A stretch of 64,000 bases of DNA, taken from NCBI RefSeq assembly GCF_032118995.1, contig NC_092661.1, positions 16,959,506 to 17,023,505 on the forward strand, in the 5' to 3' direction. Below are positions 1 through 64,000 of this stretch, one piece after another (positions within the stretch are counted from its first letter, which is position 1; every line of letters starts with the position of its first letter). The notes below the pieces were generated by a model. That model was not told where the DNA came from and did no database searches. It was given only the letters and a program-made list of their open reading frames with translations. This DNA is from Asterias amurensis. Its lineage: Eukaryota; Echinodermata; Asteroidea; Forcipulatida; Asteriidae. Made by a program: the position numbers and the translations under genes.

Positions 1-1702
1 TATTATGCATGAATGTTTGTAAATGCTCATACAAAAATGAGTTATAAATATCATTTCACTTGTTTTGATAATTAATTATGCAAACAAATAAAAACAGTTT
101 TGTAAATAGTGTACAACGCGGATTACGAATGACTAATTACATGTATTTATAATAACACGTTTTCCAAGTTTACTTTCACCATGTTTTAATTTTAATTTAT
201 TTATCAATACTATTATTTTCATCACGTGCAATCATTTGTGCAAAAAACAAAACTGCAATTTGTTTATATTTTGCACACTGTAAGAATTTCAATCTTTGTT
301 TATAGACACTAACTGTTTTTGTAGTGTGGTACACAAACTCAATTTTGATTTTGAAAAAAAAGTATACAATGTTTCTGCTGCTCACCAGAAGTATTTCCAG
401 GAATGAGCATGTTTAAAGTCTCTTTATAGATTATTGTCCAATAACTTTTTGCTTCAAACTTCTTCTATAATGTTTTTTATTATAATCATTTATTCCCCAA
501 ACACGTCTTTATGTACACAATCGGATGACCAAATGTAATTCTTTGTTATATATTTGTTGTAATGATATACATGTACTTGTGTGTGTTGTGTTTTTTAGTA
601 ATTAGGAACAAAATGACCAACATGTAACATTTGAATATAGGCCTAATCCTATTTGAAATAAATAGGCCAACGCCAAATAATCTTCGCACGGTATATTTGT
701 GACAACTTACAAGGCTTTCAGCACTTTCCTAGTGAATTGATCATGATCACTCAACTGCTGCCAGCTAAGTATGATTTAACAAAACAATAACTTTTTAAGA
801 TATCGCTTATATCACATGGTCACATCAAGGTGAGAGCCGCACTTTACTGATTTTGGTTATCGAAGGCCCAATTCAACCGACACCAAAGGCATGTTGCCAC
901 CTATACTCCTGGGGCTGGAACAGGGTTACCCCCTTCACATTTTGTAAGGACTAATAACTGCGCAACTCCTGCGTAATGTGTGGTTTATTAAAGATTACTA
1001 CTACATTCCATGCGATCGCTATTTGTCATCACACAAAACCATTAGCGAATAAAAGGGTAAGATTTGTTTACAAAACAATGATACGGCACGCTGCTCACAG
1101 TAATGAGACAAACACGTGCACTTGTTTACTGCCTGTCATCAAAGATGGCGGCCAATGACGTCATGTGAAACCCATCCAAACCCGAATGTGTATGACACAG
1201 GCTCGCCCCACTACCCATATCTAGCAATGTAACGCTACGTGTATGTGTGTATTCTGCAATTGTTTGTACTCAACATTATTATGTACATTTTAACAAGTGC
1301 CAAACTGTAACATACAAAAAGTCAGCAGCTTTCCTGGCGGCAAAATATTCGCATGCAAACTCTGATAAAGAACAAAACGCAAACAAAACAGTACTGATAT
1401 TTCAATCTATATTTTATAATAAAAGAACAACCACTCTCTTTATTTATAAATGTAACAAAAACAGTATGTACAGACATTTTGTACAAAAAGAAAATTGTAC
1501 TGGACGAAATGCAGAATAATATTTATAAGTATGTACATTCATTGTAAGTGTAAAAGTAATTTTCTTATTTGCTTTTTATCTTAATTTATAAATATTTAAA
1601 AAAAATGCATATTCATTTTTAGACTTCAGATGGAATCAGATGGAATGTTAGATTCCATGGTCGGGATTGGACAAGATGAAGACTGAGCAAATCTCAAGTG
1701 CA

Positions 1703-1708
1703 AATAAA
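1703..1708 (+). terminator. Possible poly(A) signal, plus strand
   Basis: An AATAAA hexamer is followed within about 30 bp by a strongly GT-rich run, the usual layout of a cleavage and polyadenylation site. No plus-strand coding exon is visible to its left, so it would serve a gene that starts outside the window. It could also be chance in AT-rich DNA. Confidence 0.35.
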
Positions 1709-1802
1709 GTTTATAAAAATGTTGAAGAATGTTGTATTTGTTTTTGTTTTGTTTCATGTTGAGTGTTACAGTATTGTCTTACTCTGTATAAAATATATTT
1801 TT

Positions 1803-1845
1803 AAAGCCCTTGAGAAAGACTCTGCTGGGGTCGAAACGTCAGAAC
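1803..1845 (+). repeat. Short dispersed repeat with CGAAACGTC motif
   Basis: The text 'GAGAAAGACTCTG' followed by 'TCGAAACGTCAG' recurs in diverged form at 61210-61235 and 61726-61765. Similar hairpin-plus-CGAAACGT modules are common in the 3' regions of Penelope-like elements and some LINEs of invertebrates. That family link is from memory and not proven here. Confidence 0.4.
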
Positions 1846-2316
1846 ATTAACTATTTGTTGCATTAATTACCATCCTTTGGGTTGGTAAGCAGTTTTGAAA
1901 CGGCTAAAAAGAAGTTCCCAATATATATTGACATAAAAGATCAGACCAACCAATTCAAAACTCAAGGCTAGGAGTGCGAGTAGCTGCTGAAAAAAGGGAA
2001 CTAGAAGTGTGGGTTCCAGATCGTAGGAGGTACAGTACATTGAAATGATGGCATGTCCACCTTTTGACCAATGTAGTTATAGATTTCAAGAAGCTTTTCT
2101 GAACAGTATCCTCAACACTAGAGAAGTAGATCAAAGAGCAGGACCTAGTTTACCTGGAGACAAAAACACTCATCCCAGCAAAGCACTCTTAGAAAAATTC
2201 CCTGTATAACACACTTTGATATGACAGGTCTTAATCTTACTTCCTGAAAGCAGGTACCAGACTAATTCCCCTGCAGCCTGGATACTGTTGGCAAACCTTT
2301 TGTGGATGTGGACCAG

Positions 2317-2512
2317 CGCCCAATTTCATAGAGCTGCTTAAGCCAAAAAAATTTGCTTAAGCAGAAACATCCTTGCTTAGTAAAATCAGAGTACCGGCCA
2401 AGACTCAACTCAATTGTTATGCTAAGTAAACAACAGATAAATACCAGTCACAAGCAATATATATGGCATGACATTTGGCCAGTAACATTTTTGCTCTATG
2501 AAATTGGCCCCT
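2317..2512. mobile_element. MITE, 'CCCAATTTCATAGAGCTGC' family
   Basis: It begins with CCCAATTTCATAGAGCTGCT and ends with the inverse, CTCTATGAAATTGGCCCC. The interior carries GCTTAAGCA inverted motifs. It is one of at least eight copies in this window and lies just 3' of the DNAAF3 stop codon. There is no coding capacity. Classification beyond 'terminal inverted repeat MITE' is uncertain. Confidence 0.75.
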
Positions 2513-2599
2513 GGGTCCACAGCAGGTGAAGTTTCACCAGCTCAATCTGGTTGTCCCCTTACAGTCCGTGTATTGTGCCTCATGATTTTTGATGTCCCG

Positions 2600-5500
2600 T
2601 CATGTTTTCCTCACAAACTTGAAGCGCAGAAAAGAGTCTTTCCAAGCGTCGGTATTTGCAGTGATCTGTTGACAGACAGTAACAAAACCCAGTGAATAAG
2701 AAGATACAGTAGCTACAAAAATAGTAAGAAGCAACAATAACATGTGTGGATGGTTTTACAACTAAATACGTGTAGGCCTACATGCAGATAGATGATACAT
2801 TTGTCTCAAAGTTTCCATGATTAAGTACATGTCTAGGCCTAGAAACTACAGCACCCACAACAGTTAATGTGGTGCCCTGTGCTTTTGCTGTGGTCTTTGC
2901 AAAGTTCCAATATATATGTTTAAAACATTCATTGAAGCTCTCTTTATGAAAGGAAAACTGCTGTGCCCCTTCAAGAACAGAGATTTGGGCCTGCATGTGT
3001 AGTACTACATTGCTTAAGTGAACATTAATGATAAAAAGATATAATGGTGAACTAGAGTAGTAGTAACACTAACAATTTACACAGAATTTAAAAAAAGAAT
3101 CTTAGCCAAAGAATCTATCAGTTTTATGTACTTAAAGCTAGTGATCTAATCTAACAGCTTAAAGGAACACGTTGCCTTGGATCGGTCGAGTTGGTCTTTG
3201 AAAAGCGTTTGTAACCGTTTTTTATAAAATGCATATGGGTAGAAAGATGTTGTAAAAGTAGAATACAATGATCCACACAAACATACCTCGAAATTGCGTG
3301 GTTTTCCTTTTACCTTGTCGACTAACACGTCGGCCATTTATGGGAGTCAAGTTTTTGACTCCCATAAATGGCCGACCTTGTTAGTTCGCACAGTAGAAGG
3401 AAAACCACGCAATTTCGAGGCAAACTTGTGTGGATCATTGTATTCTACTTTTAAAACATCTTTCCAACCATATGCGTTTTATAAAAAAACGGTTACAAAC
3501 GCTTTTGTTTTGACCAACTCGTCCGATCCAAGGCAACGTGTTCCTTTAATACTTAGGTCAGATTGAACTCTTGTACCAGTGTGACATCATGAGACTTCTT
3601 AACTATGATAAGCCTGCAACCACTGAGTCGCCTACAATGCACACTACACTAATATAACACTGAGAGTGGACATTCACTCCCAAAATGAAACTACCAAGAT
3701 GATTGTGATATATATGTATATATAAATGAACGCCATTTTGGGAGTCAAATAGCATTAAACATTATGACAATACGTAAACACTGAATCGCTTAAACTACAC
3801 TGAATAGGCCTACCACAAACGGACAATGACTCCCAAAATAAAGCGACCAACATTATTGTGACACTGACCTCTAGTGAACAAGATCAGTACCTCAAAAAGG
3901 GTATAACACAACATATTATGCAAAACAAAATAAAAGATTCAATAAAAAAAGTAACATAATTAAGCACCAAGAGAGCAAAGTTTCAGTTCATAAATATACA
4001 CAATCAAAGTCAAACAATGCGAAACAAAATCACAGCGTTATTAATCACATTTAAAAACACTCTTTGACGTTTACTCTGCACAAAATACAATATGGAAAAA
4101 AGTGAGACATATTACAATCATATAAAATAAGCACAGCAGTACAATTCAATGACATAAAATATCACAAATTCTTACAAGGTTTTCGAGAAGGAATATACAA
4201 TAATATATACACACATGAATGAGTAAAAGAGAAGTCCATTCAAGCAAAAAAAAGGGTTATATATATACCCCTTTGCATTTCATAGAACATCAAACACTCA
4301 AAAGCCCAAATCCTTTTAAAATATACACACATGAATGAGTAAAAGAGACGTCCATTCAAGCAAAAAAAAAAGGATATATATACATGTATATAAACCCTTT
4401 GCATTTTATATAACATCAAACACTCAAAAGCCCCAATTCTAGAGGCCAAAAAGAGGCAGATCATTGGACGTTAGCTGTTTTTTTGTGAGCAACAAATGTG
4501 CATAGGTGGTTTTCTACAGACCCCTTATACACAAAATGCATAACCCACCTCGGAACAATGCGCGTCTACAATTTCAATCATTTTGGCAGTCAAATCTTTT
4601 GTGCATGTTTGTGCACGGTTTTGCCTCCCAAAATGGCGGACAAGATAGGCGCATGTGAGTTCCCTGCGCATTAGCCTTTCTAAGGTTGGACACTATAGGA
4701 GTGCGCTGTTTGGTTTGGGTGTATACAGACAAATTTACCCAAACCCAAATAGTGTCATATGAATATGTCCAATCTGTCTCGAAAAGGCTTATAGACCTTA
4801 TGCACATGACGTCATTTCAGTAGGGTGCCCTCACCTAGACGACAAAAGGAGGTTGTTCATTGGCCAATACTGTGTGCCCTGCGTACAAATCTGTGCATTT
4901 TTCAATTGTTTCATCACCGTTTATCCTCTTAGATGGCGGCTGGATGACGTCAATGCATAAGGTCTATTGTGCAAGGGGTCTTCAAAAAAAAACACTCAAA
5001 TCCAAGGTCTGACTGACTTCGTACCTGTATCTAAGTACATACCTGACAGCCCAAAGCTGTTGCCATTCCAGTGACTTTGGTGATGTAATCCTGACACTGC
5101 TCTTTCCTTAGCTCCAACATGAAGCGAGCCGTCTCAGCGATGACGGTGGACTGGTCAGCAAACACTGTACGCAGGTCGGCCGTCAAGTGATGTACCATGC
5201 TGTCAATCCAACACAAAAGCACACGTAAATTAATTGTGAAAATAAAATCAGCTTTTTCAAACGGATTACCAACCGAAAGGACCTATGGTATACATGTAAA
5301 TGCAAGAAGAAAAAAAAAACGCTCAAGGGATAATAAAAAACAAAGCGCGTCAGCATCCCACATAAAACATGACCTTCAAGCTCTTATGGGATGCAGAAGC
5401 ACTATAGTTTCCAGTAATCTTCTAGTAGTTTGTGTAAGAACTGAATACTATAGTAACGTGCTATCAAGCATCCTATAGTCACTCGTCGGATATGGGACAC

Positions 5501-8500
5501 ACGAGACACGCACAATTTTTCTAAATTTCAAGGGCAAGCGTGCAAAGTTGACTTGCAGCTTTATAGTATAATACTGTTGTTGCGAAATGCATGCCTGAAA
5601 CTTCTTGGAGGTAATTTCCATTGCCCCTGGGGCCAATTTCATAGAGCTGCTTAAGCAAAACATTTGCTTAAGCAAGAAAATAGCTTGCTTATTTTTCACA
5701 TGTTACCGGCAAAACGTTCATGTCAGATACATTGCTTGTGACTGGTATTTAGCTGTTGTTTACTTAGCATAACAATTGAGTGGAGTCTTGGTAATCTGAT
5801 TTTACTAAGCAAGGATTTTTCTGCTTAAGCAAAATTTTGTGCTTAAGCAGCTCTATGAAATTTGGCCCTGGTCACTGCCTTGGTTTCACTTGAAATATTC
5901 CAACAAAAATGTACTATCTCTCCATAGAGATGCTGTTTTAACCCAGGAGAAAACACCTCTGTACCCAAAGCAAAATCCTGTCTGACCTGTTTGAGAAGTA
6001 CACGATGTCGAATAACTCCTTGTATTTACTCTTCTTATGCATCTCCTTGGCAGATCCAAGACCAAGGAAATATATCTTCACATTGTTCAGCTGAATCAAT
6101 TCTGTAAAACAGAAGAAAAAAGGGCAAAGAAAAATGAAACATTTGTGGAAAATTCACACCTTAATATCATTATTTTAATGGTTGTCACAGTTCACTGATC
6201 GTTTTGGAAATATTTAACCCAAAGCCTCCCCGGATTTGACATAAACTCAACCCTAAACCTATCTCACCATGTTCCTCCTCATCTTTCCTCTCCTCTTCCG
6301 CTCCATCCTTCTCCTCTGTCTCCGCCACATCCTCCTCCTCTTCAATAACCTCCTCCAAAGTCGCTCCTCCTGCTTGGGGTGTCTTCTTGGGGTCTTCGCT
6401 TGGCTTTGGGAGGACATACCGCTCCCCCGTTGTTAATTCATGGAGCATGGCCAAGACGTTGTACTCGGATATGTCTTGGGATGACTGGAATAATTGTTAA
6501 CAAAAAAATGAAGATGAAGGGGTTAGGTACAACTCACACGACAGATAGGGGCAGACTATGAGGGTTAGAGTGCCAGCAAGACACTTAAAACCATGATTGC
6601 TTCGTAGAGTTGGGGAGGAAGTGCTTTCTGCTCTACCAGCCAGGCTTCTGATTGATGATACCCAAGCCTACATCTGTATGGACTGTAAAGGGGGTAAACC
6701 CTGTTTCAGCCACAGGAGTAGGTGGCAACGGCCCCTGGAAAAAATAGATGACTGTAGCCCAAACCTTGAAGTGGCCTTCAGACCTTGTGTGTCTGGCAAC
6801 TTCTATAAACATATCAAAACAAAAATTTTTAAATTTTAAAAACAGGAAACTTAAAATAAAAGTTTCTCCTAGAACAGGCTACCCACCTTGGTGTAGACAT
6901 CGTTGGCTTTCTTCATTAGACTAGCCTCCTCAGTCTCTATACCAAAGGCAAGGTATGGACTACTGATGATGTCACCCCAGTAGCCACGCTGTAGTAGGTT
7001 CCCTTTGGTCTGTTAAGTATAATAGAACATATACAACACAATACAACACAATAAACCTTTATTGTCCCTGCATGGGAAATTCCAATTTTACTGGTGGGCA
7101 ACAAATCAACAAATTTTCAAGTTGAATGGCCTTTTGACCGTGTGTTCTTTCTCTGTAACATTTGATACTCCTTATATTAATCCGTGTCTCAGATCAATGC
7201 ACAGTGGACAATCTGTGCTGGGAGGCACACTTGGGCACAATGTATTCTGCTCAGGGTGCTGGGCAAGCATTGTGAAACCTGGGCCCAATTTCATGGCTCT
7301 GCTTACCGCCGAATTCAGCACTTATGATCTTCATTCTCCGCTTACGTGCAAGCGCCCAATTTCTGCGCTAGCCGTGTAAGCGTAGAATGTGTTCTAGTAA
7401 CGTGGAGTCACACGTGCACAAGCCAAAATTCTCTGCAAACCCGTGAAATACGCTTGACGTAAGCGCCGATTCTTTGCTTAGAGTAGGCAGGGCCATGAAA
7501 TTGGGCCCTTTGCAGGCCTGGCCAGCACCACCGTGGCTACCACACTGGTCATATTTGATAATTTGATTAATAATAAAACACTCATCATGCTCATGGCCAG
7601 TAAGTTAACACAATATAAAAACATCAATAAATACACTACAATAGTCAGAACATATCAATAACAACAACAATTAAAGCAAGGTTATTGTCCTGCCAATAGT
7701 TACAGGACAATAGAAATCATGTAAGTACAGGACAAAAGATACATTGTATAAAGGCTACAACATTGTACAATCACAAAAAAGTAACCTTTTGAACTGCACT
7801 GAAAAGGGATGGCAGTGCCACTATAGTGAAAAACATTACACAGAGCAAAAAGTTTATGGTCCTGTCAATAACAACAGGGCAATATAGTTACAGGATATTA
7901 AACACATTATAAAAAAGCTACACTCATAACAAAAGTAACCTTTTGAACTGCACTGAAAAGGCTTGGCAGTGCCACTATAGTGAAAAAAATATAACACAAA
8001 ACAGAAAGATTTATGGTCCTGCCAATAAATACAGGATACATACACTGTAATAGACACATTATGAAAATGAACGGACTACAATCAGAAACATGTCACATTT
8101 TGGCCTTCACTTAAAAGGGGCGGCAAAAGCCACCATAGGAAAATTAGTACACACAAAAATATTATGGCGCACAATGTATTTTGCTCAGAGTATTGAGCAA
8201 CAAAAATTAATCCTGGGCAAGGCCGCCCAGCACCGCCGACTGCGGCTACAACACTGGTCCTGGAAATAATCACAGGACAATACATAGGCAAATAGAAAAC
8301 AAGCTATACATCCATTCACCTTCTGAACTCCACCAAAAACACTAAAAAGGGAAGGAAAAGCAACCGTAGGAAAATGTTACACAAAATAAAAGCACACACT
8401 AGATGCAGTGAAATTCAAGATGGCGTCTTGTCATCAGTTGTTGTTCAAACTGTCAGGATACCACCTGTGAAAAAATTTATTCGCATCAAAAGTGGATATT

Positions 8501-11500
8501 CATTTTCAGATAGAAATTTCATGAACTTGAAAGTGTAGAAGACACGTCACCCTGTTAACAAAAAAACAAGAAGATATTTTACATGTACATTCCAGAGCTT
8601 TTCCTGGCAGGCAAGATAAAACATCGATTATGAGAAACGTCACATTTTTGTCTCATAATTATCACAACAAATGAAGCTTTGTATAAAATAACAGTTTAGC
8701 AAAATTAAGATGTGCTCCCTTTCTTCATATCAGGAGTTGTTGGCTCTGTAATAACAATAATAATAGGCATTTGTAATGCGCCACATACATAAGAGATGTT
8801 CAAGTCGCAGAGAAGCATAGACAATTCAAACAAAACAATTATGTACATAATGCATCCAGTGAAAAAAAGCAAAATAACCATTAGGGAAAACACACAACAA
8901 TTTATAATGGAAAGAACTGGAAAACTATAAAAACAAAGAAATTTTCTTGAATTTGTGTACATTAGAAATATTACACACATCTTGAGGCAGTTATTTATAT
9001 GCAAAAACATTTTCAAAAAATGAAATTTTCAACTCAATACTCAATTGAGTAGACAATTTTATAAAATTTCTAGAAGTAGGCAACCCTCATACAAGGGGGG
9101 AAAAAGAGCTCACTGTTTTGATGACCAGTCCTGAAGCCAGCGTCTTATTGGGAACGTTATACGTTCCTTCCCTGACGCTAAACGCCGATCCCGTCTCACG
9201 CCAGTAGTTGTACTCCTTCTTATGGATGATACCAGCGCCTCGTTCAATCATCTTCATGTTATAGTCCCAGTCGTAGGCACCTGTTCTTGAGTCATATCGG
9301 TCCTTCAAGTACTGTCTTAATCTGGTATCCCTGAGGAGATTGAAAATGCAAGAGACCTTAAGACACTGGACACCTTGGGTAATTGTCAAAGACCAGTCTT
9401 CTCACTTGGTGTATCTCAACATATGCACAAAATAACAAACCTGTGAAAATTTCAACTCAATTGGTCGTCGAAGTTTTGAGATAATAATGAAAGAAAGAAC
9501 ACCCTTAAGCGTTTTTAGGGGTTGCCAAATTAAGCTTCCATGTGCCTAAATCAGAGAAACAGACACATTTTTTGAGCAATTCAATACATATCCACCTTCT
9601 AAATTTACTGGGAAAATTAACAGGTCAGAGCAAATAAGACGCAGAGGATGTTACAGAAAAAATGCGTCCACTTACCATAATTTTGAGATGTCAAACGCTC
9701 TATCATCGCTACTCCTCCAGAACTTGAAGATTGCCTCCAGCTGATCTCGCTCCTTGAACTTCAAAGCTGAGAGATCAAACATCGGTAATCTCTGAGATAA
9801 GTAGTCAAAGTCTGTCACCATCCTACAGGAGAAAGAACAATTCAGAAATAGAACAGTTCTTCCATAGTGCATAACACTGGGTGCGTTCGTTTAGCTTCCC
9901 TGGGCCGACCCTGGACTGACCCCGGTGCGTTCGAATAGCTTTGACGTCATTCCAGGGGCTCACCCGCGTCAGCCCCAAGTGCCCTGCTTGTGAAGTGGGT
10001 CACTTGGGGGCTGGCCCCAGGTGCATGACGTCACTACGAGAGCGGTGAGTGGTCGTTCGTTTAGCTCTTGTCAGGGGCTCACCCGAGCGAGCAGCGCGGG
10101 GTAGACCCAGGGAAGCTAAACGAACGCATCCACTAAGATTTCCCTATGCGCTTGCGGATAGAAGACAAATGTGTTTTGAATAAGGGAATCAATGTGTGGT
10201 GAAGAGGTTTTCAACTAGTGGTTTAATCCCAACGAGGCCTGGTTCTTCGCCTCGGGTGCCATTTTCCCCCTCGGATGTACAAAACGCCATGGACCCCGTC
10301 ACAGCGTGCAACAATTGTATAATGTATAATGCAACTCATGAACTAAAGCATTACTTCAACCGAATATGACCCAGAGAGTTCTGACCAAAACAAGTCAAGG
10401 AGTCATTGCCTCTTTCCTTTGAGTCTCAATCGAATGAACCCAAAACATATGATACACTTCTTGAATCAGTATCCTCTGATCGTTTGTGATCGTTCTACTA
10501 AAGACGATCAGAGCACAGTAGTCGAAACGTTAAGTCGTCAACCACCGGTTCTTTTCAGAACCAACACCACTCAGACATTTACACATGGTACTATCGTCAC
10601 CATAAATTGCAGCTACATATAATGTACTCCCACCATGACAAGTTTCAAATCCTACTTCAAAACATAAACACGCCAGTTGTACCAACCTGATATAGTCATT
10701 TGCTTTGTTGACAATGTAGTCCCTGGTTTGTTGCCTGATTAAGGTGTTGCCCAATATCTCAAGGAGTAGTTCGGTCTTCTCTTGTAGACCCATCATCTTG
10801 GGAGACTCCAAGGCGAGGTTAAGAAGCAGCAAGTGGCGACCAAGAAGCTCAAGATTGCTCTCTACGATGTAGAACTTGAGAGAAATTATTCAAAAAAGTA
10901 CAGCGGTATTGATCCAAAGTCACCTGACATTATTCTGACATCATTTATTACAATAGACCTTATGAACATGACGTTATTTCAGTGGGGCGCCCTCATCTAA
11001 AGGTCAAAAGGAGGTTGTTCATTGGCCAATCCTGTGCGGCGCACGTACAAATCTGTGCGTTTCGATTGTTTCGTCACCGTTTTTCCTCTAAGATGGTGGC
11101 TGGATGACGTCAATGCATAAGGTCTATAAACCCTTTGCATTGGAAAATTGGAAACGTGCATGACTCTCAGTCATTGATTGACAGCTCTTCACGCACATGT
11201 GTGCGTTTCATCACAAATGGCGGGCATACAAAAATAAAATAAAATAAAAAATAAAATAAAATAAAAAATAAAATAAAATAAAATAAAAAATAAAATAAAA
11301 AATAAAATAAAATAAAAAATAAAATAAAATAAAAAATAAAAAAAAATAAAAAAGGAAGCGGGCGGGGACGCTAAACATGTTTCTTTTTTTACTTGGCCTT
11401 ATACTGTAGTTTCAAGTCCCACTCTAGCGAACCCAAAACTAATATAATACAGATGTAACAGATACGTGGATGTATCGTTAGTTTTATTATGTACTTACAT

Positions 11501-13644
11501 TAATTGTTCTCTTTGTATGTCGATGAGATAAAGCAATGGTCTTCAACATGTGCCTGCAGTCTCCAGCACCAATAATCAGAACATTCAGATCGGAGGATCG
11601 GTCATTGTCTAGGACTGTAGTCAAGAAAGGGAAAAAGCTTAATTAGCCTACATGTAGTTTGAGTTATTGATTTAAAATTTAGCACCAGTCTCCCTTTGAA
11701 ATAACACTCTGTACTAAGGCCGAGTAAAAAAATAAACTTGTTTAGCGTCCTCGCCCGCTTCCTTTTTAGAGGCCGCCTCCTTTTTTTTTTATGGGCACAT
11801 TTTTAACAAAAAATATGTTTAATGATTTTTTTTATATGAAAAAAGGGTTATTTTAAACGATCTCAGCTATAACAATCTGAATGTCTTGTCTGAATGTCTT
11901 GTCCAAAATGTTTCATTTATGTATTGTGTATTTGAGCAGTAGAAAAAACATTGGATATTTGACATTTTTAAAATTAAAAATAAAAAGCCCCTCCTACTTC
12001 CTTTTTAAGAAACCCGGATGCTAAACATGTTTCTTTTTTTATTCAGCCTAATTCTAAAAATAAAGGCCAGGTAGGCTAGTTACATTACAATGGAGCACGA
12101 ATGAATTGAGCTTGAACTACCAAAATGGGAGCCCGGCAGAATGCCCTAGTTTTGAATATAAAAAAAACGAGGACAATCCTGATTTGTTCATCCTGCTCAT
12201 TTGTCTTGCACCAACAAAAGTAAATCAGACTAAACTAGTAAATTTGAACCACAAACAGTACATTTTTTTTCTTTTCTCTTTTCTCCAGATTTAGGGTTTA
12301 TTTGAGCATGGTAGGCCAATATAACTTGTTCATGTATTTGTAGTTTAAAGACACTGGACACTATTGGTAATTGTCAAAGACCAGTCTTCTCACTTGGTGT
12401 ATCTCAACATAATTTATGCATAAAATAACAAACCTGTGAAAATTTGAGCTTGATTGATCGTCGAGGTTGTGAGATAACTATGAAAGAAAAGAACACCCTT
12501 GTCACCAAAAGTGTGTCATGCTTTCAGATGCTTGATTTCGAGACCTCAAATTCTAAACTTGGGCGTGGAAAATTATTTCTTTCTCAAAAACTACGTCACT
12601 TCAGAGGGGGCCGGCTGTTTCTCACAATGTTTTATATACTATCATTTTTATCAATCTCTCCCTATTACTTGTTACCAAGTGAGGTTTTATGCTGATAATT
12701 GTTTTGAGTAATTACCAATAAATACATGTAGTGTCCACTGCCTTTATAGCCATTGGACCCTTTCGTAACAGAAAAAAAACCGAAAGTTTACAGATTTGCA
12801 AATAACTTACAGGGTTTACAGAAGGTAGTGGTGAAAGACTTCCCTTGAAATATTATTCCATGAAATGCTTTACTTTTTGAGAAAACAGTAAAACAATATC
12901 CATTCTCGTTAACGAGAATTACGGATTTATTTTAAACACATGTCATGACACGGCGAAATGCGCGGATACACGGATGGGTTTTCCCTTATTTTCTCCTGAC
13001 TCCGATGACCAATTGAGCCCAAATTTTCACAGGTTTGTTACTTGATACAGAAGTTGTGATACACGAAGTGTGGGCCTTGGACAATACTGTTTACCAAAAG
13101 TGTCCAATGGCTTTAAGTCACCATGGGCATGGCCACCACCTTTTCATTCTTTTCTTTTTTATGGAAAAATAGTATCTAATTTATAAATACAATAATTAGT
13201 AAGAGTAAGACTATTTAAAATATATAAAAAGAGATATTCCTTTACTTTAGTTTATTTAGTGAAAAATTAGTGAAAAGTGGTGGCAGGATTAGCCTTTTAG
13301 TAGTTAGGAAATGTTTCACAAAATTATCTTAAGATTCTTAAGCTTAGCCTCAGTTCTTCCTCCATGGTTGCACTGTTCATGGAGGTAGAAATATTTCAAC
13401 ATCCTTGCACTGTTGCAGCGATACTATACATTGTTTTACAACACCAGCCTACCACATAGTACAGGTGCAGGGCAGCGCAACATCATCATGCAACAACCAA
13501 TGACATGTGCTACATGTAGTAAAATCCAAAATGCCGCAACACTAGAGACGAAACTCAAGTTAAAAACAACTCACCCTTATCTTGAAGGTCAAGTGCAGGG
13601 CTAAAACCCCACCACGTAACTGCACCAAAAGCATCCACCATCAT
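2600..13644 (-). CDS. DNAAF3: Dynein axonemal assembly factor 3 (ten exons)
   Basis: DNAAF3 is a cytoplasmic factor that pre-assembles axonemal dynein arms for motile cilia. In minus-strand order the exons are 13644-13575, 11614-11499, 10874-10687, 9822-9676, 9330-9114, 7009-6887, 6484-6268, 6101-5987, 5199-5043 and 2665-2600. All introns have GT-AG ends and the phases agree throughout, giving 471 aa (human isoforms are about 540-590). Family landmarks, compared from memory with human DNAAF3: TWWGFSPALDL near the N-terminus (residues 10-20), FYIVESNLELLGRH (63-76), ALKFKERDQLEAIFKFW, the segment ending VPNKTLASG, GYWGDI, and the C-terminal MLELRKEQ helix. A run of Glu/Asp (about 330-358) forms an acidic linker between the two conserved halves (DUF4470 and DUF4471 in the family). 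Two ATGs sit in tandem at the start; I chose the first. The last intron is 2.4 kb and full of MITEs. It faces a plus-strand gene 219 bp away. The first and last exons are short but fit both phase and family. Confidence 0.93.
3159..3549. mobile_element. Palindromic TTAA MITE (AGGAACACG family), intronic
   Basis: TTAA flanks AGGAACACGTTGCCTTGGAT at the left and the inverse at the right. The whole unit is a near-palindrome that meets at a GGGAGTCAA...TTGACTCCC centre (about 3340-3362), so single strands could fold into a hairpin of about 190 bp. It lies in the last DNAAF3 intron. Target specificity is shown by the empty site described for the copy at 42074-42464. Confidence 0.9.
4206..4440. repeat. 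Two-copy tandem duplication, about 117 bp unit
   Basis: The segment starting ATACACACATGAATGAGTAA is repeated immediately after itself, with small differences in the A-run and TA-run lengths. It lies in the last DNAAF3 intron and has no coding potential. Confidence 0.75.
4790..4967. mobile_element. MITE, ATAGACCTTATG family, copy 1
   Basis: Terminal inverted repeats ATAGACCTTATGCACATGAC and GACGTCAATGCATAAGGTCT enclose about 178 bp. A second copy at 10953-11127 has the same interior (TTGTTCATTGGCCAAT and AGATGG). Both copies are in DNAAF3 introns. A flanking TA could be the target duplication. Confidence 0.8.
5628..5869. mobile_element. MITE, 'CCCAATTTCATAGAGCTGC' family
   Basis: A full-length copy with GGGGCCAATTTCATAGAGC at one end and GCTCTATGAAATTTGGCCC at the other, and paired GCTTAAGCA motifs inside. 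It sits in the DNAAF3 intron between the exons at 5199 and 5987. Confidence 0.85.
7028..8400. repeat. Degenerate repeat array in DNAAF3 intron
   Basis: It opens with a 'TTTATTGTCCCTGCATGGGA' stretch that resembles the 3' ends of LINE-like repeats. Diverged tandem units follow, carrying GTAACCTTTTGAACTGCACT (starting near 7780 and 7937, period about 156 bp), with weaker units near 8094 and 8320. Another shared block, CACAATGTATT-TGCTCAG, occurs near 7239 and 8169. No frame is maintained. It may be an eroded retroelement that expanded locally. Confidence 0.55.
7281..7508. mobile_element. MITE, 'GGGCCCAATTTCATGGCTCT' family
   Basis: The ends GGGCCCAATTTCATGGCTCT and GGCCATGAAATTGGGCCC are inverse complements. 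The interior repeats GTAAGCG/CGCTTAC. It is the same family as 33365-33608 and 44648-44891, and lies inside the degenerate array of the DNAAF3 intron. Confidence 0.85.
9351..9510. mobile_element. Truncated MITE, 'CACTGGACAC' family
   Basis: One half of the ACACTGGACAC...TGGTAATTGTCAAAGACC family, ending in the conserved AAAGAAAGAACACCCTT block with no matching right half. It lies 20 bp from a DNAAF3 exon, so it is very close to the acceptor side of the intron. Confidence 0.65.
9878..10132. mobile_element. MITE, TGGGTGCGTTCGTTTAGC family
   Basis: The terminal inverted repeats TGGGTGCGTTCGTTTAGCTT and AAGCTAAACGAACGCATCCA enclose a GC-rich interior with further internal inverted copies of CGTTCGTTTAGCT and GGGGCTCACCC. 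It stands out from the AT-rich surroundings by base composition. Only one copy is in the window. No target duplication is obvious. Confidence 0.85.
10953..11127. mobile_element. MITE, ATAGACCTTATG family, copy 2
   Basis: The same inverted termini and interior as 4790-4967, in the same orientation, within the DNAAF3 intron between the exons at 10874 and 11499. Confidence 0.8.
11228..11352. repeat. (AAAAT)n microsatellite
   Basis: About 125 bp of AAAAT and AAAAAT units, interrupted only by unit-length variation, in a DNAAF3 intron. Confidence 0.9.
12345..13116. mobile_element. Composite of two adjacent MITEs
   Basis: The left part (12345-12746) is a 'CACTGGACACTATTGGTAAT' family element with the inverse end AGTGTCCACTGCCTTTA. 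The right part (about 12744-13116) is a different palindromic family with ends AGCCATTGGACCC and GTCCAATGGCTTTAA. The two share their junction. The same pair in the same order occurs at 45399-46202. Both are in the first DNAAF3 intron. Confidence 0.8.
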
Positions 13645-13863
13645 TAAACAATGTTCTTCATTTAAAAGAAACAAATTACCCGCAATTATTTCACCAAGAA
13701 ACTTCTCAACAACAGTAAACACAAATTGGACGGAATGTTTTTGACTAAATCGTACGCGCTGAAATGATGCTTGTCTCCGAGTCCCCTCTGGTAATTCAAT
13801 GCTTAGTTATTTATATTTTTAGGCGCCGGAAATTCAACAGCCGATTGCGTGCATAACAACAAA
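13645..13863. promoter_or_regulatory. Probable bidirectional promoter
   Basis: The 219 bp between the DNAAF3 start codon (minus) and the start codon of the coiled-coil protein gene (plus) contain no repeat, unlike almost everything around them. CCGGAAAT at 13826-13833 resembles an ETS-factor site. I saw no good RFX X-box, which would have been expected for a cilium gene, and no clear TATA box. That the promoter is shared is inferred from the spacing alone. Confidence 0.65.
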
Positions 13864-16800
13864 ATGGCCGGCGATCAAGGAGCTAAGATTTGGGTTGTCG
13901 TGAATCGGATTGATTTGGGTGGTAAGATCGACCAGTTATTTGCCATTGTAATATGGCATTTGAAAGATTATTGTGTCTAGAATTAAACTAGTGTGTTTGG
14001 TGTAATGTCGTGTGAGCCAAAACCCTCGGATCTCGAGTCATCATGACCGGTCGACGGTGACTTTCTGGTTTGTGTATGCATGTGTATGTTTTGTGATTGT
14101 GACCTACAGATGTAGTGACCTACATTATGAAAAGGGGGGGGGGGGGCGGGGGGCCACTGTGCCTTTGGGACACTGTGTCAAATCAGTTGTCAGTTATTAT
14201 AGCTCCATGGTGGGATAACAAATGACTGCCGTTCGTTCGGTAGGCTAGGGAGTGTACACTGTGTGTACGGCCGCTTTCTCATATCCGAAGACAAACTGTT
14301 TTTTTTAGTGATATACAAAATAATGACAAAAATATTATTAATATTATTATTGACTTATTAATTAAAAACTAATAATGCCTAATACAGTAATATTAAGTAA
14401 TGGAGACAAGTCAAAGTTTAATGTGTTAAACAAGAACATTAACTTTACTCGGTTCAGTAACACAAAGTTTCCAAACAGTTGTCAGACAGATCACCCCCTC
14501 CTTGTGGAATGTGGTCGGCCTGGAACTACACTTTATACATTGTAGTACTACACAGGATAAGACACAGCTAGCTGGTTACTGGATGAATGACTAGACTTAA
14601 TAAATGGTGTCCTCTGCTAATTCACCCTTCAATAACTTTATATAATTATTTTTTACAATGTACTCTATTTCTAATGGATTATGTGATTTAATATTTACTT
14701 TCTTTGAAGGTACTCCTTCCTTTGAGCGCCAGGCTGCCAGTTCCATACAGCTAACTCAGAATGCTAGCTCTGGTGAAGTCCAACACGCAGTCCGGAAAGC
14801 TTTAGAACTACAGGGTGAAAACCTTGTACTCAAGGTTTGTATTATTAAAGGAACACGTTGCCTTGGCTTGGACGAGTTGGTCTATATAAAGCGTTTGTAA
14901 ACGTTTTTTTATAAAATGCATATGGTTGGAAAGATGTTTTAAAAGTAGAATACAATGATCCACACAAGTTTGCCTCGAAATTGCGTGGTTTTCCTTTTAC
15001 TGTGCGAACTAACACAGTCGGCCATTTATGGGAGTCAAAAATTTTACTCCCTAAAATGGCCGACCGTGTTAGTCGACGGGGTAAAAGGAAAACCGTGCAA
15101 TTTCGAGGCATGCTTGTGTGGATCATTGTATTCTACTTTTACAACGTCTTTCTACCCATATGCATTTTATAAAAAACGGTTACAAACGCTTTTCAAAGAC
15201 CAACTTGACCGATCCAAGGCATCGTGTTCCTTTAAGCCTTATTCAATCGGAGCCAAATTCTGCTTAATTAAAGCACCAAAAAAAAAATAACTAAGCACAA
15301 TACAGAGTTAAGCTGACAAGAATAAGATTACCAGCCAAAATACCATGTTTGTTTGTTTGTTTGTTTGTTTTATTTCTAAATATCACAATAAATAATACAG
15401 GAAAAAGGAACAGAGGGTGATACGAGGAGGGTGATAAATGCACAGTGTCTGATTGGTATCCTGCTTAGCATGGAAATGTAGAAATGTTTGCTTAACTCAC
15501 ACTACTCACAGCCAGTGGTGCCGCTGTGCTTTTGATGTTGTGCCCTTTGCAAAGATCCAATATAAATTTACGATTTCCTCAGAAGTCCCCCAAGCCAGGA
15601 AGAAAACTAATGTGCCCCGTCAAGGGCAAAGTTTAAGGCATGCCCCAGTGTTGGCCGTTTTTAGATATGGGTGATACTTTAGACCATGTGAACTTTGTTT
15701 ACAATAAGGGTGACCCTGTACATTCTTTGGGTATTCTGGCAGGCAAGATACTGCACTGGTCCTATGGGAAAGTTGACATTTTGTGACATAATTTCCATAT
15801 AAAACCAAGAGTTATAAAAGTAAAAGCTGGACAAGTTTTGAGATGTGCCCCCTTTCATCATATCAAAAGGTGATAAGAATTAGACAGTGCAATCTCCATA
15901 AAATATAACATTTTATGTTTTCTTCCATTAGGCTGTGTAAAAATCTTGGCTGCAGGAAGTCCGGGCTCTGTGGCTCTTATGTAAACATGTGATGTCACAG
16001 GTCACATTTGGATGTGGTTTGGTTGTATACAGAAGTTTATCCAAACCTAGCAAGTGTCATGTAAAATTGGGTTCACCATTCTCAAAATGGCTGATTGCCT
16101 ATCATGTTCATTTCAAAGTATTATTGGGAGAAGTGGGGAAGGGCAGGTTCAAAGTTCCCGTTGAGACTTTCTGAATTGAAAGATGATCTTTTATTATTTT
16201 TCTTTGTTTATTTGTTAATCTTTCTGACATTGGCAAGCAAACAAAAGTGACAACAATAAGATTAACCACAAATGCTTTTTTTTTTTAATAAATGAATGTT
16301 CGATTTCCAATTTCAGTTGAGGAACAGTCGCGGTTCACTTATTCCAGTCAACAGTCATATCGTTCCGAACTCAAAATTTATGTAAGTAGTAATTTCAAAG
16401 TGTTCAGTAGTTTCGCAGAGAAAGCTGGTATCACTCATCAGTTGATAGAGGAACTAAAAAAAAATTGAACTAACACGATTGAAAAATTGATAGTAGTATG
16501 ACGTCCAGAATAAAGACAATTAAAGTGCTTAATCCACTATAACTAAGATGCAAGGCTTAAATGCAAGGCTGATACAAAACAAATTATGAATTTATCTTGC
16601 TTTCTTTCACTGTGGTTTTTCGTTCGCACAGAAAACAGAAAGGGAATCCCATTCTGAGGACCACATTTCAATTCAGCATCCTTTGGGCCAAACTTCTAAA
16701 ATTTGGGTCCAGAATGCCCCTAGTTTTGAAGAAAGAAAAAAACCTGTCGAGAATCCTGACTGTACATGTACTTGTTTGTCAAATTAAGCATCAGGTTTGC

Positions 16801-19800
16801 CTTGGTGTTTTTTTTCCCCTGACTTTCACCTCTGCAGTCAAAGCCGAGTAGCGCATATATTGCACACAGGCTGTATACTTCCCAGGGAGCTGAGATGGTT
16901 TAAGGAATGATTTAAGGCCCAGTGACCAGGGGAAATATTGTCAGAAGCGCTTTGAGACACCCCTCTGGCGTGAAAAGCGCTATATACAAAAGGTCTATTA
17001 TTAGTATTATTAAAGGTTCGAATCCCACCTCAGACGAGAGCCTTGCATGTGGATTAGGTCTTTCGGTCCGTACCTGATTGTGTGGGTTTCCCCTTTTGGG
17101 GTTTTTCTCCCACGTCTAAACCATTTCTTCTTGCTCATCCCATATTCTTGGTTGATATTCACATTTTCCAGGCCATATACACTTGAAGTTGTGCAGAGAT
17201 ATCAGCATGGTGAGTTACCCAGCAACCTTTCTTATAGACTTGTGGACAAGTCGTTAAATGTCTGTCGCGGTGATAGCGTTTCTACTCTCTCTCGCGAAAC
17301 TGCTGGCCCGCCATGCGACTACTGCTCTCACAAATGTGGTCTCAGTTAACGGGAAGTAGAAGGCAGCCAGCAGCTTCGTGCGAGAGCAGTGATCTCACGA
17401 GATCAGTTTTCAATCGCAGACACCTACATCTTTGCGCCATCACCACGGCTCGACTTCACTGTGACAGACCATTAACGACTAGTCGACAAATCTACCTTTC
17501 TTAGGGTGTGGGGAGAAATATGAACCCTTTTCAGTCTAAAAGTTCACTTAGAGTTTTCAAAAATTTACATCGTTAGACTTGTTCACTTGGTTTGAGATGA
17601 ACTTCATATCATCGACTCAAACAGCTCCACCCTCACAAATAGAATGGAGATATTTTAAAAAGATTGGTGTTGTTGGTAGTGTTGGACAGTTTTCCTCATT
17701 TTATTTCATTTTGTTCAATTTTATTTGCAAGCAAACAATAGAAAAATTGCACTATCAAAGGATCTACAAGAACTAACATTAAAAAAATTAAATAAAGAAT
17801 GCGAAAAATGTTAAATGATTTGGCAAAGTGCTGAGGAACCTGGCTGGGGGGGCAGATACATGTAGGAACAACCTCCAGTGGGGGTGGTACACTCAAACAA
17901 TTAGAAACAAACTAAAAAACACAGGAAAAAACTGGTGTTAAAGGCAGTGGACACTATTGGTAATTACTCAAAATAATTATTAGCGTAAAACCTTTCTTGA
18001 TCACAAGTAATGGGGAGAGGTTGATGGTATAAAACATTGTAAGAAATGGCTCCCTCTGAAGTGCCATAGTTTATGAGAAAGAAGCAATTTTCCACGAATT
18101 TGATTTCGAGACCTCAAGATTAGACAAGGGTATTTTTTCTTTATTTATTTATTTATTTATTTCTTGTTTATCCTGGGAAATCCATTCAGTAAGAAAAACT
18201 CACTGATCTCCCATGGATCCCAGCTAATAACAAACTACAGAAGTGAACTTAAGATAAAAATGTTACAAATTTACACAGAAAAACATTTTTATCTCGCAAG
18301 TTCGATGACCGATTGAGCTCAAATTTTCACAGGTTTGTTATTTTATGCATATGTTGAGATACACCAACTGTGAAGGCTAGTCTTTGACAATTACCAATAG
18401 TGTCCACTGCCTTTAAAAAATAACTTTAAAAGTGGCCGACCACTACTTATACGGAAAATGGAAAAGAAAATCCGTTATAACATATATATATTTTTGTACA
18501 CAGTGAAACCCATGCCACGCTCAGTGAAATTAAACGGCTTCAGTGACGTGACTAGAGTAAGACTACAAAAGATTATCAAAAGAGTAAGTATCAGAACAAA
18601 ATATTACATTATTACTCAAAAGAGATCAATACAAAGGTTATAACTTTACAGAAACGATTTCAAGAACTAGATGAAAACAAATGATACCGCAGAAAATCTG
18701 CGGCGCAGAGGGAAACATTTTAGAAGCAGAGCTTGTGAGCAATCGTCCCTAGAGTCTACATTTACATTTCGGAGTCCTGGTAAACAAATTTTATTTGCTT
18801 TATTTTCCTGACATTTTCAGTTGTCACGGTCTTTGTGAAAATGTTATTTGTTTCATTCATGACATCTCCAGTAGTTATTTATTTTTACTCCAAGACTTTC
18901 CTAGTTGTCACGGTCTTCGGTATTATGTTATTTGTTTTTGTTTTTGACATTTTCAGTTCTCATGTTCGTCGAATTAATGCTAGTTGTTTTTATTCTTGAC
19001 ATTTTCAGTTGTCATCGTCTTCGTAACAAAAGGTTATTTGCTTTTATTCCTGACATTTTCATTTGGCATGGTCTTGAAATTGTTCGGTTATTTCTTGTTT
19101 TCAGTAGAGGGACTGTATTAAGTGTTGCATACTTCTTACTGCGTTCAAACTATTTAAAACTCGGAGGTTTTATAGTACTAAATATTCTTATTATTGTATA
19201 CTAGAGAAAAAGAAATAGACTTTCCAAAAAAGAAATATCTGTTGAGCTGTAAAGCCTTTGAAGCCGTTTGATATGGAATGCATATAGTTAGATAGATAAT
19301 TTAAAAGTAGAATATAATGATCCATAAAAACATGCCTCGAAATTTAAGGAGAAAAAATTTTGACTCAACAAAATTGCTGACCATGTTAGTTTGTGACGTA
19401 AAAGGAAAACCGTGCAATTTCGAGGCATGTTTGTGTGGATTATTACATTCTACTTTTAAATTATCTATATAACCATATCGATTTTATAACAAACGGTTTA
19501 AAACGCTTTTCAAAAACCAACTCGCCGGATCCAAGGCAACGTGTCTCTTTAATACACCTTACTCTTTGATCTACTTCTCTAGTACTGAGAATACTGTTCC
19601 CAAAAGCTCTTTGAAATCTATATCTTTTGGGACTACAAAGAGAAGAAAAAGACATCTTTTCAACATACCTGTACCAAACTCTCTCTCTCTCAGATAATTT
19701 TCTCAACAATTTCCCCCGCCCCTGTTTATAAACTAGTCCAATCTTGTGTTTGGCCGCAGTTTCAGTTGATCTTTAACATCACAATGATGACCATACCACA

Positions 19801-21250
19801 TTGCAATGATGGTTTTTCAAACCACCAGGAACAAACTTTAATTTATTTTTCCTGTTTCTCTTGTCACAGATTGAGCAATTAGAGGAAAATGTTCCTGAGT
19901 TGAGGAATCGCAGAGAGGACAAAATTACGAAGGTACATTTACAAAGAGGGTTGACTTAAAGGCAGTGCACACTATTGGTAATTGTCAAAGACTAGCCTTC
20001 ACAGTTGGTGTATCTCAACCTATGCATAAAATAACAAACATGTGAAAATTTGAGCTCAATCGGTCATCGAACTTGCGAGATAATAATGAAAGAAAAAACA
20101 CCCTTGTCACACGAAGTTGTGTGCGTTTACATGGTTGATTTCAAGACCTCAAGTTCTAAATCTGAGGTCTCAAAATCAAATTCGTGGAAAATTATGTTTT
20201 TCTCAAAAACTATAGCACTTAAGAGGGAGCCGTTTCTCACAATGTTTTATACCATCAAACACTCCCCATTACTGGTCATCTAGAAAGGTTTTATGCCAAT
20301 AATTTTTTTGAGTAATTACCAATAGTGTCCACTGCCTTTAAGCCTGGTTCATACTCCCTGCGAATGCGAATGCGAAGCGAATTTGACGTGAATTTGACGC
20401 CACAACCCTCCTTTCGCACCGATATTCGCAAGTGAGTTGAGCAGAGTTGAACTGCTGCGAAATATTCGTTGCGAATTTGTGACGTCAACGTTCGTATCGC
20501 ATTCGCATTCGCAGGAAGTATGAACCGGGCTTTACAGTTGTAGATGCATGCACCACATGATATCATATGCACACCGGCATATTTCATCTACCATTCAAAA
20601 CCACAGTGTCAATATTTAATGGTCAGACAGTAAGAGGGTTGACTGTTTACAGTTGTAGATGCATTCACCACATGATATCATAATTCACACCGGCATATTT
20701 CATCTACCATTCAAAACCACAGTGTAAACATTTAATGGTCAGACAGTAGGAGGGTTGACTATTTACAGTTGTAGATGCATTCACCACATGATGTCATAAT
20801 TCACACCGGCATATTTCATCTACCATTCAAAACCACAATGTCAATATTTAATGGTCAGACAGTAGGAGGGTTGATCGTTTACTGTTGTAGATGCATTCAC
20901 CACATGATGTCATATTACAGGCTGCAATAGTTCATGTACTAAATACCAAAACCACAGTGTCAATATTTAATGGTCAAACAGTGAGAGGGTTGACTGTTTA
21001 CTGTTGTAGATGAACCAACCAAGCATATCATACTTCGCACCCACATAGTTCATCTATCATTCAAAACCACATTCATCTTACAGAAAAAAGTGATCAAGAT
21101 TAGGAGGGTTAACTTCTTGTGTATGTGTGTTTTTCCCCCTCTAAGGAAATGGATTATCTGAATGAGAAGATGAGGTTCTTGAATAAGCGGATGCAAGAAG
21201 CAGAGAGTCTTAAGTGGAAAGGAATGTTTAAGAGACATCCGCTATGGTGA
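13864..21250 (+). CDS. Unrecognised conserved-looking coiled-coil protein, 177 aa
   Basis: Seven exons splice in frame with GT-AG introns: 13864-13921, 14710-14834, 16317-16381, 17172-17209, 18504-18583, 19870-19932 and 21146-21250. The N-terminal half (AKIWVVVNRIDLG, then VRKALELQ-ENLVLKLRNSRGSLIPVN at about 49-73) has the feel of a beta-grasp or ubiquitin-like fold, but that is only a guess from pattern. YTLEVVQRYQHVKP follows at about 85-98. Residues from about 117 to 165 are heptad-like (IKRIEQLEE, MDYLNEKMRFLNKRM) and predict a coiled coil. The protein ends WKGMFKRHPLW. No signal peptide or membrane segment is present. I do not recognise the family. Consistent exon phases and the conserved style of the motifs argue that it is real. 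It shares a 219-bp divergent intergenic region with DNAAF3, so a ciliary role is possible but unproven. Confidence 0.85.
14845..15235. mobile_element. Palindromic TTAA MITE (AGGAACACG family)
   Basis: TTAAAGGAACACGTTGCC at the left and the inverse ending TTTAA at the right, with a central GGGAGTCAA/TTTTACTCCC hinge. It begins only 10 bp after the donor site of the second exon of the coiled-coil gene. Confidence 0.88.
16926..17035. repeat. Possible SINE-like fragment
   Basis: An AAGCGCTTTGAGACACC stretch with its partner AAAAGCGCTATATA is followed by GGTTCGAATCCCACCT, which matches a pol III B box. This layout resembles remnants of tRNA-derived SINEs. No A box in the right place was found, so the call is weak. 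Confidence 0.35.
17236..17493. mobile_element. MITE, AGACTTGTGGACAAGTCG family, copy 1
   Basis: The left end AGACTTGTGGACAAGTCGTT pairs with a diverged right end AACGACTAGTCGACAAATCT. The interior has inverted GCGAGAGCAGT motifs. It starts 27 bp after the short fourth exon of the coiled-coil gene. Related copies: 55139-55423 (full) and 38920-38953 (one end only). Confidence 0.8.
17938..18416. mobile_element. MITE, 'GGCAGTGGACAC' family, with an insertion
   Basis: The ends TTAAAGGCAGTGGACACTAT and AGTGTCCACTGCCTTTAA are intact. About 150 bp near 18133-18285 interrupt the element with a TTTA microsatellite and a 'TTTATCCTGGGAAATCC' stretch that looks like a LINE-type 3' fragment. It lies directly upstream of the fifth exon of the coiled-coil gene. 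Confidence 0.78.
18787..19085. repeat. Degenerate tandem repeat, about 60 bp unit
   Basis: Four to five diverged units contain TTATTTG, then TGACATTTTCAGTTGTCA, then CGGTCTTCG. It is intronic in the coiled-coil gene. Each unit carries a TTTTCAG acceptor-like string, but no exon follows. Confidence 0.65.
19245..19553. mobile_element. Diverged palindromic TTAA MITE copy
   Basis: The right half is clear (GAGGCATGTTTGTGTGGAT, then CCAAGGCAACGTG). The left terminus is eroded. It is an older member of the AGGAACACG family. Confidence 0.7.
19956..20341. mobile_element. MITE, 'GGCAGTGGACAC' family
   Basis: Full-length, with CTTAAAGGCAGTGCACACTA at the left and AGTGTCCACTGCCTTTAA at the right. It begins 24 bp after the sixth exon of the coiled-coil gene. 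Confidence 0.85.
20338..20534. mobile_element. MITE, GTTCATACTCCCTGCGAATG family
   Basis: The ends GCCTGGTTCATACTCCCTGC and GCAGGAAGTATGAACCGGGC form inverted repeats of about 30 bp. GAATGCGAATGCGAAGCGAA repeats mark the inner part of the left arm. It abuts the preceding MITE directly. Confidence 0.85.
20531..21061. repeat. Minisatellite, about 117 bp x 4.5
   Basis: Units begin ACAGTTGTAGATGCA and contain CACCACATGAT, CATCTACCATTCAAAACC and AATATTTAATGGTCAGACAG. Starts are near 20531, 20646, 20762, 20878 and 20999. The last unit is the most diverged. It lies in the last intron of the coiled-coil gene and ends about 85 bp before the final exon. Confidence 0.88.
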
Positions 21251-21312
21251 AGACGGGGACGTCAACATTTAGATCCGTGTCCGAAATGGCGACTTCACGT
21301 TAAGTGTCTTGC

Positions 21313-21679
21313 TTAAAAGGACACGTTGCCTTGGATCGGGCGAGTTGGTCTTTGAATGGCGTTTGTTATGAAATGCGTATGGTTAGATAGATAATTTAAA
21401 AGAAGAATATAATGATCCACACAAACATGCCTCGAAATTGCACGGTGTTCCTTTCACGGTCGGCCATTTTATGGAATTTTGACTCCACAAAATGGCTGAC
21501 CGTGTTTGTTCGCAACGCAAAAGGAAAACCGTGCAATTTCGAGGCATGTTTGTGTGGATCATTGCATTCTACTTTTTTAAAACATCTTTCTAACCATATA
21601 TGCATTCTTTAAATAACAAACTGTTTAAAATGCCATTCAAAGACCAACTCGACCGATCCAATGCAACGTGTTCCTTTAA
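21313..21679. mobile_element. Palindromic TTAA MITE (AGGAACACG family)
   Basis: TTAAAAGGACACGTTGCC and the inverse ACGTGTTCCTTTAA flank a palindrome with a CCACAAAATGGC hinge. It starts 63 bp after the stop codon of the coiled-coil gene, so it may lie in that gene's 3' UTR. Confidence 0.87.
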
Positions 21680-21921
21680 GGACACATGCGTCAAGTGACA
21701 ACTGTATGTAATTTATTTATATGTAGATAAACACCAAAGTGTAAGTTACTGTAAAAATAGTAGATATTGTTTAGTTGTGAAATCGTGTTGAGTAATTATT
21801 CTGTCAAAACATTAAGTGTGACGAAGAGAAGAAAGGGTTACACAATTTAAGGTTACATACATATTTATTTTTAATTGATGTGAAACTTGCATCAATTGCA
21901 GCCGATTTCACGAAACTTTAT

Positions 21922-22005
21922 GCAACTGCTGAAGTCCACTTGCGCAACAATTATGGCATAGTTTTTTACGCCATAAATGTTGCGCAAGTGGACTTACCCA
22001 GTTGC
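21922..22005. repeat. Short strong hairpin
   Basis: The arms GTCCACTTGCGCAACA and TGTTGCGCAAGTGGAC are exact inverse complements around a loop of about 28 bp that itself contains ATGGC/GCCAT. GCAACT/AGTTGC pair further out. It may be a very small MITE. Confidence 0.75.
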
Positions 22006-22074
22006 AAACATTTTCTTGGAAATGGCTGCTGGATGAAGAATAACTGTGTTTCACCCTATTCGGATGTGTGCTAT

Positions 22075-22195
22075 TTAGTACTGTAAACTCAGTACTTTCC
22101 CCAAGTCCTGTAAAAACAAAACAACAAAACACTCGGGTGGGATTCGAACCCTCAACTTTTTCCATTCTAGAGGATATGTCTTACCACTATATATA
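22075..22195 (-). mobile_element. tRNA-derived SINE, diverged copy
   Basis: Read on the minus strand it has a B-box-like GGGTTCGAATCCCACCCGAG followed by a CTTGGGGAAAGTACTGAGT tail. The same body occurs at 26568-26712. The tRNA head is degraded. Confidence 0.65.
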
Positions 22196-22837
22196 TAAAG
22201 ATCAGATAATGACTGTTAAAACCTGGTTCAGAAGCTGTTGATAATGTATAACATTTTGAGAAACGAGTCTCTTCTAATGAGTGGGGTTTGAAGAAGGGAT
22301 TCCAAAACAGAATTTCAATCTGAGAAACATTTCTACGTAAAACATTTCTCAGATTGTTTATTCCAATTAGGTATTGTTCTTTTTACTGCTTGGGCAATGG
22401 TTAGAACCTCTCAAGCTTTCGGCAATATTTCAAAAAAGCTATACCACCTCTTGAAATGTGTTTTTTTTTCCCCCCGCAGTTTAGTAGTTTTTTGTTTTGT
22501 CTTTATATAGGATTAAAACAATTGAACGATTCCAAAGGCCAAAAATTTGTACTTTCCAGGCCTGTATGCATCATTTTTGAAAGGGCAAGGGCACCAAGGC
22601 ATTTTGCTCCTTGGAAAAGGGCACCCCTATGAGCAAATTGTAAATTTCTGCTGTAGCATTTCAAGGGAACAAAGGCATTGACCAGGGAGCATGGAGGCAA
22701 TCGCCTTCGTTGCCCCTGCGAAGTGTTATGCCTGGTTTTGTCTTTAATTGAAGTTCATATAAATGTGCAATAATGCTCATCCATAAATGAACAGTGTACT
22801 AATGTACCACTCGTAAACAATAATATTGTACTTACGC

Positions 22838-23083
22838 AAGCACCGGCCCGCTCTGAATTCACGAACTGCATAGAATAATGTACCGCACGGTACATAACAG
22901 TACTTTATACCGTGGGGTCGAAGCATGGCTTTTCGAGGTGTTTGAACCTCGTACGAGGTTGAAACCCCGAAAAACCATGCTTCGTTCGACTCCACGGTCA
23001 AGTACTGTTATGTACCGTGCAGTTTATTATTCTACGCAGTTCGTGAATTCAGAGCGGGCCTGTGCTTGCATAAAGAGCCTTAG
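22838..23083. mobile_element. Long palindromic element, arms about 120 bp
   Basis: GCCCGCTCTGAATTCACGAA on the left is matched by TTCGTGAATTCAGAGCGGGC on the right. Inner arms (GTACATAACAGTACTT and AAGTACTGTTATGTAC) meet at an AACCTCGTACGAGGTT centre near 22953. It is a fold-back MITE with no known family. Confidence 0.8.
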
Positions 23084-23996
23084 ACAAGGCTATAATATTG
23101 TATTTGGGATTAAAGAAAATCTGTGTAAACACATGGATCACCTTTGTCTGGTGTTATGTATTTCTGTGTCTGGTTAGGGTTTTGCTGAGTGGGAGGTAAA
23201 TTTGGAGGGGAAACATTTTACTTTCATCCAACCATAACGAATCGTTTTAATTCGTTAGTTTTTTTTATACAGAAATGAGTGAAGCAATTAGTTTTGATCT
23301 CACGAGGCAAAAACTCGATGTTTGAAAATATGGAAAACATAATAACATGCATTATACTAGGGACCACCCCCCCCCCCCCCACAGCCAAAAAAAAAAAACC
23401 ACGCAAACAACGTTTAATTTGAGGTGTTGTAATTGTATGTCCCCTTACAACACCTCAAATAGAAGACAAAAATTATCAGCATGAGTGATTCTGTCTCATA
23501 AATCAAATTTGACTTTTATAAATCATAACTATAACAGGCCCGATGACCTATATAATAATACCACATATACATATGATTTAAGGGACACATGATAACTGAT
23601 GATTAATTGCTAAATCATAATTGTGAGACATAAATCATATTGTGACTTATGCTAGCTCGTAAGTTTTAATTCTGACTTGATTAAAAAATTTTCTCCATAA
23701 GCCCCTTTATAAATATTATCTTCTCTGTAATTCAAACATTCGTTTTAAACAAATAACTTTATATTAGATCACAATAACCTATCTGGCTCTGCGTCACTGT
23801 AACCCTAGCAAGCTGAACTGAACAATAGACTGATCAAATCAACGTTTGTTGTCATGGTTCTCTTCTTAGCAACGAAAGATGGGCAAATATGACACTGAGA
23901 TGAACCGTTACCGACAAGTATTGGCGACTCAACTATGTTTCCAGAGATGTTTGCTCGCTGAGCTGTCACAGTGATGGGTAAAATGAAAACTAGGGG

Positions 23997-24479
23997 CCGG
24001 TGTCGCATGCAATTATGTCCTCTATGCAATACTATGAGGAGGACATTATTGCATATGCAATAATGTCCGCCGGATGGTTTTGCATATGCAATCGTGTCCG
24101 CCCGGACGCTGCTGCATAATGCAATTGTGTCCGCCCGGACACATTTGCATATGCAGTTGTGTCCGCCCCGTGCAATACCATCCTTGCAGTAAATTAAACG
24201 CCCTTGGTCGACGGAACACGTTTGGCATTTTTTTACAAGCTAACTAAGTGCATGACATGGGAAATGTTCGGCCGTTTGGGTATTTGCTACAATCATAAAA
24301 TACGTGAATATTCATGCAGCATACGTAGGTATCAGACGCTCGCTTACGCGCGCACATGCATGTACAGTCATGTACATGTCCACCGGACGGTTTTTGCATA
24401 GCCCCGGACACGATTGCAGATGCAAAAGTGTCCGGAGCGGACAGTGTTGCATGGCGGACACAATTGCATCTGACACCGG
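23997..24479. mobile_element. CCGGTGTC... element built of GCATATGC/GTCCG units, copy 1
   Basis: The termini CCGGTGTCGCATGCAATTAT and AATTGCATCTGACACCGG enclose a series of about 30-bp units alternating TTGCATATGCAA palindromes with GTCCGCCCGGAC palindromes. It is reverse-oriented relative to the second copy at 56460-56912. It has no coding capacity. Confidence 0.85.
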
Positions 24480-24530
24480 CTGAGGGAAGGGAGACATAGA
24501 GTTTGACTTCACATCACTTGAAGGCACTAG

Positions 24531-24674
24531 GGTGGATTACACAAAGAGTTAGGACTAGTCTTATCTCGAGTTAGGACGAGTTACTGGTCCTAACTTAGGA
24601 CTAGCTGTACGTTTTTGATATCCCTTAGGACTAGTCCTAAGTTAGGACAGTCCTAACTATTTGTGAAATCGACC
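24531..24674. mobile_element. MITE, ACAAAGAGTTAGGACTAGTC family
   Basis: About 140 bp with inverted ends (ACACAAAGAGTTAGGAC and GTCCTAACTATTTGTG) and repeated TTAGGAC/GTCCTAA inside. Similar elements are frequent in deuterostome invertebrates as far as I recall. Confidence 0.8.
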
Positions 24675-25232
24675 AAAGGACACCTTTGGTAATTGTCGAA
24701 GACAAGTATCTCATACTTGGTGTATCCCAATGCATGACGAATCTGTAAAAATTTGGACTCAATTGGTCATCAAAGTTTCAAGAGAATATTGGGGAAAAGA
24801 CCCTTGTTGCATAATGTGTGTGCCTTCAGATGCCTGAAGAAAGAAAAAAAAGACTTCAGGCCTGAAGCCTCTTGATTTCTGAGTGAGAAATTACCTGAGT
24901 AGACAGTGCTTGATGTAATTTTTTTTTAACATATTATGATGTTGACATGTGCAATTCAGTTTTTTAACTGCGAGTCATGTTTTAATAAACCATTTTTGAA
25001 TTGAATTGAATTGAATGCTAAAACCAAAATGAGGAAATTTACCTCTTTCTCAAAAACTACACGTTATACTTTAGAGGGAGATGTTTCTCACAATGTTTTA
25101 TCAACAGCCCACTTTGCTCGTTACCAAAGATTAAAGAGCGCTCTAAGGCGCTCTATAATCTTTGCTCGTTACCAAGTATATTGTTTATGCTAATAACTAA
25201 TTCAACTAATTAACAATAGTGTCCAGTGTATT
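24675..25232. mobile_element. MITE, 'GGACAC' family, split by a LINE-like 3' tail
   Basis: The ends are AAAGGACACCTTTGGTAATT and AACAATAGTGTCCAGTG. About 100 bp near 24912-25015, ending TTTTAATAAACCATTTTTG followed by three or more GAATT units, look like the 3' end of a non-LTR retrotransposon inserted in the element. Confidence 0.6.
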
Positions 25233-26567
25233 TACAATGTTTCAATTTGCTCAAATATCAATATCAACTTCATTACTTATTCACCATGCACCAAAATCAC
25301 TCATTATTGCTGCACCAGTTACTATCACAATTCTCCTTCTTACATGTTACACACTATTCAATTTAAAAACGCAAGTCACAATTATTTCCATACTTTACAA
25401 AAACGAACAGAGTAGTTCAAGGTTTATACATTTAAAGAAGAGGAACAGTAGGCTATGCATCATCTGCTCTCTATCACTCTAATATCTTTAAGAACTCATT
25501 CAGACCCACGCGATCTACTTTCAGGGATCAGAAATTTCAGACTTTGATTCGAGTTCAGTCATTATTAATACATGCCTCGTGAAAAATTTAAATGTTTTTT
25601 TTTCTACACGGCCAAAATATGTGCTCTTTTATCTGCTTCTTTTGTTATGATCTGTGCCAAAATGCACCCTAATTGAAATTCTTAAACTCCAAAGATTGTC
25701 ACAAAGTGGAAATATCTTCATTTCAACGGTAGGTCTTCCCCCGAAAAATTAGGAGCGCGTAATGCTTTCAGATATTAATAACCGATCGCTCTCCACCCTC
25801 TAATATTAACCTTCATGTAGAATCATCCCATCCACACAGAATTTCCTTTTTATAGAGCAATCCGTCTTTTAGAGTTTCCCCAGAGTGGATATTTTGTATA
25901 ACTTTTGTCGACCTCCACTTCTCCGTATAAGGTAGCGAATATGGAAGCATACTAAAACACCAAAACCAGCCACCTAGTTTTCACTATATCGTTGCTTTTA
26001 CCATGACAACTCAGTTCACTCTCGAAACATAGACCATAACTCTTTCTCCTTTTAGCGCGCACTGTCTGTCAACATGTATATTATTATGTTAATAATTTAT
26101 CAAATTGCTTTTAATTTGTTTTGATTTTATTTTATTTTATTTATTTATTTATTTATTTGTTTTATTTGTTTGTTTTTTTTGGGGGGGGGGGGCGGGGGGG
26201 ATTATGATACTTTTCTTAAATTATATAGGATTTGACGAGGCATTGCATGGTGAGGTATCAATGTATATTTGGTTTGCGGTAACACCATGTGTTCATCTAC
26301 TTGCCAGGTAGAGTTGTTCTTAGAGAACTGTCTTGCTTTATTCTTCGGGAGACTTCTCAGTTCTGAAAAGAACTGGCCTGCTTTTAACTATTACCAGGGC
26401 GGATGGTATAGAAAATAGACTGGACTACTACTATAAAGTTGTTTTGAAGCTCCCTTGTTGCTAAAGCATATATCCCAAAAGTGGAACAGATAGATTTGGT
26501 TTCAACTGCTGCTCAAAGCAAGCGAAAAAGGGGAGGGATTAGATTAATTTTTGGTTTTTACCCATAT

Positions 26568-26712
26568 ACACCGATGTGTGTAGCACTGTATACTCAGTAC
26601 TTTCCCGAGTCCTGTGAAAAAAATCACAGGCATTTTACTCGGGTGGGATTCGAACCCACGACCTTTGCAATGCTAGAGCAGTGTCATACCAACTAGACCA
26701 CCGAGATTGCCC
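26568..26712 (-). mobile_element. tRNA-derived SINE
   Basis: On the minus strand a tRNA-like head has A box TGGTCTAGTTGG (26700-26689) and B box GGTTCGAATCC (26656-26646). It is followed by AAATGCCTGTGATTTTTTTC, ACAGGACTCGGGAAAGTACT and a tail ending near CATCGGTGTATATGGG. The head cannot form a proper acceptor stem with the sequence after the T arm, so this is a SINE and not a working tRNA gene. Confidence 0.75.
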
Positions 26713-26792
26713 GGTAGCTAGAGGCAGTTCGAATCCTATGTTTAGCAGCGGGTACTGCAAACGATTTAATAGATGTTAAATTTGCATCGGGG

Positions 26793-26951
26793 ATAAAGAA
26801 TATTAATTTTTGGTTTTTACCCATATACACCGATATGTGTAGCACTGTATACTCAGTACTTTCCCGAGTCCTGTGCTACACACATCGGTGTATATGGGTA
26901 AAAACCAAAAATTAATATTCTTTATCCCCGATGCAAATTTAACATCTATTA
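26793..26951. repeat. Inverted pair of SINE tails
   Basis: ATTAATTTTTGGTTTTTACC (minus-orientation tail) is followed about 60 bp later by GGTAAAAACCAAAAATTAAT. The flanks GGGATAAAGAATATT/AATATTCTTTATCCC are also paired, giving a near-perfect fold-back of about 160 bp. A second plus-orientation tail lies at 27112-27205. Confidence 0.7.
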
Positions 26952-28410
26952 AAAGGGATTAGATTGTTTATGGGAGTCATTTCTCACATTGTTTTATACT
27001 ATCATGCACTCTCCGTTGCTCGCTACCAAGTAATTTTTTAAGTAATACCAAACATGTCCAAAGCTGTTACACATGACATACTTTTCCCTTCGGCCTGTCA
27101 TGAATTATCCCGAGTAACATGCCTGTGATATTTTTTCACAGGACTCGGGAAAGTACTGAGTATACAGTGCTAACACACATCGGTGTATGGGTAAAAAGCC
27201 AAAATTATTAAAATTATTATGAATTATCCCGTTTAAAAACAAAAACGGGTTAAAAATTAATACGCCATTATTGAAATTTGATACATATGAGTCCGTCCCG
27301 GTAAGAAATTACTTCAATCCATCAGTTTGCTGTGCATAAATCTCTTCGCATGATTGCAATAATTAGTCCATCAACATTGATCAAGTGTGGAAGGAGATTC
27401 AGGCCTTCCCCATTACCTTGGATCGAATTGCCTGATTTATAAAGACAAGTGTTTCCCTATGGAGATCATCCTAGCCAGGACCCAACTACCCAATTACTCA
27501 AAATAATTATCAGCATAAAACCTTTCTTGATTACGAGTAATGGGGAGAGGTTGATAGTATAAAACATTGTGAGAAACACAGGTTCGTTATTTTATGCATA
27601 TGATGAGATACATTAACTGTGAAGACTAATCTTTGACAATTACCAATAGTGTCCACTGTCTTTAAGCAGAAAATGGTGCTTAACAATTGCTTGCTAAGCA
27701 AAATTTAGCAGACTACCAGTCACAAATTGTGCATGTGACATTGTAGTTTGACTGGTAAAGCGCAATCTTGTTGTGCTTAGTTCTGTTGTGTGCTTAAGCA
27801 GCTCTGTGAAATAATAAGAAATTGGGTCCAAGGCCCATAATTTCATGAATCTGCTTACCACCGAACTATGCGCTTCTGTGTGCTTAAGGGTTTTTATGAA
27901 ATTAGACCCTGTCCGGGCGGACATTATATCTACAAGAAATATGATGACTACAACGCCGACATCAAATTTAATAGTTGGCAGTCGAAATGAAAATAACGTG
28001 TGAGACAAAATTAAGCCATGAAGTTTCGTGACAGGTATATAGTCAAAAGAGATGATTATATAGGCCCCTACAAGAAATTAATGGGAGTGGTGGTTCGGGG
28101 GGGGGGGTCGATGCTCATAATTTATTGTAAGACAAGATGCACGTCATGTGCGAAGAAACAAATTAAAATGGTAAAATAATCAGGTCGGTACAGTTGCTTT
28201 TCATTATGAAAACAAATGGAAAAAAAAGAACTGGAGCATCGAGCTTGATAATGCAGTTGTGTTTTTCTTCGTCCGGATTGATTTGATTAAAATACGAGAA
28301 ACCCAGACTTACTTGATATGAAATGAGGGTGGGGTTGACCGATGTTTATATTTTAGTTTGGGGTTTTAAACCATAATATCATTGTGCGTGTTTCAGTGAC
28401 AAGTTCATTT

Positions 28411-28975
28411 TTAAGGCACTGGACACTATTGGTAATTGTCAAAGACCAGTCTTCTTACTTGGTTATCTGAACATAAAATAACAAACCTGTGAAAATTTAG
28501 GCTTGATTGGTCATTGGAGTTGCGACATAACTATGAAAGAAAAAAACACCCTTGTCACACGAAGTTGTGTGGTTTCATATGCTTGATCGCGAGACCTCAA
28601 ATTCTAAACTTGGAAAATTACTTCTTTCTCGAAAACTGCGTCACTTCAGAGGGAGCCGTTTCTTACAATGTTTAATACTGTCAACCTCTCTCCATTACTC
28701 CATACCAAGTGAGGTTCTATGCCAATAATTATTTTGAGTAAGTACCAGTAGTGTCCACTGCCTTTAATGCACTGGACACATTTGGTAATTGTCAAAGACC
28801 AGTCTGTTTACGTGAGAAATTATCTCTTTCTAAAAAACTACGTCACTTCAGAGGGAGCAGTTTCTCACAATGTTGTCAACAGCTCGGGGGGGGGGCATGC
28901 TCGTTCCAATGCATGTTAGTGTTTTTATGATAACAGTTATTTTAAGTGGTTACCAATAGTGTCCACTACTGCAGT
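28411..28975. mobile_element. Two adjacent 'GGCACTGGACAC' MITE copies
   Basis: A full copy (28411-28766) is followed directly by a second, internally deleted copy (28763-28975) that shares the junction CTTTAATGCACTGGACAC. Both are bounded by the family's GTGTCCACT ends. Confidence 0.75.
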
Positions 28976-28988
28976 GCACACAACCAAG

Positions 28989-29341
28989 TTAAAGGAACAC
29001 GTTGCCTTGGATCGGTCGAGTTGGTATTTGAAAAGCGTTTGTAACCTATTGTTATAAAATGCATGTGGGTAAGATAAAAGTATACTATAATGATCCACAC
29101 AAGTATCACTCGAAATTGCGTGGTTTTCCTTTTACCTCGTCGACTAACATTGTCGGCCATTTATGGGAGTCAAATTTTTGGACTCCCATTAATGGCCGAC
29201 CGTGTTAGTTAGCAAAGTAAAAGGAAAACCACGCAATTTCGAGACATGTTTGTGTGGATCATTGTATTCTACTTTTACAACATCTTTCTACCCATATTTC
29301 AAAGACCAACTCGACCGATCCAAGGCAACGTGTTCCTTTAA
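28989..29341. mobile_element. Palindromic TTAA MITE (AGGAACACG family)
   Basis: TTAAAGGAACACGTTGCC at the left and ACGTGTTCCTTTAA at the right, with a hinge near GGGAGTCAAATTTTTGG. It lies about 50 bp outside the left edge of duplicated block A. Confidence 0.88.
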
Positions 29342-29714
29342 AGTCATTGTGCAAGATTCAGCGAAAGGCAAGACAAACTCCAACCTCATGCGTCATGCAA
29401 TTTAAACAGACAACCATTTTTTGGGGAACTCACTGCACTCAAAATGTATAGTTCGCAGAAATATCTAAAGATGTGCATCTAAATTGAATGCCGATTTCGC
29501 ACGGCGAAAAAAGACCGACTGTAAAGTTTAATACTGATCAATGCAATACCTGTAAGACCGAATACATCAAAATGTCACGTTGTTAGCTTCAGTTGTAGGA
29601 TTAAGGACTTGCATTAAAGTGGTTTCAATATTAGTTTATTTTTTATTTTATGTTCTACTTTTTTGTGCAAGGGCTACAACAATGCAGCTACAGTATTGCT
29701 TTTTTTTTATGCAG

Positions 29715-30060
29715 CCATGGCATTGAAAACGACTGGTCGCTTCCAAATAAACAACATGTTTTTATCAGAATTGTATGCCATGAAAGTGCACTGTGAACGA
29801 CTATTGTTTACCACAAGAGAAATCCCAAACTTGAGAAAAGTATAGTAAAAGGTATAATCAATTATTCACATCTCACACTCATGATGAAAACAAAAGCAGT
29901 GTGTGACTTCCAACGTCCAAATAGACAACATGTGTTTATCAAAATTGTATGACATGAAAGTGCACTGTGAAAGACTATTGTTTACCAAAAGAGAAATCTT
30001 AAATTTGAGGATAGTACATTAAAAGGTATAATCAATTCACATTACACGTATGATGAAAAC
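29715..30060. repeat. Two-copy tandem duplication in block A
   Basis: A unit of roughly 180 bp containing GAAAGTGCACTGTGAA and GACTATTGTTTACCA occurs twice here but once in block B (about 40110-40290), so its copy number changed after the segmental duplication. Confidence 0.7.
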
Positions 30061-31123
30061 AAGAGCGTGACTTTTGGGTCTTCAAGTCGATGCGAACGGT
30101 GAAAGGTTGTGTTCTCAACAAACAACGGCACACGGAAGAGTGTCAAAATCCGTTTTGAGATGCACTCATTTTCAAGTAGATATAGCGTCCTCAAGACAGT
30201 GGGGGGAAAGTGTAATCCTCAAACCTCACGTTCAAACGGTGTACATTATCCCTTCCGTTTGAACAATGGGAGCAAAATATGAAATGTGCCGTTATTGGAC
30301 ATTAAAAAAAACCGAATGGATCTTGACATTCCAAAGAGGAACAATAAGTTTATTTGCAGTCAAAAGGTCAAATTCAATGCAGTTTTTGACTTAGCATCGA
30401 AATACGAGAATAATTTTCTTTTTTTTATTACTTTACGTTGAAAAGTAAGAGCGAAATATGAAATGTCACATCATTGGACATAATAAAAACAAATGGGTCT
30501 TTACATTCCAATGGTCGAATTCAATGCGGGAAAAAAACCTAAACCAAACTACGATGCAAGTTAAAAAACTGCCCGCACAAAGCAGGCTGACCAATATATA
30601 CTGTTGTTGTTGTGTTTTTTTATGCAAGTTCGCCCCAAACAAGGCTAAAAGTCACTCTTGGTATGGGGATACAAGTCTTTTCAAACTTAAAAGTTAAAAT
30701 AACTCACGCTAAAAGAGTCTGTTAGGTGGAACTAGGTCAGACACACTAGTGGCACATTTACCATGAAAATATCTGTACAAAAATACAGAGGCCGGCTAAA
30801 GACGTACCTTTACGTCATTGGACTCTTTTAGATTGACAAAAAAAATCGCACTGGAAGAGTAGTACACCTTTTCACCGTTTCAACGTGAGGATAGAGACTT
30901 GTTATTTTTCCCACTCTTTCATAAAAAGGAATCTGATTGAAAATGAGTGCATCAAAAAGGTGATTTTTTACCTTGTAACCCTTCTTGAAATTGGATTTTG
31001 TTTTGCTTGCCGCTTCGCTCTGCTGTCATTGTACTTAACTCATAAGTTAACATTTGAATTTTTTTTTAAATAATATATAAATGCGCTCACGGTCTCAAAA
31101 GTCACTTCAAGAATTCCAAGCTA

Positions 31124-32341
31124 CTACTGTTCCATCGGCACGGCGCCACGTCGACACAATTTCCTCAAGACATCCCGAATGTCTTTGCGAAATCGTCTGT
31201 TCACCAAGCCGTAAATGAGCGGATTCACTGCGTTGTTGAGAAACAAGAGATTGAGCAGATTATACACAACATCCACTATTTCATCATGCGGCCTGCCTGA
31301 CAGCGCGAAGCTAACATAGATCCAATAGGGGATGTATGTTACTAAGAATATTAGAGTAACAGAGAAGAGCATCCGCGTTGTCTTGCGTTGAAGGTCGGTG
31401 CTGGACGGGCCGGCTGGCTTGCGTGGCCTCATCACCTCGAGTGACTCCTGGCGTGGACCTGGGGTACGGGAGAGCAATGGCTGGCCCGATACAACTGCGA
31501 TTGCGTCTTGGTTGTGATGAACTGAAACTGTTCGTGCAATGCTCGAAGCGGTATCAGGTGCCTGGTCAGTGGCCGTACAAGCCACCTCTTGCATCTCGTT
31601 TCCATCAGCTGTAGTAGACGGAAGTCCCGTCGGAACCGCCCCAGTCGGTGTCCAGCCGAGGCTATCGCTTCCACCCGACTGCTCGACTCGTTTACGGGCG
31701 AAGCCAACCCGTACGTGGCGTCGAATCATAGCGTACACCTCACCATAACAAATCATAACCACAACAACGTCCAGAGAGTAGAAGACGACCTGCTTAGAGA
31801 GTACTACATTGAAAATTCCAGTATTGCCAAGAGCATACAGAAATGCTGGGATGTTTGTGATAGGCGTCAAGCAAAGGACGAGTACGACTGCAGCGCGAGA
31901 CCGCTTATGAGTGAGCAGTCTTTTATTGTGTCGACAGACGCAGTCGTAGCGATCAAACGCTATCAAAGCAGCCAGACCATTGACCACTGTCAGTAAGAGA
32001 TTGTTGGCGAGGGTTATGGCAAAGTAGGCTGTATAGGACGGGTGCGTACCGTCCAACTGTTGTGCAACCAAGACGGCATCGGGTATGCGCACCAGGCAAG
32101 ACACGAGATCGGTGACGGCCAGTGCCATGATGAGGACAGCCGTGCTGGTCCGGCGTGGCTTGGTCCAGAAGACCGCAATGATGAGAACATTACCCGGAAC
32201 TCCGATCGCGATGATGAGTAGGAACAGAAACAGGACGACTATAGATCGCGGTTGAACGAGTACATGTTCCTCCATGTGGGTCACAACATCGATGGACACA
32301 TTGGTGATGATACTGCTTTCAGTCATGGTGAAATTTGACAT
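31124..32341 (-). CDS. Class A (rhodopsin-like) GPCR, copy 1
   Basis: An intronless coding region of 405 aa from the first in-frame ATG; an upstream GTG also lies in frame but is not a credible eukaryotic start. It is a plasma-membrane seven-helix receptor. GN motif in TM1 (50-51), Asp78 in TM2, DRY at 130-132 ending TM3, TM4 about 149-171, TM5 about 184-205, a long third intracellular loop (about 206-320), TM6 with YIPYW (336-340) in place of the usual CWxP, and NPLIY (373-377) in TM7. Sequons at N3 and N14 fit an extracellular N-terminus. The cysteine normally at the top of TM3 is absent (Tyr106), and the second extracellular loop has no cysteine either, so the usual disulfide is missing. 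The ligand is unknown. The paralogue at 42546-43766 is about 97% identical. A TTTCTTTCGCAAG acceptor-like string just upstream allows a 5' UTR intron. Confidence 0.92.
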   Translation of the reverse strand: MSNFTMTESSIITNVSIDVVTHMEEHVLVQPRSIVVLFLFLLIIAIGVPGNVLIIAVFWTKPRRTSTAVLIMALAVTDLVSCLVRIPDAVLVAQQLDGTHPSYTAYFAITLANNLLLTVVNGLAALIAFDRYDCVCRHNKRLLTHKRSRAAVVLVLCLTPITNIPAFLYALGNTGIFNVVLSKQVVFYSLDVVVVMICYGEVYAMIRRHVRVGFARKRVEQSGGSDSLGWTPTGAVPTGLPSTTADGNEMQEVACTATDQAPDTASSIARTVSVHHNQDAIAVVSGQPLLSRTPGPRQESLEVMRPRKPAGPSSTDLQRKTTRMLFSVTLIFLVTYIPYWIYVSFALSGRPHDEIVDVVYNLLNLLFLNNAVNPLIYGLVNRRFRKDIRDVLRKLCRRGAVPMEQ

Positions 32342-32416
32342 GTTGGGTGGTGGTGAATACCGAGTATTTAACTGACTGGACTCAACTTGCGAAAGAAAAC
32401 AATACAAAGCAACAAT

Positions 32417-32660
32417 CACGAGGTGAGCTGTTGGGTGTTTTGTGAGTACTGAGTCTCGAACCGATGAGTGACTTGACTCAACTTACTGAGAAAGTAGCGA
32501 TCACGAGGTGAGCTGTTGGGTGTTTTGTGAGTACTGAGTCTCGAACCGATGAGTGACTTGACTCAACTTACTGAGAAAGTAGCGATCACGAGGTGAACTG
32601 TTGGGTGTTTTGTGAGTACTGAGTCTCGAACTGACGACTCGTCTTGACTCAACCCACTGA
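32417..32660. repeat. 85-bp minisatellite, three units, upstream of GPCR copy 1
   Basis: Units start at 32417, 32502 and 32587 (CACGAGGTGAGCTGTTGGGT, then GAGTACTGAGTCTCGAACC). They lie 75-320 bp upstream of the receptor's start codon. The paralogous array at 43842-44172 has four units. Confidence 0.9.
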
Positions 32661-33136
32661 AGGAAACTAGTGTGTTGGTATGTTCTTCAAAGTAGCGATT
32701 GTCATGTGGGTTAAAATGCTCCTCAAGTGATAAGAATAGCTGACACTAAAAGTGCTCCTTAGACGAAAACCTCTCTGCAAGTATAGTCTCGTCACGGTGA
32801 AATAATACGAGGCATTTACAGATGCAGGCGGTTTGAGCAACAGTAAGCCCCAAAGTGATGGGCGTATGTAGTACACGCAATCAACTCTGCCGCCTGTCCG
32901 GTGTAATGTATGTCTGGTTTAATTATGGGTAGACTTGCCGAGTCGCTCTGTTAAATTGAAACACCTTTACTGAGACACGATTGGTTAACAAAAAGGCAAA
33001 GAAACAATACCCATGTCAAATGGTGACGTGTTTAGTAAGCATCTGGACAATTATAGATAGACTTGCCGAGTCGCTCTGTTAAATTGAAGTACCCTTTCTT
33101 GATACACGATTGGGTAAGCGAAGATACAACATATCT

Positions 33137-33363
33137 GGGCCCAATTTCATAGAGCTTTGCTTAAGCAAAAAATTCATTGCTTAGTAAAATCAGATTACCG
33201 GCCAAGACTCCACTCAATTGTTATGCTAAGTAAACAACAGCTAAATACTAGTCATAAGCAATGTATATGGCATGACATTTTGGCCAGTAACATGTGTAAA
33301 ATAAGCGAGCTATTTTCGTGCTTAAGCAAATTTTTTGCTTAAGCAGCTCTATGAAATTGGCCC
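33137..33363. mobile_element. MITE, 'CCCAATTTCATAGAGC' family, block A only
   Basis: Ends GGGCCCAATTTCATAGAGCT and AGCTCTATGAAATTGGCCC. Block B lacks it: there the flanking CATATCTGGGCCC runs straight into the next MITE. The insertion therefore followed the duplication, or was lost from B. Confidence 0.88.
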
Positions 33364-33364
33364 T

Positions 33365-33608
33365 GGGCCCAATTTCATGGCTCTGCTTACCGTAAGCACA
33401 GAATCGGCGCTTACGGAAGCAGGAAATTCTGTGCTTACGGCAAGCGTATTTCACGGGTTAGCGGCAAATTTTGGCCTCTGCGCGTGCGTACTCAACGTTA
33501 CTAGGCATTCTACGCTTACAAGGCTAGCGCAGAAATTCGGCGCCTGCACGTAAGCGCAGGATCGTAAGCGCGGAATTCGGCGGTAAGCAGAGCCATGAAA
33601 TTGGGCCC
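33365..33608. mobile_element. MITE, 'GGGCCCAATTTCATGGCTCT' family
   Basis: Full-length with inverse ends. It is present in both duplicated blocks (partner 44648-44891), so it predates the duplication. Confidence 0.9.
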
Positions 33609-33694
33609 TGATGTACTTGCCGCAAGCGTGTGGGTGACGGAAACGCGTTGTTCAATTCAGTCACGGAGTCATGCCCCACTTCAGAGACGTCAAT

Positions 33695-34112
33695 ATTGGA
33701 TCATGTGACCCAGCAACGAACTTCGGTGAAAATTTACCCTTATATGTTTTCTCCACAATATCAACAATTTTGAGATATAATATTTTTGGCTTGCTTTCAA
33801 GCACCAATCAAAGTTGTCCTACTTCTCTTTTCCTGTGCAAAGTACATGTACATTTGATACATGTCCGTACGTATGTATGTCATGATTTTGCTTGGGGACC
33901 ATAATTATAGCCTTGCTTGATATACATGCGTATGAACAGGTATGTATATGTACATGTACTTTGCATAGGAATAGGAAAGTAGGGCAACTTTGAGTGGAGC
34001 CTGAAGGCAAGTCAAAACTATTGTAATTCTAATTTTTCTATATTGTGGAGAAAACGTATAAGGGTAAATTTTCACCGAAGTTCGTCGCCGGGTCACGTGA
34101 TCCACAAGGTCA
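33695..34112. mobile_element. Block A-specific imperfect palindrome
   Basis: ACTTCGGTGAAAATTTACCC near 33720 is matched by GGGTAAATTTTCACCGAAGT near 34063, and GGATCATGTGACCC by GGGTCACGTGATCC outside that. The inner part carries another inverted pair (ACTTCTCTTTTCCTGTGCAA versus TTGCATAGGAATAGGAAAGT). It is probably a fold-back element about 410 bp long. No similar sequence lies in block B. Confidence 0.7.
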
Positions 34113-34607
34113 AATTCAAGGTAGAGGTCAAAAGGTTATCATACCTATGCATGTTCCTACAAAAAAGAAGAAGACATATTTGGAAAGCTTACACAATTTC
34201 CTTTCCAAAGACACCAATTTCAACCAATTTGACCCAAAGGTTACCGATTTATGGTCGTTTGAATGTCAGAGGTCAGGCGCATTTCGACCGAAATCAACAA
34301 GAAAGAGCATGTCGTAGCGCGAAAACCGTTTATCGGATGGAGCTGAAATTTGAAATTTGAGCTTGTTGAGCCACGATTACCCCATAAACTAAAATTGAGC
34401 AAATTTGAAGAGGGTAGGGTTTAACCCATTGGGTGATTTGACACGGAATGACCCATTAACAATCCTCTACTAGACCCGATCCCCTTCATTATAGTGTAGT
34501 CACCAATGAGGTTGAGTTATACAGGTCATCATTATCCGATGCAGTTTGAAGTCACTTGACATTTCCACACATTAATAACATTCATTGTACACACCCACTT
34601 AAACACA

Positions 34608-34793
34608 GGGCCCAACTTCATAGAGCTGCTTAAGCACAAAAAGCTGCTAAGCACAAAATAATTATGCTTACCGGAATACGGTTACCAGCCAAAACACCAT
34701 GTCACATGTACAGGTTTTGACTGGTATCCTGCTCATTTCTGTTAAGCAGAAAAGTGTTAAGCAATACTTTCTGCTTAAGCAGCTCTGTTATGC
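34608..34793. mobile_element. MITE, 'CCCAACTTCATAGAGCTGC' variant
   Basis: GGGCCCAACTTCATAGAGCT at the left and CTTAAGCAGCTCTGTTATG at the right, with the last bases of the right terminus lost. It is shared with block B (49221-49405), so it is older than the duplication. Confidence 0.75.
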
Positions 34794-35296
34794 ATTTGTA
34801 CACGACGAACCTTGAATGTTAGTTATAGACAAGGTCTGCAGCCAACATAATGTAATATACCTTTATCTAACTGTATTATACATGTACAAAGTCTTCCTAG
34901 CATCACTAAGGAATTACTTTGGGACCAACTCACACAAATTGAATTACACTAAGATTAAAGTGCCTTCCATTGAGGCGAAACTCTTTCATCGGTGATTTGT
35001 TTGGAGGTGGCCGTGGTTTCTATGGGTTGCAGAAAGCTAGCAATCTAATTTAACAACCCACTCGAACGGCATTCAAATTCACATCAGCTTTCTTTTCACA
35101 GACATCTGGGATAATCTACCAAGTTAAAGACCTTCAAAAGTGCATGCATCAAGAAAAATTGAATGAAGGTTTCCACCAAAGACGTGAAATCACTTTCAAA
35201 TGCCTGGATGTGAGATAGGCTGCTGTGTTTCTGACGAAAATGCCAGATAAAACGTATACTTATTCACAGTATCGGTGAGGCGCGTTTAAGTAATTC

Positions 35297-35683
35297 TTAA
35301 AGGCAGTGGACACTATTGGTAATTACTCAAAATAATTATCAGCATAAAACCTCACTTGGCAATGAGTAATGGGGAGAGGTTGATAGTATAAAGCATTGTG
35401 AGAAACGGCTCCATCTGAAGTGCCATAGTTTTCTAGAAATCAGTAATTTTCCACGAATTTGATTTCGAGAACTCAAGTTTAGAACTTGAGGTCTCGAAAT
35501 CAACCATCAGAAAGCACACAAATTCGTGTGACGAAGGTTGTTTTTTCTTTCATTATTATCTCGCAACTTCTACAACCGATTGAGCTCAAATTTTCACAGG
35601 TTTGTTATTTTATGCTTATGTTGAGATACACCAACTGTGAAGGCTAGTATTTGAGAATTACCAATAGTGTCCACAGCCTTTAA
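35297..35683. mobile_element. MITE, 'GGCAGTGGACAC' family, complete in block A
   Basis: Ends TTAAAGGCAGTGGACACTAT and AGTGTCCACAGCCTTTAA. In block B only its left half survives, fused to the right half of the copy that in block A lies at about 36690-36870. Confidence 0.88.
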
Positions 35684-35777
35684 CACATGTACTTTTTTAA
35701 GGCAACCAATGTATTGCACTGCATGGACAAGGAACTATTTTCCACAAGCGAAAGTAGTCCCATGTGATTTCGTGCCC

Positions 35778-36026
35778 AGGCCCAATTTCATAGAGCTGCT
35801 TAGCACAAAAATTTGCTCAGCATGAAATTTCTTCCAGTGGTAAAAAACAGGATTATCAACCAAATTTCCATTTGGTGTATATTGCTTGTTACAGGTATTC
35901 GCTGTTGGATGTTTGCTTATCCTGAAAATCACGTGGAAATTTGGTTGGTAATCCTGTTTTTATCAAGGCAAAAAAAGTCATGCTAAGCAAATTTGTGTGC
36001 TTAGCAGCTCTATGAAATTGGGCCCT
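35778..36026. mobile_element. MITE, 'CCCAATTTCATAGAGCTGC' family
   Basis: Ends GGCCCAATTTCATAGAGCTG and AGCTCTATGAAATTGGGCCC. It lies in the 1.3-kb stretch of block A that is missing from block B. Confidence 0.85.
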
Positions 36027-36204
36027 GGTAGTTTATAAGCAGTACATTTTTTTTTGTAGAACTGCGAAGTCTCCCGAATTCTGAAAAAAACAAACTCTGT
36101 GGCAGAAGAATAAATAGCAAGACACGTTCTTAAGAACATAATCTACACATCGAGTAGATTATGCATAATGGTGTTACCACCGCTAACTAAATATTGATAC
36201 CTCT

Positions 36205-36400
36205 ATGCAAATCCCACGAGCACTTTATTTTATTGTCACAAGAAAATTGTGTGGAAAATTGACATGTGAAATGCAATGTACACGTTTCGTAGTTACTCAT
36301 CCGCATCCCACGAGCACTTTATTTTATTGTCACAAGAAAATTGTGTGGAAAACTGACATGCGAAATGCAATGTACACGTTTCGTAATTACTCATCCGCAT
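36205..36400. repeat. Two-copy tandem duplication, 94 bp unit
   Basis: ATCCCACGAGCACTTTATTT starts at 36211 and again at 36305, with only a few differences between the units. It is absent from block B together with its surroundings. Confidence 0.85.
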
Positions 36401-36689
36401 AACAACTGTGACCCTTGGAATAAGTACGGGCATGAAACGGCAAGTCTGATCATATAGTAGCTCTTTAGTTTTATTGAGATCTGTAAACGGTGAATCTGTT
36501 GGGTGAAGACACGCAAAGACGTCAGTTAAGGTCTTCGGCCCAAAACAGAATGCTCTTGAACCGGAAAGCAGCCCGCAGAGGGCGCTAGCCATGCAAGTAA
36601 AGCAAATGATTACGTAACATAAAAATAAACGTGGGGGGGGTCGCATCGTACCCGTGACACAACTTTTGTAACGAGCAACCGGAGATCGA

Positions 36690-36870
36690 GCTGGTGTAAC
36701 ACATTGTGAGGAGAAACGGCTCCCTCTGAAGTAACGGTAGTTTTTTTGGAGCAAGAGGTAATTTCTTACAAAAATATTAAAAGACCTCAGCTCGAGCTTT
36801 TTATTTCTATCTGAAAGCACACAAATTTGTACATTTTCTTGCAACTTCGATGACCAATTAAGCCTAAACT
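36690..36870. mobile_element. MITE fragment, 'GGCAGTGGACAC' family, block A
   Basis: It contains the family's ACATTGTGAGGAGAAACGGC block and CAACTTCGATGACCAATTAA block, but both termini are missing. Its right part is what follows the breakpoint of the hybrid copy in block B. Confidence 0.7.
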
Positions 36871-36889
36871 TTCACACTTTTAAGACGAA

Positions 36890-37340
36890 ACCGTATTCGT
36901 AAAAATATAAAAAAAAAATTCACCTCTAATAGTCTGCTTGTGTATAGAGCGCCCTCTACGTGGTGGATCACAAAATCGTGAAATAAAAGAACGTCTTGCA
37001 CCAAGACTTTTCCTATTCGTAAAAAAAAAAATTCACCTCTAATAGTCTGCTTGTGTATAGAGCGCCCTCTACGTGGTGGATCACAAAATCGTGAAATAAA
37101 ATAACGTCTTGCACCAACACTGTTTTCCTATTCGTAAAAAAAAAAAATTCACCTCTAATAGTCTGCTTGTGTATAGAGCGCCCTCTACGTGGTGGATCAC
37201 AAAATCGTGAAATAAAAGAACGTCTTGCACCAACACTGTTTTCCTATTCGTAAAAAAAAAAAAATCACCTCTAATAGTCTGCTTGTGTATAGAGCGCCCT
37301 CTACGTGGTGGATCACAAAATCGTGAAATAAAAGAACGTC
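36890..37340. repeat. 115-bp tandem repeat, four units in block A
   Basis: Each unit has CACCTCTAATAGTCTGCTTG (starts 36921, 37034, 37150, 37266), GAGCGCCCTCTACGTGGTGG and an A-run of variable length. Block B has a single unit (about 50200-50310). Confidence 0.93.
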
Positions 37341-37642
37341 TTGCACCAAGACTGTTTTCCTACTGCCTCTATAACACCTTGCACTGTTTTAGCAAATAAC
37401 ACGAGTACAAAGTTTAGCATTCTGATTGTCATAAGCGATATGAATATATTTTTTCTAAATATTCTACATGTTGATACTATCTATAAAACTTTCTTCTTCA
37501 TTAATAATAAAAACTGTCGATAAAAAACTTCCCATCATACTCTAAAAAATATTGGCCAACTTTGCCTGATGTGCATCACTGAAAAGCATTTTCTAGAAGT
37601 ATATACAAATAAAAGAAACTGCACAAACAATCAGCTTTCTCC

Positions 37643-37750
37643 AAAAGACGATCAGAGCATACTGATCGAAACGTAGAAAGAACCGGGTTCTTTTCAGAAC
37701 CACCCCAACTCATTTAGAGATAGTCACTACATTGTGTTACCGCTAACCCT
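37643..37750 (+). repeat. Hairpin plus CGAAACGT module
   Basis: CGATCAG and CTGATCG pair around a 6-bp loop and are followed by AAACGT, then GAACCGGGTTCTTTTCAGAA. The same module is at 50597-50700 in block B and, diverged, at about 10500-10600. Related text lies near 54020-54120. It may be part of a Penelope-like or LINE 3' end. Confidence 0.5.
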
Positions 37751-38904
37751 TCCATATCGTATTTCTACCATGCAAAGTTTCAAATCCTACAAACAATTTA
37801 GGTGTACGATCTGCCAGACTCATGGCTGTTTTTTTAAGTTCGTGGTTGTTGTTAGAATAATTATGTTCTTATGATGGCCCTTTATCAAGGGACGTATCAA
37901 AATGCTCAGTATTTTGTCATGCAAGGTATGTGGAGCTACCTTTTCAAGTATTAGCTATTCCTTTTTATAACACCCCTTACAAATATGCTGCCTGTTCATT
38001 GGTTTAGAGCGCGTCACATGATATGTCTTATTTTTACTAGACGGCGGCCGTGTGATAATGCATCGTTTGCCGTGTGACAGTCCGACCACTATCACACGGC
38101 GTGCAGTACCCAGACGTCTTTTTACCCACCTCGAACCCAATCAGTTGTGCATGTGTGTATCTGAAACGCGCGTACGAACGTTACGTGTACTCCCACTGTG
38201 ATCCCCTCGGGAAAATAGAACGGTCCGGGGTTCGAACCTCGGGAGTCGTAGTTTTAACCATAGCAATCGAAGCCGTCAATGTTTGTATAAAAGCACCGTG
38301 TGATAGTTTACAAGGTGCTTTAGCGCAATATGCTACCAATCAAACCAGGAATACCGGGGCAAACTACTTCTCTTTTCGATAAGTGTTGCAGTGCACTGGA
38401 TTATTTTACGTGCGTTACACAACACACGGGACCAACCAACGGACGAAGCATTGTTAAGTGTCTTGCTTTGGAGGACACACGGGGGTCACAATTGGACTCT
38501 TAAGCCCTTGAACACAGTCTCTGCTGATCAGGAACACCAGAGCTCGAGTCCTGTGCGGCCACGACATGCCACAACGCCCGTCGTTTTGCGATCGTCACCC
38601 TTTGTGATAGTTCCGTCTTTATTTTGTTCTAGAGTCAACCAACTTTAAATCACTTTTGTTTCTACATAGCCTACCTACAATGCCAGTGAATGCTATAGTT
38701 GAAGTTACTTTCAGGCAAATTGTCAAGTGGACAATGTGCGCCGGGCAGATTGCGAGTCACGCACGCAGCGTCCCAGGAAGGGAGTTTATGGCCAGCACTA
38801 TATAATCGTCTCATTCAGTGCAACTTATTTCACCCGTCATAATATTATAGGTCAAAACGTTCGCTTATAGGTACCGTCGGTATTTAGTTAAGAATAAATG
38901 CATG

Positions 38905-39785
38905 ACTCGATTATCTCACCGCGACAGACCATTAACGACTTGTCCACAAGTCTAGGTAGGTCTATGAATAAAAAAGACACAACAAGGGTAAATGATAGAA
39001 GTCAACCAGAGACGACATCAGATGCTGCTTTACATAAATAAACAACAGTTCGAGTGCTCAAAAGTTTTCGTCGAAAAAAATATTCATGTCTTTACTATTA
39101 TGTAAGTATACACGGTCTTATCGTCAAATTTTATATAATATCTTAAAAGCCTGATTTTTATTTATTTTTTAAATAAAATATACAAAGAACATTTCTAACA
39201 GACTAAACGGCTCACTATCATCAAGGGCGGATTGAGGGGGGCCTTGGACGGTCAATCAACGCTCTGCCTTCCGACGCGACTCACGTTATTGGCACCTTGA
39301 CGGCACAAATTCCGGTCGGTTTGACGTTGAAATTGCCTCTTTAGACCAGTATCCTGGTCAAGACCCACAATGTTTTACAGTGATGTAAAACACACAATGA
39401 AGCACTGACCCAACTTGTGCTTGTAATTTTTGCCAAAATACACGGTAAATTTAAACGTCGCGTTGCCATTTCACACGAATATGAAAATCCTCGAAACATG
39501 GCCCAATTTCATAAAGCCTGTAAGCGTAAAAGAATTGCTTAAATGAAATTTCTTTCTTGATAAAAACAGGATTACCAACAAAATTTCCTTTTGTTACACA
39601 TTGCTTGTTACTGGTATTCAGCTGTTGCTTGCTTGTCCTAAAAATCACGTAGAAATTTGGTTTGTAATCCTGTTTTTATCAAGGAAGACATTTCGTTCTT
39701 AGCAAATGTTTGTGCTTACAGGCTTCATGAAATTGGGCCCAGGTATTCGACAATTTCAATTAATGTTTAAGGAAAATGAACATTT
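38905..39785. other. Spacer between the two duplicated blocks
   Basis: There is no gene. It begins with an orphan terminus of the AGACTTGTGGACAAGTCG MITE (38920-38953) only 16 bp past the edge of block A, and contains a 'GGCCCAATTTCAT' MITE variant at 39499-39741 whose ends read GGCCCAATTTCATAAAGCC and GGCTTCATGAAATTGGGCCC. The rest is AT-rich. Confidence 0.7.
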
Positions 39786-40308
39786 TGCGTCATGCAATTT
39801 AAACAGACAACCATTACATTTGGAACTCACTGCACTCAAAATGTATAGTTCGCAGAAATATCTAAAGATGTGCATCTAAATTGAATGCCGATTTCGCACG
39901 GCGAAAAAAGACCGACTGTAAAGTTTAATACTGATCAATGCAATACATGTAAGACCGAATACATCAAAATGTCACGTTGTTAGCTTTAGTTGTAGGATTA
40001 AGGACTTACATTAGAGTGGTTTCAATATTAGTTTATTTTTTATTTTATGTTCTACTTTTTTGTGCTACAACAATGCAGCTACAGCATTGCTTATTTTTTA
40101 ATGCAGCCATGGCATTGAAAACGACTGGTCGCTTCCAAATAAACAGGATGTTTTTATCAGAATTGTATGCCATGAAAGTGCACTGTGAACGACTATTGTT
40201 TACCACAAGAGAAATCTCAAGTTGAGAAAAGTATAATAAAAGGTATAATCAATAATTCACATTCCACACGTATGATGAAAACAAGAGCAGTGTGTGACTT
40301 CTGTGTCT

Positions 40309-40831
40309 TTAAAGGGACACACCGGCCGAATTGGGCTTTTTGGGCTACAATATATGACTTCAACGGTCTTCCAGGAATGAAGAAGAACAGTCCTTAAAAA
40401 AATCATCAAATTTAGCCGTTTTTGAGCATTTTAAGACAAAAACGCAGGTCGCGTGATTGTTCTAACCAAAAAGTGGTACAAACAATCACGTGACCTTCCG
40501 GGCTAGTTTTACTTTCAGCCGTCTAAAAGTAACTTACTTAACCAAATTTAAATATTTTTTTACAAAATTATTCACGAATAATTGACGAAAAAGATCATGT
40601 ATTCAAATTATCGCTACAAAATGTAAATAATGGTGAAAAATCTAACGTAAGATTCACATTCAAAGAGTCCGTGTAACGGAAGCTTGTTATATGGCCGTTG
40701 TTTTTTTCCCCCCATTTTTCGCTAAATACGTGACATTTTGATGATTTTTTTTACAGCAATCATCTATAAAAACATTATTTATGATTCTACACCCCTAAAC
40801 TGCGTAAACGGTGAGCCGGTGTGTCCCTTAA
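40309..40831. mobile_element. MITE, AGGGACACACCGGCC family, block B only
   Basis: TTTAAAGGGACACACCGGCC at the left and GAGCCGGTGTGTCCCTTAAA at the right. Block A reads straight through at about 30080 (GGGTCTTCAAGTCG). TTAA flanks both ends here, but the corresponding block A site is TTCA, so the target duplication is suggestive and not proven. Confidence 0.85.
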
Positions 40832-41656
40832 AGTCCATTCGAACCGTGAAAGGTTGTGTTCTCAACAAACAACGGCACACGTTAAAAGAGTGTCAAATTC
40901 CGTTTTGAGATGCACTCATTTTCAAGTAGATAGCGTCCTCAAGACAGTGGGGGGAGTGTAATCCTCAAACCTCACGTTCAAATGGTGTAAAATGTCCCTT
41001 CCGTTGAACAATGGGAGCAAAATGAAATGTGCCGTTATTGGACATCAAAACAACGAATGGAGGAATAATAAGTTTATCTGCAGTCAAAATGTCAAATTCA
41101 ATGCAGTTTTTGACTAAGCATCGAAATACGAGAATGAATAAAAGTATATATATATATATATAAATGTTTACTTTACGTTGAAAAGTGAGCGCGAAATATG
41201 AAATGTGACGTCATCGGACATCACAAAAACAATGGATCTTTACATTTCAATGGTCGAATTCAATGCGGGAATAACTAAAACAAACTACGATGCAAGTTAA
41301 AAACTGCCTGCACAAAGCAGGCTGACCAATGTATACTTTGTTTTTATGTTTTTTATGCAAGTTCGCCCCAAACAAGGCTAAAAGTCACTCTTGGTATGGG
41401 GATACAAGTCTTTTCAAACTTAAAAGTTAAAATAACTCACGCTAGAAGAGTCTGTTAGGTGGAACTAAAGTCAGACACACTAGTGGCACATTTACCATGA
41501 AAATATCTGTACAAAAATACAGAGGCTGGCTACAGACGTACCTTTACGTCAATGGACTCTTTTAGATTGAAAAAAAAATTCGCACTGGAAGAGTAGTACA
41601 CCTTTTCACCATTTCAACGTGAGGATAGAGACTTGTTATTTTTCCCACTCTTTCAT

Positions 41657-41963
41657 ATTTCAGGCAGTGGACACTATTGGTAATTACATTGTGAGAAACG
41701 GCTCCCTCTGAAGTAACGTAGTTTTCGAAGAAGTAATTTTACACGAATTTGATTTCAAGACCTCAGATTTAGATTTTGAGGTCTCGAAATCAAGCATCTG
41801 AAAGCACACAACTTCGTGTGACAAGGGTGTTTTTTTCTTCCATTATTTTTTTTATATCGCAACTTCGACGACCAATTGAGCTCAAATGTTCACAGGCTTG
41901 TTATTTTATGCATATGTTGAGATACACCAAGTGAGACAATTATCAAAGGTGTCCAGTGTCTTT
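41657..41963. mobile_element. MITE, 'GGCAGTGGACAC' family, block B only
   Basis: CAGGCAGTGGACACTATTGG to GGTGTCCAGTGTCTTTAA. The empty site in block A is at about 30921-30926. The left terminus lacks the usual AAA, so the copy is slightly truncated or the target is uncertain. Confidence 0.85.
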
Positions 41964-42073
41964 AAGGAATCTGATTGGAAAATGAGTGCATCAAAAAGGT
42001 GAACTTTTACCTTGTAACCCTTCTTAAAATTGGATTTTGTTTTGCTTGCCGCTTCGCTCTGCTGTCGTTGTAC

Positions 42074-42464
42074 TTAAAGGAACACGTTGCCTTGGATCGG
42101 TCGAGTTGGTCTTTGAAAAGCGTTTGTAACCGTTTTTTATAAAATGCATATGGGTAGAAAGATGTTGTAAAAGTAGAATACAATGATCCACACAAACATG
42201 CCTCGAAATTGCGTTGTTTTCCTTTTACCTTGTCGACTAACACGTCGGCCATTTATGGGGGTCAAAATTTTGACTCACATAAATGGCCGACCATGTTAGT
42301 TCGCACAGTAGAAGGAAAACCACGCAATTTCGAGGCAAACTTGTGTGGATCATTGTATTCTACTTTTAAAACATCTTTCCAACCATATGCATTTTATAAA
42401 AAAACGGTTACAAACGCTTTTGTTTTGACCAACTCGTCCGATCCAAGGCAACGTGTTCCTTTAA
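42074..42464. mobile_element. Palindromic TTAA MITE with empty site in block A
   Basis: Left TTAA 42074-42077, element 42078-42460, right TTAA 42461-42464. At the matching place in block A (31035-31038) a single TTAA joins the same flanks, GTAC on the left and CTCATAAGTTAAC on the right. This shows insertion with TTAA duplication, the mark of piggyBac-type transposition. It ends 82 bp from the GPCR copy 2 stop codon. Confidence 0.96.
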
Positions 42465-42545
42465 CTCATAAGTTAACATTTGAAATATTTTAAAAATATA
42501 AATGCGCTCATGGGCTCAAAAGTTACTTCAAGAGTTTCCATGCCA

Positions 42546-43766
42546 CTACTGTTCCATCGGCACGGCGCCACGTCGACACAATTTCCTCAAGACATCCCGA
42601 ATGTCTTTGCGAAATCGTCTGTTCGCCAAGCCGTAAATGAGCGGATTAACTGCGTTGTTGAGAAACAAGAGATTGAACAAATTGTACACAACATCCACTG
42701 TTTCATCATGCGGCCTGCCTGACAGCGCGAAGCTAACATAGATCCAATAGGGGATGTATGTTACTAAGAATATTAGAGTAACAGAGAAGAGCATCCGCGT
42801 TGTCTTGCGTTGAAGGTCGGTGCTGGACGGGCCGGCTGGCTTGCGTGGCCTCATCACCTCGAGTGACTCCTGGCGTGGACCTGGGGTACGGGAGAGCGAT
42901 GGCTGGCCCGATACAACTGCGATTGCGTCTTGGTTGTGATGAACTGAAACTGTTCGTGCAATGCTCGAAGCGGTATCAGGTGCCTGGTCAGTGGCCGTAC
43001 AAGCCACCTCTTGCATCTCGTTTCCATCAGCTGTAGTAGACGGAAGTCCCGTCGGAACCGCCCCAGTCGGTCTCCAGCCGAGGCTATCGCTTACACCCGA
43101 CTGCTCGACTCGTTTACGGGCGAAGCCAACCCGTACGTGGCGTCGAATCATAGCATACACCTTACCATAACAAATCATAACCACAACAACGTCCAGAGAG
43201 TAGAAGACGACCTGTTTAGAGAGTACTACATTGAAAATTCCAGTATTGCCAAGAGCATACAGAAATGCTGGGATGTTTGTGATAGGCGTCAAGCAAAGGA
43301 CGAGTACGACTGCAACGCGAGACCGCTTGTGAGTGAGCAGTCTTTTATTGTGTCGACAGACGCAGTCGTAGCGATCAAACGCTATCAAAGCAGCCAGACC
43401 ATCGGCCACTGTCAGTAAGAGATTGTTGGCGAGGATTATGGCCGTTAAGTAGGCTGTATAGGACGGGTGCGTACCGTCCAACTGCTGTGCAACCAAGACG
43501 GCATCGGGTATGCGCACCAGGCAAGACACGAGATCGGTGACGGCCAGTGCCATGATGAGGACAGCCGTGCTGGTCCGGCGTGGCTTGGTCCAGAAGACCG
43601 CAATGATGAGAACATTACCCGGAACTCCGATCGCGATGATGAGTAGGAACAGGAACAGGACGACTATAGATCGCGGTTGAACGAGTACATGTTCCTCCAT
43701 GTGGGTCACAACATCGATGGACACATTGGTGATGATACTGCTTTCAGTCATGGTGAAATTTGACAT
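42546..43766 (-). CDS. Class A (rhodopsin-like) GPCR, copy 2
   Basis: An intronless paralogue of 31124-32341, 406 aa from the first in-frame ATG. All landmark motifs are kept: GN in TM1, DRY at the end of TM3, a long third loop, YIPYW in TM6 and NPLIY in TM7. It differs at about 13 positions. At the start of TM3 the text AYFAIT reads AYLTAII, a one-codon insertion. Others are scattered, for example Glu to Lys just after TM5 (GKVYAM) and Thr to Arg in the third loop. The frame is open throughout, so both copies look functional. As in copy 1 the TM3/ECL2 disulfide cysteines are absent. Its 3' side has gained a TTAA MITE, and its 5' side has four minisatellite units instead of three, so regulation could have diverged. 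Confidence 0.92.
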   Translation of the reverse strand: MSNFTMTESSIITNVSIDVVTHMEEHVLVQPRSIVVLFLFLLIIAIGVPGNVLIIAVFWTKPRRTSTAVLIMALAVTDLVSCLVRIPDAVLVAQQLDGTHPSYTAYLTAIILANNLLLTVADGLAALIAFDRYDCVCRHNKRLLTHKRSRVAVVLVLCLTPITNIPAFLYALGNTGIFNVVLSKQVVFYSLDVVVVMICYGKVYAMIRRHVRVGFARKRVEQSGVSDSLGWRPTGAVPTGLPSTTADGNEMQEVACTATDQAPDTASSIARTVSVHHNQDAIAVVSGQPSLSRTPGPRQESLEVMRPRKPAGPSSTDLQRKTTRMLFSVTLIFLVTYIPYWIYVSFALSGRPHDETVDVVYNLFNLLFLNNAVNPLIYGLANRRFRKDIRDVLRKLCRRGAVPMEQ

Positions 43767-43841
43767 GTTGGGTGGTGGTGAATACCGAGTATTTAACTGA
43801 CTGGACTCAACTTGCGAAAGAAAACAATACAAAGCAACAAT

Positions 43842-44172
43842 CACGAGGTGAGTTGTTGGGTGTTTTGTGAGTACTGAGTCTCGAACCGATGAGTGACTTG
43901 ACTCAACTTACTGAGAAAGTAGCGATCACGAGGTGAACTGTTGGGTGTTTTGTGAGTACTGAGTCTCGAACCGATGAGTGACTTGACTCAACTTACTGAG
44001 AAAGTAGCGATCACGAGGTGAGCTGTTGGGTGTTTTGGGAGTACTGAGTCTCGAACCGATGAGTGACTTGACTCAACTTACTGAGAAAGTAGCGATCACG
44101 AGGTGAACTGTTGGGTGTTTTGTGAGTACTGAGTCTCGAACTGACGACTCGTCTTGACTCAACCCACTGAAG
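43842..44172. repeat. 85-bp minisatellite, four units, upstream of GPCR copy 2
   Basis: Units start at 43842, 43927, 44012 and 44097, with the same unit as 32417-32660. It lies immediately 5' of the receptor coding region. Confidence 0.9.
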
Positions 44173-44647
44173 GAAACTAGTGTGTTGGTATGTTCTTCAA
44201 AGTAGCGATTGTCATGTGGGTTAAAATGCTCCTCAAGTGATAAGAATAGCTGACACTAAAAGTGCTCCTTAGACGAAAACCTCTCTGCAAGTATAGTCTC
44301 GTCACGGTGAAATAATACGAGGCATTTACAGATGCAGGCGGTTTGAGCAACAGCAAGCCCCAAAGTGATGGGCGTATGTAGTACACGCAATCAACTCTGC
44401 CGCCTGTCCGGTGTAATGTATGTCTGGTTCAGTTATGGGTAGACTTGCCGAGTCGCTCTGTTAAATTGAAACACCTTTTACTGAGACACGATTGGTTAAC
44501 AAAAAGGCAAAAAAACAATACCCATGTCAAATGGTGACGTGTTTAGTAAGCATCTGGACAATTATAGATAGACTTGCCGAGTCGCTCTGTTAAATTGAAG
44601 TACCCTTTCTTGATACACGATTGGGTAAGCGAAGATACAACATATCT

Positions 44648-44891
44648 GGGCCCAATTTCATGGCTCTGCTTACCGTAAGCACAGAATCGGCGCTTACGGA
44701 AGCAGGGAATTCTGTGCTTATGGCAAGCGTATTTCACGGGTTAGCGGCAAATTTTGGCTTCTGCGCGTGCGTACTCAACGTTACTAGGCATTCTACGCTT
44801 ACAAGGCTAGCGCAGAAATTCGGCGCTTGCACGTAAGCGCGTGATCGTAAGCGCGGAATTCGGCGGTAAGCAGAGCCATGAAATTGGGCCC
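44648..44891. mobile_element. MITE, 'GGGCCCAATTTCATGGCTCT' family
   Basis: Orthologous in position to 33365-33608, and therefore older than the duplication. Confidence 0.9.
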
Positions 44892-44892
44892 A

Positions 44893-45042
44893 GGGGCCGA
44901 TTTCACAAAGGTCTCAAATTGATCGTAACTTCAAATCAATCGTAGTTGCTAAGTAAAGTGTGATGTCACAATGCAAATCTCTATGGTGATACTAAAAATT
45001 TGTCTTGCGATGAACTTTTATTGCTTTGTGAAATCGGCCCCT
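44893..45042. mobile_element. MITE, GGGGCCGATTTCACAAAG family, block B only
   Basis: The inverse ends GGGGCCGATTTCACAAAG and CTTTGTGAAATCGGCCCC enclose 150 bp. It was inserted directly at the edge of the previous MITE; in block A that edge is followed at once by TGATGTACTTGCCG. Confidence 0.88.
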
Positions 45043-45398
45043 GATGTACTTGCCGAAAGCGTGTCGGTGACGGAAACGCGTTGTTCAATTCAGTCACGGA
45101 GTCATGCCACACTTCAGAGACGTCAATGTTAATCAATGAAGGTATACCGTCACTGTAGTAGGCCTAAACTCAGGGAATAAAGGTTATGTTTGCCTCTTCG
45201 ATGAGAGAGAGAGATAGGGAGATGGGGTGAACAACACAAGCGGGAACTTCGTTTTACGGGTTTACAAGTAGCGGGTGGATTTTTATTTAATCAGCAAACC
45301 CGAGATTCGTTTGGAAGTACAGGCTCTCTTTGTTTATTCTCTGCGTTCACTGTACAGTAATTCTATAGCCTACGTGATTTATTGACTTGGTGTCCTCT

Positions 45399-46202
45399 TT
45401 TAAAGACACTGGACACCTTTTGGTAAATGTCAAAGACCAGTCTTTTCACGTGGTGTATCTAAACATTGCACAAAATCACAAACATGTGAAATTTTGAGCT
45501 CAATTAGTCGTCGAAGGTGCGAGATAATAATGGAAGAAAAAAAACAACCTTGTCACTTGAAGTTGTGTGCTTTCAGATGCTTGATTACGGGACCTCAAAA
45601 TTAAATTATGAATTTTCGAAATGAAATTCAAATATTTTTGTGGAAAATTACTTCATAAAAAAAATTTACAGAGAAAGCCGTTTCTCACATATAATTTTAT
45701 ACTATCAACAGTTCTCCATTGCTTGAATTACTAAGTGAGTTTTTATGCTAACAATTATTTTGAGTATTTTTAAGTAAGTTTTTATGCTAACAATTATTTT
45801 GAGTAATTACCTATATAGAGTTCAGTGCCTTTAAAGCCATTATACACTTTCGGTACAGAAAAAAATAAAGTTCACAGATTTACACATAATTTACAGGGTT
45901 TACAGAAGGTAATGGTGAAAGACTTCTCTTGAAATATTGTTCCATGAAATGCTTTACTTTTTGAGAAAACATTAAAACAATATAAATTCTCATTAGCGAG
46001 AATTACGGATTTATTTTAAACACATGTCATGGCACGGCGAAACGCGCGAAAACAGGAGTGGGTTTTCCCGTTATTTTCTCCCGATCCCGATGACCGATTG
46101 AGCCTAAATTTTCACAGGTTTGTTATTTTATGTAGAAGTTGTGATACACGAAGTGTGGGCCTTGGACAATAGTGTTTACCGAAAGTGTATGATGGCTTTA
46201 AC
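45399..46202. mobile_element. Composite of two adjacent MITEs, second locus
   Basis: The left member (45399-45836) belongs to the 'GACACTGGACACC' family and the right member (45831-46202) to the 'AGCCATTxxACAC' family. They have the same order, orientation and shared junction (GCCTTTAAAGCCATT) as at 12345-13116. Confidence 0.8.
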
Positions 46203-47382
46203 AATGGTATACATGTATAATGTATCGACAGCTCTCCCGTGCTCTTTACCAAATGTAGGGGCCTATAACTTATACGTTTTTATCTCCATTTACTTGTAAT
46301 AGAAGGCCCTACTATTAAACCAAAACACAGCTCGCTTATTATGTATAAATGTAATGTCGCCTCTATCTGTTCGGCATAGTTAACCGCGGACCTCCACAAA
46401 AAATGTCATGCATGGCTCGACTATGTTAAATCAAAATTAAAAATCAACAATAATTTCACCAAACATTGCTTCGAGAAAACGTCTTCCAAATAGATTAAAA
46501 TAAAACCATTGGAACTTCGTTGATTAATTCATTTCAACCTTGAAGAGTTGTTCAATTTTGTGTTGGCGCGTTCCAATCTCTTTCTCCACTGATTGAACTT
46601 AAATTCAAAAGGACGGAAGTTCGCTATATTATTTTGCAAAATAATCAATCATAAAAAATTGTAACAAAAAGTAATCAACCATCTATTTTTTTAAAAGAAA
46701 TCTTATGTGCACAAACAGCTAGCATTCGATCCGTACATTAAGCCATACATTGAGATGGTTGCTGCATGCATGACGACGTCGTTTCCCAACACGTGTATAA
46801 ATGATTCTGTATGTTAAGAATACGACCCACGACTTAGCCTAAACACCCGACGTCAAACTTCGAGGCTCGTGAGTAACTTGCGAATAAAGACAGGGGCCCA
46901 GTCTACCCACTACTGAAATAAAAATGGTATACACCAGGGCCCATCTTTCTAGAGCTGCTTGGAGGTACTGGACACGTGTGGTTGTCAAAGACCAGTATTC
47001 TCACTTGGTGTATCACAACAGAGAATAGTGAAAGAAAAAAACACCGTTGTTAAATTACTTTGTGTGCTTTCAGATGCATAAAAAAAGGCTTCAGGCCTGA
47101 AGTATTTTACTATTTGAGTGAGAAATTACCTCTTTCTAAACTACGTTACTTCAGAGGGAACCATTTCTCTCTATGTTGAATACCATCAACAGCTTCACAA
47201 CACACTCTAATGGGACATTCAAAAACAATTGTCAACGAATTGCTTAACAAAACATGTACTCGTTTTGGGGGGAGAAATTACAGTGGTGGGGGCGATAAAT
47301 AAATCGTCCATGAGCAGGAATTATTGCGCCAGGAAGTGGAACGCTGAAGGTTGCTCTGGTTTACGAGTGCACGTGGCACGGC

Positions 47383-48226
47383 ACAATTTCATAGAGCCGC
47401 TTAAGCATAGAATTTTGCTTAAGCAAAAAAAAAGAAAAACTTGCTCAGTAAAATCAGACTACCGGCCAATACTCCGCCCAATTATTATGTTTTAAAAGTA
47501 ACAACAGCTAAATACCAGTCAAAAACAATGTATATGGCATGGAATTATGGCCCGTAACATGTGTAAAAATAGGCAAGCTATTTTCGTGCTTAAAGTCACC
47601 TGGAAGTGGTATTTTTTCAAAATAAAGCTTTTGTCACTAATATATGTGTTTGATGAGTGGAATGTGAATAAACAGTAAACTAAGGTTTTAAAAAATCAGT
47701 TCTTATGTTATTTACAAATTTAAGAGTAGACCCCGACCCGAGAGGGCGCTGTTCGTGACGTCAATCGAGGCAGACTTTGCCTGTAATGCGTAGAGTAAAC
47801 ACAATTGCAAAGTTCATGAGTACACGGACCAAGTACAAAGTACACGGACCAAGTCGTGAGTTTAAACGTTTCAAATTTCTTTTTTTTCCGGCAATGCCGA
47901 CCAGGTGTATTGCTGCTAAAATGCAGAAAAAACACTTTTTGAAATGTACCAACTCACGACTTGGACGTACATGTACTTTGCACGTGTGTTTACTATACGC
48001 ATTGCAAGCAAAGTCTGCCTCGAATGACGTCACAAAAGGGGTAGGCGGAGTCAGCCCCCAAACAACTTTATTCATTTTTTAAACATATAAATCGTGACAA
48101 ACAATTACTAAAAACAATTGATTTACTGTTCGTAAGCATATACTCTTATGTTTGAAAGAAAAACAAATTCTATTTCCAGGTGACTTTAAGCAAGTTGTTT
48201 GTTGGCTTAAGCAGCTTTATTGGCCC
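47383..48226. mobile_element. MITE 'CCCAATTTCATAGAGC', interrupted
   Basis: The left part is 47383-47593 and the right part 48186-48226, separated by a younger insertion. Joined at TTAA, the halves restore the family's CGTGCTTAAGCAA text, which is intact at 33319-33331. Confidence 0.88.
47590..48189. mobile_element. TTAA element nested in a MITE (AGTCACCTGGAA family)
   Basis: TTAA at 47590-47593 and 48186-48189 bounds a 592-bp element with ends AGTCACCTGGAA and TTCCAGGTGACT. The interior is palindromic (GAGGCAGACTTTGC / GCAAAGTCTGCCTC; AAGTCGTGAGTT / AACTCACGACTT). It has no coding capacity. It is a second TTAA-targeting, non-autonomous family, distinct in its termini from the AGGAACACG family. 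Confidence 0.93.
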
Positions 48227-49916
48227 ATGGTCAACTAAACACCTTTTGGGCATTTTTCTGTGTAATTAGGGTCCAAAATGAACTAAGGCAAATAGTGTGG
48301 GTCCATTTTGGTATATTTGACACGAAATTGAAAGCTCTTCGTCATTTAATTTCAATGAATGTCTAAGCAATTTTCTTTCTTCATTTGTCATACGATTTAA
48401 CCTGTGACAAGACGGGGAGAAAAGTGGTATGCACTTTACGTTACTGCCGATAGAACAAGAACCGCTGTACGTAACACAATTATCAATCCTCTACTAGACC
48501 CGATCCCCTTCATTATAGTGTAGTCACCAATGAGGTTGAGTTATACAGGTCATCATTATCCGATGCAGTTTGAAGTCACTTGACATTTCCACACATTAAT
48601 AACATTCATTGTACACACCCACTTAACCCTTTAGTCCCTGCACCGCCAGAGTTTGCTGCAATACCAATTTCTCAAGATTCTTGCAGTAAATTACTGGAAT
48701 CGTAGTTCGCATTTTAAAAGATAGCCATGGCTTATTATGTATGCACAATTTTTTACCCTTTCGGTAATATTTGTATAAAAGTACAAGTTCTCATGGAAAC
48801 AATAAATGCCTCTCGTTAAACGGCTACGGTAATTTTTATGGCGAATATTTTTGTGCACGGATGAAATGGACACAATAGCTTTTCAAGGCTTTTATCTGGC
48901 TCAATGCTCATACTGATTAAATGCGAAGGCGTTAACTTTCGACAATATCATCATAAATGATGAACAATTTCATGTTTACTAATGAGCGGTTTTTTCGTAA
49001 GAGCTAAATTATTTCATCATCATTAGCTTCGACAAGTCAACTGTGAAGGGAGAATTAATAACGATATATAACAACTAAATATATTAACAAATGCGTAGAC
49101 CTACTAATGACTATCGAGTTTTATTTTGATGTTCCGTTTTTTCTACAGACACAAGCTAGCGAGGTTTCCTCGTACCGCATAGAGGCGGCTGGGCGGTACA
49201 GTGGCTAAATGGTTAAAAACAGGGCCCAAAGTTATAGAGTTGCTTAAGCACAAAAAGCTGCTAAGCACCAAATAATTATGCTTACCTGAATACGGTTACC
49301 AGCCCAAAAAAGTGTCACATGTACGTTTTTGACTGGTATCCTGCTCATTTCTGTTAAGCAGAAAAGTGTTAAGCAATACTTTCTGCTTAAGCAGCTCTGT
49401 TATGCATTTGTACACGACGAACCTTGAATGTTAGTTATAGACAAGGTCTGCAGCCAACATAATGTAATATACCTTTATCTAACTGTATTATACATGTACA
49501 AAGTCTTCCTAGCATCACTAAGGAATTACTTTGGGACCACTTCACACAAGTGGAATCTCACACAATTACCCTATGATTAAAAGTGCCTTCCAATGAGGCG
49601 AAACATCGGTGACTTGTTTGGGGTGGCCTTTGTTCCTATGGGGTTTCAAACAGCTAGCCATCTAATTTAACAACCCACTCGATCGGCATTCAAATTCACA
49701 TCAGCTTTCTTTTCACAGACATCTGGGACATTAATCTACCAAGTTAAAGACCTTCAAAAGTGCATGCATCAAGAAAAATTGAATGAAGGTTTCAACCAAA
49801 GACATGAAATCACTTTCAAATGCCTGGATGTGAGATAGGCTGCTGTGTTTCTGACGAAAATGCCAGGTAAAACGTATACTTATTCACAGTATCGGTTAGG
49901 CGCGTTTAAGTAATTC

Positions 49917-50175
49917 TTAAAGGCAGTGGACACTATTGGTAATTACTCAAAATAATTATTGGCATAAAACCTTTCTTGAGAAGAGTAATGGGGAGAGGTT
50001 GATGGTATAAAACATTGTGAGAAACAGCTCCCTCTGAAGTGACGTAGTTTTCTAGAAATCAGTAATTTTCCACGAATTTGATTTCGAGACCTCAGCTCGA
50101 GCTTTTTATTTCTATCTGAAAGCACACAAATTTGTACATTTTCTTGCAACTTCGATGACCAATTAAGCCTTAACT
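49917..50175. mobile_element. Hybrid MITE in block B (deletion joint)
   Basis: The left part matches the block A copy at 35297 onward, including the TTTTCTAGAAATCAGTAATT stretch. After GACCTCAG it continues as the block A fragment near 36785 (CTCGAGCTTTTTATTTC). The 1.3 kb that lies between those two points in block A is missing. Confidence 0.88.
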
Positions 50176-50199
50176 TTCACATTTTAAGACGAAACCGTA

Positions 50200-50310
50200 T
50201 TCGTAAAAAAAAAATAATCACCTCTAATAGTCTGCTTGTGTATAGAGCGCCCTCTACGTGGTGGATCACAAAATCGTGAAATAAAAGAACGTCTTGCACC
50301 AAGACTGTTT
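50200..50310. repeat. Single unit of the 115-bp repeat, block B
   Basis: It contains CACCTCTAATAGTCTGCTTG once, whereas block A has four tandem units. Confidence 0.93.
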
Positions 50311-51573
50311 TCCTACTGCCTCTATAACACCTTGCACTGTTTTAGCAAATAACACGAGTACAAAGTTAAGCATTCTGATTGTCATAAGCGATATGAATAT
50401 ATTTTTTCTAAATATTCTACATGTTGATACTATCTATAAAACTTTCTTCTTCATTAATAATAAAAACTGTCGATAAAAAACTTCCCATCATACTTTAAAA
50501 AATATTGGCCAACTTTGCCTGATGTTCATCACTTAAAAGCATTTTCTAGAAGTATATACAAATAAAAGAAACTGCACAAACAATCAGCTTTCTCCAGAAG
50601 ACGATCAGAGCATACTGATCGAAACGTAGAAAGAACCGGGTTCTTTTCAGAATTACCCCAACTCATTTAGAGATAGTCACTACACTGTGTTACCGCTAAC
50701 CTTTCCATATCGTATTTCTACCATGCAAAGTTTCGAATCTTACAAACAATTTAGGTGTACGATCTGCCAGACTCATTGCTGTTTTTTAAAGTTCGTGGTT
50801 GTTGTTTTTAATAGAATAATATGTTCTTATGATGGCCCTTTATCAAATCCCTATGGGACGTATATCACAACGCTCGGTATTTTGTCATGCAAGGTATGTG
50901 GAGCTACCTTTCAAGTATTAGCCATTCCTTTTTATAACACCCCTTACAAATATTCTGCCTGTTCATTGGTTTAGAGCGCGTCACATGATATGTCTTATTT
51001 TTACTAGACGGCGGCCGTGTGATAGTGCATCGTTTGCCGTGTGACAGTCCGACCACTATCACACGGCGTGCAGTACCCAGACGTCTTTTTACCCATCTCG
51101 AACCCAATCAGTTGTGCATGTGTGAATCTGAAACGCGCGTACGAACGTTACGTGTACTCCCACTGTGATCCCCTCGGGAAAATAGAACGGTCCGGGGATC
51201 GAACCTCGGGAGTCGTAGTTTTAACCATAGCAATCGAAGCAGTCAATGTTTGTATAAAAGCACCGTGTGATAGTTTACAAGGTGCTTTGGCGCAATATGT
51301 TACCAATCAAACCAGGAATACCGGGGCGAACCCCTTCTCTTTAGTCGTTAAGTGATGCAGTGCACTGGATTATTTTACGTGCGTTACACAACACACGGGA
51401 CCAACTGAACCAACGGACGAAGCATGGTTAAGTGTCTTGCTTTGGAGGTCACACAGGGTTCACACTATTGGACACTCAGCTGATCAGGAACACCAGAACA
51501 CCAGCTGATGCGGCCACGACATGCCACAACGCCCGTCGTTTTGCGACCATCACCCTCTGTGAAAGTCCCCGTC

Positions 51574-51579
51574 TTTATT
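51574..51579 (-). terminator. Candidate poly(A) signal for SLC51A
   Basis: The nearest convincing minus-strand AATAAA past the SLC51A stop codon, about 355 bp downstream. It lies inside block B, and the same hexamer exists in block A, where no gene precedes it. No direct evidence of use. Confidence 0.35.
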
Positions 51580-51932
51580 TTGTTTTAGAGTCAACCAACT
51601 TTAAATCACTTTTGTTTCTACATAGCCTACCTACAATGCCAGTGAATGCTATAGTTGAAGTTACTTTCAGGCAAATTGTCAAGTGGAAAATGTGCGCCGG
51701 GCAGACTGCGAGTCACGCACGCAGCGTCCCAGGAAGGGAGTTTATGGCCAGCACTATAATTATAATCGTCTCATTCAGTGCAACTTATTTCACCCGTCAT
51801 AATATTATAGGTCAAAACGTTCGCTTCTAGGTACCGTCGGTATTTAGTTAAGAATAAATGCATGCCATGTGCGCTGGACAGATCGTCTGCCACTACGTTA
51901 TACGCCATGGTAAACTGTTTCAAGCTAGATAC

Positions 51933-54900
51933 CTAATGCTCCGAGGAAAACACGGTTAGAGCAACTTGCGAAATCGACTTAACTTCCAGTCCCCTGTCAT
52001 TGTTGTTTTTATTGGCCGCCATATTGCGGTCGTCACTACCATTCCGGTTCCTGCTGTCCTCGTAGTGTTGGTTTTGCGTTCCGGACCGGATCCACCTTCC
52101 AATCACGATCCTGCAAACTACCATGAGTGGAAACATCTCCAAGATTAGTAGTAGATTCAGAATAACTGCGGGAGGGAATCAGATGAAAAACTCACTTAAA
52201 AACAAGTAATATAGACCTATTTTATTTTTTGATTTTAATGAGGAAACTTTGTTTAATATCAAGCTATGCCTACCTCAAGTCTTAGTATTTAAAAGTTCAG
52301 CCATGTAGCCACCAACACTAATAAAGACAATACACGCAGATGTATTTTGTGACAAATCTATTGTACCAAATAAATACATTAGGCATATACTCATGACACA
52401 AACTGTACAAACTACAAGCATTAAACAAAATGATGGAGATTAGATAAATTAATATGAACACTTAAAGGCATTGTACACGTTTGGTAATTGTCAAAGACCA
52501 GTGCTCTCACTTGGTGTATCTCAACATATGCATAAAAAAACCTGTGAAAATTTGGGCTCAATCGGTCATCGAAGTTGCGAGAAAATGATGACAGAAAACA
52601 ACACCCTTGTTGGACGAATTTGTGTGGTTTCAGATAGGAATAAAATACTTAGCTAGAACTTTTAATATTTTAGTGAGAAGTTAACTCTTTCTCAAAAACT
52701 ACGTTACTTCAGAGGGAGTCGTTTCCCACAATGTTTTATACTATCAACAGCTCTCCAATGCTCGTTACAAAGTCAATTTTTAAGTTAATATTTGTTTTGA
52801 GTAATTACCAAACGTGTTCCTTTAATATATCATGCACATTAAAACAAAGAGATAAGGAAGGAACGAAGAATGAAATTACAATCATAAATACTATCAAATG
52901 AAATACAAACAAAATATAATACTCGTATTATACTTCCGGGTCAAAATTGAGCCGGATCCTGATCAGTACAATACATATACACTGACCAATTTCTGGGTCA
53001 ACCAGGAATCTGTGTCAAAATGACCCAAGAATTGGTCAAACTGCCGCAGAATCTTGAGTAAGATTGGATGCAATTCAAATCAATATTAATTTATTTCCAT
53101 TGGTGAAAAAGGAAAATAATAAACAATTAGTACATTAATGTAAGTCAAAGACAGTCAAGAACTGGATGAGAAAAATAGTTAATTACAACATTATTATGAA
53201 CAATAGAATGACAATTATATAATGTAATGGGTACGAAGCAAACTATAGACGATGTGACCTATGTTTACAATCAAACCGCCCTCTGTTGACAAAACACTGT
53301 ATACGTCATTTTACACTTCCTAGCTGACTGCCAAAACACAATGCGCGAATCATGGTTTTCGAGTGACGTCAGAGGTCACATCGTCTATACAGTGGGCATT
53401 TACAGAAACCGAAAAGGCTTGTAATTAAATACCCACTGACAAATACAAAAAGAAGAAATTACAGCAAAAACAAAAGCAACAAAGGATTAATTCATTGAGA
53501 TATTGAGGAGATAAACCATGTTTGCAGTTGAATGTCGTAATTAGGAGTTTGAACATTATTCTCTGTTTAACTGGTAACCAGCAAAAAGACAACACAAAAA
53601 TTGCTTACTTGTTAAAACCAAGTATCTGTCGCACGTCAGTGGCACCAGGCACTGGATCTCTCCAAAGCGGATGATCATCGTCAGGGCAGCCCCTTGGGCA
53701 TTCACGAGTACAACGACGATCCTTAGTAGAGTGAACTGGGGTAAGACATAGAAGCGACTCAAGAGAGCCTGTGACGTCTTAAAGAGAACTGAGATGCTGT
53801 AGATAGCTGTCAAGGTTGATAAGACTTTGGCAATGGTCGATGGAAGGTCCAGGTTGGATGCCTTTAAAATTAAAGATACAAATGTAGGATTTGGTTAAAG
53901 GCACTGATGATGGGCACGTTTGGTAAGAACTCAAAATAATATACGTTAGGTCATTACTAAGTACGGATTTGAAACTTTGCATGGTGGACAAACGATATGG
54001 AACGGTTTGCGGTTACACCACACCTACGGTTTTTTCAGAACCACCCAACCCATAGAGATCTATGGGTTGGGTGATTCTGAAAAGAACCGTTGGTTTTCAA
54101 CTCGAGGGGTAGATCAGATGCTCTTATCGGGTCATTATTGTTACCTTTTTGTTTATACCACCATAGGTCCTTTTGGTTGGTGAACAGTTTACAGCAGCTT
54201 ATTCTATTATCCTAAAATATTATCTAGTATTGAAACATACTTGGTATTGAGCTGGTGATCAACTTGGTCACTTAAATACCGTCAGATCAGAAATTTATCG
54301 GAATACGAAGCTGGGTAAATAAATAAAAAACCAATGAAGAAAGGTAGATTTTCGAACACATTTAATATCGGACTTACCACACCACCAGCTTCAATCGGGC
54401 CGAGTAGCCAATAGAATCCAGGGATTGCAACAGCAAAAGGAATGACTATTATATACTGAAATATCCCCAGTCGAAGAAAGATAAAACCTTGTCTGTTGAG
54501 GAAACAAAATCGTGATAGAAGGATTGTGCTTTTAAAAAACAAGTATTCTCTTTTGGTGTATCCCATCATAAAAATTAACAAACCTGTGAAAATTTGGGCT
54601 CATTTTTTATCATCGAATTTGCATGAGAATAGCGAAAGGGGAAAAACACCCTTGTTGCATTACTTTGGGTGCTGCTGTTAGGTGCATAAAAACTAGCACT
54701 AAAAAAATAATCGTGAGACAGTAAAACAAGTTCCGTATTTGCAAATACGATTGTTTTGCAGTTAATATCATCAATTGTAGCTCTTTGTAAATTCGGCCCC
54801 GGGTGTTAGATAACAAGAAATTTTCAGCCTGATGAACTTCTTTCATAAGAAATCTTCTGTTTGTATGAAGAAAAAAAGACTTACAACTTACTTATTTATT

Positions 54901-57900
54901 GTAACCACTGGCAGACAAAAACAACAACAGCAGCATGGAGGTTGTCTGAGTGAAGTGCTTTGGTCGGAAAGCGCCCCCATTGTCGAGTCTATGCCACCGA
55001 AGAGATTAACTATCAACTTGACGAATATGTACAAACAGATTGCCAAATAACTGGGGGCAAGAGCAGAAAGATACAGTCTCAACAACAAGATGCATGTAAA
55101 TATTTATTTATATTTCAATTCATTTCATTTCTCGTGTTAGACTTGTGGACAAGTCGTTTATGGTCCCACGCGGTGAGATAGTCGAGTTGTTGCGGTTCTA
55201 TGGCGAGATCACTGCTCTCGCGCGAGCTGATGGTTGCCGACTTCTACTCCCCGACTTTCGGCTGATGAAGTGCCCATAGGACATGTACAAACCGCTGTCA
55301 GGTTGTGCAAGTGGTTATGGGACCGTAGTCGTGCCATCACTGTAGTAGAATACCACGGGAATCGCGGGGAGAATCGGAATGCTATCACAGCGACAGACAT
55401 TTTAACGACTTGTCCACAAGTCTATTCTCATGTAGGTAAAAAGTACATTATTGTATGCACATTAATCAGGTAAAAACATTAAAACAAATACAGCTATGAG
55501 AAAATTAAATACAGAGGGAAGAAAAAGAAACAGCTGGAGCTCGAGGTAAAGACAGTTTCTTGTCAGAAGTGGCTCTCCTCTCCAGATGGTCCTAAAGAGC
55601 ACAACAATACAATGAAGCATAAAAATATAAAAAATATATAAATATATAAAAAATATACAAACAGCAATTGAAAATGTCACAAAAAATACGCATAAACACA
55701 CACACATACAAGGGTATACAAGAAACAGCTGGAGCCCAAAGGTTTGCCTAAAAGGACAGTTTCTTGTACTTGTCAGAAGAGGCTCTCCTATCATGCTGGT
55801 CCTGTAGAGAACAACAATAACTTGAAGCATTACAAATAGCATTTCAAAATATTACCAAAAATACGCATAAAACACACACATACAAGGGTATACAAGAAAA
55901 AGCCCGAAGGATTGCCTAAAAAAACAGTTTCGTGTCAGAAGAGGCTCTCCTTTCCAGCTGGTCCTAAAGAGAACAACTCCAGCTGGTCCTAAAGAGAACA
56001 ACAATAAATTGAAGCATTAAGAATATATAAATATACAAACAGCATAACGAAATATCACCAAAAATATGCACAAAAACACACACATACCACTTAATGGTAT
56101 CAAGAAAGGTTAAAACATAATGAATCATTGATCTGAAGAAAATTGTTATCTGTTCGAGTGACGTGGCATGCGATTGCGGTGTCCAAAGGCAACTCTGTAA
56201 ACCAAAAAAAGACGCTTTATCCTATACGCTATATCAGACAGTATCCATACAATTCGCCGTATGAGGGACGTGATCTCCTGGGGGACAGACAGGGATTCTG
56301 TACCCCGGAGATTATGTCAACCCCCCCCCCCCCCCCCACGGCTTACGGTGTACAAACTATTTCTGATAGCGCCCTCTTGTGAAACATCCTCCTTCAACCC
56401 ACGTAATAGTTTCCTTTATGGGGGACAGAAATCTTCAGGGGACAGACTTCCCTGGGACACCGGTGTCTGATGCAATTGTGTCCGCTCCGGACACTTTTGC
56501 ATATGCAATCGTGTCCTGGGAGGTGGACATGTATGACTGTAAATGTATGTGCACGCGTAAGCCAGTGTGCATGCACTGAACCTACGTGTATGCAGCATGA
56601 ATATTCACGTATTTTATGATTGCAGCGAATACCCAACGGCCGAACATTTCCCATGTCATTCATATAGCTTGTAAAAAAAACGGCGAACGTGTTCCGTCGA
56701 CCAAGGGCGTTAAATTTACTGCAAGGACGGTTTTGCACGGGGGCGGACACAACTGCATATGCAAATGTGTCCGGGCGGACACAATTGCATTATGCAGCAG
56801 CGTCCCGGCGGACACGATTGCATATGCAAAACCGTCCGGCAGACAATATTGCATATGCAATAATGTCCTCCGGATAGTATTGCATAGAGGACATAATTGC
56901 ATGCGACACCGGCATTACCCACACTATAGAGCCAAAGCCGAGCTTTGAAAACTCCTCAAATCAACGAGTGGTTTTGTTACTTACATTTCTGCAAATAAAG
57001 TGCTGACTACTGAAGCCGATGGCGAGAAAAGAGACAGCAGTGAAGTGAGGGAAGTAATCTGTGCATAAAAGACAACAACAATATCACACCAATACAGCTT
57101 TTGGTAAAAGATTCTGAAACTGAAATTTTTGACACAATATTCCGAATATCAATACCTTAAAGGAACACGTTGCCTTGGATCGGACGAGTTGGTCTATTAA
57201 AAGCGTTTGAAACCGTTTGTTATGAAATGCATATGGTTAGAAAGATGTTTTAAAAGTAGAATATAATGATCCACACAAGTATCACTCGAAATTGCACGGT
57301 TTTTCTTTTACGTCGCGAACTATCACGGTCGGCCATTTATGGGAGTCAAAATTTTGACTCCCATAAATGGCCGACCGTGTTAGTCGACAGGGTAAAAAGC
57401 AAACCACGCAATTTCGAGGCATATTTGTGTAGATCATTGTATTCTACTTTTACAATATCTTCCTAACCATATACATTTTACAACAAACGGTTACAGAACG
57501 ATTTTCAAAGACGTGTTCCTTTAACTTTAGATATGCCCCTGTTTCTTTATTGAAATGGTGCATGATACTATTGTGCATAATAACATATACCCCCTAATCA
57601 CGAACAAAACAATCGGCTTAGCAGTTTAAAATATAATTGGCGACTTTAGCAGACTCATACCAGATCAATTTGATCTATAGAGCTGTTCAAATGTGGCTAA
57701 ACAAAAAATATTTACCTTGCCAAAATAAGGTTCCAAGCCAAATCACTGTTCAAACCAGTGTTTGACTGCCTGGTTTTCCTCTTAAAAGATACTGTGCTTT
57801 GAAGGTGTTTAGCAGCTCTGTAAAACTGGGCTCTGGTATCCAAATTTTACAAATGTGCGCATAAACTCAAACTTATCCAATGCTCCCATTGTCGTCGGGC

Positions 57901-60900
57901 TGAAACGTGAAGTATTAATGTAAGTAACTCTTTTGCTTCAACAATATTGATCACAGTGTAATAATGATCATTGTTTGATAAATGTTATAACTACAAATTT
58001 AAACTCCCGCATATTGAATACATAATGTACCAACGCTAGATACTGCCTCCAGCCGGCGTGTCCATTCACCTTTGACCTACATTCATTTCACATCGAGATA
58101 CGCAGTCAAATCATATGGCGGACGTGATAGGCGTGAACTGTTTGGGCATCTTAGGAAAGCTAATGTCACTGCACGTTTATCCAATGATATCATTGTATCC
58201 AATGGAATCACTGGATCTGAGTAGAAGTTACCTGTCTTTTATCCATGCTGATAAAGACAGACATATCCTTGCGGGTGAAGTCAGGGGCCCAGTCTAGGTC
58301 ATAGGACGAACTATTCTAAACATTGTCCTTACCGGAAACAATCCATACAGTAGTAAAATGAGCAGACGTCTCATTCCAATGTTGACTTTGAGTAAAACGA
58401 GAATCACTGTTTCGATGTAGAGACACACCGTCAACAGCGTCAGTACAGTGGCCAGGATTAACAGCGCCAATGACCAGGACTCAGAACGGAACCCTGCGGA
58501 ACACACAAGACAACAATAATTATTTTAACTGATCAGGGCTCAATTTCATACAGCTATTTTAGCAGAAAATACCGCTTAACAAATTTATTTGCTAATTAAA
58601 AAAATGAGTGGGAGACCAATCGCAACAATGTAAACCCAATGACATGTTAATTGGCTGGTAACCTGTTTATTTTAAGCAATACTTATCTGTGCTTAGCAAA
58701 GTATTGAGTAGTACCAGTCAAAGAAGCCACATGTCAAACGGTATTTTAGCTGGTATTACATTTTTGGGTAAACCTAATTGTGTTGTGCTGTTATGCCAAA
58801 TCAGCTCTTAAAAGACTGCTGTGAAAATGAAGTACGCACGAGCACAAGCAAAAATTGGGGCCTAATTTTTGGGCCTTTTTTGCGCAACAAAATGTTGCGT
58901 TGTAGAATAATTGGTTAGCAGCCAAACTATTGTCAAGTGTACGATATGTGCGGGTGTGGTTTTTCAAGGTAAACAGAATCCAGAAGAGCCAACACAAAGC
59001 TCCGCGACAAGTTGATAGAATCTGGACATACACTTCAAATTGAAATTTTGAGATTTTGTGAAGTCTGTCTTGAAAATCGTACTATTTTTAAAAAGTAGTT
59101 TCACCTTTGTCCTGAAGTAACCTCGTGGCACTGTCAGATGACAATAGTGGCTTTCGTATGGAAGGTGAAACTACTCATTTCTGATTAGCAGCGCAATTTA
59201 AAGCTTAAAGCAGCGCTATGAAATTTTGTCCACGTCGGTATGCAATGGATTAACGTCCATCAGGCTGATCTGTTTGCTCACTATCGAGCCTTGGGAAAGT
59301 TGTAAATACGGCGTTGATCCCCAATTAAGAAGCTAGCCAATGGTCACACAAGTCTTTGGAAATGTACAAGTTTTTGTGAAAGATTGTTTGGATAAAGCAG
59401 TGAAAAGAGAGTCTATCTATGGAATTTGGTAAAAGTAATATTATATGTGTTCAAAGTTCATGTGAACGGTTTGAGAGAGAGTTTTTGATTGCGTTTCTTA
59501 TAATAACACATGTTACATTAATTTTACAATGTATCCGTTCATCCATACGAAAGCCACTATTGTCATCTGACAGTCCCACAAGGTTACTTCAGGACAGCTG
59601 GGATATGGTGAAAGGTTGCCATATTATTTTTGGTTATGACCCGGAAAGAAACGGTGTAATTTGTTTCCAAACACACAGTACACATAAACAGGTAGGCCTA
59701 TACACAGACCTTTTAGACCTTTCAATTGTTGATAAACAAAACAGCGCTGGTTGAAATGGTCGGCCGAATGTTTTAGTAGTAAACTAAACACTCAATCGTG
59801 TTATCAGATGTTGTTTTTTATGTTTTTTTGTTTGCAAACATCAATTACAAAAATACATCTCGTGATTGGTTGTATTGTTTCCATCAAACTCAACACTATT
59901 TTTTGAGTATTTTGTGTAACATTGTTACAAACTGTGGCCGTCTGATTTTGTGGCTTTCCAGAGTTTTCCAACCTGGGTTGGTGGCAAAAAAACTGGAGTT
60001 GTGACCTTGCAAAAGAAAAGTTTATAGGCGCGCCTATTACCCGTCTATCACTGCAAAAACGTTGGTCAAATCATTTGTTGGGCAAAGTAACTTCAACAAT
60101 TATTGGTCGATAATTGCCCAACAAAACTAAGAATTGGTGTTGGACAAACATTTTGTTTGCCAATTTTTTGTTTAAAAAGCGGAACAAAATTTGGGCAAGT
60201 GTTGGGCAAATAATTCGTAATCTGAATTTATCATAACTGTTGGTTACACTTTTGCCTATTTATTGGAGCAACTTTTTTTGTAATTTTAGTTAATTTCGAT
60301 TGTTGGTTAAAATGATGCACATTAATTGGTCAAAATCATCCGATCATGCGCACTACGATCAAAGAGTTGCCCAAAAGTTGGGTAAGGTATGAAAAAACAT
60401 AACGATATTTTCCAACATGGCGAGTGGAGGAGTGGCTGTGACGAGCGGGGTTTTCCAGTAGATATAGATCAAATTTGAAAGTTAGTTTTTAACTAAATAT
60501 GAAGTTGTGTTTTCTATTCAGTCGTACATAGTCGTGGCAGTTGCAGAGGGAGCAACAAAGTGACACTACTGTTGAATTAGTTTCAGTTTTTAGTTTCAGT
60601 TTTATCATGCCATTATTTGCAACGCCGGTTGTGGCATGTATGCGTGTGCTTGCGCTGCAACTGTCACGACTGTGTACAACGACTGAACAGGAAACAAACT
60701 GTATTCAGTTGAAAACTAACCTTCCAAAGCATCTACAAACCACTGAGCACCCTCGCGATTTTGAGAGAGATGCCAAGGCCTTGGAAGGTCACAGCTCACC
60801 ACCGTTTGCCATCGTGGAAAAGATATTTTCTACGCCTGGTTGTATGACGTATCACAGAAGAAACTGTAAATCAAAGAGTTAAATACATTCACCATTTGTT

Positions 60901-62272
60901 GGATAACACCGAAAAGGGTTAAATCATTAACAAAATCATCGCCCAATAAGTGGGTTATTGATTATTTATTAAATACCCAGAAAATAGGTAAACAAAAAAT
61001 TACCCAACTGTTGGTTACCAAAATATACCCAACTATTGATGAGGAAATATTACCCAATTATTTGGCAATCAGAGTGCCTAACTTTGATGGGTAATATTGT
61101 GCCCAAAAGTTGGAGGAGTTCACTATTCGCCCTTAATTAGGTAAAAAGTTGGGCATTTTTTTACCCAATTTGTTTACAGTGTATAATGATGTATTAAGTT
61201 GTGTTGTCATTTAAACCCTCGAGAAAGACTCTGTTAGTAAAAAAAATTACCAGTTGATCGTTCGGTGTTTGTTTTTTTAAGGATTTTTGTAGGATGGGAC
61301 CCTTTTTATGTTCTACTTTTTATTTATTTCAAAGGTGGTTGCCAAGCATTTTAATTCAAACTGGCCATGAATTCTTCCGTTTAAAGTCACAACTTATATA
61401 ATTATGTAGTTACAAGTTCTCAAAAGATTAGTGAGTTCAATGACAAAATAGTTGCTTTTTTGAAGAAAACAAGTAAAATAAAAAAAAATAAAAAAAAAGG
61501 ATGCGGCCTCAAAAAAGGATGAGAGAGGGGACGATCAACTGGTATTTATTTTTATTTGGCCTAACATTGTTACAAACTGTGGCTTTCAGATTTTGCTTTA
61601 CATTTATGGCTTTCCACAGTTTTCCAACCTCGGTTGTTGGTGGCAAAAACTGGAGTTGTGACATTGCAAAAGAAAAGTTTATAGGCGCGCCTATTACCCG
61701 TCTATGTAAGTTATGTTGTCTTTTAAACCATCGATAATGACTCTGTTTGGGTTTAAACGTCAGGCCATTTTTATTCTTTCCCCAACCCTTTTATTGGAAT
61801 AATTATTGTAGTGAGCCATTTGAGATTATTTTGCCTGAATCGCACCAGCCCTATCGATTAGAAATCAGTAAAAGTATTTCGACAAAGTTTACTCCTCAAA
61901 TAACAACCTTGTTTGAAGCATGGAAAATGAAGTTTCCTTCATCCATGTGGTTGAAGGAAACTGCAAATCCCGGGTTGCCCGGCCCGGATGCTGCCCTCAA
62001 TATACGGCCATTAAGATGCGATATGCAGGGCTACGGTCCTAGCTCGAACCGGGGTCCACAGGAGGCGAAAGGCATAATATGGCGAAACCAATCGAGCCGC
62101 AACCTTGCCGCCCGTAGTTGTGACGAAGTCCTAAACTTTTCCTTAATTGCTTTAATACAATAAAAATGTCCGACTTCTAGGTCGAAACTCAACCTAACTT
62201 ACGTTCAAACATGTCCCCTGCAGTGGGTATGTTGCTGTTGTTCCATTGTGGCGTGCTTGGGTTAGCATCCAT
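51933..62272 (-). CDS. SLC51A: Organic solute transporter subunit alpha (seven exons)
   Basis: OST-alpha is a seven-helix plasma-membrane carrier that pairs with OST-beta to move bile acids, steroid sulfates and similar organic anions, basolaterally in vertebrate gut. In minus-strand order the exons are 62272-62203, 58493-58333, 57058-56985, 55050-54892, 54492-54378, 53861-53609 and 52165-51933. All introns are GT-AG and the phases agree, giving 354 aa (human 340). Family landmarks by memory: PTAGDMFERF before TM1 (human PTAAQLLRA), a first pair of helices at about 29-80, the IYLAICLYIFVKL segment ending in FGG (102-121), the cysteine cluster PPCCCCCFC (139-147), LGIFQY (163-168), the LPSTIAKVLSTLTA-to-QALLSRF segment, and LLLILEMFPLM near the last helix. 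The tail is hydrophilic and Asn/Asp/Arg-rich. The start has a good ACCATGG context, and N11 is a sequon. Intron 1 (3.7 kb) and intron 3 are packed with repeats. A BEL/Pao LTR lies about 300 bp upstream. No beta subunit gene is in the window. Confidence 0.93.
52462..52825. mobile_element. MITE, 'GGCATTGTACACG' variant, SLC51A last intron
   Basis: TTAAAGGCATTGTACACGTT at the left and AACGTGTTCCTTTAA at the right, with the TGGTAATTGTCAAAGACC interior typical of the 'GGACAC' superfamily. Confidence 0.82.
53244..53389. mobile_element. MITE, TATAGACGATGTGACCT family
   Basis: A 146-bp element with inverse ends TATAGACGATGTGACCT and AGGTCACATCGTCTATA. The terminal TA may be the target duplication. 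It lies in the last intron of SLC51A. Confidence 0.88.
54540..54690. mobile_element. Fragment of the 'GGACAC' MITE
   Basis: An internal part only (TTGGTGTATCCCATCAT, AACAAACCTGTGAAAATTTG, ACACCCTTGTTGCAT), with neither terminus. It starts about 50 bp from a SLC51A exon. Confidence 0.6.
55139..55423. mobile_element. MITE, AGACTTGTGGACAAGTCG family, copy 2
   Basis: Near-perfect inverse termini AGACTTGTGGACAAGTCGTT and AACGACTTGTCCACAAGTCT over 285 bp, in the third SLC51A intron. Better preserved than the copy at 17236-17493. Confidence 0.9.
55510..56095. repeat. Minisatellite, about 180 bp x 3
   Basis: Units contain CAGTTTCTTGTCAGAAG, GGCTCTCCT, GGTCCTAAAGAG, then AAAAATACGCATAAA and ACACACATACAAGGGTATAC. 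Three full diverged units, with a local duplication of CCAGCTGGTCCTAAAGAGAA near 55957-56000. It is in SLC51A intron 3. Confidence 0.82.
56460..56912. mobile_element. CCGGTGTC... element built of GCATATGC/GTCCG units, copy 2
   Basis: Reverse orientation relative to 23997-24479, with the same termini and unit structure. The interior CATGAATATTCACGTATTTT and TGTAAAAAAAACGGCGAACG stretches match copy 1 in inverse complement. It lies in SLC51A intron 3. Confidence 0.87.
57157..57524. mobile_element. Palindromic TTAA MITE (AGGAACACG family)
   Basis: TTAAAGGAACACGTTGCC to ACGTGTTCCTTTAA. The centre GGGAGTCAAAATTTTGACTCCC is a perfect palindrome, the best-preserved hinge of the family in this window. 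It lies in SLC51A intron 2. Confidence 0.9.
57663..58815. repeat. Diverged 'AATTTCAT...AGCAGCTCT' MITE remnants
   Basis: Two old copies flank the 58493-58333 exon of SLC51A. One is at about 57663-57837 (TAGAGCTGTTCAAAT to TAGCAGCTCTGTAAAA) and the other, less certain, at about 58537-58815. The termini are eroded. Note that the span includes the coding exon, which is not repetitive. Confidence 0.5.
59094..59600. repeat. Inverted repeat pair in SLC51A intron 1
   Basis: CTGTCAGATGACAATAGTGG (near 59139) and its inverse CCACTATTGTCATCTGACAG (near 59555) belong to arms of about 58 bp. The left arm is itself enclosed by AGTAGTTTCACCTT and AAGGTGAAACTACT (59094-59177), a small element with terminal inverted repeats. 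Confidence 0.75.
59918..61750. repeat. Direct repeat of about 190 bp, first copy split by a MITE
   Basis: Copy 1 is 59918-60048 plus 61182-61240; copy 2 is 61563-61750. Shared landmarks are ACATTGTTACAAACTGTGG, TTTATAGGCGCGCCTATTAC and a downstream 'GACTCTGTT'. Copy 2 is uninterrupted and so serves as an empty site for the insertion in copy 1. Confidence 0.85.
60049..61181. mobile_element. 1.13-kb non-autonomous transposon with TTGGGCAA subterminal repeats
   Basis: The ends CACTGCAAAAACGTTGG and CAAATTGGG-TTTACAGTG in inverse form (CACTGTAAACAAATTGGG read from the right). TAT flanks both sides. TTGGGCAA, TTGGTCAA and TTACCCAA motifs recur many times in both orientations near both ends. The largest frame (60541-60882, 113 aa) resembles nothing I know and need not be real. 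Superfamily unknown. Confidence 0.85.
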
Positions 62273-62576
62273 GGTGCTCAGTATAGGCTATGTCCAGTGG
62301 CTCGGCGACGTTGAATGATGACTGTTTGCAATGGCCTCTTGGTGGCATTAGCAAACAACTGTCACTGGAGAAAGATTATACACTCGGATCAGTGGGCAGT
62401 GAAAGCGTACTTGCATCTGTCTCGACAAAGACACATCATGCTTGAAGTATAATCCCATTGTTTACTCAGACGAGACGAGAACACAAAGAGCTGAAAGAAC
62501 CGAGGAAGAAATTCTTCCTGCAAAAAACACACCTGGATGGGTGAACATGTTGACCCGGGCCAAACAAAACACACTC

Positions 62577-63599
62577 TGTCACATGCACGGTACAAAATTG
62601 GAGACGGCGGAGACCTTTGGACGAGTTTTTCCCATTTATTTACACTCGGTGTATATTATTACACAGGTGAAACTATAAATAACAAATACATAAATAGCTT
62701 ATTAAATGACACGAAAAATGCACATTATTAAACAATTAAGGGAAGGGGACAAAGGTGAACCGTATCAGTCTAACAAAAACAACTTTAAATGCAGAACGAG
62801 ATACAGCAATAAAACAAGCAATGGCCGAGGGCTAATATTAAATCGAAACTTAAATATAAGACACTACAAAGACAAATCTGGCGTAAATTACAAACGGTGA
62901 AATAACTAACACATTAATAAACTTACATCATTGCCGGGAGAGACTCAGAAACTAGGTCCGTGCACATGGTAAATCGGTATTCTGGGGCGTTCACTGGTAT
63001 TCTGGTATAAACATTACATAAACCAACAATAAATATACAGGAAAACAACGGGGGACTTACGAGAAATAACTCCAAGCAATATAATAAATACAGGCTAAAG
63101 CAGCAAGAAAATGAATAACACGTCAAATTAACTCCAGAGACTATAAGCCGTAAAAAAGGGGGACCGATTGAGTTGGCTAAAACGCCGATAAATAACTATT
63201 AGGAAAATGAGAAAACATAAGGGAAGTTTTTACTGTGAAGGTTAAAATAAAGATATTTATGCATAAGGGAAATAAATGCTAGAAATAACAGTTGTAAACA
63301 GAATAAGGTTACTTACGGGAGATGGCTACGGGAAATTACATGACTGAGAAGAACTAAAAATATACTCGAACAGAACACAACGGAATCAGGAACAGAAATG
63401 ACTTGGAAATACAGGCACCCAGGAATATGTATACAAAATAGGGGCTTGCCACACCTTAAATGAAATTCCTTAGATGCCCGCAGGCGATTGGCTGTGGCCA
63501 CTGAACTATGAGTTTATGCAAACAAGGATAAACTGATAAACGTAAGAGAAACGTACAAATTACAAAAACAATATAACACATCACCGGTGGGAGATGACA
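62577..63599 (-). mobile_element. LTR of a BEL/Pao-type retrotransposon
   Basis: On the minus strand this 1,023-bp unit begins TGTCAT and ends GTGACA (short inverted ends), is preceded by a purine tract AATAAGGGGGGAG, and carries an AATAAA near its far end. CACTC at 62572-62576 would be the target duplication. It is the 3' LTR. The partner LTR lies outside the window, so its age cannot be judged. Confidence 0.82.
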
Positions 63600-64000
63600 C
63601 TCCCCCCTTATTAATGAATTACATTCTAATTATTAATACCAAATAATTATAATCGAAGGACCGCTTGTGCGACCTCAAACATACACATAAACATTAGTGC
63701 CAAAGGCACGACACCACACTCGCAAACTCCATAACAGACAATCAAAAATAGCAAAATTCTGAGTAATCGTAACCAGAACAATAAGAAAAAATGTCTATAG
63801 CAAAAGCCGGAGACGGGATAGATCAATACTGTAATTATTAACAAGATAATTAATCACCAGAGGGAAGTTTATTAGCGGATTCCAACAAGACTAACTTGCT
63901 TATTGGACGTACGAACTCGGAAGTACGGGTTTTGACTTTAACTGACCTAATCAAACCGTCCCTACCACTAGTGACACCGCTGACTAATGCTAAAGGCCAC
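63600..64000 (-). mobile_element. 3' internal end of a BEL/Pao-type retrotransposon
   Basis: Read on the minus strand from the window edge, about 150 bases encode a segment with WPLALV, GRDGLIR, then RPISKLVLLE, matching the C-terminal region after the integrase in BEL/Pao polyproteins. A 3' untranslated stretch and polypurine tract lead into the LTR. Most of the element lies outside the window, so whether it is whole cannot be told. Confidence 0.8.

Follow-up and report, generated by a model that had tools for sequence, protein, structure and literature searches.

The window, the whole stretch of 64,000 nucleotides of Asterias amurensis DNA analysed here, contains two paralogous direct blocks that arose by adjacent duplication, with a GPCR gene inside each and an order of subsequent events that is largely readable. 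We consider it highly probable that at least 9 kb, including a single chemoreceptor-like GPCR gene, underwent duplication and that the copies then changed separately. The duplication looks real, fairly recent, well preserved and of an ordinary kind, and its history is unusually legible.

Results

Two collinear blocks separated by an unrelated spacer

Self-comparison gave a chain of collinear direct matches from 29389/39786 to 38904/51864 (identity 89-99%; E = 0 for six pieces), bearing out the two direct blocks of 9.5 and 12.1 kb proposed in the initial annotation. The matches lie on the same chromosome and are well above chance, as in tandem or segmental duplication; among the best 60 of 450 self-matches in the surrounding 200 kb, this was the sole multi-match collinear direct chain longer than 2 kb. 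When 1366 bases from the receptor region were used as a query against the whole genome (491.5 Mb in 23 contigs, one of them mitochondrial), the matches were both copies plus a single 59-base fragment. An open GPCR frame in each block and two matched MITE pairs agree with the proposal that the blocks share the receptor and older MITEs (Table 1).

Table 1. Coordinates of the blocks, receptor genes, mobile elements, arrays and large length differences
Feature	Position	Strand	Details
Block 1	29387..38904	+	9.5 kb; direct matches collinear with block 2
174-bp repeat, block 1	29742..30066		2 units, 86% alike
GPCR copy 1, class-A	31124..32341	-	Single open frame, 405 aa; Pfam 7tm_1 E=6e-19
Low-divergence core	32061..33423		1.4 kb; receptor N-terminus and upstream region
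85-bp array, upstream of GPCR 1	32415..32670		3 units
Young MITE, block 1 only	33139..33362	+	CTG target duplication; 3-bp CTG/CAG-like site
Shared pre-duplication MITE, age control	33364..33606	+	Partner 44647-44889
Palindromic foldback remnant, block 1 only	33697..34454	+	About 760 of 1125 bp; left third gone; nearest relative 95%
Shared 387-bp TTAA MITE	35297..35683	+	Partner 49917-50090, shortened by block-2 deletion
1.3 kb present in block 1, absent from block 2	35471..36784	+	Breakpoints at roughly matching positions within two same-orientation members of one MITE family
116-bp array, block 1	36909..37361		4 units
Spacer between blocks	38905..39783		879 bp; resembles neither left nor right flank
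MITE right end, repetitive	38905..38954	+	50 bp; cut off where block 1 ends (rearrangement junction)
MITE with long inverted repeat	39485..39756		Within spacer
Block 2	39784..51864	+	12.1 kb; direct matches collinear with block 1
174-bp repeat, block 2	40134..40301		1 unit
TTAA-type element, block 2 only	40309..40830	+	TTAA-like site, partly decayed; nearest relative 95%
Old-looking member of 387-bp TTAA MITE family, block 2 only	41658..41963	+	
Young MITE, block 2 only	42077..42463	+	Clean TTAA; empty site intact in block 1
GPCR copy 2, class-A	42546..43766	-	Single open frame, 406 aa; Pfam 7tm_1 E=6e-18
85-bp array, upstream of GPCR 2	43840..44180		4 units
Young MITE, block 2 only	44880..45027	+	CWG-type; 3-bp CTG/CAG-like target site
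3.35 kb present in block 2	45129..48473	+	Probably deleted from block 1 with left third of foldback element
Young TTAA element, block 2 only	48627..49212	+	Clean TTAA; empty site intact in block 1
116-bp unit, block 2	50198..50314		1 copy

The initial description of the arrangement as tandem holds for the adjacent, direct placement of the blocks but not for their junction, where the spacer parts them. Compared with both outer flanks, the spacer gave nothing better than E = 0.14, block edges aside, and its part 38972-39484 had no second match among 40 scored of 577 genome candidates. The MITE end that opens it runs on into different DNA in three relatives compared, and no long repeat was found at the breakpoints. 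The head-to-tail junction thus carries extra sequence unlike both flanks, indicating an adjacent duplication rather than a simple head-to-tail one; because the two left flanks also differ, a second event is needed. We propose that the segment would have been duplicated side by side in the starfish lineage through end-joining or replication-based rearrangement, and that one of the two left flanks may have been lost, following or accompanying the duplication.

A simple tandem duplication through recombination between direct repeats at both ends could draw on MITEs of one family at 28410-28754 and 52462-52817, one close to each outer flank. However, the two are only some 75% alike, they sit 0.6 kb beyond the block ends, and neither is matched in the spacer. 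The junction sequence largely refutes this origin, which we rejected on the spacer and flank comparison as extremely improbable.

Divergence between the blocks

Alignment of the blocks with an estimate of substitutions, a check suggested at the outset, gave 210 differences in 4376 noncoding positions (4.8%) and 20 in 1215 coding positions. The noncoding differences are patchy, with a median of 4 mismatches per 100 columns and a range of 0 to 17. Windows with very high mismatch (30345-30495, 34893-35048 and 38442-38610) were considered as old sequence and dismissed on viewing, being in good part gap placement and simple sequence, so that 4.8% is slightly too high; without the 7 windows, out of 43, that exceed 8 mismatches, the value falls to 3.5%. 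Heterozygosity published for a different individual is 0.96% by k-mer and 0.632% for heterozygous SNPs. Compared to this range (0.63-0.96%), the divergence of the blocks is 5-8 times higher, and still about 4-5 times higher once the most divergent windows are left out, indicating that the blocks are not ordinary alleles.

These values bear on whether the assembly placed two haplotypes of one locus end to end. The species is heterozygous, HiFi reads averaging 12.5 kb are too short for both blocks, and the published assembly, if it is the one analysed here, is a primary one from which haplotypic duplicates were purged, a step that can fail. Against such an artefact stand the excess divergence, the surrounding 200 kb without a gap (zero N) and the junction: alleles joined end to end should bring copies of the outer flanks to the inner edges, and a spacer like neither flank argues against this. 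From the flank comparison and the heterozygosity we judged the artefact very unlikely.

Unequal exchange between haplotypes that already differed would make much of the block difference older than the event, and the duplication younger than its divergence suggests; insert differences would then be standing polymorphisms. The patchiness of the divergence is as expected of pre-existing differences, and the old-looking element at 41658-41963 could mean descent from long-diverged haplotypes. Yet the mean divergence far exceeds allelic diversity, four one-block inserts are young on their own evidence, and the spacer and non-homologous block edges are unlike homologous exchange. A search of the literature for haplotypes and for unequal exchange turned up general papers alone. 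We regard such an exchange as unlikely, and favour an adjacent duplication followed by separate change.

Insertions, deletions and array changes

Junctions inspected by eye support at least four clean insertions, as first proposed, at 42077-42463, 48627-49212, 33139-33362, 44880-45027 and 40309-40830, the last partly decayed. The age of each element was judged from its nearest relative, with 40 candidates scored per whole-genome search and the element itself counted. Whole-genome searches gave relatives of 97-98% over the full length for 33139-33362 (99-100% across 207 of 224 bases), 96% for 44880-45027 (99% over 137 bases) and 99% for 48627-49212; relatives of 42077-42463, which had no whole-genome search of its own, were 98-99% identical. 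A block-2 deletion between 15-bp direct repeats was considered for 33139-33362 and is ruled out by its near-identical copies genome-wide. In the same test, the shared control had a nearest relative of 95% other than its own partner, the same value as for 40309-40830 and the foldback remnant. TTAA-target MITEs are piggyBac-like, and TTAA duplications likewise border 42077-42463 and 48627-49212; the ends of the latter are presumably piggyBac-like.

For the seventh element, 41658-41963, 40 of 5333 candidates were scored, and no relative proved more than 91% identical. The target duplication of the element is decayed (TTTC versus TTAA, in which most of the 17 near-full-length family copies listed end), and block 1 has AAAA at that place. 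As no scored relative exceeds 91%, this element probably predates the duplication and was lost from block 1. The initial claim that one-block elements postdate the event therefore stands for four of the seven (relatives 96-100%), is undecided for the two at 95% and fails for this one, and presence in one block is no proof of later insertion. After the duplication, block 1 would have gained a young MITE and the foldback element, and block 2 at least three young elements.

Where one deletion had been noted, we found two large ones, of 1.3 kb from block 2 and about 3.35 kb from block 1. The first probably arose when two members of one MITE family recombined. The second would have followed the gain of the foldback element and taken a third of it; the ends of this element are visible in two further copies, and block 2 retains ATTA at the equivalent place. 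The three tandem-repeat copy-number changes reported earlier were recovered, with 3 versus 4 units of 85 bp, 4 versus 1 of 116 bp and 2 versus 1 of 174 bp in blocks 1 and 2, respectively. Since the two 174-bp units of block 1 are only 86% alike, they are older than the duplication, and block 2 probably lost one.

The receptor pair and its low-divergence core

Scored on stop-to-stop frames, both receptors exceed the Pfam 7tm_1 cut-off (68.9 and 65.6 bits versus 30.5), as class-A rhodopsin-like receptors do, and both carry DRY and NPLIY motifs. The ten next-best genome matches are 33-39% identical to the pair. Relatives cluster on another contig, C2, at 2.60-2.73 Mb (6 matches), 15.40-15.65 Mb (9) and 24.78-24.80 Mb (4), while the pair itself is two genes standing apart. 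By description, the putative olfactory GPCRs (ApORs) of the starfish Acanthaster planci and the sea urchin surreal-GPCRs are class-A rhodopsin-like too. In the excerpted text of the ApOR study (PMC5442662), many ApORs lie in tandem genomic clusters, defined as four or more genes, and some are unclustered; many ApORs and the relatives on C2 are clustered, and the pair described here stands outside its family's clusters, a position that, given the unclustered ApORs, does not decide its membership. The pair are probable chemical-sensing (putative chemoreceptor-like) GPCRs.

A cluster of changes between the copies lies at the start of TM3. Copy 1 differs from the paralogues at two strongly conserved residues, and was considered as the freer copy; this was dropped, as the differing columns split four (111, 151, 202 and 381, favouring block 2) versus three (107, 121 and 356, favouring block 1) by similarity to ten paralogues, with no clear preference at the others. 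Over all columns open to judgement, neither copy appears clearly freer. Positive selection on the receptor was unsupported by the substitution counts (dN 12/908, dS 8/307).

The core has only 5 mismatches in 891 aligned columns, with the array and the block-1-only MITE excluded, and this unusual likeness may stem from either gene conversion or constraint. Purifying selection on the promoter and receptor, with no conversion, fits a divergence that climbs past the 3' end of the gene and a core that spans the upstream region and N-terminus. The synonymous total (8/307) is not significantly below the noncoding level (p = 0.09), and the 6 differences at 155 two-fold sites are a poor fit to recent conversion of the whole CDS. 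In contrast, four-fold sites differ at 1 of 224 compared to 210 of 4376 noncoding positions (p = 0.0004), and the core enters a MITE (33364-33423) in which no constraint is expected. We give constraint alone a little under an even chance.

Discussion

Recent segmental duplications whose copies carry transposon insertions of their own form a known general class. The blocks share with it adjacent copies about 95% identical, copy-specific insertions, deletions and array changes, and differ from it in the additional spacer and the truncated MITE at the junction. These findings change nothing that is known about duplication in general.

A fuller account, which we think doubtful, is that of a lone chemoreceptor becoming two: conversion would hold the upstream region and N-terminus alike while the flanks and transmembrane regions diverge, changes gather at the start of TM3, copy 1 departs at two residues kept in the family, and old MITEs can be lost almost cleanly from one copy. 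If this is true, such losses would make dating by presence and absence fail in a measurable share of cases, one of the seven inserts in these blocks. The gene pair offers a check on a common shortcut, in which transposon families are dated by whether paralogous blocks have or lack them, and young gene pairs whose flanks can still be aligned help to ask how receptor families grow.

Two blocks and the haplotype alternative

Self-comparison of the window gave a collinear chain of direct matches (29389/39786 to 38904/51864), which bears out the proposal of the initial annotation that two duplicated blocks exist in the sequence. Segment-by-segment alignment revealed differences between the blocks at 210 of 4376 noncoding positions (4.8%; upstream stretch left out), at 20 of the 1215 positions of the receptor coding sequence and in 4 of 477 columns upstream of an 85-bp array. 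The window corresponds to C14:16959506-17023505 within a genome of 491,506,623 bp in 23 contigs, where a whole-genome DNA search with a 1366-base receptor-region query recovered both copies and one 59-base fragment.

An artefact joining two haplotypes in series would be expected to leave sequence like the outer flanks between the blocks; comparison of the spacer with these flanks gave no match better than E = 0.14, block edges apart. The between-block difference is five to eight times the heterozygosity published for another A. amurensis individual (0.96% by k-mers, 0.632% heterozygous SNPs; PMC11090083), and the 200 kb around the window contain no N bases. The published A. amurensis assembly (22 chromosomes; contigs 491,503,102 bp, scaffolds 491,537,102 bp) is described as purged of haplotypic duplicates (PMC10625585), which applies here if it is the same assembly.

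Features of the duplicated region and its surroundings, with the nearest relative of each tested element (the 200 kb, sequence around the window)
Feature	Position	Strand	Nearest relative or observation	Age relative to duplication
Block 1	29387-38904			
Spacer	38905-39783			
Block 2	39784-51864			
GPCR copy 1 (block 1)	31124-32341	-	405 aa	
GPCR copy 2 (block 2)	42546-43766	-	406 aa	
Block 1 only	33139-33362		97-98% full length, 99-100% over 207/224 bases (best 40 of 1952 candidates); best 93% when only the 200 kb compared	looks younger
Block 2 only	48627-49212		99% (best 40 of 478)	looks younger
Block 2 only	44880-45027		96% full length, 99% over 137 bases (best 40 of 1583)	looks younger
Block 2 only	42077-42463		97.9% in the 200 kb; 98.7% across 392 bp next to a C2 receptor	looks younger
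One-block element	40309-40830		95% (best 40 of 836)	near that of the duplication, order not placeable
Foldback remnant (block 1)	33697-34454		95% (best 40 of 205)	near that of the duplication, order not placeable
MITE, block 2	41658-41963		91% (best 40 of 5333; query from 41662)	most likely in ancestor of both blocks
Shared MITE	35297-35683		92% besides its partner (first 176 bases, within the 200 kb only)	
Low-divergence core	32061-33423			
Absent from block 2	35471-36784			
Second MITE in spacer	39485-39756			
DUF4470 (PF14737), exon-like	10533-10889	-	other side of duplication	
Organic solute transporter alpha (PF03619), exon-like	53559-53894	-	just over cut-off; beside duplication	
Segment with a direct copy beyond the window (segment at C14:17022081-17023105)	62576-63600		99.4% (1029-bp match), about 6.6 kb downstream, past window end	

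Ages of elements present in one block

The age of each element was judged from the identity of its nearest relative elsewhere. Scoring in each whole-genome search covered 40 candidates, one of them the element itself; a closer relative may therefore be missed, and identities are rounded. For 42077-42463 the relatives come from the 200 kb and the C2 receptor locus. A control MITE common to both blocks was 98% identical to its other-block copy and at most 95% to its other scored copies (best 40 of 3224 candidates), so an identity of 95% gives no discrimination. Applied to seven elements, this test supports the rule of the initial annotation, by which one-block elements are later than the duplication, in four cases, leaves two undecided and goes against it for 41658-41963. 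This last element belongs to the same MITE family as the shared 35297-35683; its target duplication is decayed in block 2, and block 1 has AAAA where TTAA is expected. Most likely the common ancestor carried it, in which case block 1 would have lost it. The 387-bp TTAA MITE family alone occupies 49 loci and 13.4 kb within the 200 kb.

Junctions, deletions and repeat arrays

Block 1 ends at 38904 and is followed by the right-hand 50 bases of a MITE that has many relatives (best 40 scored of 577 first-look candidates); in all three relatives read, the DNA left of those bases was unrelated to block 1. From beyond 38971 to 39484 the spacer matched nothing else among the scored genome candidates (40 of 577), and the sequence left of block 1 is unlike the end of the spacer right up to the shared block start. 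Given this MITE-end junction, the spacer content and the unlike left edges, the breakpoints carry no long repeat, and the blocks are not simply joined head to tail. The duplication may have originated by end joining or a replication-based event, with one left flank lost.

The deletion from block 2 runs from one direct copy of a MITE family to another, with its breakpoints at roughly matching points of the two, and left a chimaeric element. Between 33696-34454 of block 1 and 45129-48478 of block 2 there is no similarity. In two other copies the palindromic element measures about 1125 bp and is bounded, as judged by eye, by 4-bp target duplications; the remnant corresponds to its right two-thirds. 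Block 2 retains ATTA at the insertion point; block 1 therefore most likely acquired the foldback element first, and a later deletion removed the left third of it along with about 3.35 kb of adjacent sequence. Read from copies L043 and L044 as well as the remnant, this element is about 1.13 kb long, with ends GGGTCATTCC and 205 first-look genome candidates.

Unit numbers in blocks 1 and 2 are 3 vs 4 for the 85-bp array, 4 vs 1 for a 116-bp array and 2 vs 1 for a 174-bp repeat. Since the two 174-bp units of block 1 are 86% alike, and thus older than the duplication, block 2 probably lost one.

The receptor pair

Both copies encode class-A GPCRs in one open frame and appear, from that frame, to lack introns. 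In a protein-level search of the genome the best 93 of 447 candidates were scored, and 54 matched with E no higher than 1e-10; the two copies themselves are among these, and C2 carries clusters of matches. Such receptors from starfish and sea urchins are described as putative olfactory receptors, many of which are arranged in tandem clusters (PMC5442662). Two C2 loci of the same family, L034 (C2:2660492) and L035 (C2:2698965), share a strand within a cluster, are separated by 38.5 kb and are 99.4% identical over 4089 bp compared; this pair is either an even more recent duplication or a duplicate made in assembly. Most class-A receptors have a conserved disulphide cysteine at the start of TM3; by eye, the alignment has none there in either receptor or in ten paralogues.

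Between the copies, dN was 12/908 and dS 8/307, with differences at 1/224 four-fold and 6/155 two-fold sites (Ile included). Differing positions (alignment-column numbering) were polarised against the ten paralogues. Block 2 was favoured as the older state at columns 111, 151, 202 (Lys in 7/10) and 381 (Ala in 10/10), and block 1 at 107, 121 and 356, the remainder not being decisive; on this alignment the block 1 receptor departs at the two most conserved columns, and with four columns against three there is no clear overall asymmetry. The core has 5 mismatches in 891 columns, a divergence as low being reached in 0.4% of 2000 trials with gaps between mismatches shuffled and in 0/1000 plain shuffles, and may reflect gene conversion or constraint.

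Another close pair lies on C5. COX1 stretches L025 (C5:658874-660214) and L026 (C5:675294-676634) are 16,420 bp apart, their 4341-bp loci being 100% identical mutually and 97.3% identical to C23, which we take as the mitochondrial contig because its COX1 has in-frame TGA codons. They represent either mitochondrial DNA inserted in tandem into the nuclear genome or an error of assembly.

The facts of the history read in the initial annotation are largely correct; for use as a clock, every insert needs its own age check, which one of the seven fails and which leaves two undecided. The duplication itself is very probably real, recent and ordinary in kind.
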